DNA of 64,000 bases from Camillea tinctor (lineage: Eukaryota; Ascomycota; Sordariomycetes; Xylariales; Xylariaceae), in NCBI GenBank assembly GCA_022578605.1, contig MU394101.1, positions 245,410 to 309,409 on the forward strand, given 5' to 3'. Position 1 is the first letter of the stretch; every line of letters begins with the position of its first letter. Made by a program: the position numbers and the translations under genes. Positions 1 through 64,000 of this stretch are shown here, one piece after another. Under the pieces are notes generated by a model. That model was not told the origin of the DNA. It searched no databases and saw only the letters and a program-made list of their open reading frames with translations.

Positions 1-1154
1 CATTTCATAGAGACTCTAAAGTGTAATATTGCGTGAAATAGTTAGCTTCGAAGACTTATCAAGTATAGACTGGGGTATGAAGACACGATTTTGTAATCGA
101 CAGAGAGGCCGATGTATGGAAGGAAATAGGGGCTTGCTAGCAAGATCCATGAATACGGTGAACAGCGTCTCGAAATATGTGGTTTTATACTTTCATCATA
201 TCTAATATTGGGTGGATGAATAAGCAAAACTAGGCTGAGGCTAATATCGTGTACTTGCTTTTTGGTCTTGATAAAATAGAAAAAACAAGAGAGGCAGAAG
301 AGGTAGGGAAAAAGCCACCCGTCTTTAGGGCAGGCGGAATTGACATGAAATGAATGACGTCCTGAACTGAGGCCTCTAAACCAAGGGAGCTTCAAGTCAA
401 CCGTGGAAGTGAATACATTTCCCTAAACTGGGCACGATAGATTGTGTAAGCACGCGCCATACGCGTGCTAGAATGTTGACAGCGCTAATATGAGTCGCGA
501 TGCTAGGGCGAAGTTCTATGTTATGTAGATGGTTTGTACGTGGATGAATTTCACAGAGATGTACTCCTTGATCAGCGCAAATACATGCACAAGGAACAAC
601 TCATCTCATAGCGTGGCATGCGATCTAATTATCCTAGATGTCTGCTGAGAGCTGGGAAATAGGGAGTGAATGAAGTTTCGGTGACAGAGTGTTAGACACT
701 ATCAGCTAGCTAGCACTAGGCGTACAAGTCGGTAAACGGAGAAGAAGCAAATAAGGTCAAATCAATCATTGCCGCATTCTCCAAAATGAGACCCCATTTG
801 ATTACTTGTGAACTACTACTGCACGGGCCGAGACAATCTTGATTACTTTGTTTTTTACTTTTTTCTTGGATCTTTGCGCTTGAGGCGATCTCGGGCACGG
901 AAAGGAAGGCCGGCTGGGAAAACAACAGAGAAATACACTATGATGAGACGAGACATTCCGCAGGGCGGTCACTAGGACCTGTCGATCACCATCGGTAGCT
1001 CCCATTCCACCACCGAAAAGTCGGACTTTGAGGGGGAGAACTCTCAAGGGAGATCATCGCGGAGGCTTAGGGGGAGATTGAGAGTAGTAAAGACTTGTCT
1101 AGCGATGAGTGATGGACGAGAAACAGAGGCGCGTTTGCCAACTCCATCCTCGTG
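1..1154. other. Intergenic, no gene seen
   Basis: Only short open frames without recognisable families occur here on either strand. The right-hand end is the upstream region of the hydrophobin gene. I see no RNA gene or repeat. Confidence 0.6.
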
Positions 1155-1162
1155 TATATAAG
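1155..1162 (+). promoter_or_regulatory. TATA box of the hydrophobin gene
   Basis: A TATATAAG motif is followed by a strongly pyrimidine-rich (CT) leader of about 170 nt that runs up to the hydrophobin start codon. This layout is common in highly expressed fungal genes. The role is inferred from sequence only. Confidence 0.6.
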
Positions 1163-1362
1163 CCCGGTCGACAACCCTCCATCAGGTCTACTTCTCTCTC
1201 CTCCTCATCACGCTCTCAACACTCTCTTCTCATCTACAGCTTACAGCTCTTAATTCACTCATTCAAGACCAGCAACGCTCACTTGCTTCTGCTTTTAATA
1301 ATAATTCCCAACCCGCTAATCTTTACCAACCTTTTCCCATCTTCCAAACCATATCCTTCAAA

Positions 1363-1891
1363 ATGCAATTCTCCGTCGCTGTCATTGCTACCTTCGCCCT
1401 CGGCGCCATTGCCGCTCCCCAGAACGCTGGTGGTGTCGGAAGCGGTGTCGGCGGTGTCGGCCAGGGCATCGGTAACGGTGTTGGCAACTTCCCCGCCGTC
1501 CCCGGTGATGTGACCGTCGGCCAGGCTGGCGACACTTGCGGTTCCGACCTCGACCTCAGCTGCTGCGACAACGTCAAGCAGTCTGGTGACTCCGTCAACG
1601 AGGCCAGCGGCATCCTCGCTGGTCTCCTGTCCGGCACCCTCGAGAACGGTGACGTCGGTCTCTTCTCTGGCTGCTCTAAGCTCAACGTTGCTGCCCGTAA
1701 GCTTTCTCCCCCCCTGAATACACTATTAGCAGTCAAACAGCAACTAACCCACTCAACTAGTCATTGGCCTCGACGACTTGCTCAACTCCCAGTGCAAGCA
1801 GACCCCTGCCTGCTGCCAGCACTCTGGTACTTCTCAGGACGGTCTCGTCAACGTCGGCCTCCCCTGCGTTGCCCTCGGCAGCGTGTTGTAA
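1363..1891 (+). CDS. Class I hydrophobin (secreted surface protein)
   Basis: Hydrophobins self-assemble at air-water interfaces and coat hyphae and spores. The gene has two exons, 1363-1696 and 1761-1891, joined across a 64-nt GTAAGC...CTAG intron, and encodes about 154 aa. The N-terminus is a clear signal peptide (MQFSVAVIATFALGAIAAPQ), followed by a Gly/Val-rich spacer. All eight family cysteines are present with spacing C-x7-CC-x35-C-x18-C-x5-CC-x16-C, which fits class I. A TATA box lies about 200 bp upstream. The nearest gene, a dipeptidase, converges on it, so no operon-like relation is implied. The family assignment is secure; the exact biological surface it coats cannot be told. Confidence 0.95.
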
Positions 1892-2228
1892 AACGGCAGC
1901 ATCGTACCTCAATACGACAATTGCATTTCCTGGTGCCATACTTCAGATTGACAAACAACATAGCACACGACATATCACGAGGACCATGGGATATGTAGGA
2001 AACTGGAAAAAAGGGTTGTAATGTCTGGGGGGGGAGAGTGCCACAAATTGTTTTAGTGCCTTGTTTTCGTCTCATCAGCATAAGTATCTTTAGAATCCAA
2101 CTTCAGTCGCTCGTTAAACATCATATCTCTCATTCGTGACAATAATGATAAATGTGACCGTTCACATCATGTTCTCTTCAAGAGCGTTCGGCCTCTCACC
2201 AGTCATAACCTCAGCGTGTTTCTCATGC
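1892..2228. other. Convergent intergenic spacer
   Basis: This is the space between the 3' ends of the hydrophobin and dipeptidase genes. Nothing recognisable is seen beyond presumptive 3' untranslated sequence. Confidence 0.5.
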
Positions 2229-3887
2229 TCATTCGTAGTCGGCAGCGCGAATCCTGTTCGGGTTTCCCGGAATCATGACTGGCAAAGGGTTATTCCACCT
2301 CGACCACTTCCTACCTTCCCAAACATCCTCCGCTGGCAACTCGTCCACCAGCGTAGCCGCAACCCTCTCGTTTTCTCTCCAAACCCTACATATAGCCCTG
2401 GTTAGACGATCATCATAGAAATGGAGAAGAAAAGCACCTTAGACGGCTTCGGGTTTTTTTTCTTACCTGAGAATATTCTCCCCCGCCAACTTGCGGACCT
2501 GCTCGTCTGTCGCCCCCCTCCTCATCACCGCCTCGACGAGCTTCGGGTAATCCGCCACCGACTCGATCCCGTTCGCGAGCGTAACCGTGCCGTCAAAGTC
2601 ACCCCCAATACCGACGTGGTCCCACCCTGCTACTTCGACAACGTGCATGATGTGGTCGACAACGGTCTCGATATCCGCGGCGTCGGGGTTCTCCGCGTTG
2701 AGGAAGCGCTTGACGAACATAACCATCACTAGGAGTAGACATCACACCCCGTCAGTGACTTTACGACCCCGGCCAACTCGAACCGGCAAAAAAAAAAGAA
2801 AAAGGAAGAAGCTTGGATCCCAACTTACGCACACCCCCGTTGTCCTTCAACCGCGCGATAACATCGTCAGGCGCATTGCGGTAGTTGCGCGCGAGCGCAT
2901 AACACGCGCTATGGCTGAAGATAACCGGCGACCGCGTGACGTCGAGGACCTTACGCATCGCGCCGTGCGACACATGCGCAAGGTCAACCATCATGCCGAG
3001 GCGGTTCATCTCGCGCACCGCCGCCTCGCCAAGGGTCGTCAACTCGCCGTCCTCGGGGCCCCCACCCGCGGCCGTGACGCTGGACGCGGCGGTCGCGAAG
3101 GGGTTATCGCAGTTATGCGTGACGGTGGCGTAGCGCACGCCGAGCTCGTGCAGCTGGCGCAGCACGGCGAGCGACGAGCCGGCCTGGTGCAGGCCCTCGG
3201 CGCCGAGCATGGAGGGGATCTTGCCTCTGGTGAAGGCGGCGATGGCGCACGTCGACGTGGCGCAGTACTGCAGCTCGTCGATCTCGGCGATGAAGCGCCG
3301 CGTGGCGTCGATCTGCTCGAGGGTGTCGCGCACGCTGTGCGTCGGGTCGTCGAGGGTTGCGGGGGTGGTGTCCGGACACTCGACGAACACGGACCAGAAT
3401 TGCCCGCCTATGCGGCCTTGCTTCATGCGCACGAGGTCGGTATGGCTTGCGAAATCTGCATCGAGAACACAAAAAATTACTTACTTAGCCAGATGATGGG
3501 GTGATAATAATATTAGCAAACGTGGACCGGTGGCTGCATACGCTCTCTGAATGTGAAGGTGCTCTTATCGTAGATCTTGTTCCTCAGCTCGAGCCTCAGC
3601 AGGTAGGGCAGATCATTGTGTCCGTCGATCAGGGGCGTCGACTTTAGGATCTTTTCGGTTCGCAAGGCGAAGTCTAGGGGGTCGACGACAGGGTCTCGCC
3701 CGTACAGAGTGGCTAGCACGTAAGAGAGTCCCAGGAAAACAACGAGCCCGATCGATGTGATCCAGGGGTTTTGGCCTGGGGTCACTGCTTGGGGTTCTTC
3801 CTCACGATCTTCTTTCTTGCTCTCAGGGGCACGTGAGGCGGGGGAGGAGCCAACATCACGCCGGCGGACACCCGAAGAGTCCGCCAT
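2229..3887 (-). CDS. Membrane-anchored dipeptidase (peptidase family M19)
   Basis: M19 dipeptidases are di-zinc enzymes that hydrolyse dipeptides. Four exons (3887-3542, 3455-2829, 2728-2467, 2385-2229) give about 463 aa. Exon junctions restore family motifs, for example [17 protein letters not shown] across intron 1. A single transmembrane segment lies near residues 45-65 ([20 protein letters not shown]), so the enzyme is probably a type II membrane protein. Visible metal-site motifs are [31 protein letters not shown] and GIGGDFDG. The C-terminus (ENILRVW...) is supplied by the last exon. The length matches fungal homologues. The substrate is not predictable from sequence. Confidence 0.94.
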
Positions 3888-5176
3888 GACCTTGGGCAGG
3901 TTCGATAGTTCAGAGAAAGAATTTCAATATAGTCTTACTTCCTAAAGAGTTGATGAAATAATGGTGATTTCCCTTTCTTTTCAATATATTGTTCCCATAT
4001 GTGTGTGTAGGTGTTGAGTTGTGTGTTGTTCTATGTTGTTTGGACTTATATCTTATTAGGTGTGACGTATGATACACATGATGTATTTTGGGAGTTCCAG
4101 TTAGATCTATATCTCGGTTAGGTATTATGGGTCAGGGATGTTAATCAAGGTCAGGCCGTATGTATGCATGTATGTATTGTACAATTACACATACATAAGT
4201 TACATAACTAAGAGTATTACTATAAGTTTTTAATATTCATGACTCAACCTACTCCCGTCACATTTTGAACCTATCAATTTACCGCGTCCGTTTTCAACTA
4301 AACCTGGTAAAACTCACTTATGTATCTATGTACATAAACTAGGTTAGGTTAGTATAATACACTTACATACCCTCAATATGTAATCCGTAGTCTATCTCCA
4401 GACCCCATCCCGAATCCAGCTAGCCTCACTAGCAACGAGACATTTCCTAAAAACATCTTGACCTATTATCATTTATCATCTGGGGTTCTCTGATCGGCTT
4501 TACGATCCGCTCCACCCTTCTTTGGTTCCACTATATACATGCCTAGACCTATTATCTCCCATTACTAATCCTATTGACTCGTTGCCCACGCCTTGGTTCC
4601 CCTCGACTTACACCAAACAACTAGGTTAGGTTATAAAAGTAACCGGCTTCCCCAACATCCATACATTTACTTATCATTCGGGGATTGACCCTGTATCCTT
4701 GGCAAAAAACCCACGATACCTAGAACGAACCAAGTCCGACCGTTAGAAAAGGTAGATCTAATCCCACTTACCGGGTTCGGTTCTTGTGTGTCTTATCTCG
4801 AGCATGGTATGGGTGCTTTGGATGGGGGATGGGGGAGGGGGGGAAGGGAACGCTTCGTTGCCATGGGTTCGTATAGACTAGAAAAAGACAAAGATAAGCC
4901 GTTATGGAAATCCCTTTCCTTTTGGGAATTTCTTTTTTATCTATGCACATAAGAAGCGCGTGTATCACTCGATTGCTCGGCAACCTAACCTAGGGGTTTT
5001 TATTAAACAACAATGTCTCTCCTTTCCCTTTCCTGATCCAGGTTTCTTTGTCTTTGCCTGAACCAGTCTCCCTCCTCCCTTAGCCCAATTCCTCTTTGGA
5101 AGCTTGCTGCTAAGCACTGGTTGACGACACTCCCCCTTCCCCCCCCTTCGTGCGTGTACTTCACAAGGTGGCAAGT
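3888..5176. other. Divergent intergenic region, AT-rich
   Basis: This spacer lies between the divergently transcribed dipeptidase and ACS permease. It holds three copies of a TAGGTTAGGTT-like motif (about 4340-4353, 4621-4632 and, reversed, 4982-4994) and TATG/TATA-rich stretches. No gene is supported. Confidence 0.5.
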
Positions 5177-6542
5177 ATGACGGCCTCCCCCGACCTCGAG
5201 CGCACCGGCAGCAAGCCGGCCAGCATCGTCGGTGCCAAAGCTGCTGACTACAAAAATTACAATGACGAGAGCACGGGCTCGGTCCATGACCCCGTCGCCA
5301 TCGGCCCCGACGCCGTGCACGACGTCGACCCCGTGCTCGAGCGCAAGCTCCTCTGGAAATTCGACTTGCGCATCCTGCCCGTGCTCGCCATCATGTACCT
5401 CTTCAACGGGCTCGACAAGGGCAACCTGGGCAACGCCAAAACCGCCGGGCTGGAGGACACCCTCGGGCTCGTCGGCGACCAGTACAACATCCTGCTGTCC
5501 GTGTTCTTCATCCCGTACGTGCTCTGCGCGCCCTTCCTCGGCATTGCGGGCAAGCGCTGGGGGCCCGCGCGCGTGCTCCCCCTCATGATGCTCACCTTCG
5601 GCTCCATGACGCTGCTCACCGCGGCCGTGACCAACTTCGGCGGCCTGTTCGCCGTGCGCTGGTTCCTCGGCATGGCCGAGAGCGCCTTCTTCCCGCTGGT
5701 CATTTACTACCAGACTACGTTCTACCGGCGCGGCGAGCTGGCCCGGCGCCTCGCCATCTTCTACGCCGCGTCCAACATCGCCAACGCGTTCTCGGGCCTC
5801 CTCGCGTTCGGCACGTTCCAGATCCGCGGCGGAAGCCTGCCCCCCTGGAAGTACCTTTTCATTGTCGAGGGCGCGGGCACCGTGATCGTCGCTGTCTTCT
5901 CGTGGTTCTATCTCCCCGCCAGCGGCGCCACGGCGTCCTTCCTGACGCCCGAGGAGCGCGCGCTGGCCCACCGCCGGCTGCAGGTGGACTCTTCCTCGAT
6001 CGTGGACCAGCCGTTCGTGTTCCGGGAGGCGGTGTCGATCCTGGCGCACCCGAGCAGCTGGGCGATCCTCGCCATCGAGGTGTGTCTGGGGGTGCCGCTG
6101 CAGTCGGTGAACCTGTACCTGCCTGTGATCATCAAGCGGCTCAACTACGACACCATCAAGACGAACCTGTACACAGTAGCGCCGAACATCACCGGCGCCG
6201 TGATGTTAGTGCTGCTAGCCTTCGCCTCCGACATGTCTAAGATGCGCTTTCCCTTCGTCGCCCTCGGCTTCGCGTTCACTCTCACAGGCTTCATCATCTA
6301 TGCTTGCGTCAGCGTTGACACCCAGTTGCACGTCGCTTACTTCGCTTGCTTCATGATGACCTGGGGAACGGCCGCGCCGAGCGTCATCCTCGACGTATGG
6401 TACAACAACAACATCGCCAACGAGAACAAGCGCGTTTTGCTCACTAGTATCGGCGTTCCTGTCGCCAATCTTATGGGCATCGTTTCGTAAGAATTACCCT
6501 ATTCCCTCCTTTTTTTTTTTCTCTTTTCATGCACATATTTCG

Positions 6543-6599
<57 letters not shown>

Positions 6600-6991
6600 N
6601 NNNNNNNNNGGCGTTCCTGCCGCCAAAATTTTGGGCACCGTTTCGTAACAAATACCCACATCCCCCCTCTTTTTTTTTCCCTTTTCCCTCCCATTTTTTT
6701 GTTCCCCCCCCCCCCCCCCCCCCAAAAGCAAGGTTTAGACTAACACGCACCCCCTTTTATAGTTCGAACATCTTCCAGCCCAAAGACGCACCCAAGTACT
6801 TCCCCGCCCTAATCACCACTGCAGCCTTCGGCGCCTGCGGGTGCGTGCTCACGGTCCTCCTAGGCGCGTGGATGATCATGGACAACAAGCGCCGGGACCA
6901 GGCCCAGGGCCGGACCGTGAAAGCGAGGGACATCCCGACCGAGTTGCTGGCCGACGGGCCTTCGAACCCGGGGTATAGATGGTATCTCTAG
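5177..6991 (+). CDS. MFS permease, anion:cation symporter (ACS/Dal5-Tna1-like) family
   Basis: ACS-family permeases import organic anions such as nicotinate, pantothenate or allantoate. Exon 1 (5177-6486) and exon 2 (6763-6991) give about 512 aa with around 12 membrane segments. The family signature MYLFNGLDKGNLGNAK and the motif IAGKRWGPARVLPL are present. I chose ATG 5177 because the frame upstream opens only with GTG. Exon 2 joins as GIVSSNIFQPKDAPKYFP and its acceptor has a good GACTAAC branch site. The intron contains a 10-N gap, a 55-base G run, and beyond the gap a second, lower-fidelity copy of the exon end. The coding sequence itself looks intact. The substrate is unknown. Confidence 0.94.
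6452..6723. other. Assembly gap with duplicated flanks and poly-G/poly-C runs
   Basis: Ns occupy 6600-6609. The sequence at 6452-6544 (exon end, donor and T-rich intron start) is repeated with mismatches at 6610-6703. The left copy runs into about 55 G (6545-6599) and the right copy into about 20 C (6704-6723). The right copy looks like an error-rich reading of the same locus, so the true intron is probably near 100 nt instead of 276. Confidence 0.85.
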
Positions 6992-7355
6992 GGATGTGAA
7001 TGGGGAAAAGGGGGCTTCTCTGGACCATACTTTTTCTCGAGATAACCTATCCATGTACCAATATAACGAGACTCACGCCGTCTAAGAAGTAAAAAAAGAA
7101 CAATCGTATTTTATCCTGGTTTTCTTGCTAGATAGAGAGAGGGGAAGAAAAATAGATGCCCTAGATAATATGTGGTATCATGTGAACCTCGAACGCCATG
7201 ACGAACAAAATAAACAGTCCAAAAAAAAACCTCCCGTATACTTTTTATATCCAAATTCTCATCAATAGTCATGAATCATTAACCTCTCCCTTTCTTTTTC
7301 ATTTTCTTTTCTTTTTTTCCGAGTCGCAGACTCTCCTATCCTCTCCCCCTTTCCC
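6992..7355. other. Convergent intergenic spacer
   Basis: This is the space between the 3' ends of the ACS permease and lipase genes. It is T-rich and no gene or element is seen. Confidence 0.5.
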
Positions 7356-9397
7356 TCAATACCCCTTCGCCGTCGCCGCCCCAATAGCCAGCTCCTCCAC
7401 CCTCGCCGCGTAGAGCCTCATAACGTGGCACACCGGATCCCCCCACACCACGCCCCTCAGCTGCTCGTCGCTCGCCACCTGCGCGACCACGCCCTCGCGC
7501 AGCCGCTCCTCCACCGTCATCGCGCGCCTGACCTTCGCGCTCGGGCTGCCCGACCTGAGCACCACGATGCACCCCGCGTTGCTCAGCGTGCTGGCGGGCA
7601 CCCGCCACACCGGGCCGGCGGGCGCCTTGCGCGTCTTGCCCGAGCGCGCCGATTTCATGCTCGTCTTCGACGATTTGCTCGCGAGGGACGACTTGGATTT
7701 CCGCTCGCGCGGCTTGCTGCCGTGTTTCGACGAGGCCGGGGACGGGTAGGGGGGTGGAGGGGTGCCCTCCTTTTCCTTGATAGCCTGTTGTTGTTGTGCT
7801 TGTTGGGCCCCGGGCGCGGGCGCCGCGAAGAGCTCCAGCAGGCTCTTCACGTAGGCTTTGTCGGCGCGGGCCACGGGGTCACCTTCGTTGACGAAGCTCA
7901 GGAATTGCGAGGGTCGGAGGGCTGAGGTGGCGGGCTTCCGCAGGGGGAGGAGCGACACGGGAGGCGCGCCGAAGGTGATGCAGTGGATGCACTTGAAGAA
8001 CCCCGTTAGTTGGTTGAGCTCGGAGGCGGCGGCCTTGGTCGTCGCGAGCATGTGCATGTACAGCAGGGAGGCGACTGCGCCGCCGGCCGAGTGGCCCGCG
8101 ATGAGGAGCGAGTAGGAGCAGCGCCGGGGATCCTCCTGGAGGAGATGCCGTAGTCGGGCGGCTACGGGGGCGATCATTTTCCGCGCAGCGGATAGGAACC
8201 CTGCGTGACAGAAGTTGCTAGCATCGTCCTGACTATTGAGTTAGCTGACGGCTCGCCTGAGCATTCTTCACTCATTAGTAGATCTCACCAAAAACCCAAT
8301 TGGTGCCGTTGGTGCCGTGTTCAAGTTGACAGCCCAGTCCATAAATGTCGCCGTGCCACGGATTGCGAAGACGATGGTCTCCATGCGGTCCATGGGAACT
8401 GACTTGATATACATTGCCTTGGCGCCGGTCTTCCAATTGGCGTCGATATGCGCATCTCGCTCGGATCCGCGTGGCTTTTCATACACACGTTCCGAATATC
8501 GTGCCGCCAGGGAGAGCAGAGGGTAAACATTTAAATCTCTGATTTTTGTTAGCCAAAGCTGTTTTACACGTAATGTATCATTCAGACCACAATCACGCAC
8601 AGACGAAGGGGAGTTAAGTCCATAGGGAGCTTGGAGTTGGCGTATAAGTCAACTTTCGAGAAATAACCAGCAGAGATGATAGACGTGGCTACCGCGCTCG
8701 TCTGGCCCTTGGGGGCGTCCTTCTTACTCTTCTTCGAACAGCCCTTTCGATTTGTCGTAAGTTGCTTCGAGTCTTCGGCTGGGAGTGGAGGCGGAGGCGC
8801 CTCGACAGGCGCCTGGTACATGAACAGGTCGTTCTCGTTCCCCACGAACCTATCCCGGTCGATCAAGGTCATCACATCATTGAATCTATCGCATATCTGG
8901 TCGTACATTGCCGCGCTCTGGTTGAGGAGCTGTGAGCCGTAACCGTGCCATTTAGGCAGCCCGTCGTCAAATATCTGATTAACGACGTCGCTGGGTATTT
9001 GCATTAGCTCGGCTGTTGAGCTGAGCTTGAGCCTACTGAGAGCACCCAATCCATTGTTATTTGGATATGGATTTGTGGGTTGGTTATATGACGAAGGCCC
9101 TAGGTAATAATGATTTACGATGATAGGAGGATATTGTCTCTGGTCTTGGTACTGATTTGGTATAGGAGGAGGCCCGGGATTCCAACCGGGGGGCGGTGAT
9201 AGGTAACCAGCAGGCTGGCTTGTAGCTTGACCTGGACCCGAACTCGGACCCGGGCCCGGTTGTGTGTGGTTATAAGTTCTCCGGACACAGCGAGAAGGAG
9301 GCGGTGGTTGTGCGTTTATAAATGCCGATTGAGACGAATCAGCCTTCACCGGCAACGCCGTCGTCTGCTGGGCCTTTTTCCTCCTGAAGAAGCCCAT
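7356..9397 (-). CDS. Class 3 (Rhizomucor-type) lipase-like alpha/beta hydrolase
   Basis: Exons 9397-8601, 8538-8289 and 8228-7356 encode about 639 aa. The N-terminal 150 residues are low-complexity and rich in Pro, Gln and Tyr, with no signal peptide, so an intracellular role is likely. The lipase-3 fold begins near TIVFAIRGTATFMDW. The nucleophile elbow is IAGHSAGGAVASLL. Candidate acid and base are the Asp in NEGDPVARADK and the His in DPVCHVMRLYAARVEEL. A Lys/Ser-rich insertion (KPRERKSKSSLASKS region) lies between the elbow and the C-terminal part. Both introns (62 and 60 nt) restore conserved sequence when removed, for example FLDDASNFCHAGFLSAARKM. The substrate is unknown; related proteins are annotated as lipases or DAG lipase-like. 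Confidence 0.92.
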
Positions 9398-12300
9398 GAT
9401 TTCTATACACTATTGATCACTCCATTCCATTCATAGGAAATCAAGGATAGATGGAAGGAATTGGTGAAGTCCGAATCTTGGTAGGCTTGGTATGTAGGGG
9501 TTTTCAGAAGACACAGCCGAAATCAAGTGAGGGATTGGAAGAAGAATGACGTTTAGAGAAGGACAAGAAACGGCGAAGAACTATTTTAGAGTAGATAGGT
9601 AAGAGGTAGGTATGTAGGCAGTAAAAGTAAGGAAGATGGCGAAGCACAAAGCTGCCCTGCCCTTATCCTACCCTTACCTATCCATCCTTGCCTTTTAGCT
9701 AGTAACCTGGAGATCCTGGTTGCCCCTTGTTTATATGTAGCAACATACTGTATCACAGCTGCTCACAGGTCAATCTATTTAGAACTTCTATTATGTATGT
9801 ACCTAACCTACCAGTTGTTAGTTAGTACATACAGGTAGAGTATAACTCATGACTATATCTAAGTACTTCATGTACAGTATGCAACCGAATTGCATACATC
9901 AGGCCAGGATACTATATACTACTAGTTACTATCCGCATCCGGTGGGTTGATAGTTAGCGGGTGTGCCTTGCCGTTTACAGACCCTCCATCCCTGAATATA
10001 TCGTGTTTGCCGGCGCTGATTCGCTGTTCGATCTCGTCCAAGCCCCGATTTATTGCGCCAGGGGGGTGCGCCAGTGGACAACCGTGTCGTCCAACAGCGG
10101 ACGAACCACAGGCTTGAGATAAATAAAGCTGCATGAAGGTATGCGAGTAACTCGCCAAGAAACCTCGAGCTCGGGTTCTGACTGGCCCCCGCAGATCGCA
10201 GTCCGGCAAGACGTTGTAACCTCAAGGCTCTCGATTTGTTATTTAGGCGGCTACATTTTTGTTTTTGGTCTTTATTTCTTCTTCTAGGCCATCTAATGGA
10301 CCGCGGTTCTTATCTGCATATATGCTAAGTTAAGCAAGACTCAGGAGTTAGTATCAATTCTAGATGCAGGGCATGGATGGCAAGCGACTTACAGACCCCC
10401 ACTACTGGCAAGTAAAGTGAGTGACCCCTGGACACAAAATATCTGCAACAAAGAAATGCATTCCAGTGAAATATTCACATGTTATCTTTATGACAAAGAA
10501 ACCTAATAATCTGCATGGAAACGAATCCTTACCTACCTCATTTATAAACCTACAACACGCCATACTTGATAATATACGAATAAGCTATTTAATATAACCT
10601 AGGTACAGACAAAGACCGTTGGAGCTGATAGTGCATAGTGCGAGGATGGCTTATAGAAAATGTATTACTTATGTTGTGCTATTTTCCTAACCTAAGTGAT
10701 AGACCTAAGAAGCAGAGAGTACTTATACTTTTTTGCCTTCCTCTAGCCATCCAACAACATTCCCAGCAGTCAAAGTCACATCTAGCCAACTACAACCCCC
10801 CCTATGACCAGAACAAGAGAGCCCATACATTCTCCTCCATATCTGGTTGGAGATAACAGCCTACCTTTGGAGCTATCTTGACAGATGAACTTGATTATAG
10901 TGACCGGTGTGTGTGTATGTGAGGGGAAGGGGGACTTGCCGTGCAGCTGGCATGGCTTGCTCAACGCACCCCAACAAAATACGCCCCCACGGCATACCGA
11001 GAGATGGAAGGTTCTGCATACATACTATATAGGAAGATGCACATATGCCACGGCATATGCCATATAGCAACGAGGGGGCATGGAGATGTTAACGGAGTGG
11101 CCCCTCATTCAAGACACTCTTCTAGTCCAGGTCCCTTATACACGATTTTTGCTTCTTATCCTAGGTCCCTCGGGTTGATTTCACCCCTCTCGGATTTCCA
11201 CATGATGGGCGTAACTATTTATAGGAGACGACCGTGAGAGATAGGATGATGTGAATTAACCTACCTAGTAGATATAAACCCCATACCTAATTCCAACAGA
11301 CGCGATGACCTCATCCCCGGCTTCTAAGTCAAGGGATCTGAGGTGCTCTCCTCAACGTGCTAAACTATGACCGTCTGAGCGTCAATCCTAATAATATCCC
11401 ACAACGTAGGCTAGTATAAGCATTTTTTAATAGCAAATATTAGGCTGAGCCTTGGAGAAAGCTCTTGGACTACCAAGGCTAATCATATCAGATTCGCAGC
11501 ACCCAATGGCTCTAAAGAGTATGAAGCATAATGAAAATGATATTGTGAAAGGGTATATATCTGATGACATGCAGCTCGAAACATTCCTACCTAATTACTT
11601 CACTCAGGAACATTTACGATACTATATTCTATCTTGGAGAATTCCCGACACAAGTCCATTGAGGAGGCTTAATATCAGCTTTTTGGTATGTACCACTAAT
11701 GCGAAAGATGTATAGCTTTTAGTTCTTCTATTTGGTGTAAAATCCAGTCTCATATCTCTTGTTGAAGCTGGATTAGAAGAGGAGTTGTGGTTGGTAGTGC
11801 ATGATAGTAAGGAAGAGCATGCGACGTCTAAAAGCCTATGTTCCTCATAGCCTCCCCATAGCCTCCCCATGGAATAAATATGCTATGACTTGAGTAAATG
11901 TCAGGTTCTTTTTAGTACTTGGTTCTGGGCGAATTGCCTTATACCTATATTCGGCATGTGATACTTAGCAGTCCGTATTATAAGGAAATTATAACATAGG
12001 TCTGGTAGAGCATCAATGACTAGACTAGAACTTATAAGCTATTTTGTTAGCACCTTTACACTCAGCATTTCTTTGCCATTCTCTTCTCTGGTCTTAGACA
12101 AGGTGCCTGACCTCTCTATAAGACGGTCTGTCGCTCAAACTTACCACCAGTTACGACATAGGACACGGACCATCGATAAATGAGAAAGCTCTATGCGTGT
12201 AGTGGGGAAGTTAAGGGAGGGTAATATCGATGTCCGAAGCGACAAGTGGATGTGATCAGCATTGGCTGGCCGGACATAGCCTAGCTGTAGAATGTCTAGC

Positions 12301-12474
12301 ATGGTACGTACTAGAGGTTCCAGTGTTGCCGTATGGTCTTCTGATGAGTTGCTGCTGTATTGGAGAAATTACGTGTCAGATAATGTTATTTATTTTATAT
12401 TGGCAAGGGGGGTTAGACTGGAGACTTGGATGTAGATTACCTAGGTTAGGTATGTATGTATAAGTAAGTAAATT

Positions 12475-12503
<29 letters not shown>
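12475..12503. repeat. (AG)n microsatellite
   Basis: This is an uninterrupted AG dinucleotide run of about 29 nt in intergenic sequence. Confidence 0.9.
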
Positions 12504-12505
<2 letters not shown>

Positions 12506-12927
12506 AATGGATATTGGTGTATGCAAGACATTCAACCTTATTAGCATAGGTTAGGTACTTAAACAACCTCTAAACGTGTAACCCCTCCTGTTAGGTTAGT
12601 GGACTGGTGCTGTTGATGATGAGCGGGCATGATAAGATACTTCTAACTCTGATAAGATACTACTTTATCTAACTTTCTGCTTCAGTTTGATAGCTGACCT
12701 AAATGGCCTCGATAGCCTGATATCATCGGGTAGAATGATGTAACCTAAGTGGGTGTATATTAGCCTTGCAGGGGTATCCCCAGTCAGCTAACTTTAAAAG
12801 CAAATAGCATAACCCGTACAAGCCATTTCTCCGTAACCCCCCAATTAACTTGTCTCAAAAAGAAACATCTCAGACAAATCGATTTCAGGCTTGGTTCATG
12901 GTTAATGCAAAATGCGAGTCCCATATA

Positions 12928-12964
12928 CCTGACCTGACCTGACCTAACCTGACCTTACCTGACC
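12928..12964. repeat. CCTGA pentanucleotide repeat array
   Basis: About seven tandem units of CCTGA occur, with scattered CCTAA and CCTTA variants, upstream of the FHIP-like gene. Function unknown. Confidence 0.8.
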
Positions 12965-13088
12965 ATTCTTCTTTACTCTTCTCTATCCATGTTAATATCG
13001 AATTGCCTCTTCTTCTTTTTCTCCCCATCTTAACCCCCTTCGAGAAGAGAGAGATCGAAAGAGAGAGAGAGATGCCTCCAAACCCGTC

Positions 13089-16000
13089 ATGGATTTTGTC
13101 AGTATCGCCCATCTCCTTGCTGCCGTATACTTGTATATGTATATCCTATATCGTATATGGCCGGGTATACGAGTGCTGCATCATGCTAACCATCCTCCTC
13201 CCGTGTCGCAGTGGTCGCGTCTCATAGCCAATACCGGGCTGTCCTCGGGAAGCTCCCGCAAAGATGCCGCGAGGGATCCCATCAGGCGCCGTCAGCGTTT
13301 TGAGAAGGAATATAGCCAACTACTTGTATGTATATAATGTATTATTTCTCAGCTTCTATCTACTAGCCTTACTGACTTTCTTAGCAAATCTGGCGAAGCT
13401 GTTCCAACCTTGCCGAAGACGACGACGCTGCTGAGAATATCGAAATCCGCCTCAAGGAACTCACCAACATACTCGCCGACGAGTCCCGCCGACCCTTACC
13501 TCACCCGTGCATTACCTTCGCCTCCATCAAGCAGATCTATAGCCCCATCGCCAAGATAGCTACGTCCTCCTACAACGAATGGATCATCAAGGAAGCCGTT
13601 CTCTTCTTCGCTACCCTGATCGAGAGCGAGGAGGAGGCCTTTGTTGAGAACGATGCCTTTTCCTCCAGTCTGACCAACCTTCTTATTCGTATCACCGGCG
13701 CCAACAGCATCCGCATGGGATCCGATACCGAGGTCAGGGTAGTCGAGTTGGCTTTTAACATCACCACCAAGATACGGCTAGACCCCCACATCCTATCGGC
13801 TTGGTTCAAGTCGAGCTCGGAGAGCGCCGCCGGAGACGAGAAGTTCAGAGATGAGAGAGACAAGTTTGCCGGGAAAACCCAGAAGCAGGACTTCCCCTTG
13901 TTCTATCTGTTGATGGACTATATCCACCATGAGGGTAAGGTTGGCGACTTTGCCAGGACCGGTCTGCTGTACATCATCGAGGCAGCTTCCAACTCGGTCC
14001 CCCTTGAGCAATGGATCGTCGAAAGCGATCTCTCTACCCTGATGGCCACTGGCCTCGGTGCGCTATACAGCCAGCTTAGTCGAAAGTTGGTCATTGACCA
14101 CCCTTCGAACGATGTGCCCCCCGTCCTCGCCTTTTCCGACTACCAGCATCCCACGTCGACATACGAGATCGTCAGCTCTACGAGCCCGGATTTCCAGCTG
14201 CATCTGGAAACCTTTCTCTCCCACCTGTTGTTTTGGCAGGACGTTTTGAACCACTGTCGCTCCGTAGAAGTCAAGTCGACCCTCCTCGAACATTTCCAAG
14301 TCATTTTTCTCCAACAATTATTGTAAGCAATCCCGAAGACTTGTCTTTTTCTTGGCAGGGGAATATGAACTAACACATGCACCTAGATATCCTTCACTTT
14401 TGGAATCCTCCGACGTAGATGGAGGTTCATCCGTAGCCGTCTTGACTTACCTCCGCCGCATCCTAGAGTCCGTCGACCACCCGGACATGATCAACTTGAT
14501 TCTCCACTATCTTCTTGCCTTGCCAGACGCAGAATCAGCAGCCCAGACCTCTGCCGAGCCCGCTGTGAGTGCTGCTCGCAAGCGCAAATCTATGGACCTC
14601 GCAACTATGATGGCTAGCAAAGTAGAGACTACTTATTCACCTTTATTGTTTAACCTGGTTGATTTAATCCATTCGTGTCTTAAATCGCGGAACCAGCAAA
14701 CCGTATGCGTAACTCTCCAGCTTGTGGCGGCGATTCTTAAGCGGCATCACCGCTACGCAATCATAACCCTTCTTCATACCGAAGCTGTCCATGGTAATGC
14801 ATCGCACAGAACCATAGGTGCCCACCAGCAGGAGGTCGACTTTCTGATGACTTTGGCGGGATCGATTGGTGGCCAAGACAACTTCGATGAGATCTACGAC
14901 AACATCCTCCGTGATACGATGATTCGCGTGGAAAGCCACCCTTGTTCCATCAAACTGGTAGCACCCAAGATTTCAACAAATAATCACAAGTTGCCGGCTA
15001 TACCTGACAGTTTACCTGGCGCGCCTCGCGACGTACCGCACCACACCCTTAGTCCCGAGGATCCTCTCCTCCAGACTATCCTCGATATTCTTGAAACATT
15101 CTTCATGAACCCCGTTGAGACAAATCTTTCTGTCACAGAGACGATCATAGATCTAGCTGTATGCGGATTTGTATCAGTGGAAGGATGGCTTTTGCGGCAT
15201 CCAAGAAAATACATATTCGATGAGGAAGCCGACGAATCCGCGTCTCCCCCGCCTGATCCGTCATCCACAGCTTTCGCCGAACTGGAGAAGATGCTGGCGA
15301 TTAGTAGGTGTCATCGTCGGCCAAAATGGCACCCATCCAGTTTGCCCCGAATTCTGTCTATTTTGGAGACCCTCGCCGATCACGTTGCCTATTTCCGAGG
15401 CATTATCCCGAGGTTCGAAGACCTACTGCAGCAGCGCCGGGAAGCATTTCAAACTGCTGACACTATCATGCCCAACCAAAACTTCCGACCGGGTTCGAAT
15501 ACCATGACACCTGGGCAAGACCAAGCGAGCACGGTAGACTCGCGGTCTGAGTCGCCTGCTAGACCTAGCGTACTGGAGGGTTTCGCTCAGCGGATATTGT
15601 CCGAACTGGGCACACCTAGCCGGTCAGGTAGTCCTCGTGGGCGAAAAGATACGATACGCAGCTCGGGTGCCGGATCGACAATTTCAAGTAGTTTGGGGCT
15701 CACGACGCCTCCAGCGAAAATGCCACCGGTTCCTCCAAAAGAATTCCCCTTGAATTATGACAGCCCCGGCAAGAGCGGGCTAGGACGGTCATTCTCGCCA
15801 AACAGCCAGCAGGAAGCGTCTAGCTTTGATGGACGGGATAGTCCGGTTGCCAGCCAAGCCGCCGCATTTGCAGCAGTAGACCGCGGGATTCTAACGAGGA
15901 GGGTTGGGCTTCCTGGACAGAAGATCGAGCCTATTCCCCTGAGCTTTGATCAGAAGACGGGCGGTGGTGGCGATGCAGATGAGGCAGCAAACCAGACCGA

Positions 16001-16229
16001 GGAACACGAGAACACGCGTAGTTCCAACAACGTGCGGACCAACGAGGAGGAAGAAGATAGCGAGCAAGGCGACCGCTCCCTAATGGCACCCACCCCGCCG
16101 CCAGAGGAGAAGACAGCGACTGTATCGCATGTTATCACGAACGTTATCATTTTCCAGTCCTTCCTACTCGAGCTGGCCAGCTTGATACAGGTCAGAGCGG
16201 GGATGTTCAACGAAGTCAAGTTTGCTTGA
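13089..16229 (+). CDS. FHIP/FAM160 (RAI16-like) protein, Hook-dynein adaptor component
   Basis: FHIP proteins join Hook and FTS in the FHF complex, which links early endosomes to dynein. In Aspergillus nidulans the homologue is FhipA. Four exons (13089-13097, 13212-13325, 13385-14322, 14387-16229) give about 967 aa. Exon 1 is only three codons (MDF), followed by WSRLIANTG, which matches how I recall fungal homologues beginning. The N-terminal helical RAI16-like region includes KQIYSPIAKIATSSYNEWII and LESVDHPDMINLILHYLL. The C-terminal third (about residue 730 onward) is a disordered Ser/Pro/Gly-rich region ending in a short hydrophobic helix. The first donor is GTCAGT, weaker than the others. 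A housekeeping role is likely. Confidence 0.9.
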
Positions 16230-17210
16230 AAGAACGGGATTGGTGAGGGGAGGGGAGGCATGAAGAATGAAGGGGGGACTAGAAAGGGAGGAAAGGGGCA
16301 ATGGGGGAATAGAGGGGGGCAAACTTGCATTTCGTGTACAAAGACATGAATGATACCAAGCTAAACTAAACCAAACTAACAAATCAACTTAACCCTATTA
16401 GCCATTGGCACTGACTATCGGTTGGGGCTTTACGGGTTCATTAGACATATACATATTTCCCCTTTCTGATTACATAGAATTTCAGAGGTTTTTTTTTAAA
16501 CTGGATAAAGCTTATAGGTGTTTCTTGGCTGGGATGGTTATATATCGAACTTATGTAAATGGTTGGAGAGTATGACATGTGTGCGCATGTGTTCTAGGGG
16601 GCCGGGGGTAGATGGCATGTAAATAGGTCAGGCTTTGATAGTTGATTTTTTTTGTTGCTTGTTGGTTGTTATCTTAAGGGGGAAGGGAGTTGTACATGCC
16701 AGACATTTACATGCATATACAATACTAGAAGATAGGTTATCCCCTAAAATAGAAACCTGGCCTCGCGTTGGTTGGCTGTGATGGAGGCGGTCCCCCGCGG
16801 CGCAGAAGAGCAGAGGATGGAGTCTTGATGTCGACGTATTGATGTGCATAAGCTAACCATTATCACCCAGAGGGGACGAGGGGAAGCATGAATATTATAT
16901 AAGTAACTTGAGTCTAATTACCTCGCTTGACTGTGCTACGATGGGTTGATACCAGATACTTGGTATACTTACAACCTGTTACTTATATAGCGGATGGTGA
17001 CAACTCCTTATTTTGCGATTCAGAGAATAGGATATATCTACACAAGAGCACTCCCGTCAAAGTCAAACGCACATATGGTTCTGATATATGTATAAATTCA
17101 ACTTTAACAGCCAATGTCTGTATTCATAAATTATATTCGGACATTATAACTCTAGCTGGTAGTGAGATTGCAGGATTAACCTCAGGACATAGCATGTGAT
17201 TAAAACTCCA
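16230..17210. other. Convergent intergenic spacer
   Basis: This is the space between the 3' ends of the FHIP-like and amino acid permease genes. A purine-rich patch (about 16230-16320) probably belongs to the 3' UTR. No gene is seen. Confidence 0.5.
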
Positions 17211-19057
17211 TCACGCAATCCAGAACCAAATCCTCTCCAGGAAATTCCTCGGCTGCACCTCAGGCCAGGTGCCTTCCAAGCGATCAACCTCATCCTTGCC
17301 ACTCCACAGATCCATATCAGCCAGCTTGACGAAGCTCGTCTTCTTGAACAGCTTGTACCCGAGGAACAAGCACGCAAAGATCGGGATATCGATATACGGC
17401 GGGAGGAAAGTCTTCGCACTGAACTTCCCAGGGAAGAACGCATCGAACCCATTAAAGAACGCTACGACGACGCAGAAGCACAAAGCGAAGTACGCGAGGA
17501 GCGGCTGCCCCCGCGACCGCCACGGCAGGCTCTCGCGCGCGATCCCGTGGTGCCGCAGTCCATAGTAGAAGCGTAGATACGTCACGCAGATGGACGCCCA
17601 CACCACCAGCGTCGACACCGCCGACAGGTTCGAGAACCAGAAGAACACCTCCTCGCCCCCGTGGCTTACGTTGAGGTAGCAGAGGCACGAGAGCGCCGCC
17701 GTCGCCGCCACGCTGCCGTAGGGCACGCCCCACCTTTCGTACGCGAGCAAAGCCGGCGCTTTGCCGTCGAGGGCCGCGGAGTACAGAACTCGCGTCGAGG
17801 CGTAGAAGAAGGAGTTCCCGGCCGACCAGGCGGAGCTGAGCACTACGGCGTTGATTATCGAGGGGAGGATTTGGATACCGCCGTTGGAGATGGCAATTAC
17901 TGGACTTGGGTTAGCTTTTAGACCCCTTTGGCTAGGGAGTCAAGATGGAGTAGATTGATAAAGGGGCTGTGAGTGGTCTAGTATGAAGATGACAATGTAA
18001 CATGGGTCTAATAGCAAGACTGGAAGGGCACATTTATTTCACACCAAATCTAAGGAGTTAAATAATGTAAACTTGGATACTGACCAAAAGGCGACGCCGC
18101 GGCGCCCGGTTCCGAGTTCCTAATCGCATCCAACAGCCGCGGGTCCTGGGACGACACACACAGCGTAACGAGGAAGATAGCCAGAACGTAAAAGAGCGCA
18201 ATGCGCCAAAAGACACGGCGCACCGCCTTCGGAATATTACGACGCGGGTTCTCGGTCTCTCCAGACGCAATCACGACCATCTCGCTGCCGCCATAGCTGA
18301 ACGTCGCCTGGATGAAGACCTTCCAGAAAGCCAAGAAGCGTCCCAGCGCGCCCTCAACCAGGTACTCATTCATCGGCCCCGGGTCTCTCCAGTAGCGAAA
18401 CCCAATGCGATCACCGCTCGGGGTCCCACCCAGCGTAATAACAAGCATCAGCAAGATGAGCCCCACGATAGTCGCCAGCTTGACCGCGCCGAACGCGAAC
18501 TCGGCCTCGCCGTACGCGCGCACGGGCAGGCAATTCGCCGCCACCATGGCGGCGTAGAAGAGCGTGGTGAGCGCGGCGGCGGGCAGCCGCGCGGGCCAGT
18601 AGTCGACGACGACGACGCTGGCCGTGACCTCGATGGGGACGCCGATGGCGAGCTGGTACCAGTAGTTCCAGCCGAGGGTGAAGCCGAGCGCCTCGTCGAC
18701 GTAGCGCGCCGCGTAGACGGGCACGGCGCCCGGCAGCGGCAGGTACGCCGCCATCTCCCCCAGGCTGTGCACCACGCAGTACACGTTCGCCGCCGTGATG
18801 AGGTACGCGAGGAAGGCCGAGAGCGGCCCCGCCAGCGAGAGCACTTGCCCGCTGCCGACGAAGAGCCCCGTCCCGATGGCCCCCGATAGCGCCATGAATT
18901 GCACGTGCCGCGACTTGAGCTTGCGGTCTAGCGTGCCGAGGTTGCGCGAGGGAGAGGCTTTCAGGTCCCCGGCTTCGACATCGTCTTGGTGGTTGGGGGA
19001 GGGGCCAGCGGGGTGCGCTGAGATCTCGTCTTTCTTTGCTGCTTCGGGGTCGGCCAT
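17211..19057 (-). CDS. Amino acid permease (YAT/APC family)
   Basis: YAT permeases are 12-TM proton symporters at the plasma membrane that import amino acids. Exon 1 (19057-18085) and exon 2 (17899-17211) give about 553 aa. The intron is unusually long for this window (185 nt), but removing it restores the conserved join ASPFVIAISNGGIQILPS. Signatures include MALSGAIGTGLFVGSGQ after a hydrophilic N-terminus of about 50 residues, ASGETENPRRNIPKA, and SAWSAGNSFFYASTRVLY. The C-terminus is cytosolic (KDEVDRLEGTWPEVQP). Length and topology are normal for the family. Substrate range (general, proline, basic) cannot be read reliably. It lies 2.2 kb from the metabolite cluster and is probably not part of it. 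Confidence 0.94.
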
Positions 19058-20926
19058 GGTTGTCGCCGTTTTTACTTACCCCCTTTTCCGCCTAGAAACC
19101 CCTCTTATGGTTGTGATTATTACTTGCCGGGGATAGTAATTGCGCCAGCTCCAAAGCATTAGTGTTCGAGCAGCGCAGGCTGATAACCGGTGAGAAGTTT
19201 GAGAGGTTCGGGCACTTGGTTCACATGATTACTCCTAGTACTTATTGTTATTTACCCCTGCCCTTTTGAGTTCTCGGCGGCTCGCGGGGTAGACAGACAG
19301 GTGCTGGTTGGGGAGATAAGACGAAGGAAGCAAACAAATGCACCCCGATGCTACGTAGCATCCAAATCCAGCTTGTCTTGTGCTCTGCAGAGTGCGTTAA
19401 GCCAACTTAGGCATGTTATACAAATGCGGACTGTGTAGATGTTAATCCAAACCGCGGCAGAGAAATTGATGTATAAAAGTACCTAGGTAGATTAATAGAC
19501 TTTAATATTAAAAAAAGCTAGCTGAATAATAAGTACATAGGTAAACATCGGTTACTAAAGGGTAGTATTAAGTATGTGTCTAGTCCATATTGACACTCAG
19601 AATGTGTATTTGAATAGAGTCATGAAGTTACGCCAAAGAGCAGAATAGAGTTCTAATGGGTGCCGTATATCTCTTAGGCCACGAAGGCAAAATAGAGAAT
19701 ACGTAGGTAAACATTACTTTTAGTTATGTTACTTTCTATGTCTAACTCATGCTTCAGTCATAAGATTTGGTAAGTACCTAATTATTGCATTATCAATGCA
19801 CGTGGGATATAGCCCATGTAAATTGACGAGAGAAAGACGTCAAGCGTCCCAATATTCTCTATCTTATATCTCACTAACCTAAACCAAACAATTTAAAAGA
19901 CTGCCACAAGGGGCCCAGCAAGTGCTGAGGTAATCAATACGTTGATGTGCGAGGAATCTGGACTACAACTACAAATATCACTGTTACCTATTACAGGAAC
20001 CTTCTTTGTTCCTTCTTAACCCCTGAGAATTACGCTATTATACCCCGTGAGTTTCATTTTCCGTCCGCTTCGTCTACCATAAGATAGTGTAGATTGTTAT
20101 AGTTGTCGTTATCTTGTAGTACAAAGATATCAATTGGTTCACATCTGTTTAATTTAGGAACTAGGATAGACTGGCCGGGTTAGCTTTGGATGTTGACACC
20201 GGGAATATTTCGTAAGTATCTCACTGTAGGGAGTGTTCTTGAAAGTTAAATCATCCTTAGTTCTAGTATGTATATCATACATGGCTGCAATCTCAGATTG
20301 ATATGGTAGCTTCCTTTGCATCTTGTCTTGTAGTGGAATCCTGTTCCAACTTTAAGCTTTATAGGTGCTCCCACTCCCTATAAAGCCTGTCATGTGGTCC
20401 CAAGCCTAAGAGGCTTTGTTTTATCTATGTATAAGAGTCCTTTTTTCTGACTAGCAGTGATAAAACTTAGCCCTCGAACCCGAACTTTTTTATGTGCTGG
20501 CAAATCAGCTCCTTATAACAACAAACGATACGAGCCTCTCCTTATAATACGAAACTGAAAGGCTAGAAACCGAGAAGCGAGGGCAGAAATACCAAAGTGC
20601 GAGGGTCGCCGGGCAGATAAAGAGACTATTTGCATATACTAGAACCAGATCAACGTGTATCTTACATGTAATATATTCGTTTTCCCTGAGTAGTCCGTGG
20701 AAGCACATAGCAATGTAAGATAGCTCCAGGCACTATTAGGTAGTCCGTAGAAGTACATGGTGATTCAATAAAATCCAAAGCAACTTACCAAGGTTGTACA
20801 AAGTACTAAGTATGGTATGGTAAAAGAAGTTAATTCTCGTAAGTTCAACAAAAGACTAAGAACTAAAGTTTTTATAACTATTGCGGGGAAGACAGTCGAA
20901 AACGACACAACATATTACCGTGTATT
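19058..20926. other. Intergenic, AT-rich, no gene
   Basis: No supported coding sequence is present. A short imperfect direct repeat (20691-20710 and 20741-20760, TAGTCCGTRGAAGYACATRG) occurs near the right end. The left end is the upstream region of the permease. Confidence 0.5.
20691..20760. repeat. Short imperfect direct repeat, 50-bp period
   Basis: Two 20-nt copies starting TAGTCCGT lie 50 bp apart and differ at a few positions. The origin is unknown. Confidence 0.7.
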
Positions 20927-21048
20927 CGTTACGCCCTAGGATTGGTGGGTAACTATATAATACGGAATTGGGGCACATTGACCGAATGGTCATTGTGAGA
21001 ATCATTTATCTTATGGTATAACGGGGTTACCCACACCCAGTTGTAACA
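20927..21048 (+). mobile_element. Solo LTR (122 bp), copy 1
   Basis: The element runs from CGTTACGCCC to CCAGTTGTAACA and is flanked on both sides by the same 5 bp, GTATT (20922-20926 and 21049-21053). It aligns along its length with the copy at 26903-27025, including a shared GGGTAACTATATAA box and an internal CATTGACC/GGTCATTG inverted repeat. The TG(T)TAC...GTAACA ends and the 5-bp duplication are what an LTR retrotransposon leaves after LTR-LTR recombination. The first base is C where copy 2 has T. I see no internal coding region. Confidence 0.85.
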
Positions 21049-21087
21049 GTATTTTTATACTTGCAATTAATAAGGAGAGAAAACAAA

Positions 21088-21215
21088 TGTATTAGATGTA
21101 AGGATGTTGGTGATCTCAACTACTGAACTGGTCGCTGACCCCTATTTATACACCTAGGGCCGGTGTAACATCCTCTCTCGCTAACCCACTAGCTAGGAGT
21201 TGGCAACTTAAGCAG
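21088..21215 (+). repeat. Dispersed repeat family B, copy 1
   Basis: The copy starts TGTATTAGAT, contains GACCCCTATTTATAC followed by a CCTAGGG-like stretch, then GTAACAYCYTC and CTAACCC. The same order of blocks recurs near 37855-37960. The TATA-like core suggests an LTR fragment, but I could not define ends or target duplications. Confidence 0.55.
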
Positions 21216-21273
21216 CTAGCCGTAGGATTCCCTGAAATATCACTCAGTAAGTCCGACTGTAGCTCGACCGTTA

Positions 21274-23044
21274 TCATGAAGACTCCCAGCCGTCGGCTTC
21301 AATGCATTCCAAGCATCGAATCAACCTCTGAAGCCCTATATGTAAAGCCTCCTCCTCGACGGCGAAGCTGATGCGAAACCAACCCAGCTCTTCAGTGGAG
21401 AAGCTGCTTCCGAGGGAAATGCCGACGCCTGACGCGAGACAGCGCTTAAACAACTTCATTTCACGGTCCCGATATATATCGGTCTTGAAAGATGATAGTT
21501 TGTGTAATGAACAATTTGATGTCGCGGGTTGTACAGATTTACCATGAAGATAGCGGCGTAGATCGACCCACACGAAAACACCGGCATGGCTATATATATC
21601 TAGTTTAGCATTACTAATGTACGTATCTGCCTTGAAACAACTTACACGCTGTTGTAGTACGGAATTCCGTGTTGATCTAAAAAAGATCTCAAGATTGTGC
21701 AATGTTTCGTCAGCACTTCACGGTTTTTCGTTAGGAAGTCGACCCGGAATTGTTCGTCCTCGAGAATATTTGCCCACATGTCTTGGGTGATATAAGGCAC
21801 CCATCCAAAAACACTGCGAATATATACGTTATACTAGTCCCGTTACCATTACAAAAGTGCGACTTACCATATGCTAGACACCGCGGCTATGAGGCCTTCA
21901 TTCCTAGAGTGCAACGCTCCCAGTCGAAGCCCCGTGGCACTGAAATCCTTACCCATTCCATAGGCAACATGAACAAGATGGCGGTCAATGGAGTCATCGA
22001 GTTCCAATGCTAGGATTGACGTGAATGGTGCGAGGTCGGCAGCCTGTGAGTTGTGGTAGACTGACATCGCGAAGACCTCGTCACAAATCAGATGCAGATT
22101 ATTACGACCACAGAAACGGGCAATTTCCTTAAGCGACGCTGCGGGCTTGTATAGAGTCAGTATGTACAAATTATATCCAAGGTGAGTAGTAGCTCACGTA
22201 GCATCTTCCAAGAGGGTTATGGGGACTGTAGCACCGTGAGTTAGTCTGCGCTCGTGATCAAGCAACCTCAGAACTCAGGCCCCTCATACTTGGACAACAG
22301 TACCGCCCGCACCTTCACGCCACTCTGAGTAGCCTGCAGAAGTGCGTTCTCCAACGCCTTCCTGTTCATCTCGGGGGCAAAGACGTCATCCAGGCATCGG
22401 TACCCCTCAAGACACTGGAATGAAGCGGGTATGAGTACACCTCGCGCTCTTTCAGAAACGGCCGGTTTGAAGCCCGTGTAGAAAGGCATGGGAACAATGA
22501 TGCCTTCGCCGTCGTTGCAAATCGACCAAGCCAGGGAATCAATGACGGCCACCACTCTAGGCAAAACGATGATCTCTTTCTCCAACACAGGCTCACGTGC
22601 CCGGAATTCCGAATTGAAGAACGAGGCCATGGCCTTCTTGAGACGCGGTGACCCTCGTGGGCCTACTCCGTAGCCTAAATGATCATTCGGGATGACAGTT
22701 GACTGAGGTCCTTGTCAGAAATGGGGTACCTTAGCTCGCTCGCATATCCTTACGTTGTTCTTAATACGCGTCGCCACTTCTTGGTGCAGGAGAGTATTCT
22801 CGGCTACACCGAGAAACACTCTTTGGTTCGTCAACATAAAAGCCTCAGCGCACATGCTGAAGCTTGGGGACTATCATTGGCAAACTTACAAGCCGTCTGG
22901 ATTGTCAGCCGCCCAAATATTCGCCATCATCTTCTCAATCGCATCCCATGGTTGCTCTTGAACAGAATTATAGGCAGCTCTCTTGGATAGGCCATATTTT
23001 GAGCGGGCACTATCAGCCTGGTTATGTGAAACTGAAGTGGTCAT
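21274..23044 (-). CDS. PLP-dependent aminotransferase, ACC-synthase-like (class I/II)
   Basis: This fold-type I PLP enzyme probably deaminates an aromatic amino acid to the arylpyruvate used by the neighbouring A-T-TE synthetase. Seven exons (23044-22890, 22820-22754, 22702-22290, 22225-22198, 22145-21868, 21813-21646, 21589-21274) give about 474 aa; exon 4 is only 28 nt. Splicing restores LGVAENTLLHQE, LGYGVGPRGSPRLKKAM, LLSNPHNPLGRCY and CDEVFAMS. The Schiff-base lysine is in AYGMGKDFSATGLRLG (about residue 287), followed by VHAGVFVWVDL and SFSTEELGWFRISFA. The closest named family is ACC synthase-like, which also includes C-S lyases such as GliI, so lyase activity is an alternative. It lies 354 bp downstream of, and co-oriented with, the synthetase. 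Confidence 0.9.
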
Positions 23045-23398
23045 TTTTGGAGTTAAGATTACTGCAGGAGTTGCGTAGAGGGGATGTTATTTGAACAACG
23101 CGAAGCAGGCTGGGACAGATACCGGACCTTTATAGTTGGAATACCCGTATACGCCTAAAACAATATGGATTCATGCATAAACCTCACTTATACGGTACTA
23201 TTGCTTACCGGATACATTATATATACGTTTATCATATTATGTTGAACTCGTTACGGGAGCAGGGAATAGGGGCAAAATAAAAACATATTGGTTTTCAGAG
23301 ATTATATCATCTAGATACATGTAGCACGGAGGGCCAATATACCATTACACTCTAATTAATTCTTTTTTCTTTTTGTCAAAACAACCGATATATGTAAT
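23045..23398. other. Spacer between synthetase and aminotransferase genes
   Basis: This AT-rich spacer holds the synthetase 3' UTR and the aminotransferase promoter. Nothing else is recognised. Confidence 0.5.
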
Positions 23399-26341
23399 CT
23401 ATACTCCCCTAGCTTCCATTGCCTTTATTAGAATCTGCGCAAACCTCACAACGTGTTGAGGGCCGATCATGGTGTAATGCTCGCCTTGCACGGCATGGAA
23501 CCTGGGCGGTTCGCGTACGAAATCAGCCCAATGGCTTAAGTACTCATGTCGCCAGACCTCACGGGACTTCGCCACCGCTTTCAGTGGCACGGCATAGAAA
23601 ACGTCAATATTATCCACCTGGCCAGACGGGTCATAGTCGCTCGCCATGTGCTGGAGGCCAAACGCGACATCGACCCAGCGTTCCAGGGCATCCGACTCCA
23701 GCCCCAGCTCCTTCCAACGCGATTTATGCGCTATGTTCAAAACCCTTCTCACAGCCTCAGCGCGTGGCACCGCGCGGAAGGCCAGGTCAACCTCGAGCGT
23801 GTCTGACATGTCCTCGGTTATAAGCCCCAGAAAATGACTCAAATGTAGCAGACACACATTCCAATTCAGCAGGCGGATGCGTTGTTTGATGTGCGGCGGG
23901 AGGTTGAACGAGCCGAGGAAGCGCACCTCCTCACCGCCGGCTTCCAGCCTCTTCGCCGTCTCGAACGCCAGCATTGTGCCGTAGCTGTAGCCTGCTAGCG
24001 CGTAGGGCCCGCGCGGCTGGCGCCGGCGGATCGCCGCCGTATAGGTGTCGACAGTCTGCTGGATGCTATCGAAGCACGGTTGGTTGGGCTCGAAGCCGGC
24101 TGCGCGCAGCGCGAACACGGGCCGGTCGTCTGCGGCCAGGCATTGGGCTAGCCCGACGAAGACCAGAACCTCACCGACGCCGGGGTGGATCAGCCAGAGT
24201 GGCGTCTTGGAGCCCCTGGCGCGAAAGACAACGACGGGATCGTAGCTGTCAATGGATGCTTGCTGGTAGGTGTCCGCCTTGGAATGCTGCGGTTCGACAT
24301 CGAGTTCAGCGGCTAGCGCTCGGATGGTGGGGTTCTTCATGATTTGCATGACGGATAGGTTTATTACTAGACGCTTCTCGATATAGTACTTGAGCCTGAT
24401 GACATGCATTGATGTAAATCCGATGTCAAACAGAGACGTTTCAACGTGGATACTAAGGACCTCCGGAGTTAGACCCAGGGTCTCGGCGACATCTCCGAGT
24501 AGGTGGGCTTCAGTCTCAGTTATCTGCGTTGACTCGTCCTTGTACGATTGCTCTGCTGCGTTGGACGTGCGTAGTACCAACTGCTCGTGAAGCTCGAGGT
24601 CCACCGTAAATGCCCCCTCCTCAAACAAGCGCGCCATCTTGGGGCGCGATATTTTCCCCAGAGTAGACATTGGGATCAGCGGTAGCGACTCTTCTCGGAG
24701 GGCAAACACCAGTGGATGAGTTGCCGTGCGTAGCAGACATGCCTGCATCACCAGACAGGCAATATCAAGCATTTCCTCATCCCGCGCCGGGAAGACCTTA
24801 GGGATGTATGCAACCGTCACCTGCTCAGTATGTAAAGCCATAGAAGGGAAGACAACCAGTCGCGCGACGCGGTCACCTAACACATGCTCAATAGCCGTTT
24901 GGACGTCAGCGGCGATGATTTTAACGCCATTGATATTGATAATGTCTTTAGCACGCCCTACAAGACTAAGGTTACCATTTGAATCGATGATTGCCCGATC
25001 GCCGGTCCGAAACCAATGGTCAGGGGTAAAGGCGTCGCTTGTCGCGGCCTGATTGCGATAATAGCTCTTGAAAACAACCGGCCCACGAACTTCAAGGTCG
25101 CCGGGTTCGTCGGGCGCAGCGAGGCCCCCGGTATCTCCCGGAGTAGTAACACGCATTGCTATACCAGTCATACATTTCCCTACCGACGCCACTGTATGGC
25201 CACGAGAGATGTCGTACTCGGGGCAGTTGGTATTGAAAATAGCCCCGGCACACGTCTCCGTCATTCCGAAGCCAGGAACAATCACGTCGCGCGGAGCTCC
25301 ATACTTCGAGAGCAAGGCTGATGCTGCTAGATAGGTTTCCATATCATTTGCCTCGCCGCCAGATGCCACCAAGACCAGACCCGAAAGATCCCATACGGGG
25401 GTTATCCGAAGTGACTCGACAGCGGGGACAAGCTTCGCGAGAAAGAAGTTCGGGGCGAACGTGCGAGATACGCGGTGTCGGCTGAGCAAATCCAGGAAGG
25501 TCTCGGGAGACGGCACGACTTTGGCAGCACTCACATGGACCTGGTCGACGCCAAGCCATAGTGCCTGGAGATGGATTTCGATCAGGCTGGCGACGTGGTC
25601 CAGGCCGATCCAGTTCAGAAAAGGCTGGTCTTGGGGGAGAACGCGTATCGCAGACTTGCCGGAAATCGCGTTCAGGACTTGTTTATGTGTGAACGAGACA
25701 GCCTTAGCATTTCCCGTACTGCCGGATGTCAACATGAGCATTAGCAAGTCCTCATTTCCGCTACCGTTCATTTCGTTAGGTTTCATTCTGCGTGACGTAG
25801 GATCTCCATTCTGGATATTCTGTGGTTGGCTGTCCCCGGCTTTTTTGAAGGCACAAATGTCACCGTTCATCTTAGAACTCTTGGCATGACGAGATTCCCG
25901 TTTAGATTCATCGAGCAGACTTTCGGCTGGATATAGATAGACATCTAGGCTGTCGCCGAATAGTGGCAGAGATTTGGAGTTGGTGAAACAAATGGGCGAC
26001 TCCAAAAGTGCCGATAAGGCTCGAATATGCCTATGGCGATCATCCTCAATGTTGCTGAAGGGAGGTGACAGAATTGGTAGGCCACCTGCGAACAGAACGG
26101 ACCAGAACCATAGGATTACATCCCAATGGTCGTCAAAGTGTAGCAGCACAGGACGACTAGCCTCGAACCGTTTGAGAGATCGAATGGTACGACTGATTCG
26201 CTTTGCCTCCTTATACAAGTCAGTGTAACTGACTTTCATAGGGCTGCAGATATTGCCTAAAGAGTAGAATAGTAGATGTCCAGGGCTACCAGACTGTGCC
26301 CTCTCATTGAGAACCTCTTGAAGAGTTTGCCATTTAGCCAT
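23399..26341 (-). CDS. NRPS-like A-T-TE synthetase (arylpyruvate-dimerising type)
   Basis: A single exon encodes 980 aa. I chose ATG 26341 (MAKWQTLQEV) because the frame upstream opens only with GTG. The adenylation domain spans roughly residues 1-590: A3 LMLTSGSTGNAKAV (about 205), substrate-pocket region NWIGLDHVASLIEIH (about 243), A5 GFGMTETCAG (about 360), A7 WFRTGDR (about 445), GRAKDIININGVKI, and A10 Lys in STLGKISRPK (about 563). The carrier domain has Ser about 644 in GFTSMHVI. The thioesterase (about 715-980) has LIHPGVGEVLVF, nucleophile Ser about 786 in AGYSYGTMLAFE, and His about 955 in GEHYTMI. There is no condensation domain. Enzymes of this architecture (TdiA, AtrA, BtyA, MicA, PgnA) activate and dimerise aryl-alpha-keto acids. 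Which acid and which ring closure occur here cannot be read safely. It is the core enzyme of the cluster. Confidence 0.95.
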   Translation of the reverse strand: MAKWQTLQEVLNERAQSGSPGHLLFYSLGNICSPMKVSYTDLYKEAKRISRTIRSLKRFEASRPVLLHFDDHWDVILWFWSVLFAGGLPILSPPFSNIEDDRHRHIRALSALLESPICFTNSKSLPLFGDSLDVYLYPAESLLDESKRESRHAKSSKMNGDICAFKKAGDSQPQNIQNGDPTSRRMKPNEMNGSGNEDLLMLMLTSGSTGNAKAVSFTHKQVLNAISGKSAIRVLPQDQPFLNWIGLDHVASLIEIHLQALWLGVDQVHVSAAKVVPSPETFLDLLSRHRVSRTFAPNFFLAKLVPAVESLRITPVWDLSGLVLVASGGEANDMETYLAASALLSKYGAPRDVIVPGFGMTETCAGAIFNTNCPEYDISRGHTVASVGKCMTGIAMRVTTPGDTGGLAAPDEPGDLEVRGPVVFKSYYRNQAATSDAFTPDHWFRTGDRAIIDSNGNLSLVGRAKDIININGVKIIAADVQTAIEHVLGDRVARLVVFPSMALHTEQVTVAYIPKVFPARDEEMLDIACLVMQACLLRTATHPLVFALREESLPLIPMSTLGKISRPKMARLFEEGAFTVDLELHEQLVLRTSNAAEQSYKDESTQITETEAHLLGDVAETLGLTPEVLSIHVETSLFDIGFTSMHVIRLKYYIEKRLVINLSVMQIMKNPTIRALAAELDVEPQHSKADTYQQASIDSYDPVVVFRARGSKTPLWLIHPGVGEVLVFVGLAQCLAADDRPVFALRAAGFEPNQPCFDSIQQTVDTYTAAIRRRQPRGPYALAGYSYGTMLAFETAKRLEAGGEEVRFLGSFNLPPHIKQRIRLLNWNVCLLHLSHFLGLITEDMSDTLEVDLAFRAVPRAEAVRRVLNIAHKSRWKELGLESDALERWVDVAFGLQHMASDYDPSGQVDNIDVFYAVPLKAVAKSREVWRHEYLSHWADFVREPPRFHAVQGEHYTMIGPQHVVRFAQILIKAMEARGV

Positions 26342-27494
26342 GATACAGATTTCACGAATGTAGTAGAAGGTATGCACTGATGTGAACGGTATTAATGTCT
26401 TCTATATCCATCAGTAAATATTAAGGTCTACTAGTCAACCCCAACTAAAGTGAGGCGCATCGTATTACTTTTCTAGCTAATTGTGATAGAGTCCTATCCC
26501 TCGAACCTACGCGCCAGGTTTGCGTTACTGAAAGCTAGCTGTTAGATCCTTCAATACTGGTCGGTTGCCCCAGACGAGGCTCATCTCGATCGATATCGCT
26601 GCATACAGAATGTATGTAGGTCGACCAGGTTCAATACTTTGCTATCATGTGTTACCAGAGTACCATCGCTTATGAAGTTGTGCAAAAGCCCGCAACAGTT
26701 CTTAGGTAAGATGTTATAAGGACTTGTAAATTCGTGTTGACTTCTACTGTCGTATAAGCTACCTCGTGCTACTTCGTACATGCTATGTTGACGGTTTCAC
26801 CGGTTCGCTATGTATACCCGTTGTGGATCTTTGTTGGTTTACCAAAAGTAGAATAATCTCTGCGTTATTCTGCATATTTCATCCCACCTGCATGATCCAT
26901 TCTGTTACGTCCCAGTCAAGGGGGTAACTATATAAATACAGAATTAAGCCACAATGACCACTCGGTCATTGTGATAACTTTTTGTCTCATGGTACAACGG
27001 GGTTGCTGAACAACCAGTTGTAACACATTCATGCGATAGCAGAGAGCAGAGTTGCATTTTCCTGCTGTGTATTTCTCGTCAATTCCCGGTTGGCCTATGC
27101 CTTTCACCGAAAGCGATGTAATCCAATCTAGGATTATGTCTTAAAATCGCCCCATGTGGTTGATGTTGGTAAGATCGAGAGAACTTCGCAGAATGATACT
27201 TGTGATTAAAGTACTCAAAGTTGCTGATACATCCCTTAGATAGATATTCTAATATTGGTGATAACCCAACCGCCGCTCATCACAGCCTTGCTTCCACAGT
27301 GTAGAAAAGTACCTATGTAGACATTTAGAGATCTCAAGCTACTAGATTTAAAGGGTTAAAATGTTGCTTGTGGCTGATATAAATCCTAGAAATTCAAGGT
27401 TCTGATCCTTGCCAACAACACATGTAGATTGCAGATACGTGCACGTTTCATTGTATCATCAAATACTTTGCTCACCTTCCATCCGTCTAAGAAC
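26342..27494. promoter_or_regulatory. Bidirectional promoter region, synthetase / OMT-1, with LTR insertion
   Basis: This is the 1.15-kb spacer between the divergently transcribed synthetase and OMT-1. It contains the solo LTR at 26903-27025. No other gene is seen. No regulator site can be assigned with confidence. Confidence 0.5.
26903..27025 (+). mobile_element. Solo LTR (123 bp), copy 2
   Basis: The element runs TGTTACGTCCC...CCAGTTGTAACA and is flanked by a perfect 5-bp duplication, CATTC (26898-26902 and 27026-27030). It contains the inverted repeat CAATGACC-actc-GGTCATTG. It has the same orientation as copy 1 but a different target duplication, so the two insertions were independent. 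It sits between the synthetase and OMT-1 starts. Confidence 0.88.
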
Positions 27495-28993
27495 ATGGCC
27501 TCCAAGGAGTCTCTATCGCGAATTGTACAACTTGCAAATACGATTGGCACCTCAGTGAGAAAAATAGAAGAAACCCTGTCTGCCAAAGGCATATCGTCGC
27601 CTAGATTTGACGAAGATGCCTCCTTCAACATCCCTCTCGAGCTCACTACTGACCATGACGCCGTGCTTGACGCTACTGCAGAGCTCCACGATCTGCTCCT
27701 AGAGCCTTTAAACCTGATCCATAGGCATGGTGGGGTAAGTACACTCGTCTGAGCCTTGAATCCGGTAGCTGATTGTTATGGTTTGCAAGCACAACAATTC
27801 GTTATGCCTGCAAGCTATTGCCGAATTCAAAATTGCGGATTTGGTCCCGGAGAATGGCCAAGCATCATTCGATGATATTGCCAGTCAAACTCCAATGACG
27901 AGTGAGATGATGGCTCGCCTTCTCCGACATGCAATGACTATGCGTATCTTTCGCGAGCCTGAGGCGGGGATGGTAGCGCACACTGCCGCTTCCAGGATAC
28001 TAGGCCGTTCGCCAGCCAATGACTGGTTACAAGCTGGTACAAAGTAAATGTGGCCGGCAGCTACCAAGGTCAGTAGGGCCTCATTTCTCTTAATCCCATC
28101 TCGTCCACGCTACTGATCGTCTCACGTGCTAGATGGTGGAGGCTCTTAAGAAGTGGCCAGAATCCCAGGAACCCAATGAGACGGTAAGGTCCCCGACTTC
28201 TTCGGGCAAGAATAAAGTCACTCAGTGCTCATACATAGGGTTACGCATTGTCGAACAACGGCTCGGAGACCATCTACGATATCTTTGCTAAAGATGCCGA
28301 GCGGGCTTCCCAATGGGCAAGAGGGATGCAGGTCTTCTCCCAGAGGCCCCAGTTCAGTCTGTCTTATGTCACTAACTATTATGACTGGGCCTCTTTGGGC
28401 CAAGCTCAAGTCGTCGATATTGGAGGTTCCCGAGGGCACATCTCCTTGGCTCTAGCGAGGCAGTTCGATAACCTCAGCTTGATCGTCCAAGACATGGAGA
28501 AAATGGTTGAGAATGCCACTGTTCCAGAAGAGTTACAAGAGAGGATGAGATTTATGGCTCACGATCTCTTCGCCCCGCAACCTGTTCAGGGGGCCGACGT
28601 CTACTTCTTGCGCTGGGTCCTGCACAACTGGTCCGATAAGTACTGCATCTTGATCTTGCGGGCCCTGGTCCCGGCGCTTAAGTGTGGAGCCAAGATTATA
28701 ATCCAGGAGACTCTTATGCCAGAGCCCGGCACAGTAGCGATGTGGAAGGAGAAGAATCTAAGGTCTGTGATAAATGATCCAGTGTTTTAATGAACATGTG
28801 CTGACAAGTAGGGTTCTACAGGGCGACTGATCTGAACATGGCTGCCGCTTTCAACTCCAAGGAGAGAACAGTGGTCGAGTTTAGATCTCTGCTTGAAAAG
28901 AGTGACCCAGGGTTTGTGCTCCAGCAAATTATCGAACCCGCGGGGTCGGCACTTGGGATGCTGGAATTCGTGTGGGAGAAGGTTACGAATTAG
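27495..28993 (+). pseudogene. O-methyltransferase OMT-1 with in-frame stop (COMT-like)
   Basis: This belongs to the fungal SAM-dependent O-methyltransferase family (PF00891 type with an N-terminal dimerisation domain). Five exons can be set (27495-27734, 27790-28068, 28133-28183, 28239-28762, 28822-28993; 422 codons), with the same introns as OMT-3. The frame is interrupted by TAA at 28045-28047, between GTK and MWPAATK, where OMT-3 has KDTWPATTR. No canonical splice choice I could find removes it and keeps frame. The rest looks functional: SAM motif VDIGGSRGHISLALA, VQDMEKMVE, and the catalytic-His motif LRWVLHNWSDKY. It is either a recent pseudogene, a sequencing error, or read-through. A truncated product of 165 aa would lack the catalytic domain. 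Confidence 0.85.
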
Positions 28994-29719
28994 AAAAGAT
29001 CCACGTCGGTCTTCGCATGGCGACGTCGAAACCACAAAAGTCAGGAGTAAGCTGCTAGATACTGATTGGCTAGGTTGAGTGGTTATAGCTGAATGAAATG
29101 GATGTGAAAAAAGTGGTTTGCGACTGCGCATCACTGTACAAATAATGTTTCTCATGATATCAAGAGTTTCATAAGTATCTAGCAGAGACACTTTCTTTAA
29201 AAGCACATTCATATTACAACCTACCCAACCTAGAGCGACTTAAAAAAAGGGGGGGGGGGGATAAAAGAGGTTTCTAGAATTGGTCTAATGACGGGCTCCC
29301 TTGGAATAAAACCTTCAATATGATCATCAGCGTGGTGACCAAAACGATCTCAGTAATCTGGCGTAACCTAGATCACCTAGATCAATCAGCTTAACACAAT
29401 TTGATAACCCTCAGAGGGAGGAATAGGCAAGGTGTATGACGATTAAATTTCCTCACATAAAATAATCTGATTTCTCGATGTCAATATAAGACCACAGTCA
29501 GTCTTTGGAAATTACAATGAGGGGACCTTGAATCCCCTCTTGCCTACATTATATAACCGACATACTAATTCCCAACCACGATTACTGTTACCCGAAAACC
29601 AAGACCATTGGTACATACTACTTCTTCTAGTCGGACTCGCGGGATTAAGGACAGTTTCGTCACAGATTTTATTTGAGATACTATAATGAGCCTGGAATAC
29701 ATGACAATCTCCCCACTAT
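28994..29719. other. Convergent intergenic spacer
   Basis: This is the space between the OMT-1 and OMT-2 3' ends. A G10 run (about 29250-29260) is the only notable feature. No gene is seen. Confidence 0.5.
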
Positions 29720-31112
29720 CTAGATGCTAGGTGTCTTGGTCCGCGGCAAACGTACGTCCATAACACTCTCATAACTCAGACCGGAGTATATATACGTACG
29801 TACAAGCTCGAGACCCACGTCTTCGAACGTCTCACGCCACTGCGCCTCGGTACGCTCCATGCTGGCGAACGCCGAGAGCATAGTCATGTCGATGGACGCA
29901 GCAGTGTAGCTGACGCCAGCTTCCGGGAATACCATCTCATCTACAAGCAACACTGACTCGGGTCCCATAGCGGCCTTGACGTTCTCGAGCAGCCGCCGCA
30001 CCTTCGGCGGAGGGTGATTGTGTAGCACAGCACGCATATAGTAAAATTTTGCACCTGCGGGTGAGACAAATTAGGTTAGTGAGAGACGTCTTGAGGGGTA
30101 GGAGGAGGAGAAACCTCCTGGTACTCACCAAGAACGGGCTGTGGCTCGAATATATCGTGCGTCATCTTCTCGACTCCAGGTGTAGGGAGTGCCTGTGCCA
30201 CCGAGTGCGACAAGTCCTGCAGCACGACGCGACCCTGCAATGTGGGATATTTCTCCTTGAACTGCGCGCATTGGTGACCAATACTACCACCGATGTCGAC
30301 AAAGAGGCCTTTTTGGGCAGGCCAGTCGGCTACGGCCTCTGTAGCCACGGGGTATATAGATAGCCAGGTGGCATCGGGCTTCCGGCGCAAGGACATGTAG
30401 GCGTTGAAATGGGCCAAATGTGTAGGATTGTTGGCGAACCAAGCGTACGAGCCCATAGACGTATGGAATGCCGCCTGGAAAGCAGTGTTGGTCTCATCGA
30501 CTGGGTTATTATAGCCATTATCTTTCAAGTAGCTAGGGAGAGACTGGTACTGCGGTGCAGCAGTGCCAAAGCTTGAGATATGTTAGTGGAGGGACAGCAT
30601 AGTCACTGGGAGTAGACGTACTAGTGAGACAGACCGGCCTCGACTACGCTCTCCGTGAGGTTGCGAGTCACATGGTTAGCAGTATACTGATCTTTGTCGT
30701 TCTCGTTAACTGCGCCGATAGCAGCGAGGAATCTCAGAACGCGGGCTATTCTAAAGTTAAGTCTCAAATACAGACGATGGGGAGTACCAAAACTCACTCA
30801 TTAATTGAGGTTCTGCTCCTGTTTTCTGTGAGAGATGATGGACAGTTAGTGGCACAGCTGACTCGGCTAAGTGCCTAAACAATCTGAGATCGATGCCGAC
30901 TTGGACTATAGCAGCTTGGAGGTTCTAGATGCCAGTCAGCTCTTGTCTGATGCCAGAATGGAAGTGAACCAGACCATATGTCCATATCTATGGATGGTGT
31001 CATGAGGACTCTCTAGGGAGAATGCCAGGTTTTGGAGAGCTACCATCACCTTACGACGACTTTCTTCACTCTCCGCTGCTAGTGCTTTGACATGGTTCAG
31101 AGCTGCTTCCAT
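29720..31112 (-). CDS. SAM-dependent O-methyltransferase OMT-2
   Basis: Five exons (31112-30975, 30924-30798, 30745-30622, 30571-30129, 30054-29720) give about 388 aa. Order: N-terminal helix with LESPHDTIHRYG, dimerisation/winged-helix part (VQVGIDLRLFRHLAES, HHLSQKTGAEPQLMTRVLRF), then the Rossmann methyltransferase with SAM motif LFVDIGGSIGHQCAQF, LQDLSHSV, THDIFEPQPV, and the catalytic His motif MRAVLHNHPPPKV. The C-terminus ends VMDVRLPRTKTPSI. The intron pattern differs from OMT-1/OMT-3, so it belongs to a different OMT subgroup, closer to the relic at 38419. It is the only cluster methyltransferase here that is both unbroken and has the catalytic His. It probably methylates a phenolic or enolic hydroxyl of the synthetase product. 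Confidence 0.93.
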
Positions 31113-31854
31113 TTTGGGTTGACGTCCAAAATCTGCTAGAAGCGTCAAAGTTTGAATTTGCTTAGTCCTTTGGAAGAACAAAATGCGCGATACTTTTATT
31201 CGCGAGAGACGTCAACCTTTGCTAAGCCTAGTATATCATTTTGCTTAGTAAATCATATATGAAGTCCTCTCTTCTGTCTTGTCGGAAACATGGTATATTT
31301 GCATATGATTTCCTGACCCTATATAAGGATGTACATGTCCCAGAGGTAACTCCAACTGTCCTGTCGATCCACAGCATGTGGAGATATGCAACATCTTAGA
31401 CATACGTTGACTAACACATTGCTTCATTAGTTGTTGGTAGTCTGCCCAGTATGTTGCAAGACTACGGAAGGATGTTGAAAGCATTAGACATCTGACGCAG
31501 CAATCAATATTACAACCAGGTTATGAGGCTGAGGTAGCTTTGGGGGCTGTTCTCATTCACCATGATGTGACCCAACAATCCCAAGCACCCGGAGCACCAC
31601 CGAGACTTTCTGAATACGACTGTTGCATTTCTCTACAGGTTTCCTGTCACTGCTAGATGCACGCCCTCTTTGCTATAACATCTATTTGTTCGAGGGCGCT
31701 TCATGCGTTGACCAGACGTACGGTGTTAGTCAAGGCGACAATAAACTTAGAAATTACTTTCATAAGAAACTAAGCAAAACACTACAAACGGTTGGCACTT
31801 TTTATCTAACCAAAAAACACACATTTGAATGGTGATGTTAGCGTCTCTCCCAAT
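31113..31854. promoter_or_regulatory. Shared divergent promoter region, OMT-2 / P450-1
   Basis: A 742-bp spacer separates the two divergent start codons. I see no gene in it and no regulator site that I can name. Confidence 0.5.
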
Positions 31855-33498
31855 ATGTCCTGGATGCACCATCTTCTCTACTTGATCATAGCGAGCTTCG
31901 GCTTCATCTTTGTCCAGTTGCTCCGACTCAAATTCTCACCGAGGGGAGCAGTATGGGCTAAGCTGGACGCCGTTGGTGCTACACCTGGGGACTGTCTACC
32001 CTCGTTCGCCCGTGATGTCTTATCGTCTATCGTGTTGACACGAAAGTTCGCTAATGAGGGCTACCGCAAGTTCAACAAGGCATTGGACCGGCCGTATGCA
32101 CTACCCACGCCGTGGGTGCGCGGCAGCTCGGTGATGGTGCTGCCGCCGTCGCAAATACCGCTCCTTGCCCGTCTAGACAAGACAGGTGATAGCGAATGGA
32201 CCAACCTGCGTGGTTTAGTCGAAACCACTCAGCTGCCCTATATTATCGATGATGCTAATATCTACCAAAATGTGCTGCATTTTGATATTGTGCGTCAGAA
32301 GATGGCTCATAGAGACATGAGCCGCCTAGCGCCCGTGACGGCAGATGAGATCGACCATTCCTTCCGCGACATCTGGGGGACCGATGTCGAGTGGAGAACC
32401 ATCAATGGCTGGGAGGCCTGTGGCCGGATCATATCACGCGCCGCACAGCGCATCCTCATTGGGCTACCCCTGAGCCGCGATGAGACAATGCTGGAAACAT
32501 CACGGCACTACGCAAATTCCCTCCTGGTCGGTGGCGCCATCATAAACTGCTTCCCGCCGTCCATACGGTGGTTGGTGGCGCCGCTGATCGCCGTGCGTGC
32601 CCGGTACTTCCAAGCACGCTATGTCAAAATGCTCCTACCTCTGGTGCAAGAGCGCATCAGTCAATGGGAGGCAGGCAAAGACGGAGGCCCAGTACGTACA
32701 CTGACTCCCAAGCATTATCGTTCCTTTTCCGTAGTTAGTACTGATCACTCGTCTCTTTCCGTCGTGCTTTAGGATGACTTTCTGCAATGGATGATCGCAA
32801 TATGTGCTCGGGACCCTGAGCAGCTCAACGCCACCCGCATTGCGCTGCGCTTGGCTAGCCTGCTCACGCCTCTGATATTCGCCATCTGCTATGTGTTCGC
32901 GCACTGCGTGCTCGGCATTCACGGCAGCGCGGACCGTGCAGACATCCTCGCGGGCCTTGAGGAGGAATGCGCGCGCGTCTCCGCTCAGCATGGCGGTCTC
33001 GCTACCAGCGCTTCTACCGACGCCCTACGCCGCGTAGACTCTGTCTTGCGCGAGTCGATGCGCGTGTCAGACGTGTCGGTCACTAACATATTCCGCGACG
33101 TCGTGGCCGGGGAGGTGGACGTAGGCCACGGGTTGCGCGTGGGGCCCGGCGTGCGCATGGTGTTTCCCACGCAGGACATACACTTGGACCCGGACAACTA
33201 CGTAGACCCGGAGCGGTTCGACGCGTTCCGCTTCTCCCGGTCCTTTGAGAATGGTGATCGCAGAGGAGGGGAACAGGAGTTCATTACGACAGCGACACCG
33301 TCATTTATGCCCTTCGGCTACGGGAGGCACGTGTGTCCCGGCAGATGGTTCGCGGCACAATCGATGAAGCAGACCCTGGCCTATCTTGTGCTCAACTATG
33401 ACGTCGAGCTGGTAGGGCCGCCAAGCAAGAGGAAGGCTCTGCTAAACATGATGGTGCCTCCTGTAGACACACAAATCAGAATACGGCAAAAGGTGTGA
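31855..33498 (+). CDS. Cytochrome P450 monooxygenase P450-1
   Basis: Exons 31855-32691 and 32773-33498 give about 520 aa. I chose ATG 31855 (MSWMHHLLYL) because the upstream frame opens with TTG. An N-terminal membrane anchor lies near residues 5-25. The ExxR motif is LRESMRVSD, the PERF-like motif is DPERFDAFRF, and the haem loop is PFGYGRHVCPGRWFA with the Cys ligand near residue 460. The I-helix region (CYVFAHCVLGIHGSADRADI) lacks the usual AGxxT or IHTT signature and looks about ten residues short before the J helix, unlike most family members. It shares a promoter region with OMT-2, suggesting joint regulation and oxidation of the cluster scaffold. The specific reaction is unknown. Confidence 0.92.
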
Positions 33499-33713
33499 GA
33501 TGAGGATAATTGGGGTTTGTTCAACTTCACGTTTCAGTCACAAGTGATTATGATGTCTGTAATACAGAACTCTACTGCCTTAAAAATTATCTTTGAGATA
33601 TCACTATATGAAAATAGTACAAGTTTTACTGTGAATATAAGTATCTGAATTTCATCTGATCTACGTAAACTAGGACAGAATGCTTGATACCGTGTCCCTT
33701 AGGTTAGTACTAT

Positions 33714-34372
33714 CTAATGATAAGTCCGTTTCACCGCCTCCTTCTCGCGCTCCAGAAACTCCTTGAAGGACGTCAATGGCGTAATAGACCTGAGCTCGTC
33801 CATGTTGACGTAGTCTGATGCGGTGCGCAGCACTTTATGTGAGTTTGAGAAACCGCTCATGTTAGCCTGGGCCTCGATTTCCTCATCCGTCATAAAAATG
33901 GCTCGAATCGAGCCTGGCTGGCCCGCCGCTTCGGCAAGCAGGTCCAGCATGTCTTGGATGCCCATCTGTTCGCTCGCCAGCCCGATAGCGCGGCCGTGAA
34001 ATGCTCCGGGATCCTGGAACGCGGCCACAGCAAATTTGGCGATGTCGACATGGTCGATGATGGGTAGCTGGGTATCAGGCGTCATGGACGTAGTCCAGCT
34101 GCGCTTGTCGCGGACTTCAGCGTAGCGACTCACCTTGGGCTCGAGGAAGTTGGCCATGTAAAAGGTCGGCCGCAGAAAGGTGAAGTGCTCGAACCCGCGG
34201 TCTTCGACCGCTGTCTCGAGCGACTTCTTGTTGATCATATGCTTTTCCATGAAAGACCCAGGATAGACTCTCACGTTTACATCGAGCTGCGAGACGCCGA
34301 GCGTGGTAGAGGCCACAACCTCCTTCACGCCCGCCTCCTTGGCGATATCCAGGATAGTTTGACACTGGCAAT
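33714..34372 (-). pseudogene. NmrA-like NAD(P)-binding protein, 5'-truncated
   Basis: The C-terminal two thirds of an NmrA/HSCARG-like atypical short-chain dehydrogenase are present: DIAKEAGVKEVVASTTLG, FLRPTFYMANFLEP, LPIIDHVDIAKFAVAAFQDP, and a normal-looking C-terminus. The N-terminal Rossmann glycine motif (GATGxxG) is absent, because upstream sequence turns abruptly into the 5' half of a Pth11-like gene. A splice-acceptor-like CCATTGCCAG sits at the edge, so the NmrA part probably began at an exon boundary. Such proteins sense or use NADP(H). Without the nucleotide-binding start it is probably non-functional unless expressed as a fusion. Confidence 0.8.
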
Positions 34373-34379
34373 GGTGAGC

Positions 34380-34919
34380 TAGTCAATATCAAAATGATGC
34401 TGAATACTACATGGAGTGTAGTGAGTACTATCAGGAACCATTTCAACCACTTCTTTGTTCCAAATATGCGAATGAGGAGTATCGCTATCGAAATCCGAGC
34501 TGTGATGGATGACAGGAGACCGGGCGTAAATGACATCCATACCCATTTAGAGATCTTGACGAGCTGGTTGAAAGTAAGGTCTCCGTCGTGTTTACCGAAG
34601 CCCCAGTGGTAAGCCACAGTGAGGCATGATTGACAGGCGAGGTTAAGTATCTATGGAGTGTATATATCAGGATCCCGCGAAAAAAAAAAAAAAAGTCTTT
34701 TTTGATGAGATGCCATACCACAGCAGTCAACATGAGCCAGTCCTCCACGCTCACTAGCTTAGTCACTGCGATGCGGACCCAAAACCGAACGGCGACGATG
34801 ATCACGCATAGACTCGAGAATGTCCACGTCAAGCCCATGATCAAAGGTCCGCGGCCACGATCACTCGGATTGACGGGAGGTGGGAGCATAGGCATCCCAG
34901 TTGATTGAGAATCAGCCAT
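34380..34919 (-). pseudogene. Pth11-like membrane protein, 3'-truncated
   Basis: Exon 1 (34919-34719) and exon 2 (34650 to about 34385) encode the N-terminal TM helices of a Pth11-type protein (fungal rhodopsin-like domain). It is a clear paralogue of the intact gene at 46414: shared blocks are PPVNPSDRGRGPLIMGLTWT, VEDWLMLTA and RISIAILLIRIFGTKKWLKW. Similarity stops after VVFSIILI, where the paralogue continues for another 190 residues. Intron 1 carries an A/T homopolymer (about 34679-34694). The break joins NmrA-like sequence on the same strand. The encoded product lacks the last TM helices and the tail. Confidence 0.8.
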
Positions 34920-35474
34920 CACGAGCCTGTATCCGTAGTACTGAGAGATGACTCCAAGATACCAAGCGCTAGACCTAAGGAAAGAATATAGAAACAACAA
35001 AAAAAGTTTATGGTTGTATGTCAAGCAAAAGCGAACGCTAGAAGAGTCTTGACGATTGGTTCATTTATACAGTCTGTGACACTGTACTACATAATCTCTG
35101 ACTTGGCTGCGGCTGTACGCCAGATATACCAACCAGCGTCTATATTCAGCCGTGAGGTAGAAGCGGGCTTTGATAGAGGGGACACATCGTAGCCTGCGGC
35201 TACGGCCGAATCGATGTAATTTCCAAGCACCTCACAAATATGCAGTTTGAAATGTTCCAAAGAGCTCAAGAGATGAAGACAGATAATTCAATATTGAAAT
35301 TTGCAAAAGCTCGGAATCGTAGTTTCATTAGTTGTCATGACTATAAGGAGATTCTTATACTGCGTAGTGATCACAACTAAATACATTGCGGGGCTTTAAC
35401 ATCACCTGTAGTGTTACGTCAGAATGACTCAGCAGGCCTTAGTATTTAGTCCCCTTTTTGGGTTTCATCATTAG

Positions 35475-35507
<33 letters not shown>

Positions 35508-35695
35508 GTATAGCTCCATAGCACGGCAATATATTCCGTTGTGCCCGGAGCCTGTGTGTGCCCTTGGAGGGGGTTATCCCCCACATGTAGAATGACTCTA
35601 CCGGGGGCCCTACCTTTTGCGTCATAAACCTTTCGTGGAATTATCGAGGCACTTAGAGTCGGTGATGTGTCATGTCAAGAGTGATAGATACTCCT
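34920..35695. other. Intergenic with (CA)n microsatellite
   Basis: No gene is supported. A (CA)n run of about 22 nt lies at 35486-35507. A TGTTACGTCA start near 35412 resembles an LTR end, but no partner end was found. Confidence 0.5.
35486..35507. repeat. (CA)n microsatellite
   Basis: This is an uninterrupted CA dinucleotide run of about 22 nt in the spacer upstream of the truncated Pth11 gene. Confidence 0.9.
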
Positions 35696-37235
35696 TCACG
35701 CTGCAGTGCCGGGCACGTTCCAGTGAACCTCTATGATCCCCAACAAATTATCCTTGGGCTCATACACCCGATGAAGAACGAATCTCTCATCTGCCGCTGC
35801 GAGTAGAGCTTTCCATTCATCCAGATATCTTTCGCGGCCATTGAAGAAGCATTTCACACTCAAATCCACCGCCCTATTAAGTTTTCGTTAGTAGGCATAT
35901 TTTTTAGTCATGGCACATATCATCACTTAGTATCATACCTTGCAGTTCGCTCTTTCCATAATGGGATAGTATTTGGTTCCGGCATGCACACATCCTGAAT
36001 GAGGATCTTTGCTCCAGGTTGCAGAGCCGGAACCTGCGCTTTCAAGATTTGAACAGCGTATTTGTCACCCCAATTACGGAGGACCATGCGAAGGTAATAG
36101 ACATCTGCCTTTACCGTCTGTGGTTCGAAAGTCTCATGTTTCATGAATTCAATACGGCCTTTCAACTGGTCGGGAACCTCTGATTCTGCGCCTTCAATAA
36201 TCATCCCCATGTCTTGGACAAGTAGCTTGAGATTCCCGAAGTTCTTTGCCAGTTCTATGGCGGCTTGACCTCTAGCACCGCCAACATTGACGATGAACGC
36301 GTTTCCTAGGGAAGCCCAATCGTAGACCTTGGGAATAGCTTCGATTGGGAGACCGGGAATATGGTCTGTGACTTTCATGGCAGATGCGAAGCGCATGGCC
36401 CGCTCGGGGTCTGTGCCGAGGACCTCGTAGACCGACTTGTCGGTGTTGTTGGCAAGAGTGAAGCCCTGTGAAGATCAGCACGAGCTACAGGAAATATGGT
36501 CAGCTCTAGGACATGGGAAACACTCACAGTCTGGTTGGGCTCTTCGGACGATGGCCATTTCTGCATGGCGTCGACAACCTACGATAAAGTACCCACATTA
36601 GCTCGTTCTGTCGCTTCCCTCTGATGCAAAGGAATCTTGCACACTTACCCTGGTAGTGGCTGGCCAGGTATCCTTACACTCAAAATTGACCCAGTTGTTG
36701 ACATACGGAACGGCTAAGAATTTGGAGGCCTTGGTATGGGCCACCATGCCAGGCTCCGGTTCTCTCAGGATACGCATAGCCATAGCGTGTCTGAGTAAGC
36801 GTCTAACATGCTGCTTGTCCAAGCCTGTTTTTTCAGCGATATCTTCAAAGGAGATCTGGCCACCAGAAGGTATGACATCGGCAACATGGTATCGGCATAT
36901 TGTGTCGATGCTGACCAGGTTGGAGATCTGGAAGCGTTAATCCATGAAAGAAAAGGGGGGGGGGGAAGGGGCAGCTGATCCCGAGGAACTCTTACAGATG
37001 CAAATTTGAAGATCAGTGATAGGGGGTCTAGAAGCAGTTCATGTAGTTCAGCAGTTGCATCAAGGACGGCATCCTGGAGATGAGACACATCAGCAGGTAG
37101 AGTTTGAGGATTGTCCTCAGCAAAGGATGGAGATGCCACCCCCTGAGCTGATAATCGCTCTTGAAGTTGGGCGACAGAAGTGCTGATCTGAGCAGCTAGT
37201 TCGACGATTCTGGGAGTGGTATTGGATGAAGACAT
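35696..37235 (-). CDS. O-methyltransferase-like protein OMT-3, catalytic His replaced
   Basis: Five exons (37235-36996, 36927-36649, 36578-36528, 36465-35939, 35873-35696) give about 424 aa with no stop. The first three exons have the same lengths as in OMT-1 (240, 279 and 51 nt), showing a shared origin by duplication. N-terminal dimerisation and winged-helix parts are intact (QISFEDIAEKTGL, VRRLLRHAMAMRILREPE). Two key positions deviate: SAM motif I reads VNVGGARGQ (OMT-1 VDIGGSRGH), and the catalytic-base motif reads LRMVLRNWGDKY where OMT-1 has LRWVLHNWSDKY. The His-to-Arg change removes the residue that acts as general base in COMT-type enzymes. It may be inactive, a structural partner for another OMT, or catalyse a different reaction. 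Confidence 0.92.
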
Positions 37236-38418
37236 TGTTGCCAGGAAATATCGAAGAAAGTGTTAAGAAATGGATTAGAGAAAAGCTTAAGGGTTGGCGA
37301 AAGGTAGAGAGCTGACAATAATGGGAGGGGGGTGGTTGATGCAATTAACAATATAAAGAAACCCTAAAGAGAGAGACATAGGTCTCTGTGAATCGTGATA
37401 CTTACGTGGGCGGGGAGTTTGCCGTTTCATACCACACCGCTTCAAGGCCTATCCATATCCCTATTCCTATCCCTTTTTTGGTTGTTGGTTGCAAGTAGAT
37501 TTTGACTGCAGAGCTAAAGTACATGGAAAGTAGGAGTACCCTCACAGGGCCACCAAGGCTAGCGTCAAATAAACAGATACTACATGTTACTACATGTACA
37601 GGGAACCCCCGCGATATTTCGTGTTACCTACTTGAATTGATCAGTACCTAGGTACTTAGAAGCGAGGGCTGACGGTATCACATCTCAATTAATATACCTA
37701 CTATGTAGGTACTTATCTTACCCCGCTCCGTGGTGAGGAGACAGGACAACTACATAGGTACTGGTATCAGGTAGCTACAAATGTACATATTGTGTATGTA
37801 GGCTGCTGGGTAACACAAAATACCATTTACGTTTTTTAACCTTGCATGTGGCCAGTGTATTAGATCTAGATGTATCTGAACTATGCGCTAACCCCTATTT
37901 ATACCCTTAGGGTACTTGTAACACCTTCCTTCACTAACCCCAGCAGCTATTAGTACTACGCCAAAGTAGATACTACCAAATTAGGAAGCCTTGAAGTCCA
38001 GGGTCCAATAGTATTGCAAAGACTATAGTCAGTACGTGTAAAGGACAGGGATCCGATGTCAACCGTGCCGATCCGGGCCCCACCCGCGACTTTTAAGAGC
38101 TTGGAATTAATGAAGGCTAGGAATGTGCTTCAGTGAGCTGTGAAGTAAAGCATCACATCCAGATAATGGCGACAAGAGAAACTCATGCACATACTAATGC
38201 AACATTGAGCTTACTCCGTGTTATATCATGGCACTATTCACCGAGTTGGTGTTACCTCTACATGTGGTACAGATGACACCCATTTCTCTCTCAACCCGTT
38301 CCTCAACCTGTTCCTCAACCTGTTCCTCCTCGTTCTTCTAACTTTCTCTCTTTTCATACCAAGGTTGTACACAACTTGCATCACCGTCTTCATCTTGAGG
38401 CATCCATTTCGAACTTAG
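37236..38418. other. Intergenic with repeat family B copy
   Basis: This spacer lies between OMT-3 and the divergent OMT relic. It contains several TAGGTAC/GTACCTA palindromic motifs (about 37640-37760) and the second copy of repeat family B. No gene is supported. Confidence 0.5.
37855..37960 (+). repeat. Dispersed repeat family B, copy 2
   Basis: The copy begins TGTATTAGAT and carries CTAACCCCTATTTATACCC, TAGGGTACTTGTAACACCTTC and CACTAACCCC, in the same order as the copy at 21088. It lacks about 15 bp near its left end relative to that copy. It may be an LTR fragment. Confidence 0.55.
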
Positions 38419-38793
38419 ATGCCCAAGATGAGCCTCAACACTACCCAATAAGAAGCACTGGCAGACCAGATCGAATCAATTCTGGGTGACCCCAAAGGTG
38501 CCTCTGAACATATCACAGATGACAGAATCCGCCGTCGCTTAGTTGAGGGCGGGTGTAAGCTCGCTGCTTCTTTAGAAAGTCCTAGAGACACATTGCGCAG
38601 AGCTGGTAGCTCGGTATGTAGGACTATAGCTTTGTGTGATACTCCATGGCTAACTTTAGCCATCACTAGCATCTCCAACTACCTCTGGCTCTTATCGGTG
38701 TGGAAACCGGCCTATTTTCCACTTTGGCGGCCGAGCCTCGCTCTTTCAACAGTGCAGAGCTCTCAGAGAAGACTGGCGTGAACACTAACCTAA
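38419..38793 (+). pseudogene. O-methyltransferase relic (first two exons only)
   Basis: Two exons of an OMT N-terminus remain: 38419-38613 and 38670-38793, with intact splice sites (GTATGT...CACTAG). The encoded blocks match OMT-2 in order and intron placement: KLAASLESPRDTLRRAG corresponds to LAFSLESPHDTIHRYG, and LIGVETGLFSTLAAEP then ELSEKTGVNTNL corresponds to VGIDLRLFRHLAES then HLSQKTGAEPQL. A TAA stop at 38449-38451 interrupts exon 1. After the second donor-like site (A/GTGAGC) no methyltransferase domain follows. It is a truncated, dead copy related to OMT-2. Confidence 0.75.
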
Positions 38794-40273
38794 GTGAGCA
38801 CAGGGTTGCAGGAAGAATGTATAAGGTCGATACATCTCCATGTATATAGTCACTCGTTCTTCAGCTATCAGTCTTAAACGATAATCACTCGTTGAAAACT
38901 ATTATAAAAGTACTTTGAACTCTTTCTGTCGAGAATTATTATTGATTATTCTAAACCAACCTCAACCCGCTATTACACGGCCAATGGACATGGTTAGATC
39001 TCTTCAGAATATCCCCCCCCCTCGGTATATAGTAAAGTTTCCGTTGATGTAGGACAAATGTGAGGAAAAGAAGATAAAGGGTCTTGTTCAAAGGTAGTCT
39101 AGGTTAGGGCGGAAACCTGAATATATATGGCAATACTGTATAACTGTATTAGTAAGGTAATCTGATATTTTAATAGCTTTGCTTTTACTGGTTTTATTTA
39201 ACTTTTATGAGTATTTAATTGAAGTTAAAAATAACAAAAAGTAAGATATTTACCTAGAATAAAGTAACATAGTAAAATGTTCGACAATAGTCGACCTAGT
39301 TAGTACTGAACTAGAGATAGAGGGGACCTCTTACTAACAGCTGTATAGGGCTGTTAGGGACTAGGGACAGCAGTCCCTAGTTTACGACACCCAACCTTCA
39401 TACTGTTTGTTTTAAATGGGAAGTCAAGAAATGTATATATGAGAGGAATGTATTGATCTATGCTATAAAAACTAACGCCGACATTCTATAAAGTAAAAAG
39501 AAGAAACTATCGTGAACTTGTAATGCAACGTAATCTACTATATACACAGAAATGCGGTCCCTAGTTCCCCTAGTCCCCACAACAGTACATAGTGTCCATG
39601 AAGATAAAGGATGGGGGCTACTAGGCCCCGCAGCTGTATTTAGTTCTAAGTCAGCAACCGTATGTACCTACATCTTTTTGCTAGCCTTTCTGTATACATC
39701 ACTATACTGAGATATACTGACTGCACCCCATACACTAGAGTTTACGTGTTACCAAGCTTCATTTTTTTAATGGGATATTAGTTTTAATATCTTAACGGAA
39801 AGGTAATTTTCTTTATCCTTATGACTAATGCCCCCCTCATTTCTGCCCAACCTGTTGTTTCCGACAGCATTCCTGCCAAATACCCCTCTATTATAATGAG
39901 CCTATGGAGTTGGTCTATAACAAATACGGCCTATTATATCTTATATAGTGTCGCGTACGAAGGCATTCCCAGGAGCATAGGTACACACATGGGGTGATCA
40001 CGTGACCAGAAGATCTTGGCACCCTGGAGCGCGAGCTCCACTATTTTATGTATATAAGGGAGCTCGTCTCCCCTCTGCTTCGCAAATCCATAGTTGAAGA
40101 ATCAATCTCTTATGTGCCTCCAAACCATTCACGTATATAAAAGCAATATATAGTCAATCAAGTCATGACCTCCTCGGTACCAGCAAAACCATCAAAACGG
40201 CTATGCTTATGCATATACTCTTCCACCATACTCTGTCTATGTTAAGACGTATTCCTTATTTATCATGTGGATA
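38794..40273. other. Intergenic, AT-rich, repeats only
   Basis: No gene is supported. It holds a perfect 8-bp inverted repeat (ACTAGGGA-cagcag-TCCCTAGT, 39360-39381), a related TCCCTAGT near 39555, and repeat family C copy 1 close to the P450-2 3' end. Confidence 0.5.
39949..40150 (+). repeat. Dispersed repeat family C, copy 1 (LTR-like, promoter-containing)
   Basis: This segment of about 200 bp aligns throughout with 48140-48343. Shared blocks are TGTCGCGTA, ATAGGTAC, ATCACGTGACC, GATCTTGGCAC, GGAGC..GAGCTCCA, GTATATAAGG, TGCTTCGCA, ATAGTTGAAGAAT and CGTATATA. An E-box-like CACGTG and a TATA box resemble an LTR U3/R region, but terminal target duplications were not found. Confidence 0.75.
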
Positions 40274-42101
40274 TCAGGCGATGAATGAAGCTACATGTGC
40301 TATCAGATTGGCTGCAGCCTTCGTCCCAATGATGAACTGGTCACTCTCCATTTCAAAGTCTGCGGCCGCGATGCCCTCAAATTTGAAGTCGAAGCGCTGG
40401 ACGAGGGTAGCAATAACGAGATACATCTCAGCCCATGCAAGACTAAATAGACAGGATGAGTCAGACATGAATAGTTTGGGAATGTAAACGAAACCGAAAA
40501 TGAAATGAAGAAGAAAATTGACATACTGCATGCCCAAACATATTCGTGTCCCTTTCGAGAATGGTGCATAGACCTTATCCAACCTCTTCTTTGCTTCCAA
40601 GTCCATCCACCTATCAGGGTTGAAACGCATAGGCTCAGGATATAACTTCTCATCAGTATGCATCAGAATAGTCGTCATCCCCACTGGTGTCCCGGCTGGA
40701 ATGCGCAAATCGCCGTAAAAGAGGTCCCTGTCGGGGGCGATGCGGGCCATGCGCGTTCCGATGGCTGGACTAAGCCGCATACCTTCCATGATCACCGATG
40801 TCAAGTATGGTAGTTTTTCCAACACCTTAACTTCGACTTCACCATCACTAAATGACGGCACTCCATCCGCTGCAGCGAGCTCAGCGCGCAAGCGCTTCAG
40901 GATTGTAGCATTGCTAAAGACATGGTAGAAGATAAGTCGCAGCACACTGGCCGTCGTCTCAAATCCAGCTCCCGTTATCGTCGCCACATCGTTCATGACA
41001 CGCAGGAATTTCTTCTCAGCCGCCGGAAGATTAGAGTTAAAGAGTTCATGAACGATAGTACGGGGCACCTCCTCGCCGGTAGATGATGTGGTAGCGATTC
41101 GGAGGAGATCCCTAGTGTCATCTTCACTGTTCTATCATGGACGGATGGTCAGTAATCAAAATGCACCCGACTAGCTATTGGGGGTAATTTTTTCTTGCCT
41201 GGATATGTTGAAAAAATTCTTTAGTACTCTCATCAGCCACTTTGAACAGCAGACTGCGCGGAATAGATTTCATGGTTGGGCCGAACCACGGGAAATGCTT
41301 AGTTATACGCCAAATGACACCCCCTTTCTGGAGCATGTTCGTCACGGCAACGTTAAAGTCGTCCTTATCCAGGGCCCCAGACGTCTTATTGAGCATGAAT
41401 TCACACGACACATCCCGTACAATAGCGCTGATAGCGGCTCCCAAGTTAACAGTGTTCCCCGCCAACTGGGAAAGTCTATTACAGAGCTTCGCGACGTTGC
41501 GGTGGATGATTTCTTGGCGAGCTGCTACCTTGGCCTTAGAGAAAAAGTGATTGATAGGCTGACGACGGGCCTTATGAAGCTCGTGTGAGCCGGTTCTACA
41601 CCCATGTCAGTATAAGAAATAAATACCCCGAAAGCAAAAACAGGACAAAAAGAAAGACGGACACGATGGTAGCACCTTTGGCGGAGAAGCCATTATAAGT
41701 CCACTCATACTTGTCCCAACAGCCTTCTTGGCGGTAGAGCTTTTCGAAATAGGTAGGGTCGATTACGTGAAGTTCGTAAGGGCTGATTCGAATGATGGGT
41801 CCTGGAAAGGGGTAAGGAGCTAGTCAGAGGGGAACTCGGACAGATGGAGTGAGAATGATGTTCAAAATCTACCATATTTCTTATGCAACTCAGCGATCTT
41901 AAAGGTATATTGGCCATTTTGAACAATGTCGTAGTAGGCTTCATACCAGCGAGTAATAGCAGCTAATCTAGGGCCTGGAAACCTAGCAAGAGGGTGCAGA
42001 AAAAGACGGTAGAAAGCGAGTGATGCAAAATAAACAGCAAACAAAACAGCAAAGTTCTGCCAGGACAGCAACCCTTCACGCATCTTGGGAAGGACGCCCA
42101 T
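40274..42101 (-). CDS. Cytochrome P450 monooxygenase P450-2
   Basis: Five exons (42101-41873, 41801-41663, 41595-41199, 41131-40527, 40442-40274) give about 512 aa. There is an N-terminal membrane anchor ([19 protein letters not shown]), Pro-rich hinge [21 protein letters not shown]-helix [11 protein letters not shown], ExxR in [14 protein letters not shown], and haem loop [16 protein letters not shown] with the Cys ligand. All catalytic motifs are intact. Its style resembles the trichodiene-oxygenase (TRI4)-like group, a loose resemblance only. Intron 3 appears to use a GC donor (CAG/GCAAGA...ATAG), since no GT is available near the exon end and the join [13 protein letters not shown] is in frame. 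Intron 2 has a weak GTCCGT donor. It is divergent from the MFS gene, with a 661-bp shared promoter. Confidence 0.93.
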
Positions 42102-42762
42102 GATTACAATTGTGATGGGTATTACGGGTATTACTGCTATTGTGGGATCAAGACAAAAGGTAGGTAATCACTAAGAAGGATGAAATAATTTTTGTAGAGC
42201 GCAAAAGCTCGGGCGCTGTATAAATAGTTGCATTTGAGCAACACTACGTACCTTCCCCTACCAGATACTTAGGACTTGGGTTGAGTAAGTAAGCAAGGCA
42301 GAATGCTTGGGTGGGGAGGTCTGAGAGGGAGGGAAATGATATATCAAGTTTCCAACAGATATGTCGGCTACCAACGTTTACGTTCACTGCATCGATTGGT
42401 TACAATAACATATTCCTGTCTGTTTCATTTCCAGTATAGGTCAGTCTGTACTACCAACCTTCAAAACTTGCATATTGCTGACCTGCTGGGCCATCCCTGG
42501 CAGCCCTGGCATTAGTCCTATACGCATACACCCCCTCCCTTTCTCCAAAAGCCACCAACACCACGATAGTATATAGCCTCATTTAATTACTTGAATGCAG
42601 ATAATGTCACTCCATCTTTGTGTAACAGCTACCTTACAAATCATGCATGGTCGACTTTGAATAAGTTGAGCATAAAGACCAACGAGCCCTTTTTCCTCTG
42701 CTGGCTCACAACTCGACTCTTACTTGTATTTTCTTTTCCCTTGCGCCCAGCCTACATCCGCC
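42102..42762. promoter_or_regulatory. Shared divergent promoter region, P450-2 / MFS exporter
   Basis: A 661-bp spacer separates the divergent start codons. A TATAAATAG lies at 42219-42229 on the plus strand. No cluster-specific operator can be named. Confidence 0.5.
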
Positions 42763-44975
42763 ATGACAACCGCCCAATCCTCACCTGGAAATGTTCCCAC
42801 CGCCGACGCTGGCGAAAAGCCAGATGCTAACACCAGTCCCTCCGTCTCGAAGCCGGAACCGGAGTCGAAGCTAGATGTCGACATAGACAAGCCCGATCCC
42901 AGTGCCGGATACTTGACTGGTGTTAAGCTCGTCATCATTGTAGCGGCCGTCACCTTTTCTAGCTTCCTCATGCTGCTGGATACTATGATTGTCAGCACTG
43001 TACGCCGCTCTCCCTCACTAATAATGGACATTCCCAAGCTGGGTCAAGGCTGATCGTGATATCTAGGCCATACCGGAAATCACCAGCGCCTTCCATTCTC
43101 TTCCAGACGTTGGGTGGTACGCCAGCGCATATCAGTTCGGCCTGTAAGTATTATTTTTGCATCTACAAATCTACTTACACCTGCGATGTTAGTTGCATTT
43201 GCCTAACCTTGCCAAATTTCTAAGTGCCGCACCACAACCGCTCATAGGGAAGCTTTACAAGTTTTTCAACACAAAGGTTCGTATCGCTTATATGTCCTCT
43301 ATGTTCGACTCACTAGCCTAATTCTAGTAGTGGACCTTTATAGTCTTCTTTGCCGTGTTTGAGATCGGCTCTGTCCTTTGTGGTGCTGCTATCTCATCTC
43401 CCATGTTCATCGTCGGTCGCTTCGTTGCTGGCTTAGGGGCTGCCGGCATCAGCAACGGCTCTCTCAATATCATCTCTAACAGTGCGCCTTTGGAAAAGCG
43501 ACCCGGTGAGTGAAACCATCTTCCATGTGTGGCTAGTGATAATGCTCATATAGCTGGCTACTTAGCTTTGATCGGGTTGGCTTTGGCTTGTAAGTCTACT
43601 ATTAATCTGCGACCTATTCTCGGTAGCCCGGGCTAATTCAGAACCAATAGTCAACCTCCTCGGACTTGTCGTGGGGCCTCTTGTTGGCGGGGCGTTCACA
43701 TCTTACACTACGTGGCGTTGGTGTATGTTTTCTCTCATTCCTCAACTACTCACACTTGACTTACAGAACCAGGTTTTTATGTGAATCTACCAGCTGGTGG
43801 TTTAGCAGTGATCGCCATCCTTTTCCTGAGCATTCCGGAAGAGGCAAACAAACCTAAGGCTTGGTCCCTGATCCCGAGATTACATTATCATCTTGATCTC
43901 ATAGGCTTCATCCTCTTTGCTCCGGCAGTCCTACAGCTCCTCCTCGCTCTTCAGTTTGGTGGTGTGACCTATCCCTGGAACTCGTCCCAAGTGATAGGTC
44001 TTTTCTGTGGTACTGTTGCAACCAGTGTCGCCTGGTGGTTCTGGAACCGGCACCGTGGTGACAATGCCATGATGCCCCACGCACTGATCCGCCGGGGGGA
44101 CGTCCTCGCTTCGGGCATGTACATCTCGCTTCTCATGTCGGCGGTCTACGGAGCAACTTACTTTCTCCCAATTTATTTTCAATCCGTCAAGGGAGCAAAT
44201 CCGATGTTAAGCGCTGTGTATATTCTTCCAATGATCCTAGCACAACTCATGACAGCTGGTGCTTCCGGCGCTGCAGGTGAGTTTGGACAGTCATACATTG
44301 ATCTATAACTCACTACGAATACTGACATCTGAGCTTTAGTAACCAAGATCGGTTATGTAATTCCAGTAGCTATCTTTTCAACCATCTTTCTCTCCATCGG
44401 CAGTGGCCTTTACTCTATCCTTCAACCTAACAGCTCAACCGGTCAATGGATTGGTTTCCAAATCCTTGGAGGGGTCGGTTCTGGTGCTGGTCTGCAATTA
44501 GTTTGTTCCCTCTTTGCAATCCAGGGCACATGCCTTGATTTCCCATGTCGTATACTAATCTAGATCCTTCTAGCCTTTAATTTCTGTCCAAGCCGCCATG
44601 GATGGCGAAGAGCTCGCGGCTGGCATCTCCTTTGTCATATTTAGTCAGGCCCTTGGCCCGACCATTACGCTAACCCTCTTCAACGTCATATTCAGCGCGG
44701 GTCTGCAGACAGAGATCAACCAGCACGCGCCACAAGTCGATGCTGCGGCCATCATACATGCCGGTGCCACCGGCTTCCGCTCCATGGTTTCCCCGGAAGA
44801 CCTACCCGGCGTACTAGTCGCATATGCAAATAGTATTGACCACGTCTTCTACCTAGTTGCGGCACTATCGGCAGTATGTGGGATATGTCTATGGGGGATG
44901 GGTTGGCACGACATACGAAAGAAGGAAGGAGAGAACGTAACAAATGCAACAGATGGGGTCAAAACTGACAGCTAG
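42763..44975 (+). CDS. MFS drug:H+ antiporter, DHA14-like (metabolite efflux)
   Basis: Nine exons (42763-42999, 43067-43143, 43225-43276, 43331-43505, 43554-43589, 43651-43722, 43773-44276, 44340-44500, 44574-44975) give about 571 aa, the usual length for 14-TM exporters. A hydrophilic Pro/Glu-rich N-terminus of about 50 residues precedes [20 protein letters not shown]. Restored family blocks include [50 protein letters not shown] and [14 protein letters not shown]. Transporters of this group commonly export toxic metabolites or self-products and often sit in biosynthetic clusters. Here it probably exports the cluster product or gives self-protection. Introns are very short and one exon is 36 nt, so automated models may err. 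Confidence 0.94.
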
Positions 44976-46413
44976 TCATTACAGCAAGGACGGAAGCCGG
45001 TTGAAGGTGATGTTTTTGATATTACTCGAATACTATTAGTAATTATGGAGGATTAATTTTACGGGAAAAGATAAACAATCATGGCTAATATAGAGGCTGA
45101 TTCTTTTAATATTCATCATCTAGACAAACTCTCATTGCATTAGAACATACCTAGGTACTATCTATTTCTTTTGTGTCGATACGATCGACACAATGTTATG
45201 CCCCAGCCAACTTGGGCGGAGAATCGCCGGAAGCGCATTAACTGTTACTTCAACATGTAGTTATCCCATTTAGAATAGACTTATATTCTTTATTAGATAT
45301 TACCAACATCATTGGTGAGAACTGTAATACTTGTGATATTGGCGATATGAAATGTGTATATATAATATCAACTTTCCTGCCGTAATATCTCGTTCTTTAG
45401 CTACCGATCTAAGGTATTATTCATATTTTGGAATTAATAAAGTGAAGGTATACAAATCCTTCTATCGAGCGTTATTCTGAATCAATCTGGCATCACAGTT
45501 ATCTTTAAAGTCAAGACAACCCAATACGAGCCCTTTATTGCGTCTGCTCGTCACACACAAGTATTCATTTATTTTATACGAACCGCTAGCAGTGGAAACC
45601 CATGCTAATGCCATAAGTATGGTGGTATGCTTAGTTACCATAGTGTCTTAGTCGGAGATACCTTATTAGAATATCTCTGTTCATCTTTATATAGATCTGC
45701 ACTTTCTCTCATAGCTTTTGAAACTCAATATTATAGGCCTCTAGCATGTCAGCACATATTTTATTCACGGTTAATACATAGATCAACCTTCTTATTTCGA
45801 TATTGATATTATGCTATAACCTATGTACATAGGTACTGATCAATTAGTGTTGGCAGTCACCTCCGGTGTTAGACATGGCGCTCGTAGCAGGGATCATGGT
45901 GAAGAGAAGTGCACTCAATACTATTTAACAGATTCCACATATGTAGGCTGGACAATAGTCGATGTAGACGACCGGCAGCAGGTTGGGGGCTGTCACATCG
46001 AAATGAAGAGCATAAGTGGTAAGCTGAGTCTCTTATCCGACACCCGCCGGTGTAAGCCCGGATACAAAACGCAGCATCAATATCAGCAGCCTCATACGTT
46101 ATAATCCCAGTCCTTTGTTGACTAGGAAAGGCAAATATTCACCGTCCCAGTACGACGTTACTTGGATCGGTCTACTTCTGTCCCCCCGGATCGCCCGCAA
46201 GCGTTGCATACATCCTCTTCTCCATTCCTAAACTAGGTGCTTTTTTTATCCCAAGAGCAAGTCTGAAAGTGGGGCCAGTTGCCTCGAAGTTATAGGAAAA
46301 GAAGGTTTCTTGGACCAATCCCCAGTAGAGACGCTTTGCCTAAGAACCTTCGCCATTTCCTATTCTTCTATTTTCCAATTAGACACTTCTAATACCAAAT
46401 CTTTTCTTTGAGT
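44976..46413. other. Intergenic, AT-rich, no gene
   Basis: This region lies between the MFS exporter and the Pth11-like gene. Short frames have no recognisable family. No repeat was matched elsewhere in the window. Confidence 0.5.
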
Positions 46414-47693
46414 ATGGAGTCTATCCCGCCCGTAAACCCCGACGATCTGGGCCGTGGGCCAATGGTCATGGGGATCACTTGGACATTCACTATTCTCTCA
46501 ATAGTAGTAGTTGGATTGCGATTTTACGTGCGGCTAAAGATCTTCAAATTTTACTCCATCGAGGACTGGTTAATGCTTGCGGCTCTTGTGAGTAAATCCA
46601 CTTATAAGGCATATTTTCTTAGCATCATGGTACTTATATAACATAGTTCTAATGAATCTGGGCTACTATAGGTATTCCTAGTTGTCAGTCAAGGATGTGT
46701 GAGCGTAGCGTACCATTATGGTATTGGAAAGTATGACGCGGATATCGAGCAACCGACTCAGATGGTCAATGTACTCAAATGGATCTGGTTATCAGTGGCT
46801 CCTGGTATGGTCGTCTCTATTTTGGCAAGAATATCCATTGCCATGCTCCTCGTTCAGCTATTTGGAGTCCACAAATGGTTCAAATGGTTCATAATCATTA
46901 TCACCGTCGTCCAGACAGTCCTTTGCGTCCTAATTATTCCTTTCACGTATAGTCAAGTCAGACCCACAGAAGCGCTCTGGAATATATATCTACTAAATGT
47001 GGAAAGATGGGATCATAGAGTTGTGCTTTATATGGAGTACATTGGTCAATGTAAGTCTTCTTCGTCGTTCCCATACATTCAAATGGGTAGCCATTTTCTC
47101 ATTATAAATTGATTTCTAACAAACATACAAAAGCTCTATATACGATTTCGGATATCACCTACGTCTTATTTCCTGTCATTATCATCTGGAGACTCAATAT
47201 GCCAACACGGCGTAAGGTCGGTCTCGTTCTCCTCTTGGCAGGATCTCTCTTTACTGCAGCGATATCAATTTTGAAAACCACTGTCGCCCAGGGCGGCGGT
47301 GCCCACTACATCACCGATGTACAGTACGAGGGTAGTTTGGCTATCATTTGGTCAACCTTGGAGGAAGCTTTAGTCATCATCATGGGTTCCATTCCAGCTC
47401 TACGCGCTATCACAAAATTGAATATTTCGGTCTCCAGCACCATCGGTTCTTTCCTTTCCAGCGTATCCAAGAAGATCAAAAATCCAGCCTACAGTACTGG
47501 AAATATCAATTCTGGAGCATACCATGACCTGGAGAGGGGCACCTACAATCTTGGTCAGGTTGGGACGAACCACAATCTGGTAGCTGATGTCCCAATCATT
47601 ACTCATAACCAGTATCACAATAGTCATGGGAGCAGCCAAAATATCCCTAGACATGTCTTAAGAACTGATGAATTCAGTATCTCATACGATTAG
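46414..47693 (+). CDS. Pth11-like 7-TM integral membrane protein (fungal rhodopsin-like domain)
   Basis: Three exons (46414-46587, 46672-47050, 47134-47693) give about 370 aa. I chose ATG 46414 (MESIPPVNPDD) because the frame upstream opens with TTG. Features are the N-terminal GRGPMVMGITWTF, seven predicted membrane helices, IEDWLMLAAL after TM2, MLLVQLFGVHKWFKWF, LYTISDITYVLFPVIIIWRL, and a polar C-terminal tail of about 90 residues rich in Asn, Ser and His. Proteins of this family are putative G-protein-coupled receptors. No CFEM domain is present. A 3'-truncated paralogue lies at 34380-34919. A role in sensing for the cluster is only a guess. Confidence 0.9.
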
Positions 47694-50600
47694 CTCTATC
47701 ATAAGTAACTGGCTGTCAATTAATGAAAACTATGAAAACTGTTGGAATATGGGGTTTCGCCCCACATACGATACTATTACTACTGCTACTACATGTATAT
47801 ATTGGGCTCACACCCTCCTAGACTCTCACCTGGACTAATACACGTTATCCTATTCCCTCATCCTCGTATCACTCCAATAAAGATGTTGAGGCATTGATCA
47901 TTTAGGATACGAATAATATGGTGTTAGGTACGCATGCGTAATTTCAAAGCACCAGTAAGTAGGGGCAAGAAAATGGGGCTGCATACCATGTAACCATAAC
48001 GTCAGGTGTATACGAGATGAGGCCGGATATGTTAGTACTGATTAGTATTATGTAAGTCCAAAGGGACCTTGAGGATACCTCATAATGAGTACTTTTTGCA
48101 AATCCATCTAACAGTATTAACGACTACCAAATATGAAGCTGTCGCGTATGTGGGTACATACCCACGAGCATGCTGCATAGGTACGCACACAGGGTAATCA
48201 CGTGACCTTGTGATCTTGGCACTGGAGCTGCAGCTCCATTATTTTGGGTATATAAGGGGCTCGTGCCCCTTTTGCTTCGCAGATCGATAGTTGAAGAATT
48301 AATCTTTTATGTACCTTCAAACCAAAGCCGTATATAGAAGCGATAGAAGCGCTAGTAGACTAAATCAAATCTGTTTACGGGATCCGGAAGGGTCTACTCT
48401 CCAGATTAAGTATGAACGAATTTGCCGTTGACGGCGGACACAGGTTCAATATAGCTTTGGAGGAGCCCGGGGATACTGTGAGAAGATTTCGCTATATAGT
48501 AAATATATCCTTCGATATGATAACTAGAGAGGTAACTAACTGTTAGTAGCACTACCAGTATCCTTTAGCTCTCATCAGTATTATAGAAAATGTAGTGTTT
48601 GCTGCCCTAGAAGGAACCTACTATATCAATAGGCTGGCGTACTGGGGCTTATGTGTCCCTAGATAATAGGGCTGAAAAAAGTGTCAACCCAAATGCTCGA
48701 ATGTTTTAATGTGGCCTATTTTGATGCCTGAGATGCTCCTTCAGACACAGGAGATAGGCGTCTAAAATTCATACTACTAGACAATACCTGATAATGGTGA
48801 GAGCCTTGGGACTGTATGTCTTGGGCCTAGCTACTGCTTCATGCAGTAAAGCACTACATAAAAAGGCCTACTGATACATCTAACATAAACACATCCGGCT
48901 AAAATGAAGAGGAAGGAACGTTATAAGAATAAACGACTCTCTCCTACGTATCTTATAGAGGTTTACGCTCCTAGACACACGCGTGCAGGGCTCGGGGCAC
49001 AACGAGGTTCTATTGCTGCATGCTATCAAGCTATCGTGTGTTGTGATATAGACCAAGAAGAGAAGAAAAGGATGCTGAAGCTAAAAAAGAGAACTAATAA
49101 ACCTGCTGAAATAGGTGATAAGGGGCATCTGTCAAGGTACAGGTATAAGGTGTATCCGCAAATACATGTATATAAGGGGCAGGTCCTCCCATCATCCAGA
49201 GATAGATGTTCACCTGATCAAACAACCTCATAGCCTCATTTCAACAATGTAGTCTATTCTTTATCCAAATCCCTTATGGGATACCAGATTCCTGACCAGT
49301 GCTGAGAACAAATCTCAGCATGAACAAGTGAATAGGAGTCTATTCCCAGTCGATAGCGAAAGCTACTGAATAGAAAGGTCTAGGGAGATTTGATAATAGT
49401 TATACCACCTTAAATATAGAATTTGATGTAATATCATTCATCTCATCCCTTTTCTATGAAACCGCAGTTCTTGAAGCCATAGCGGTAGCTGGCTAACGCA
49501 AAACGGTCATATCTTTCCACCGTATCTGTTGAAGAGAGTGGTCTGTGCGCTCCACACCTATGCTGTATATAAGGCGTTACTGCTGGTAGGCCCTTAAGCC
49601 TTAAGGCCTACCATATTCCCTTCTACAATCAATACACGTTATAGCAACCTACCTAAATTCAACGGTATATACAATGTCCACGAGAAAGGAGCAGAGGGAC
49701 TACCAGAAAGGGCGGAAGTGAACAACTCATTCGTGAAGAGCAGGGACTCCTAAAGACCCCATGATCCCGCTCCACGACTTTGCAGGTTTATGATAGGTAA
49801 AAATGACATGAAAATCAATGTTCATTGGTTGGAATGAGTGAACCCCCAAGGTTGCAAGAGTGTGACATGGCCTCAAATGTGCAGAACTTATTTTCAAAAC
49901 TATCCCTTTGGAAGCCTATAGGTTATCTTATAGTCAATGAGGATGAAGACCGATACTTATCACCTACATCTCAGCTGCAATATACAAGAGCTCTGCCGAA
50001 GTTGCCCAACCTGATACTTACTTGGGCAGCAGTCAACAGCGAAAATAGCCGATTTATCACCTTTCTACCTGCATTAACTTCGCTAGATATCTCCAGCCCA
50101 TGAACAACTAATCGCTTTTGTTTTGAAGAAATCATTATTCTATCTCCGTCTCGAGTGGAACCTTACTAAACCGCAGAGGGCTCACCGGTCACACGTTTCG
50201 ACAGAGCTATGTTTCTTTAACGATTCGGGAAATTGCATTCGAATAATTGAGTATCGTGAATAGGTATACATGATAAAATAAATATTACCTAGGTGAGTTT
50301 TATATAATCAATGTAGTATATAAAAATGCAATTGACGATGTAAAACTATTATAACACAATGGATTATTCTCTCTTTCCCTCTCTCTCTTACTCTTTTTTT
50401 ATTCTTTCTTATAGTACCTACCTACTTAGGTAGGTAGTTAATTACAAAAAGCTCATGCATATTTACCTACCATCTATCATTCAGCCTCATCTGCTGGGAT
50501 TAAGTAGTTTCGCTGTGATACCCCACGACTCTCTGATCGAGGGCTGGGCACTATGCCGCTTTGCGGAGTCGGTTACTAGCCGAAGCAAATCAGAGTCTTG

Positions 50601-50951
50601 CTTAATGGACGTTTTTCCCTTGAGTTACCCTAGCGATATCCATACGCTTACACGTGGCTAATTCACAGCCATATCCAACTTGTTGTTACTGACTAAATCT
50701 GAGTATCAGTGTCCTATGGGTGAGCGTTGTATCATAAATCATGGTATACCGTGGTAGGGTAAGATGCATAGCGTGAGGTATGCTTGAGATCGTATATGAT
50801 ATGTTAGAAACAACGCCTAGGGCAGCAGTAATAAGTTCAAGCAACTCACTGCTTGCGCTTCTACTATTCAGTCTTAAGGTAAATCTATCACATACTCATC
50901 CTGGTCGTCATTGATTGTGTTATATCCCTTTAGTATTTTGTTTTTCCAAAC
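47694..50951. other. Long intergenic region with repeat fragments
   Basis: No gene is supported in 3.3 kb. It holds repeat family C copy 2 and further TATATAAGG-containing stretches (about 49170 and 49567) resembling that family's core. A TGTTGGAATATGGGG start near 47739 resembles a retrotransposon LTR end, without a defined partner. Confidence 0.5.
48140..48343 (+). repeat. Dispersed repeat family C, copy 2 (LTR-like, promoter-containing)
   Basis: This is the direct-orientation partner of the copy at 39949, alignable over about 200 bp with scattered substitutions and a few short indels. It includes the CACGTGACC, TATATAAGG, TGCTTCGCAGAT and ATAGTTGAAGAATTAAT blocks. The two copies enclose the P450-2, MFS and Pth11 genes. 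Confidence 0.75.
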
Positions 50952-52207
50952 ATGGATATCTCAGCTATCCAATCCATTAACCAGGCTATACTCTACGTGC
51001 AAAACACACAACACACACAATATGCACAGAGTCTGACAAGTCTAAATCAGACAAACTTAGATAAACATCCTGAGATCAAGAGCCTTTGGGATGCCTTGGC
51101 TGATGTTGAAAATAAGATCCAGGATATAGCTAAGGGCCTAAAACACACATTGGCGCAATGCGGGAAAGATACCATAAGAAAGCTTGAGACCGCAATGGTC
51201 CAAATCTATAACCTGGCCGTTTTCATCCGTGGCGATTACGACGACCGCGATCCCGACACAGCCCAGCGCGACAAGTTGCTCAAGCTGGCCGTGAATGCTT
51301 TCCAGGAAGCCGAAGATATCGCAGAGGCGGGACTCAAGGCAATTAGTGACAGGCATAGCCAGGTTATGGAGATGGAGAGTACTGTGATCGCTCCTACCAA
51401 GTCCAAGATTGACCAAATGCTTCAGTACGCTGAAATAGAGCTCCAGTCTGTCCAGTCTAAGATTCAGGTCTTTGAGCGTAGCATCGGGCTGATGCAGCAG
51501 ACTGTAGCGAATGAGTCCGCGGCTATGAGTCGGCTCAGTGACAGGATTGATGAAATGGAGACGGTGTCGCTTATTAGCGATATTGGAGTAAGAATCATTA
51601 TCACTGTATTCCTTCTCGACGCTAATGCCACTTCTCGCAGTTTACCATCCTGACCTTTGGTATCGGCAATGCTATCAACGGCAGGCCCCTCGACCCTGCT
51701 AACCTGCACGGCCAGCTTAAAAACGCGCGTCGGGCGTTCAACGATGCCCAGAACCGGCTAAACGAAGACCGGAACAGAGTGTCCTCGCTAACAAGCGAAC
51801 GCAACTCCTTGGAGTCCCAGCGTAACTTTACCTCGCAGACCTCCGCGCTTATACCCGAGCTAAGAGCAATGGCAACCACCACTGAGTCTGAGTGCATCAT
51901 GCTGCAGCGACAGTTCGGGCCGCTTAAGGAGGTATCCTCTAGGATGCTTATGCGTGTCCGCGAGATCGAACAGGGCGTGACCGTCATGCAGGCACTGGCG
52001 TATTCCAAACAGGAGTTTGCCGCCGACATCCTTAGGATCTGCAACGAGTCGCTGATTGACCAGGCACTGGTAGACGAGGACCGCATGGTGATGAACGAGG
52101 TCATGCGCGAGTATGGCGGGGACATCCCTGACGAGGTCCAGGAGCTTGCGGCGACTATTGAGGGGAAGATGGAGTTCATTGCTACGGTGCCTAGCATTTG
52201 CGGCTGA
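50952..52207 (+). CDS. Helical coiled-coil protein, possible alpha-pore-former-like (unrecognised)
   Basis: I do not recognise a named family. Exons 50952-51587 and 51641-52207 (GTAAGA...CGCAG intron) give about 400 aa with no signal peptide. The protein is almost wholly predicted helical: an N-terminal helical bundle, then long heptad-rich helices rich in Gln, Glu and Ser (about residues 150-210). The intron falls just before a short hydrophobic Gly-containing segment (FTILTFGIGNAI, about 213-224), followed by a second set of long amphipathic helices to the C-terminus. A helix / hydrophobic-head / helix plan is seen in alpha-helical pore-forming proteins such as the ClyA and XaxA types, and that is the only basis for the suggestion. 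The next gene has the same plan and orientation. Confidence 0.8.
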
Positions 52208-53463
52208 GTGTCCACATTCTTGTTGATGAACACTGGATAGAATATCGCAATGTTTCCTGGTATGCATTTTCAGCCGCATCTAAGCTGCATCTAAGCAGTA
52301 GGTTGGGCAGTGGATTCAAGTAAATGGCACGGCATAGGAAAACACGGCAGTTTTTTGCATACCGACTAGATATCTCCGAGTATGATTAGCAGCATCAAAC
52401 TAATGCAGTAGTATATTAGGCAAAATCATTCGTATTCAGACGACACATATCTATTACACACTACATCACTCTGGCTGTTCGCCGCTTGAACGCACACCTG
52501 TATCTCTGTTTACCTAGTCTAAATCGTGATGAGCACTACCTAGACATTCTACCTAGAGTTTTTGGAGTTTAGACTTTGTTGACGTCTGCCTGTGAGAGCA
52601 TCTGTGATTCGTCAAAGGGACTGGAGTGGCCAGTTCTTTGAGTGCCTCTGAAGTTGAGGATACTTTTATAGCTCGGAGTGAACTCAATTGGCTGCCTTGT
52701 GCGGAGGTATCGTTGGGCATCACCGTGGAGAAGGTATCTGCTCCGTTCAAGCTCCTATGTTGCTTTCATTATTGGGCAACGTGGAAGTCCAAAAAGTAAG
52801 GGTACTTCCTGCTGTGGCCCCTCGGTTGAGTCTCATGCAACTCATCACCACAACGCGCTGTCCAATCCAAAGAAGCTTTTCAAACATCAGTTTCTTTTTC
52901 TTTTTTCTTTTTCGATAATCGAGGGTGACGGCTTCCTCCAGTAGCTGTGCTATTGTTACTTGTTTTACAGCAGAGGCCTGGTTGGAAACGATCACACCAC
53001 GTCAGACCAGGGAAGAACAGAGCCTGCTTTGCGCAGCTCGCCAAAATTGACTTGTCAAATGACTCCTGCACTGGATTGTGGAATCCTATGTGATTATGGA
53101 TAACACATTACCTCACAAGTGGTTTCGCTTTCCGCGGAATTCAAGAAATGTTTTTAGGCGGGCAGAATTAGGTAGACGCTCATTATTACTGGTCATTGAA
53201 CCGACAGCAACTGAGCCCTTTGGATTTAGTACTACGATCCTTGGCAAAGGCTGAGAACCCCAAGTAATAGTCAAGCGCTGCTATGAGGATAATCGAGTGA
53301 GAAGCGTAAGGTATAAATATGAGAGCTTCTATGAGTGCACGCAGACCTCGGGCAACGACTATTACCTATCTCATGCTCAACTTCCCCCTTTTCGGTTTAG
53401 CTGCTACACAACTATCATCTCTCAACTGTGAAGCCAAATTCTACGTTCTCATACGAATGCATC
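52208..53463. other. Intergenic, contains TATA box of the next gene
   Basis: No gene is supported in this 1.25-kb spacer. A T/C-rich patch occurs near 52890-52915 and TATAAATA lies at 53312-53319, about 150 bp before the next start codon. Confidence 0.5.
53312..53319 (+). promoter_or_regulatory. TATA box upstream of the 790-aa helical protein gene
   Basis: TATAAATA is followed by a roughly 145-nt leader to ATG 53464. The position is typical for a fungal core promoter. The role is inferred from sequence only. Confidence 0.5.
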
Positions 53464-56273
53464 ATGTCGTCTGACGGGAGAGACCTTCAAGTGATCCTGG
53501 CCGCGCAGGAGAGGCGCGAACTGGCCCTTGAGGACCAGTCCCAGATCATGAACGAGATGAAGAGCAGTCTCATTTTCCAGTGCAACTGGGAGGAGCTACT
53601 CCAAGCTGCGCCCACCGCTATTAGCTATATGGGAGCATGCTTTGTTGCCAGCTCTAGCCCCAAGGCGGTTGTTCAGCTTACGCCGCCCAAGGACAAGGGT
53701 TTCCAGTATCTCAGGTTTGTGGAAGAACTATATTGCTTTCAGAGTACGTATTCTGACAGCTTTACAAGGTACACTTCCGTTCAGGCCAACCTAATTGAGT
53801 GCGGGAATATTGGTCGAATGGCTTTCCTTGAAGCCGAAAAAGGCATGGGCGTCATCCAACTAACCTCTCAAGTTATCGATCACAAGGTGAGAAGCCGAAA
53901 CTCATCAATTCATCGGCATATCTCTGCACCAACAGCTTTGCTGACATGACGTCTCGGTCTCGCACAGATCAATGATATTGTTAGATGCATTGGCGATCCA
54001 ATATCGGCGAAGAAGATGCTTCGACCTCAACTCTCAACTCTCAAGTCCGGTGCTGCTTCTTGTCTCCAGAGGGCTATGGACATCGACAAAAAATTCGAAG
54101 AATGGTTACTTTATGTTTGTGAGATACATGCTGCTTGTGCACAGGAAGAGAATGACACACGCAACGCACTGCTCAACAATGAGATATATCTTGCTGCAGA
54201 GCAGACTCGCCTGGACTACCAGAAGTCAACCGCTGAGGAGGCTAAGAAGGCGCAAGAAGCCATAGGTAAACAGGTCACTGCAGCCTCCGCCGCCTTCAAA
54301 AAAGCGTCCGACGAGTTCCCGTCAGGGTGAGATGGATATCTAGTTACCAATACTGCTGTATTCAACAGTTCGTGCTAATCAGGACACAGATGGGATTTGT
54401 TGGGCCAGCAGATTGTCAGCGACCTCGTCGGTGCCCTGACATCGACTCTTAATGTTGCTGTACCTACCCTCTTAAGCACCCTCAATCCCATAGCCAAAGT
54501 CAAGGCTGCGGTCGATGTCGTTGGAGGCTTCGTCAATCCACCGAAAAGCGGCAATGTTTCTGCTACGGCCAATGGGCGCGATGACAAAGCTGGGTCAAAC
54601 GCAGCTCGACTGAAAGCGGTTCCAAAGGTAGCTACAGACCCAGCTTATGTCGAGGTCCTTAAAATTAGCACCTATCTAGACATACTGCGTACGATTGTGA
54701 GCGGGAAGAAAGCCGACGGCAACATCGATTGGGAAATGGCCGATGGAGGAAGTAAAGCTACAGCCAAGTCGAGTATCAAATTCCTAGTGGCAATGCTAGA
54801 CGACTCCAAGGCTCGCTTTGAGCCTTTGGCTACATCTGAGAAGCCGAGTGAGACTCTCTTGAAGATTCTGGACGTCTCTTTGCGGGTATGGTTCCCACTA
54901 CCCTCGTCTTCTAATTGCTTGTCTTGCCAGAAGAGATCGTTAATCATCGAGATACAGGTCGCCAATGACATTAAAGACGAAATTGATAGGTCGAAAATTG
55001 CCTCGAGTGAATGGCCCAAGAAGGACTCTGAACAGGTTAAGAAGTGGCAATCGGATTTTGCTGCTCAGTATCGAGAGTCGAACACCCTTATTGGCGTAGC
55101 GAAGACGATTCCAGGCACATCCGCTAACGGCGTAAGTGTCCTGCTCTGTTCCCCTTTATTTGCCAAAGCTAAGAATTCGATATAGATCCCTCTTACGGCC
55201 ACAGACCCAGCTGTCACGACCGCTCAAATCAGCACAAAGTCTCTGCATGCACAGGCAGTATTGGAATCAGCCAAGAATCGGTTAACAACCACATCGCAGA
55301 TGCTCACTAACTCTCAGGAGACTTATGCAAAGTCAACTGAGATGCTACTGGAACAGGAAAACAAGTTGGCGGATGTTCGAGCGAAACTAACAAAACTGAC
55401 TGGAGATAATGTCTCGCTTGTATGTAGACATCTCCACCGTCGTAGGCACCTACGCATGAACCTGCTAACAGTTACCGTCTCACACAGACCGAGATCAAGA
55501 GGATCCTGCTCGAGTGTATCAAGCTCATCGTGGAACTGAAGAGCCAGATCACCAACCTCGTGCGGTTCTTCAATACCATGACGGTCGTGATCGAAATTTG
55601 CATCAACTTGCACGTCGACCCGTTCCTTGAGACGGTTAACATGATTGTTGCCGAGGGAGACGATCCTCACAAGAGCGTTAGGATAGGCGACTATACGCTT
55701 ACAGATTTCCAGCGTGCGGTATGTGGAATCTGCCCCAAAGCCCTCACAAGCAACATGGCTGACCTCCCTTCCAGCAAGTCCACAGTGCAGCCACGACGAT
55801 GCGCTCCTACTTCAGTGTCTTTGGCGATATCGCCAAGATGTGGGTGGACCTGTCCAAGGAGAATGTGCTGCCGGGCTTGCGCCTCTGCGACGAACTGTCC
55901 ATTACGGCCGACGAGAAAGACCCGGGAGCAATGTCTAAGAAGGTCATGGCGCTGAACCAGTGGTCTTCTGAGGCGGCCGGGCGCGTCCGGACCATCGCCC
56001 GCCAGAGGCAGAAGGAGATCATGGACGGTATGGAGAGCCGCATCAACGAGGTCCAGGAGACCACGCAGCTTATTGCGCCACCACCCCAGGAGACGATCAA
56101 GGCAATCACGGCTGGCACGGAGGTTACGAAGCAGGCTGCGCAGGACAGTGTTGCGCAGCGGGCTAAGCGAAGCCCGCTCAGCCGATTTGGTGAGTTAGAA
56201 TACGGACAAGTGTGAGGCGTACGGAGGCGCGTAGACTAAGTTACTAACCACGGATTCAGTCATCGCCGACTAG
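53464..56273 (+). CDS. Large helical protein with central hydrophobic segment (unrecognised, pore-former-like plan)
   Basis: I do not recognise a named family. The likely exons are 53464-53886, 53968-54326, 54390-54885, 54931-55131, 55186-55419, 55488-55718, 55775-56189 and 56260-56273 (about 790 aa). I chose ATG 53464 because the upstream frame opens with GTG. The last intron has strong GTGAGT, CTAAC and CAG signals and gives a short VIAD end. Intron 3 is ambiguous: acceptors at 54930 or 54957 both keep frame, as does retention. The protein has an N-terminal helical region, a Lys/Glu/Ala coiled coil (about 200-258), a hydrophobic stretch with LVGALTSTLNVAVPTLLSTL (about 267-290), more long helices, and a conserved-looking C-terminal helical part (LVRFFNTMTVVIEICINLHV). 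The architecture parallels the 400-aa gene upstream. Confidence 0.8.
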
Positions 56274-57612
56274 TTGTCGCTACCTGCGACGTTACCGACA
56301 TAATGGCTAAGGGGCCTGGAGATCAAGGCCGCGCAGAGTAGCCAAGCAAGGAATAAGAAGTCAATGTTGCGTCAGTTAGGCGGTATGTACTAAGTAGAAG
56401 TTGAAATACCTGAGCAGAAATAGGGATGAGCTTCTAATGGAGCTCTAATCAATTCAAAGCTGTAAGAAAACGATGGGTCACGTGATTATATATAATGGGG
56501 CTATTGCCCCTATTGCCCCTATATAGGAGATCTAAGGGGCATAATCATCCTACTCATCACTGACACCCCTATACACTTACCATCTCATTACTATCTACAT
56601 TACTTCGCTATTCGTGATATAATCATCAAAGTTAGAAAGGCCCCTGTAGTATACAAAATTTACGCACAAACCATAATTAAGTACATTCAATATTAAATCA
56701 CTCGTCCCAAATTTGGTATCCGTTCTGATTTCCAGACATCGAGGTGGGACATATATTGCAGGCCTATTTATAAGACTCATTATCCTGGGTTTTCTAAAAG
56801 AACGGGTTGCTTGCCTCAAGCATATCGATAGTTGTTGTCTGTCACTTCTGGCGCGTGACAACATCTATAGGTACTCCTCATCCGGTTGTCGATGACTGCG
56901 CGTCCGTAGTGGGTGAAAAATCTCGGCTGAATCGTTTAGTTAGATATGCACAAGAACCATGGCCGCATCAATTTAACACACCAGAGCTTAGAGGCACATT
57001 CTAACCTTGCGAAACAACCGGTGCGACACCGTGTACGAAGGCTTGGAGGCTACGGCAAAGGAGCTAGCCCGCTCTGCCCGTTGTGACGAAACCTAGCGCA
57101 AAGCGATGACCAACAGAAATTCAGGGCTAGCGAGGTTTCAGACAATCATAATCGTTTGCATCCTCCCTAGTCAGTAAGTACGAGTGCGCCCTTCTCCTCC
57201 TGGGCGTACATATCTACCCAATGCACCCTTCCGGGGACGAATCAAGGTAAAATTCCATAAGAAACGGGCGTCAGCTTTCAGGCCGTCACATCTCCTCACA
57301 CCTAATGGGAAACAAATCGGTCCATAGGCACCTTGCCACGTAATATTTATGTAGCTTACTCGTACCTTTTGTCATGCCATTAGTTGGGTAACTAGCGAAG
57401 GTAGCCCTCAACGCCCTTAAGCCAACCTTCACCCCTTTAACCTATTATGTCTTTTCGGATGAGTTCAATTAGCGATAGATAGGTTTAATTCCAAGAAACT
57501 TCCAGAACGGCATATATAAGCACCGTCTGCGCCAACCTTTATCTAGCAAGGGAACATTTTCCGTTATGCATAACAGAACTTCTTCCAGCTCCCTTTTTCT
57601 TCATAGTCAAAT
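56274..57612. other. Intergenic, no supported gene
   Basis: It contains GGGTCACGTGATTATATATA followed by GGGGC/GCCCC repeats (about 56475-56540), resembling the core of repeat family C. A TATA box lies near the right end. Short frames are not convincing. Confidence 0.5.
57513..57520 (+). promoter_or_regulatory. TATA box upstream of the 162-aa protein gene
   Basis: TATATAAG occurs about 93 bp before ATG 57613, a normal core-promoter position. The role is inferred. Confidence 0.5.
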
Positions 57613-58155
57613 ATGGCCTCGCAAGATCAAAACGTTACTCCCCCTAATCCTAACCAGCAGATCGTGGTCTCTTGGATGATCAACGACCCTAAGAATGGGT
57701 TCCAGGAACACACTCTACCCTCAGCAGGCGGTCCCCCGAAGTTCGTCAGCATATCTAAGAGTGACATGCAAAAACATCCCGAACTGCGCAAAGCTCTAAG
57801 TGAGGATCTTTTACGGACAGCAAGCATAGATCGTCAGGTACGCCGTATTTGTAATCAATTAATATAAGGAACTGCTTACACAAGAGCATAGGGCCTCATC
57901 TATGTACCCATAAGTGAATCCACAGGCAAGGAGAAGCCCAAGGTTATCCAGGTGCCATTCATCAATGTTCAAGCCCAGATCGGCCACCAGGGTGATCGCC
58001 ATACGTTTTCGCATGTAAATGTGGTGGCGGACAAGCGGGTCGGAGTACAGCTGATCAGGGATGCAATGAATGAGTCTATGAAAGTGGCAGAGAGTCGATG
58101 GATTGTAGAGACGTCGCCGGGAAGGTATCAAATTCAAGCTAATAGACCACAATAA
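57613..58155 (+). CDS. Small hypothetical protein, 162 aa
   Basis: I do not recognise this gene. Exons 57613-57837 and 57892-58155 are joined by a 54-nt intron (GTACGC...CATAG) and give a compact soluble-looking protein with no signal peptide or TM segment. It has an N-terminal Pro/Gln-rich tail, a central part with VSWMINDPKNGF and KSDMQKHPELRKAL, and a C-terminal part with mixed beta/alpha character (VIQVPFINVQAQIGHQGD, WIVETSPGRYQI). The intact frame across the intron, the TATA box and the normal codon pattern support a real gene. It is the third co-oriented gene after the two large helical proteins, so a functional link is possible but unproven. Confidence 0.72.
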
Positions 58156-58765
58156 GTAGATTGGGCATGAGGAGCTGAAGATCTGAATAGTTAAACAGCC
58201 CAGAAAACAGAACAAGGAGCTGTTTAAAAGGAAATAAGCCATCCTACTCTGCGTGGTTACGTAGGTAGCTTATTTTTTCTCACCATAACAATAGTTCTTT
58301 TATATAATGAATCTAAGAGGTAATGTATCTCTTAATCAAATGTGACATAAGGATTTTACCGGTTTATTTTTAGTTTAAAATATTATAAATCAAAGACTGG
58401 CACTGGCGACTAGCGAAACTTCTCGCTGTCTAGCGAGGTGTAGTCTTGGTGCTTTTATGATATCCAACGATAAACTATATTCATGGCGGCGAAGATGGTA
58501 GCTTAGTTCTCACTCAAGCAGGACTCGAATCTAGGTCAAAGGCATCGGAGGGAGGTCGTAAGATGAAAGATCACATGCTAGTAAAGTTAGAACCTTTCAA
58601 TACAGCAGCGGCCTGTGGCGTGTTTTGTTTCTGATATGAAAGCTACTTGGTGGCTGAAGTTGGTCTTCACCATATATCTATGATGCTTTTACGAGAGCTG
58701 TCATCCGCCAATATGAAACCCCGTCAACGAGAAGCGTCGGTCAGAACATACATTGTGTTGACCTT
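58156..58765. other. Intergenic / decayed upstream part of CorA-like locus
   Basis: I could not recover an N-terminal part of the following CorA-like fragment here. No other gene is seen. Confidence 0.4.
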
Positions 58766-59449
58766 GTGTTGTCGTGCCTGGACCGTCTAGAACTTAAGGA
58801 GCTGCTTTATCATTGGGACGCTAACTTCCCAGTCGATCATACGACTGAGAGCCTTACGCTCGGGGGGCTTTCATTCTATCCTCTCCGGATTATTTCGGGA
58901 GAATGGATGAATTACTTAGCTGTGATGGGCTTTTCTATCAGGGAATATGACATACCACAATCAAGTGGGCAAGACTTCCACCAAGTCCTAGACAGAATTA
59001 ACTGACCCCTTAAAATTATATCCTCCTGGCCGCGCCGCGTAGCATCCTCTACAACAAGTCTAAACAAAGTTATTGTTTTCATCAAACGACATAGTCAAGT
59101 TGGGGGGTTATCTGATTATTCGACAGACTTAATGGAGGACTACGAGTACCTCCTTTCAAGTCTTACAGAACACGGGAAGCTGCTTCAAGATACGATCCCA
59201 CTTGTTGCAACTCACCTCCAACTAGCAGAGAATTGCCGTGTCCTTGCAGAGACGAAATGGACATCCAAGCTTACAGTGTTGGCGTTGTTTTTTGTACCGC
59301 TTAGCTTTGTGTCCGGACTCTTCAGTATGAACGAAGCCTTCGGCCCAGGTGGACCACAGTTCTGGGTGTATTTTACTGTAGCTCTTCCGGTCCTTGCTAT
59401 TGTCCTCATCTTGTCAAGGATTCCTCTTGATTCGCCTATCCGATGGTAA
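58766..59449 (+). pseudogene. CorA-like Mg2+ transporter, truncated and with in-frame stop
   Basis: One frame runs from 58766 to 59449 except for a TGA at 59003-59005. Across the stop the frame stays aligned (SSWPRRVASSTTSLNKVIVF follows). The C-terminal half resembles fungal CorA-type transporters: a long helix, then KLTVLALFFVPLSFVSGLFS, the MNEAFGPGGPQFWVYF loop in place of the canonical GMN loop, and a second TM helix ending IPLDSPIRW. The N-terminal cytosolic domain is absent and no start codon is convincing. It lies within 1 kb of the AT-rich block, so decay by mutation is plausible. Confidence 0.72.
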
Positions 59450-60240
59450 TATATCTCTTCTACTCAACCCCCATGCTTTCTTACCAGGAATTAAGTCATT
59501 AACCTAACCGCAGGTGTGTGGCATTATTAGGGAGTCGAGCCTGGATCTAACGTTCATAGGCAGTTTGGATCGAGGAAGAATTACGTGCAACAACTTACTT
59601 CATGGACCGCATGTGGCATGAGAGACCCCCTTTCTAGACTCAAAACATCTAATCTTAAGGATTTTTAAACTATTAAGCATCATTTATATGTACAACACTA
59701 TTGTAATGTTGCAGTGCCATATAAATAAGTTAATTGTCAGAGGACAATTAGCATTTGCTTTTGTCCGTGTCAGATTATCTAAGTTTTTGCTAGGATTTTC
59801 GGGACAGCTATTTCGTAGGCGGAAGGGTTAGGGTTAGATGGTATACTGAACTTACCTAATATAACTTATTTGATGATGACGATTGTCTTCACGTGAATAT
59901 GGCAACCATGCAGGTTTTTTTTCTATTAAATGCCAACATTCATTGCATCTATATAGTTATTTGACCTAGAGGCTCACCTGTTATAACATACTGTCGTACG
60001 AAGATAGATATTACATACCGAGTCCATTTTTATAGATGGCTAAAGCTCTGTGTAGCTCTCAGCTATCGGGTTTTCAGATTTCCACGTAACCTTTAAGTGA
60101 GAAGAAGTGGCACTATGAGGCAGGCATCTACTGTTAAATAGGTAAGAAATCGTAAAGATGTAACGAGCCCTCCTTAGGACAGGTAGGTCACGTGCTGGTC
60201 TTGACTTTATAAGATAGTGAGGCAAGGTTGGTTTAGTATT
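59450..60240. other. Intergenic transition toward AT-rich block
   Basis: No gene is seen. A short GGGTTAGGGTTAG stretch (59825-59837) matches two fungal telomere-type units but is too short to mean more. AT content rises toward the right end. Confidence 0.5.
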
Positions 60241-63200
60241 TTACGTTGTGCTCGTTAAAAGGATTTACGAGACTTTTACTATAATTTTAAAAAGTAAATA
60301 AAGCTTTAAATTAATAGTTAAAAAATAAGTAATTATAAGAAAATTATAGCTAACTTATATATACTTTTTTGTATAGTTAGCATAAAGGCATAATACATAA
60401 TTTTAAAAAACGTTAGTTATGCTAATTACGTTAACGATAATTATATTTTTATACTAAAAATAATTAATGCTAATTGCATATTAAAATAATAATTGTTTTG
60501 TTTTTAATAACTTTATTTAAAATAATAAGTTATAATATTATTTTTTTTTTTAAATTTTTGTTTTAAAAATTAATTTTTTTTATTTTATACTTTTTTATTA
60601 TGTTTTTTAAAATTACTTTAATAAAAACAAAACAATTAAAAAAATTAGTTAAATAAATTAAAAAAATTAAATATTTAAACAATATGCTTTATAGTTTTTA
60701 TTTAAATAATAATTTAAAATATATTATATTTAAGTTAGTTTATTTATATAAATGTAATAAATATATACATTAAGCACGCGTATATAAAAGTATTTTTTTA
60801 AATGCTTTAAATTATTTAAAATAATATAAAAATAAGTTTTTTACTAATAAGCTTTAAATAAAAAGTAATTATTTTAAAAAATAATAAAAGTTAAATTATT
60901 TACGTAATAAAGCTTAAAAAGTAGCTTTTTACGTTTAATAAGCTAAAATTAAAATGTTAAAAGCTTTAAATCGTTTATTTTATTTGCGTTATTAACGTAA
61001 TTTAATAAAAAAAAAGATTTAAAATTAATTATATTTAATTTAAAAAATATAAATAAATTAAAAAAGTTAAAAAAGTTAAAGTATAAATATAAAGTTATAA
61101 AAGCGCTTTAAAATAATTTTATTATTAAAGCATTTTTTTTTAATATTATTTAATTAAATTAATTTATTTTTTAAAATAATGCAGTTTTAAATAATTTAAA
61201 TTTTACTAATAAAACTTAATAAGTTTTTATTTTAAATTTATTAAGTTTTTAACTAGTTTTTATAAGTTATTTTTTAATAAGTAATTTTTTTATTTAATTA
61301 AATATTATAGCTAATTTTTTACTTTTTTTAAATTTAAAATTTTTTTAATATTATATATATTATTATTTTTTTTAAATTAAATCTTTTTTTTATTTTAATA
61401 TTAATAAATATTAATTTTAAAAGTAATATATAAAATATTAAATATATTTTAATTTTTTTTAATAGTTTTAATTAATAATTAATGCTTAATAATACTTTTT
61501 TAATTTTATATAAGCTTAATTTTTTAAAGTTTAATTTTTTATTAAGTTTTATTATATAAATTTATAATGTTTTTATAGTTACGTTTTATTATTATTATAA
61601 TAAATATATTTTATTTTTTTTTTAAAAAATTAGTTTTTTAATTTTTTTTTAATTATAATAATAAATTATTTTTTATTATAAAAATATAAGTTTTTTTTTA
61701 AGTTAACTTTATATTATTTATATTTTTATGCTAATTATTTTTGCTTTTAATATAATATAATTAATTTATAGCGTTTTATTTTTTATTAATGTAAGTTTTT
61801 ATATAATTGCATTAAGTTTATATATTACTTTATGTAATATTATGTTTATATTTTTATTTATTAATATGTTATATGCTAATTATGCTATAAATAAAAGTTT
61901 TATTTAATTATTTTGTTAATAATTAATATATATGCATAAATATTATTTTAAAAATTAATTAAATTATTTTATTTATTTATTAAATTAAAAATAATACGTT
62001 ATTAACATTTTTTGCTTTATTTTTAGCTTTTTTATTAAAGTTATTTAAAATTTTAAAGTAAATAATTTATTTTTATTAAAAATAATTTTTTTTAATAATT
62101 TATATTTATTAATATATTTTTTTAAAAATGTAAATATTAATTGTTTTATTGTAATAACTTTATTAAAAACTATAAAGTAAGCATATTTTATTAATTTATT
62201 AATAATAATTTATATGCTGTTATATTTAATTTTAATTATTAAATTTTTTAATTTTAATAGTTTAATAATAAAGTTTTAAGCTATTATTTGCTATATAATA
62301 TTAAAAATTTAAATTAATTATAATAGTTTATAAAGTTTATGTTTTATTACTTTAACTTTATTGTATTTATTGCAATTTTTTATTACTTATTTTATTATTT
62401 ATTTGTTTTTAAAAAAGTTATATTTATTTATAATTTTTTTATATGTTTAAGCTATTTTTTAATATTTATGCAATAAGTAACAATGCATTTTTTTTATAAA
62501 TTATTACTATAATTTTTCGAAAATATATATATTTTTTTTAATATTTTAATGTTTTTTTTTTAATTTTTTTTGTTTTAAGTTTATTTATTTTTTATTTGTT
62601 ATAATAAGCTTAAAACTTATTAATTATGCTTTTTTAATTTAAAAAAATTTTAGTTAATGTTATTATATTATTATTATTATTTTTAAGTATTTAAATGTTT
62701 TTTTGTTTAATTTTAAAATTATAATTTTTTTTTATTAAAAATATTAACTTAAATATTTTTTTTTTAATATAATAAATTTTAAAGTTAAATTATAAAAAAA
62801 AGTTTATTTATTTTTTATACTTAGTTAATATCTTTTATTTATTAATAAAATAAGTAAGGTTTTTATAGTTAAAAAATATATTAAAAAGTTTTTTAGTTTT
62901 ATTAAACTATAGTTTTTATTTTTTTAAAGCTTAAATTATTATTAATAATTTCTTATTATATATTTTATAGTTTAATTTTATATTATAAAAAGCTTAAAAT
63001 ATAAACGCAATAAAGTGCTATTTTTTATTTTTTTTTAATTGTTTTAATATTGCTTTATATATAACATTAAATACATTAAGCTTAATTTATTTCTTTTTAT
63101 TTTCGTTAAGTAATTTATAAACTAAATTATTAAATATTTATTTTTTTAATTTTTAAAATGCTTATTTAACTTTTTTATTAAACATAAAATCTTTTATTTT

Positions 63201-64000
63201 TATTTTAAATAATATTAACTTTATTAAAAGTCTAACAATTTTTTTAAAGCTTAATATTAACGTTCTAACGTAATTATAAAACTTATAAAAAGTATAAACG
63301 TTTATTATAAACTTTAGTTTTAGCTATTTTTTAATTACTACTATTTTTCTTTTTTAAATTTATATTTTTTTATATTTAATATTAAAGCTTAAATAGTTTA
63401 GTTTTTATTTATGCTATTTGTTTTTAATTAAATATATTAATAAGTTAGCTTTTTTAAGTTTTTTTAATATTAGTAATACGTGTTTTTTATATTTTTTTTC
63501 CTTTTTTAAATAAATAAAAATATTATTTAAATATATAAAAACAAACTTATTTAAATATTTTTAAAAAATTGTTATAATTATATGTTAAAATATAATTAAA
63601 GCATTAATAAGTTTAAAAAGCATAACCTTATACTTATAATGTTTATATATAATGCAAAAAGCTATATAAAGTTTATATTTTTTAACTATGTAAATTATAT
63701 AATAACTATTTTTAAAGTTTAATGTAATAAAAATACGAGCTTTATTAATTTATTTTTACATTAATTTAATTAATAGCAAAAAGTATTTATTTTTTTTAAT
63801 AATGTTATTAAAGTATTAGTAATTAATAACTTTTTATTAAACTAAATTGCTATTTTTATTAATTTGTTATTTTTTATCTTTATTTATTTTTAAAACTATA
63901 ATTACTAAATATTTTAAAAAAGCTTTAAATTTTTATATATAGCTTTTTTTTAAGTTTTATTAAATACTTTTTTATAACGCTTTTTATTTTTTTTAATTTA
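60241..64000. repeat. Very AT-rich, gene-free block, RIP-like
   Basis: Base composition changes sharply near 60240 and the remaining 3.76 kb is almost only A and T, with long homopolymers and no open frame of useful length. Residual C is mostly in CG and CT contexts, with GG/CC and CA scarce, as expected after C-to-T mutation at CpA. This is typical of transposon sequence destroyed by repeat-induced point mutation. The original element cannot be identified. The block runs off the window. Confidence 0.85.

Follow-up and report, generated by a model that had tools for sequence, protein, structure and literature searches.

The window, i.e. the whole 64 000-nucleotide stretch of DNA analysed here, comes from Camillea tinctor (Xylariales), where it lies within a contig of 309 kb, and holds a genuine gene cluster, in which every part named by the original prediction is present at its place (table 1). 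An intact adenylation-thiolation-thioesterase (A-T-TE) synthetase and an intact ACC-synthase-like PLP enzyme lie side by side, accompanied by three full-length O-methyltransferase (OMT)-type genes and, around the synthetase, by two P450s and one MFS transporter, as judged from gene models and Pfam matches. That no pathway-specific transcription factor was found originally agrees with a scan of the entire window for Zn2Cys6 and C2H2 patterns, which gave none in the six-frame translation; as this was made without splicing, an intron could hide one; open reading frames at 50-56 kb gave weak coiled-coil matches only in the Pfam scan.

Table 1. Genes and gene fragments of the C. tinctor cluster (positions in the window).
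Feature	Position	Strand	Exons	Length (aa)	Remarks
ACC-synthase-like PLP enzyme	21274..23044	-	7	474	intact; Aminotran_1_2 (PF00155), 1.6e-45
A-T-TE (non-reducing NRPS-like) synthetase	23399..26341	-	1 (no intron)	980	intact
OMT1	27495..28993	+	5		Methyltransf_2 + Dimerisation; canonical His/Asp motifs; codon 166 of 421 is an in-frame stop
OMT2	29720..31112	-	5	388	intact; Methyltransf_2 + Dimerisation; aligned His and Asp retained
P450a	31855..33498	+	2	520	
NmrA-like NAD(P)-binding protein	33717..34382	-			5'-truncated; profile positions 88-237 of 298 matched (Pfam)
Fungal-rhodopsin (PF20684) gene	34378..34919	-			3'-truncated; directly downstream of OMT3, same strand
OMT3	35696..37235	-	5	424	open frame; Methyltransf_2 + Dimerisation (Pfam)
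OMT2-type N-terminus remnant	38521..38792	+			tblastn within window, E 1.8e-4, 43% and 33%
P450b	40274..42101	-	5	512	one GC-AG intron in model
MFS transporter	42763..44975	+	8 in model	562	
Second fungal-rhodopsin (PF20684) gene	46414..47690	+			exact last intron tentative

The synthetase shows the domain order of the arylpyruvate-dimerising A-T-TE class (AMP-binding, 1.6e-34; PP-binding, 9e-10; Thioesterase, 1.5e-26) and, as predicted, is devoid of a condensation domain. Its active-site residues are intact, and among the best 120 of 1450 homologues found at E <= 1e-30, the window's own protein included, the T-domain Ser is present in 120/120, the TE Ser in 120/120 and the TE His in 119/120. 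The closest relative within these 120 is 76% identical, no characterised name occurs among them and, in a FastTree phylogeny of the homologues listed (midpoint root), the enzyme falls in a 42-member clade without a characterised member. The specificity code of the adenylation domain, positioned by motif from the GrsA numbering and then checked on an alignment with McyG, reads VAINVSFAGK, with Val at positions 1 and 5. According to the accessible part of PMC10316625, Val at position 1 marks enzymes that activate an alpha-keto acid instead of an amino acid, while Val or Ile at position 5 goes with phenylpyruvate and Asn with 4-hydroxyphenylpyruvate. Since position 5 is Val, phenylpyruvate is, by this rule, the more likely substrate than 4-hydroxyphenylpyruvate, and Val or Ile is found there in 37 of the 42 members of the clade versus 16 of 78 outside it (best 120 of 1450). 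No residue rule of the TE domain separating quinone from furanone makers was found in the accessible portions of PMC10316625, PMC9603100 and PMC9047271.

The aryl alpha-keto acid is probably supplied by the neighbouring PLP enzyme. Its PLP-binding Lys is present (GMGKD opposite SLSKD of ACC synthase 7, ACS7), the six sequences of solved structure that match it at E 1e-20 or better are all ACC synthases, and the model is 100% identical to the C. tinctor record P0241 across the 376 annotated residues of the latter, the extra N-terminus being backed by P0242 (77% over 99% of the model). Genetic linkage of the PLP enzyme to the A-T-TE gene is supported by neighbouring locus tags in three other fungi, i.e. 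Plenodomus lingam, Lasiodiplodia mahajangana and Cytospora chrysosperma. Moreover, among the homologues listed (best 120 of 133 for the PLP enzyme), one lies on the same contig in 15 of the 42 A-T-TE clade members versus 3 of 78 outside (Fisher p 7e-6), where sharing means contigs of equal printed size rather than maps and is weak evidence when contigs reach megabases. Of the arylpyruvate supply and use originally proposed, an alpha-keto-acid-type A-T-TE with a linked PLP enzyme is thus retained, and the choice of acid is narrowed in favour of phenylpyruvate.

The expectation of three OMT loci stands as far as the fold is concerned, all three products matching Methyltransf_2 and Dimerisation, but that of three active methyltransferases does not, given the premature stop of OMT1 and the missing catalytic His of OMT3. 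OMT1 is probably non-functional: no enumerated GT-AG intron hides its stop codon while retaining an open frame. Its nearest relatives, P0240 and P0224, are found on contigs in common with A-T-TE genes. OMT2 is left as the sole OMT that looks both intact and canonical; in Xylaria multiplex, a gene model fuses an orthologue of it (52% over 384 aa) to a PLP gene. Neither the OMT1 stop nor the OMT3 residues described below had been noticed in the original prediction.

OMT3, the model of which matches the C. tinctor NCBI protein P0121 from end to end at 100% identity, carries Arg320 where the catalytic His (LHxW motif) would be expected and Asn250 in place of the motif-I Asp (VDxGG), and probably does not methylate. 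The best 120 of its 208 homologues have Arg (55), His (51) or Gln (14) at the catalytic-His column, and the motif-I Asp, present in 51/51 of the His type, is not part of the consensus of the Arg type, in which Asn prevails (80%). In a tree of 118 of 122 sequences (the 120 homologues plus OMT1 and OMT2, four outside 370-660 aa being left out and long ones trimmed to 440 aa), a single clade with a support of 100 holds 52 of the 54 Arg rows, so that the Arg of OMT3 is no accident. In the sister clade, Gln is fixed at the same column, and the Arg of OMT3 arose within the His-type clade of this tree, which does not include LepI.

The three closest solved relatives of OMT3 by sequence are all pericyclases, namely PdxI (7bqj/7bqk), HpiI and LepI, with the true methyltransferases GedA and DnrK scoring just slightly below LepI. 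As far as the accessible text of PMC10491745 and PMC6533283 goes, Arg at the catalytic-His column is a trait of the LepI type, Arg295 of LepI standing where methyltransferases have their His (PMC10491745). Arg320 of OMT3 aligns with it, and FinI, another OMT-like pericyclase, shares the Arg; PdxI and HpiI, the two best solved matches, have His in this column. Unlike LepI, however, OMT3 lacks the other catalytic residues, His133 and Arg197 of LepI being replaced by Phe and Lys (pairwise alignment, read by eye).

A special tie of the Arg-type proteins to A-T-TE genes was considered and rejected, their contig sharing being no higher than that of the His type: among the homologues listed, 7/55 versus 12/51 share a contig with a listed A-T-TE, and 9/55 versus 12/51 with an A-T-TE or PLP gene. 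In Hypoxylon sp. FL1284, the Arg-type OMT listed and the A-T-TE are on different contigs. The gene order seen here, an Arg-type OMT and then a rhodopsin gene, recurs as synteny in Paraphaeosphaeria and Ophiobolus.

The C. tinctor copy of the cluster is partly decayed, since its rhodopsin gene (67% against the rhodopsin portion of P0163) is truncated and joined to the 5'-truncated NmrA-like gene (33717..34919, minus strand). This joint, the second rhodopsin gene and the OMT2-type remnant were likewise missed by the original prediction. A pair of direct repeats flanks the block formed by P450b, the MFS gene and the second rhodopsin gene, and an AT-rich, RIP-like block is found 12 kb farther along. 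As for the P450s, the helix-I, ExxR and Cys motifs of P450b are canonical; P450a, the best solved relatives of which are CYP7A1, a CYP8B-type 12-alpha-hydroxylase and prostacyclin synthase, does not show an evident acid/threonine pair in its helix I (sequence read by eye).

The locus is best read as a novel form of terphenyl/furanone cluster, one which includes an OMT-fold enzyme that is probably not a methyltransferase. The earlier interpretation is partly supported. More specifically, we give a probability of roughly 0.5 to a phenylpyruvate-dimer pathway with a non-methylating OMT3, partly decayed in C. tinctor, the cluster being a member of a family found in several ascomycete orders in which such a dimer would be made and then remodelled. 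The ACC-synthase-like enzyme would convert phenylalanine to phenylpyruvate; the synthetase would adenylate phenylpyruvate and hold it on the T domain, and the TE domain would couple two units to a benzoquinone or furanone core, both steps being established for the class. OMT3 could then bring about a LepI-like rearrangement, cyclization or dehydration of the core, or of an oxidized form of it, without methylation, and P450b, perhaps together with the unusual P450a, may carry out oxidations, while OMT2 would add a methyl group and the MFS protein would serve for export. Given the decay in C. tinctor (stop codon of OMT1, rhodopsin and NmrA genes cut short), no more than a single canonical methylation would be expected from within the cluster, and this copy may make nothing. 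The broader proposal is that the family of OMT3, spread over several ascomycete orders, gave up methyl transfer and acquired a LepI-like catalytic Arg on its own, and that OMT3 forms or rearranges a ring of the phenylpyruvate dimer made by the neighbouring A-T-TE enzyme; it is tentative, and we rate it as less likely than not.

Several alternatives need to be weighed. That the cluster is a decaying silent locus, with genuine parts and no product, is somewhat unlikely: the OMT1 stop, the truncated genes, the OMT2-type remnant, the repeats and the RIP-like block would all fit, but the A-T-TE, PLP, OMT2, OMT3, both P450 and MFS genes have open frames, and the composite RIP signal within the cluster is limited to two 2-kb bins, at 38-40 kb (no intact gene) and 20-22 kb.

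An ordinary ric-type terphenyl cluster, in which a terphenylquinone would be methylated on its hydroxyls by the OMTs (OMT3 using another base or none) and hydroxylated by the P450s, is unlikely. It gains from the ric-like A-T-TE clusters of Hypoxylaceae, which, according to the available part of PMC8403587, offer the same inventory (clusters of 10-45 kb with multiple OMTs and as many as four P450s, two of them also with an aminotransferase) and by which the cluster class is already known in Xylariales. OMTs also occur in the corticin and allantofuranone clusters, and OMT3, besides its OMT fold assignment, keeps the Asp after strand beta-2, which is present in 53/53 of the Arg type. Against it stand the loss from OMT3 of the His found in 51/51 of the His type and of the motif-I Asp, and the stop codon in OMT1. 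By inventory, the resemblance to ric and ric-like clusters extends to the order, the A-T-TE core, several OMTs and, in some of these clusters, P450s; yet ric itself, as far as described in that part of PMC8403587, combines two OMTs with an oxidoreductase and lacks an aminotransferase, and 4-hydroxyphenylpyruvate is the proposed origin of its product.

The use by the synthetase of an acid other than phenylpyruvate, i.e. 4-hydroxyphenylpyruvate or indolepyruvate, appears rather improbable. Position 5 contributes to specificity without being a strict determinant, as stated in the accessible part of PMC10316625, the published rule of which is the means by which characterised enzymes were compared. 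However, this position is Val here, and Asn occupies it in none of the best 120 of 1450 homologues. Lastly, it is quite doubtful that the Arg-type proteins, OMT3 among them, have no catalysis of their own and serve to steer or stabilize a canonical protein of the OMT1 type, with which they would pair by way of the dimerisation domain. In favour of such a role, plant-type OMTs work as dimers, OMT3 has this domain and in Glarea lozoyensis an Arg-type protein (P0133), an OMT1-type one (P0240) and the A-T-TE are all on one contig. Against it, C. tinctor has an intact OMT3 but a broken OMT1, and mere relaxation of constraint would hardly keep Arg across a whole clade and fix Gln in its sister.

With respect to known systems, the phenylpyruvate-dimer reading with a non-methylating OMT3 finds parallels that each differ in part. 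No characterised cluster was matched, as originally claimed, within the homologue lists and literature searched, and no published cluster with the same inventory was found in surveys that reached few of the subscription papers. The alf cluster (allantofuranone, AlfA), compared by description rather than by sequence, likewise combines a phenylpyruvate-type A-T-TE with an OMT; it has a DAHP synthase, a ring-cleavage dioxygenase, a dehydrogenase and a Zn transcription factor of its own, while its table lists no PLP, P450 or rhodopsin gene, all of which are present here (PMC12105029). The tdi cluster (terrequinone, TdiA/TdiD) shares the pairing of an A-T-TE with a PLP aminotransferase but differs in its indolepyruvate substrate and its prenyltransferase. 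The known OMT-like pericyclases LepI, FinI, PdxI and HpiI, among which the best solved relatives of OMT3 are found, act in pyridone or other polyketide pathways and are not known from A-T-TE clusters. To our knowledge, no methyltransferase-fold, non-methylating enzyme has been known in A-T-TE pathways, and no report of an OMT-like pericyclase paired with an NRPS-like enzyme was found in a survey with the same limited reach into subscription papers.

A-T-TE clusters are common in fungi and few have been followed beyond the core enzyme (PMC8403587, as far as accessible). If the Arg-type protein does not methylate, the automatic label 'sterigmatocystin 8-O-methyltransferase' would mispredict the chemistry here and in dozens of relatives. 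If the reading is true, a single-residue marker would become usable to find new pericyclase-like enzymes, and a second independent case of a methyltransferase turned cyclase would be at hand, with His-, Gln- and Arg-type relatives side by side and the Gln-type sister clade as a third functional state. In NCBIfam, P0001 and P0242 score below all curated cut-offs and the OMT proteins P0121, P0224 and P0163 are without a family. Among the A-T-TE homologues, P0010 is presumably the Leptosphaeria maculans enzyme of earlier published work. The latter is related to SNOG_03620, a 73% homologue that shares 33% identity with TdiA and likewise with MicA, according to the accessible part of PMC4205913.

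The Camillea tinctor locus (Xylariales in the NCBI taxonomy) is a member of a family of A-T-TE (adenylation–thiolation–thioesterase) clusters, probably phenylpyruvate-derived, with a linked PLP enzyme and a conserved non-canonical protein of the methyltransferase (OMT) fold; the C. tinctor copy is partly decayed. An A-T-TE cluster with aminotransferase, OMTs, P450s and exporter had been proposed from the sequence, and all these parts could be modelled across 21.3-47.7 kb of the window, in which no zinc-cluster or C2H2 pattern was found in six frames; therefore, that observation stands. The OMT3 model is identical to a 424-aa C. tinctor protein (P0121, sterigmatocystin 8-O-methyltransferase) found by homologue search on a 309,409-base contig, and the A-T-TE (P0001) and the ACC-synthase-like PLP enzyme (P0241) are also listed on a contig of that length.

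Features of the cluster and its surroundings (cluster genes from gene models and Pfam)
Feature	Position	Strand	Description
ACC-synthase-like PLP enzyme		-	7 exons, 474 aa
A-T-TE		-	one exon, 980 aa
OMT1		+	stop at 166 of 421
OMT2		-	388 aa
P450a	31855-33498	+	520 aa
NmrA-like fragment fused to truncated fungal-rhodopsin gene	34919-33717	-	
OMT3		-	424 aa
OMT2-type remnant			between OMT3 and P450b
P450b		-	512 aa
MFS transporter		+	562 aa
Second rhodopsin gene		+	
Direct repeat, about 175 bases	39975-40148, 48175-48345		three pieces, 81-84% identical, spacing 8.2 kb
Possible second OMT2-type remnant	48454-48519		E 8.2, alone non-significant
Coiled-coil-like long ORFs	50934-56212	+	confident Pfam family absent
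CorA-like Mg transporter, C-terminal match	59006-59446		E 2e-6
AT-rich end of window	60240-64000		GC 10-13%

The A-T-TE contains all three domains and retains the T-domain Ser (120/120), the TE Ser (120/120) and the TE His (119/120) of the best 120 of 1450 homologues, among which no characterised A-T-TE enzyme appears by name. Its closest solved A domain is that of the McyG loading module (E 2.6e-63), and the specificity code was read as VAINVSFAGK, with Val at position 5. According to the available part of PMC10316625, enzymes for alpha-keto acids are recognised by Val at position 1; position 5, which adds to specificity without strictly fixing it, is Val/Ile in the polyporic acid synthetases, which use phenylpyruvate, and Asn in those for atromentin. 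In a FastTree phylogeny of the same 120 sequences, a branch with support 100 separates off a clade of 42 rows that includes the A-T-TE; position 5 is Val/Ile in 37/42 of them, versus 16/78 on the other side, in which Leu prevails. Val at positions 1 and 5, together with the prevalence of Val/Ile in the clade, leads to a phenylpyruvate dimer as the predicted product core, be it a quinone or a furanone.

Linkage was inferred from contigs of equal printed length, not from maps. Among the matches listed, A-T-TE and PLP homologues are linked on 17 contigs, the window's own included; of the 18 A-T-TE rows so linked, 15 belong to the 42-row clade (Fisher p 7e-6). Neighbouring locus tags, which are stronger evidence than equal-length contigs, are found in Plenodomus lingam (IAQ61_004987/004988), Lasiodiplodia mahajangana (O1611_g3605/g3606, on a 16-kb contig) and Cytospora chrysosperma (VSDG_09605/09606). 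The PLP enzyme is a cluster member; among solved proteins it is most closely related to plant ACC synthases, and it would transaminate phenylalanine. In a Xylaria multiplex gene model it is fused to a protein with 52% identity to OMT2, which ties OMT2 to the PLP neighbourhood. OMT2 itself is intact and strongly divergent from the other OMTs, with His and Asp kept at the aligned columns.

OMT3, also intact, carries Arg320 at the catalytic-His column of methyltransferases and Asn250 at the motif-I Asp. Its best solved relatives are 7bqj/7bqk (E 2e-38), HpiI (1.5e-33) and LepI (1.1e-27), followed by the methyltransferases GedA and DnrK (about 1e-25). Of these, 7BQK is PdxI, a SAM-independent pericyclase (PMC10477347, in part). 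In LepI, Arg295 replaces the methyltransferase His, making deprotonation impossible, and Arg at this site is essential in LepI and FinI (PMC10491745, in part); the R295A variant of LepI is greatly impaired (PMC6533283, in part). Arg320 of OMT3 aligns with LepI Arg295. Of the two roles, that of an OMT-fold enzyme which does not methylate is more likely for OMT3 than that of a methyltransferase, and membership of the LepI family would be no more than a candidate assignment. Simply equating it with LepI is opposed by the Phe and Lys that align with LepI His133 and Arg197, and by the His that PdxI and HpiI, unlike OMT3, both keep at the Arg column.

Of the best 120 of 208 OMT3 homologues, 55 have Arg at the catalytic-His column, 51 have His and 14 have Gln. 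A maximum-likelihood tree built on 118 sequences groups 52/54 Arg rows into a single clade (support 100), the other two having arisen separately, and 12/12 Gln rows into another (support 100), both clades being nested within the His rows. Among the matches listed, the motif-I Asp is present in 51/51 His-type rows and is replaced by Asn in 80% of the Arg type and by His in 93% of the Gln type; the Asp after strand beta-2 is retained in 53/53 Arg-type rows. The Gln type (P0141, P0159-P0161, P0165, P0184, P0189, P0192, P0193, P0195, P0196, P0204, P0220, P0229), sister-like to the Arg type, represents a third non-canonical state.

A-T-TE, PLP and OMT homologues occur together on 7 contigs (window included), 6 of which carry an Arg-type OMT, among the matches listed. 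Counter-evidence is that, over these matches, contig sharing with an A-T-TE is no higher for the Arg type (7/55) than for the His type (12/51). The 46/55 Arg-type rows for which no listed A-T-TE or PLP homologue lies on the same contig may reflect the restriction to matches listed, or a wider role. Gene models of Paraphaeosphaeria sporulosa and Ophiobolus disseminans run from an Arg-type OMT on into a rhodopsin domain, so that the rhodopsin gene adjoins the OMT downstream on the same strand. A rhodopsin gene also follows OMT3, with 67% identity to that of Paraphaeosphaeria (48% for the window's other rhodopsin gene); it is 3'-truncated at 34378, at a chimeric junction with an NmrA-like gene missing its N-terminal part. 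The direct repeat bracketing the P450b–MFS–rhodopsin block may mark a boundary of recombination or of an insertion.

OMT1 retains both His and Asp, and its stop codon lies ahead of the SAM-binding domain. No enumerated GT-AG intron removes the stop, and masking by an intron was rejected; it may be an assembly error. Its nearest relatives in the tree, P0240 (Glarea lozoyensis) and P0224 (Monosporascus), share equal-length contigs with A-T-TE genes, the tags being consecutive in Monosporascus (DL768_003927, _003928). The original prediction is partly supported: the A-T-TE cluster with a linked PLP enzyme is retained, and the three OMT loci are unequal: OMT1 has a stop, OMT3 lacks the catalytic His and the motif-I Asp, and OMT2 is intact.

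By description, the closest counterparts are the ric-like A-T-TE clusters of Hypoxylaceae, which carry OMTs in several copies, as many as four P450s and, in two clusters, an aminotransferase, in a survey warning that usually only the core enzymes of such clusters have been studied (PMC8403587, in part). The corticin genes comprise three OMTs as well as a polyporic acid synthetase (PMC9603100, in part). The alf cluster, in the available part of PMC12105029, differs in gene content. The comparison also took in parts of PMC9047271 and PMC4205913, and in the open-access literature searched, no A-T-TE cluster was described with an OMT-like enzyme that does not methylate.

Helix I of P450a lacks an obvious acid/threonine pair, and the solved proteins closest to P450a are CYP7A1 and enzymes of the prostacyclin-synthase type; it may be other than an ordinary monooxygenase. 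Extreme AT-richness, with a RIP-like dinucleotide bias (composite index 0.72-0.77), marks the final 3.8 kb of the window, a block some 12 kb beyond the end of the cluster.
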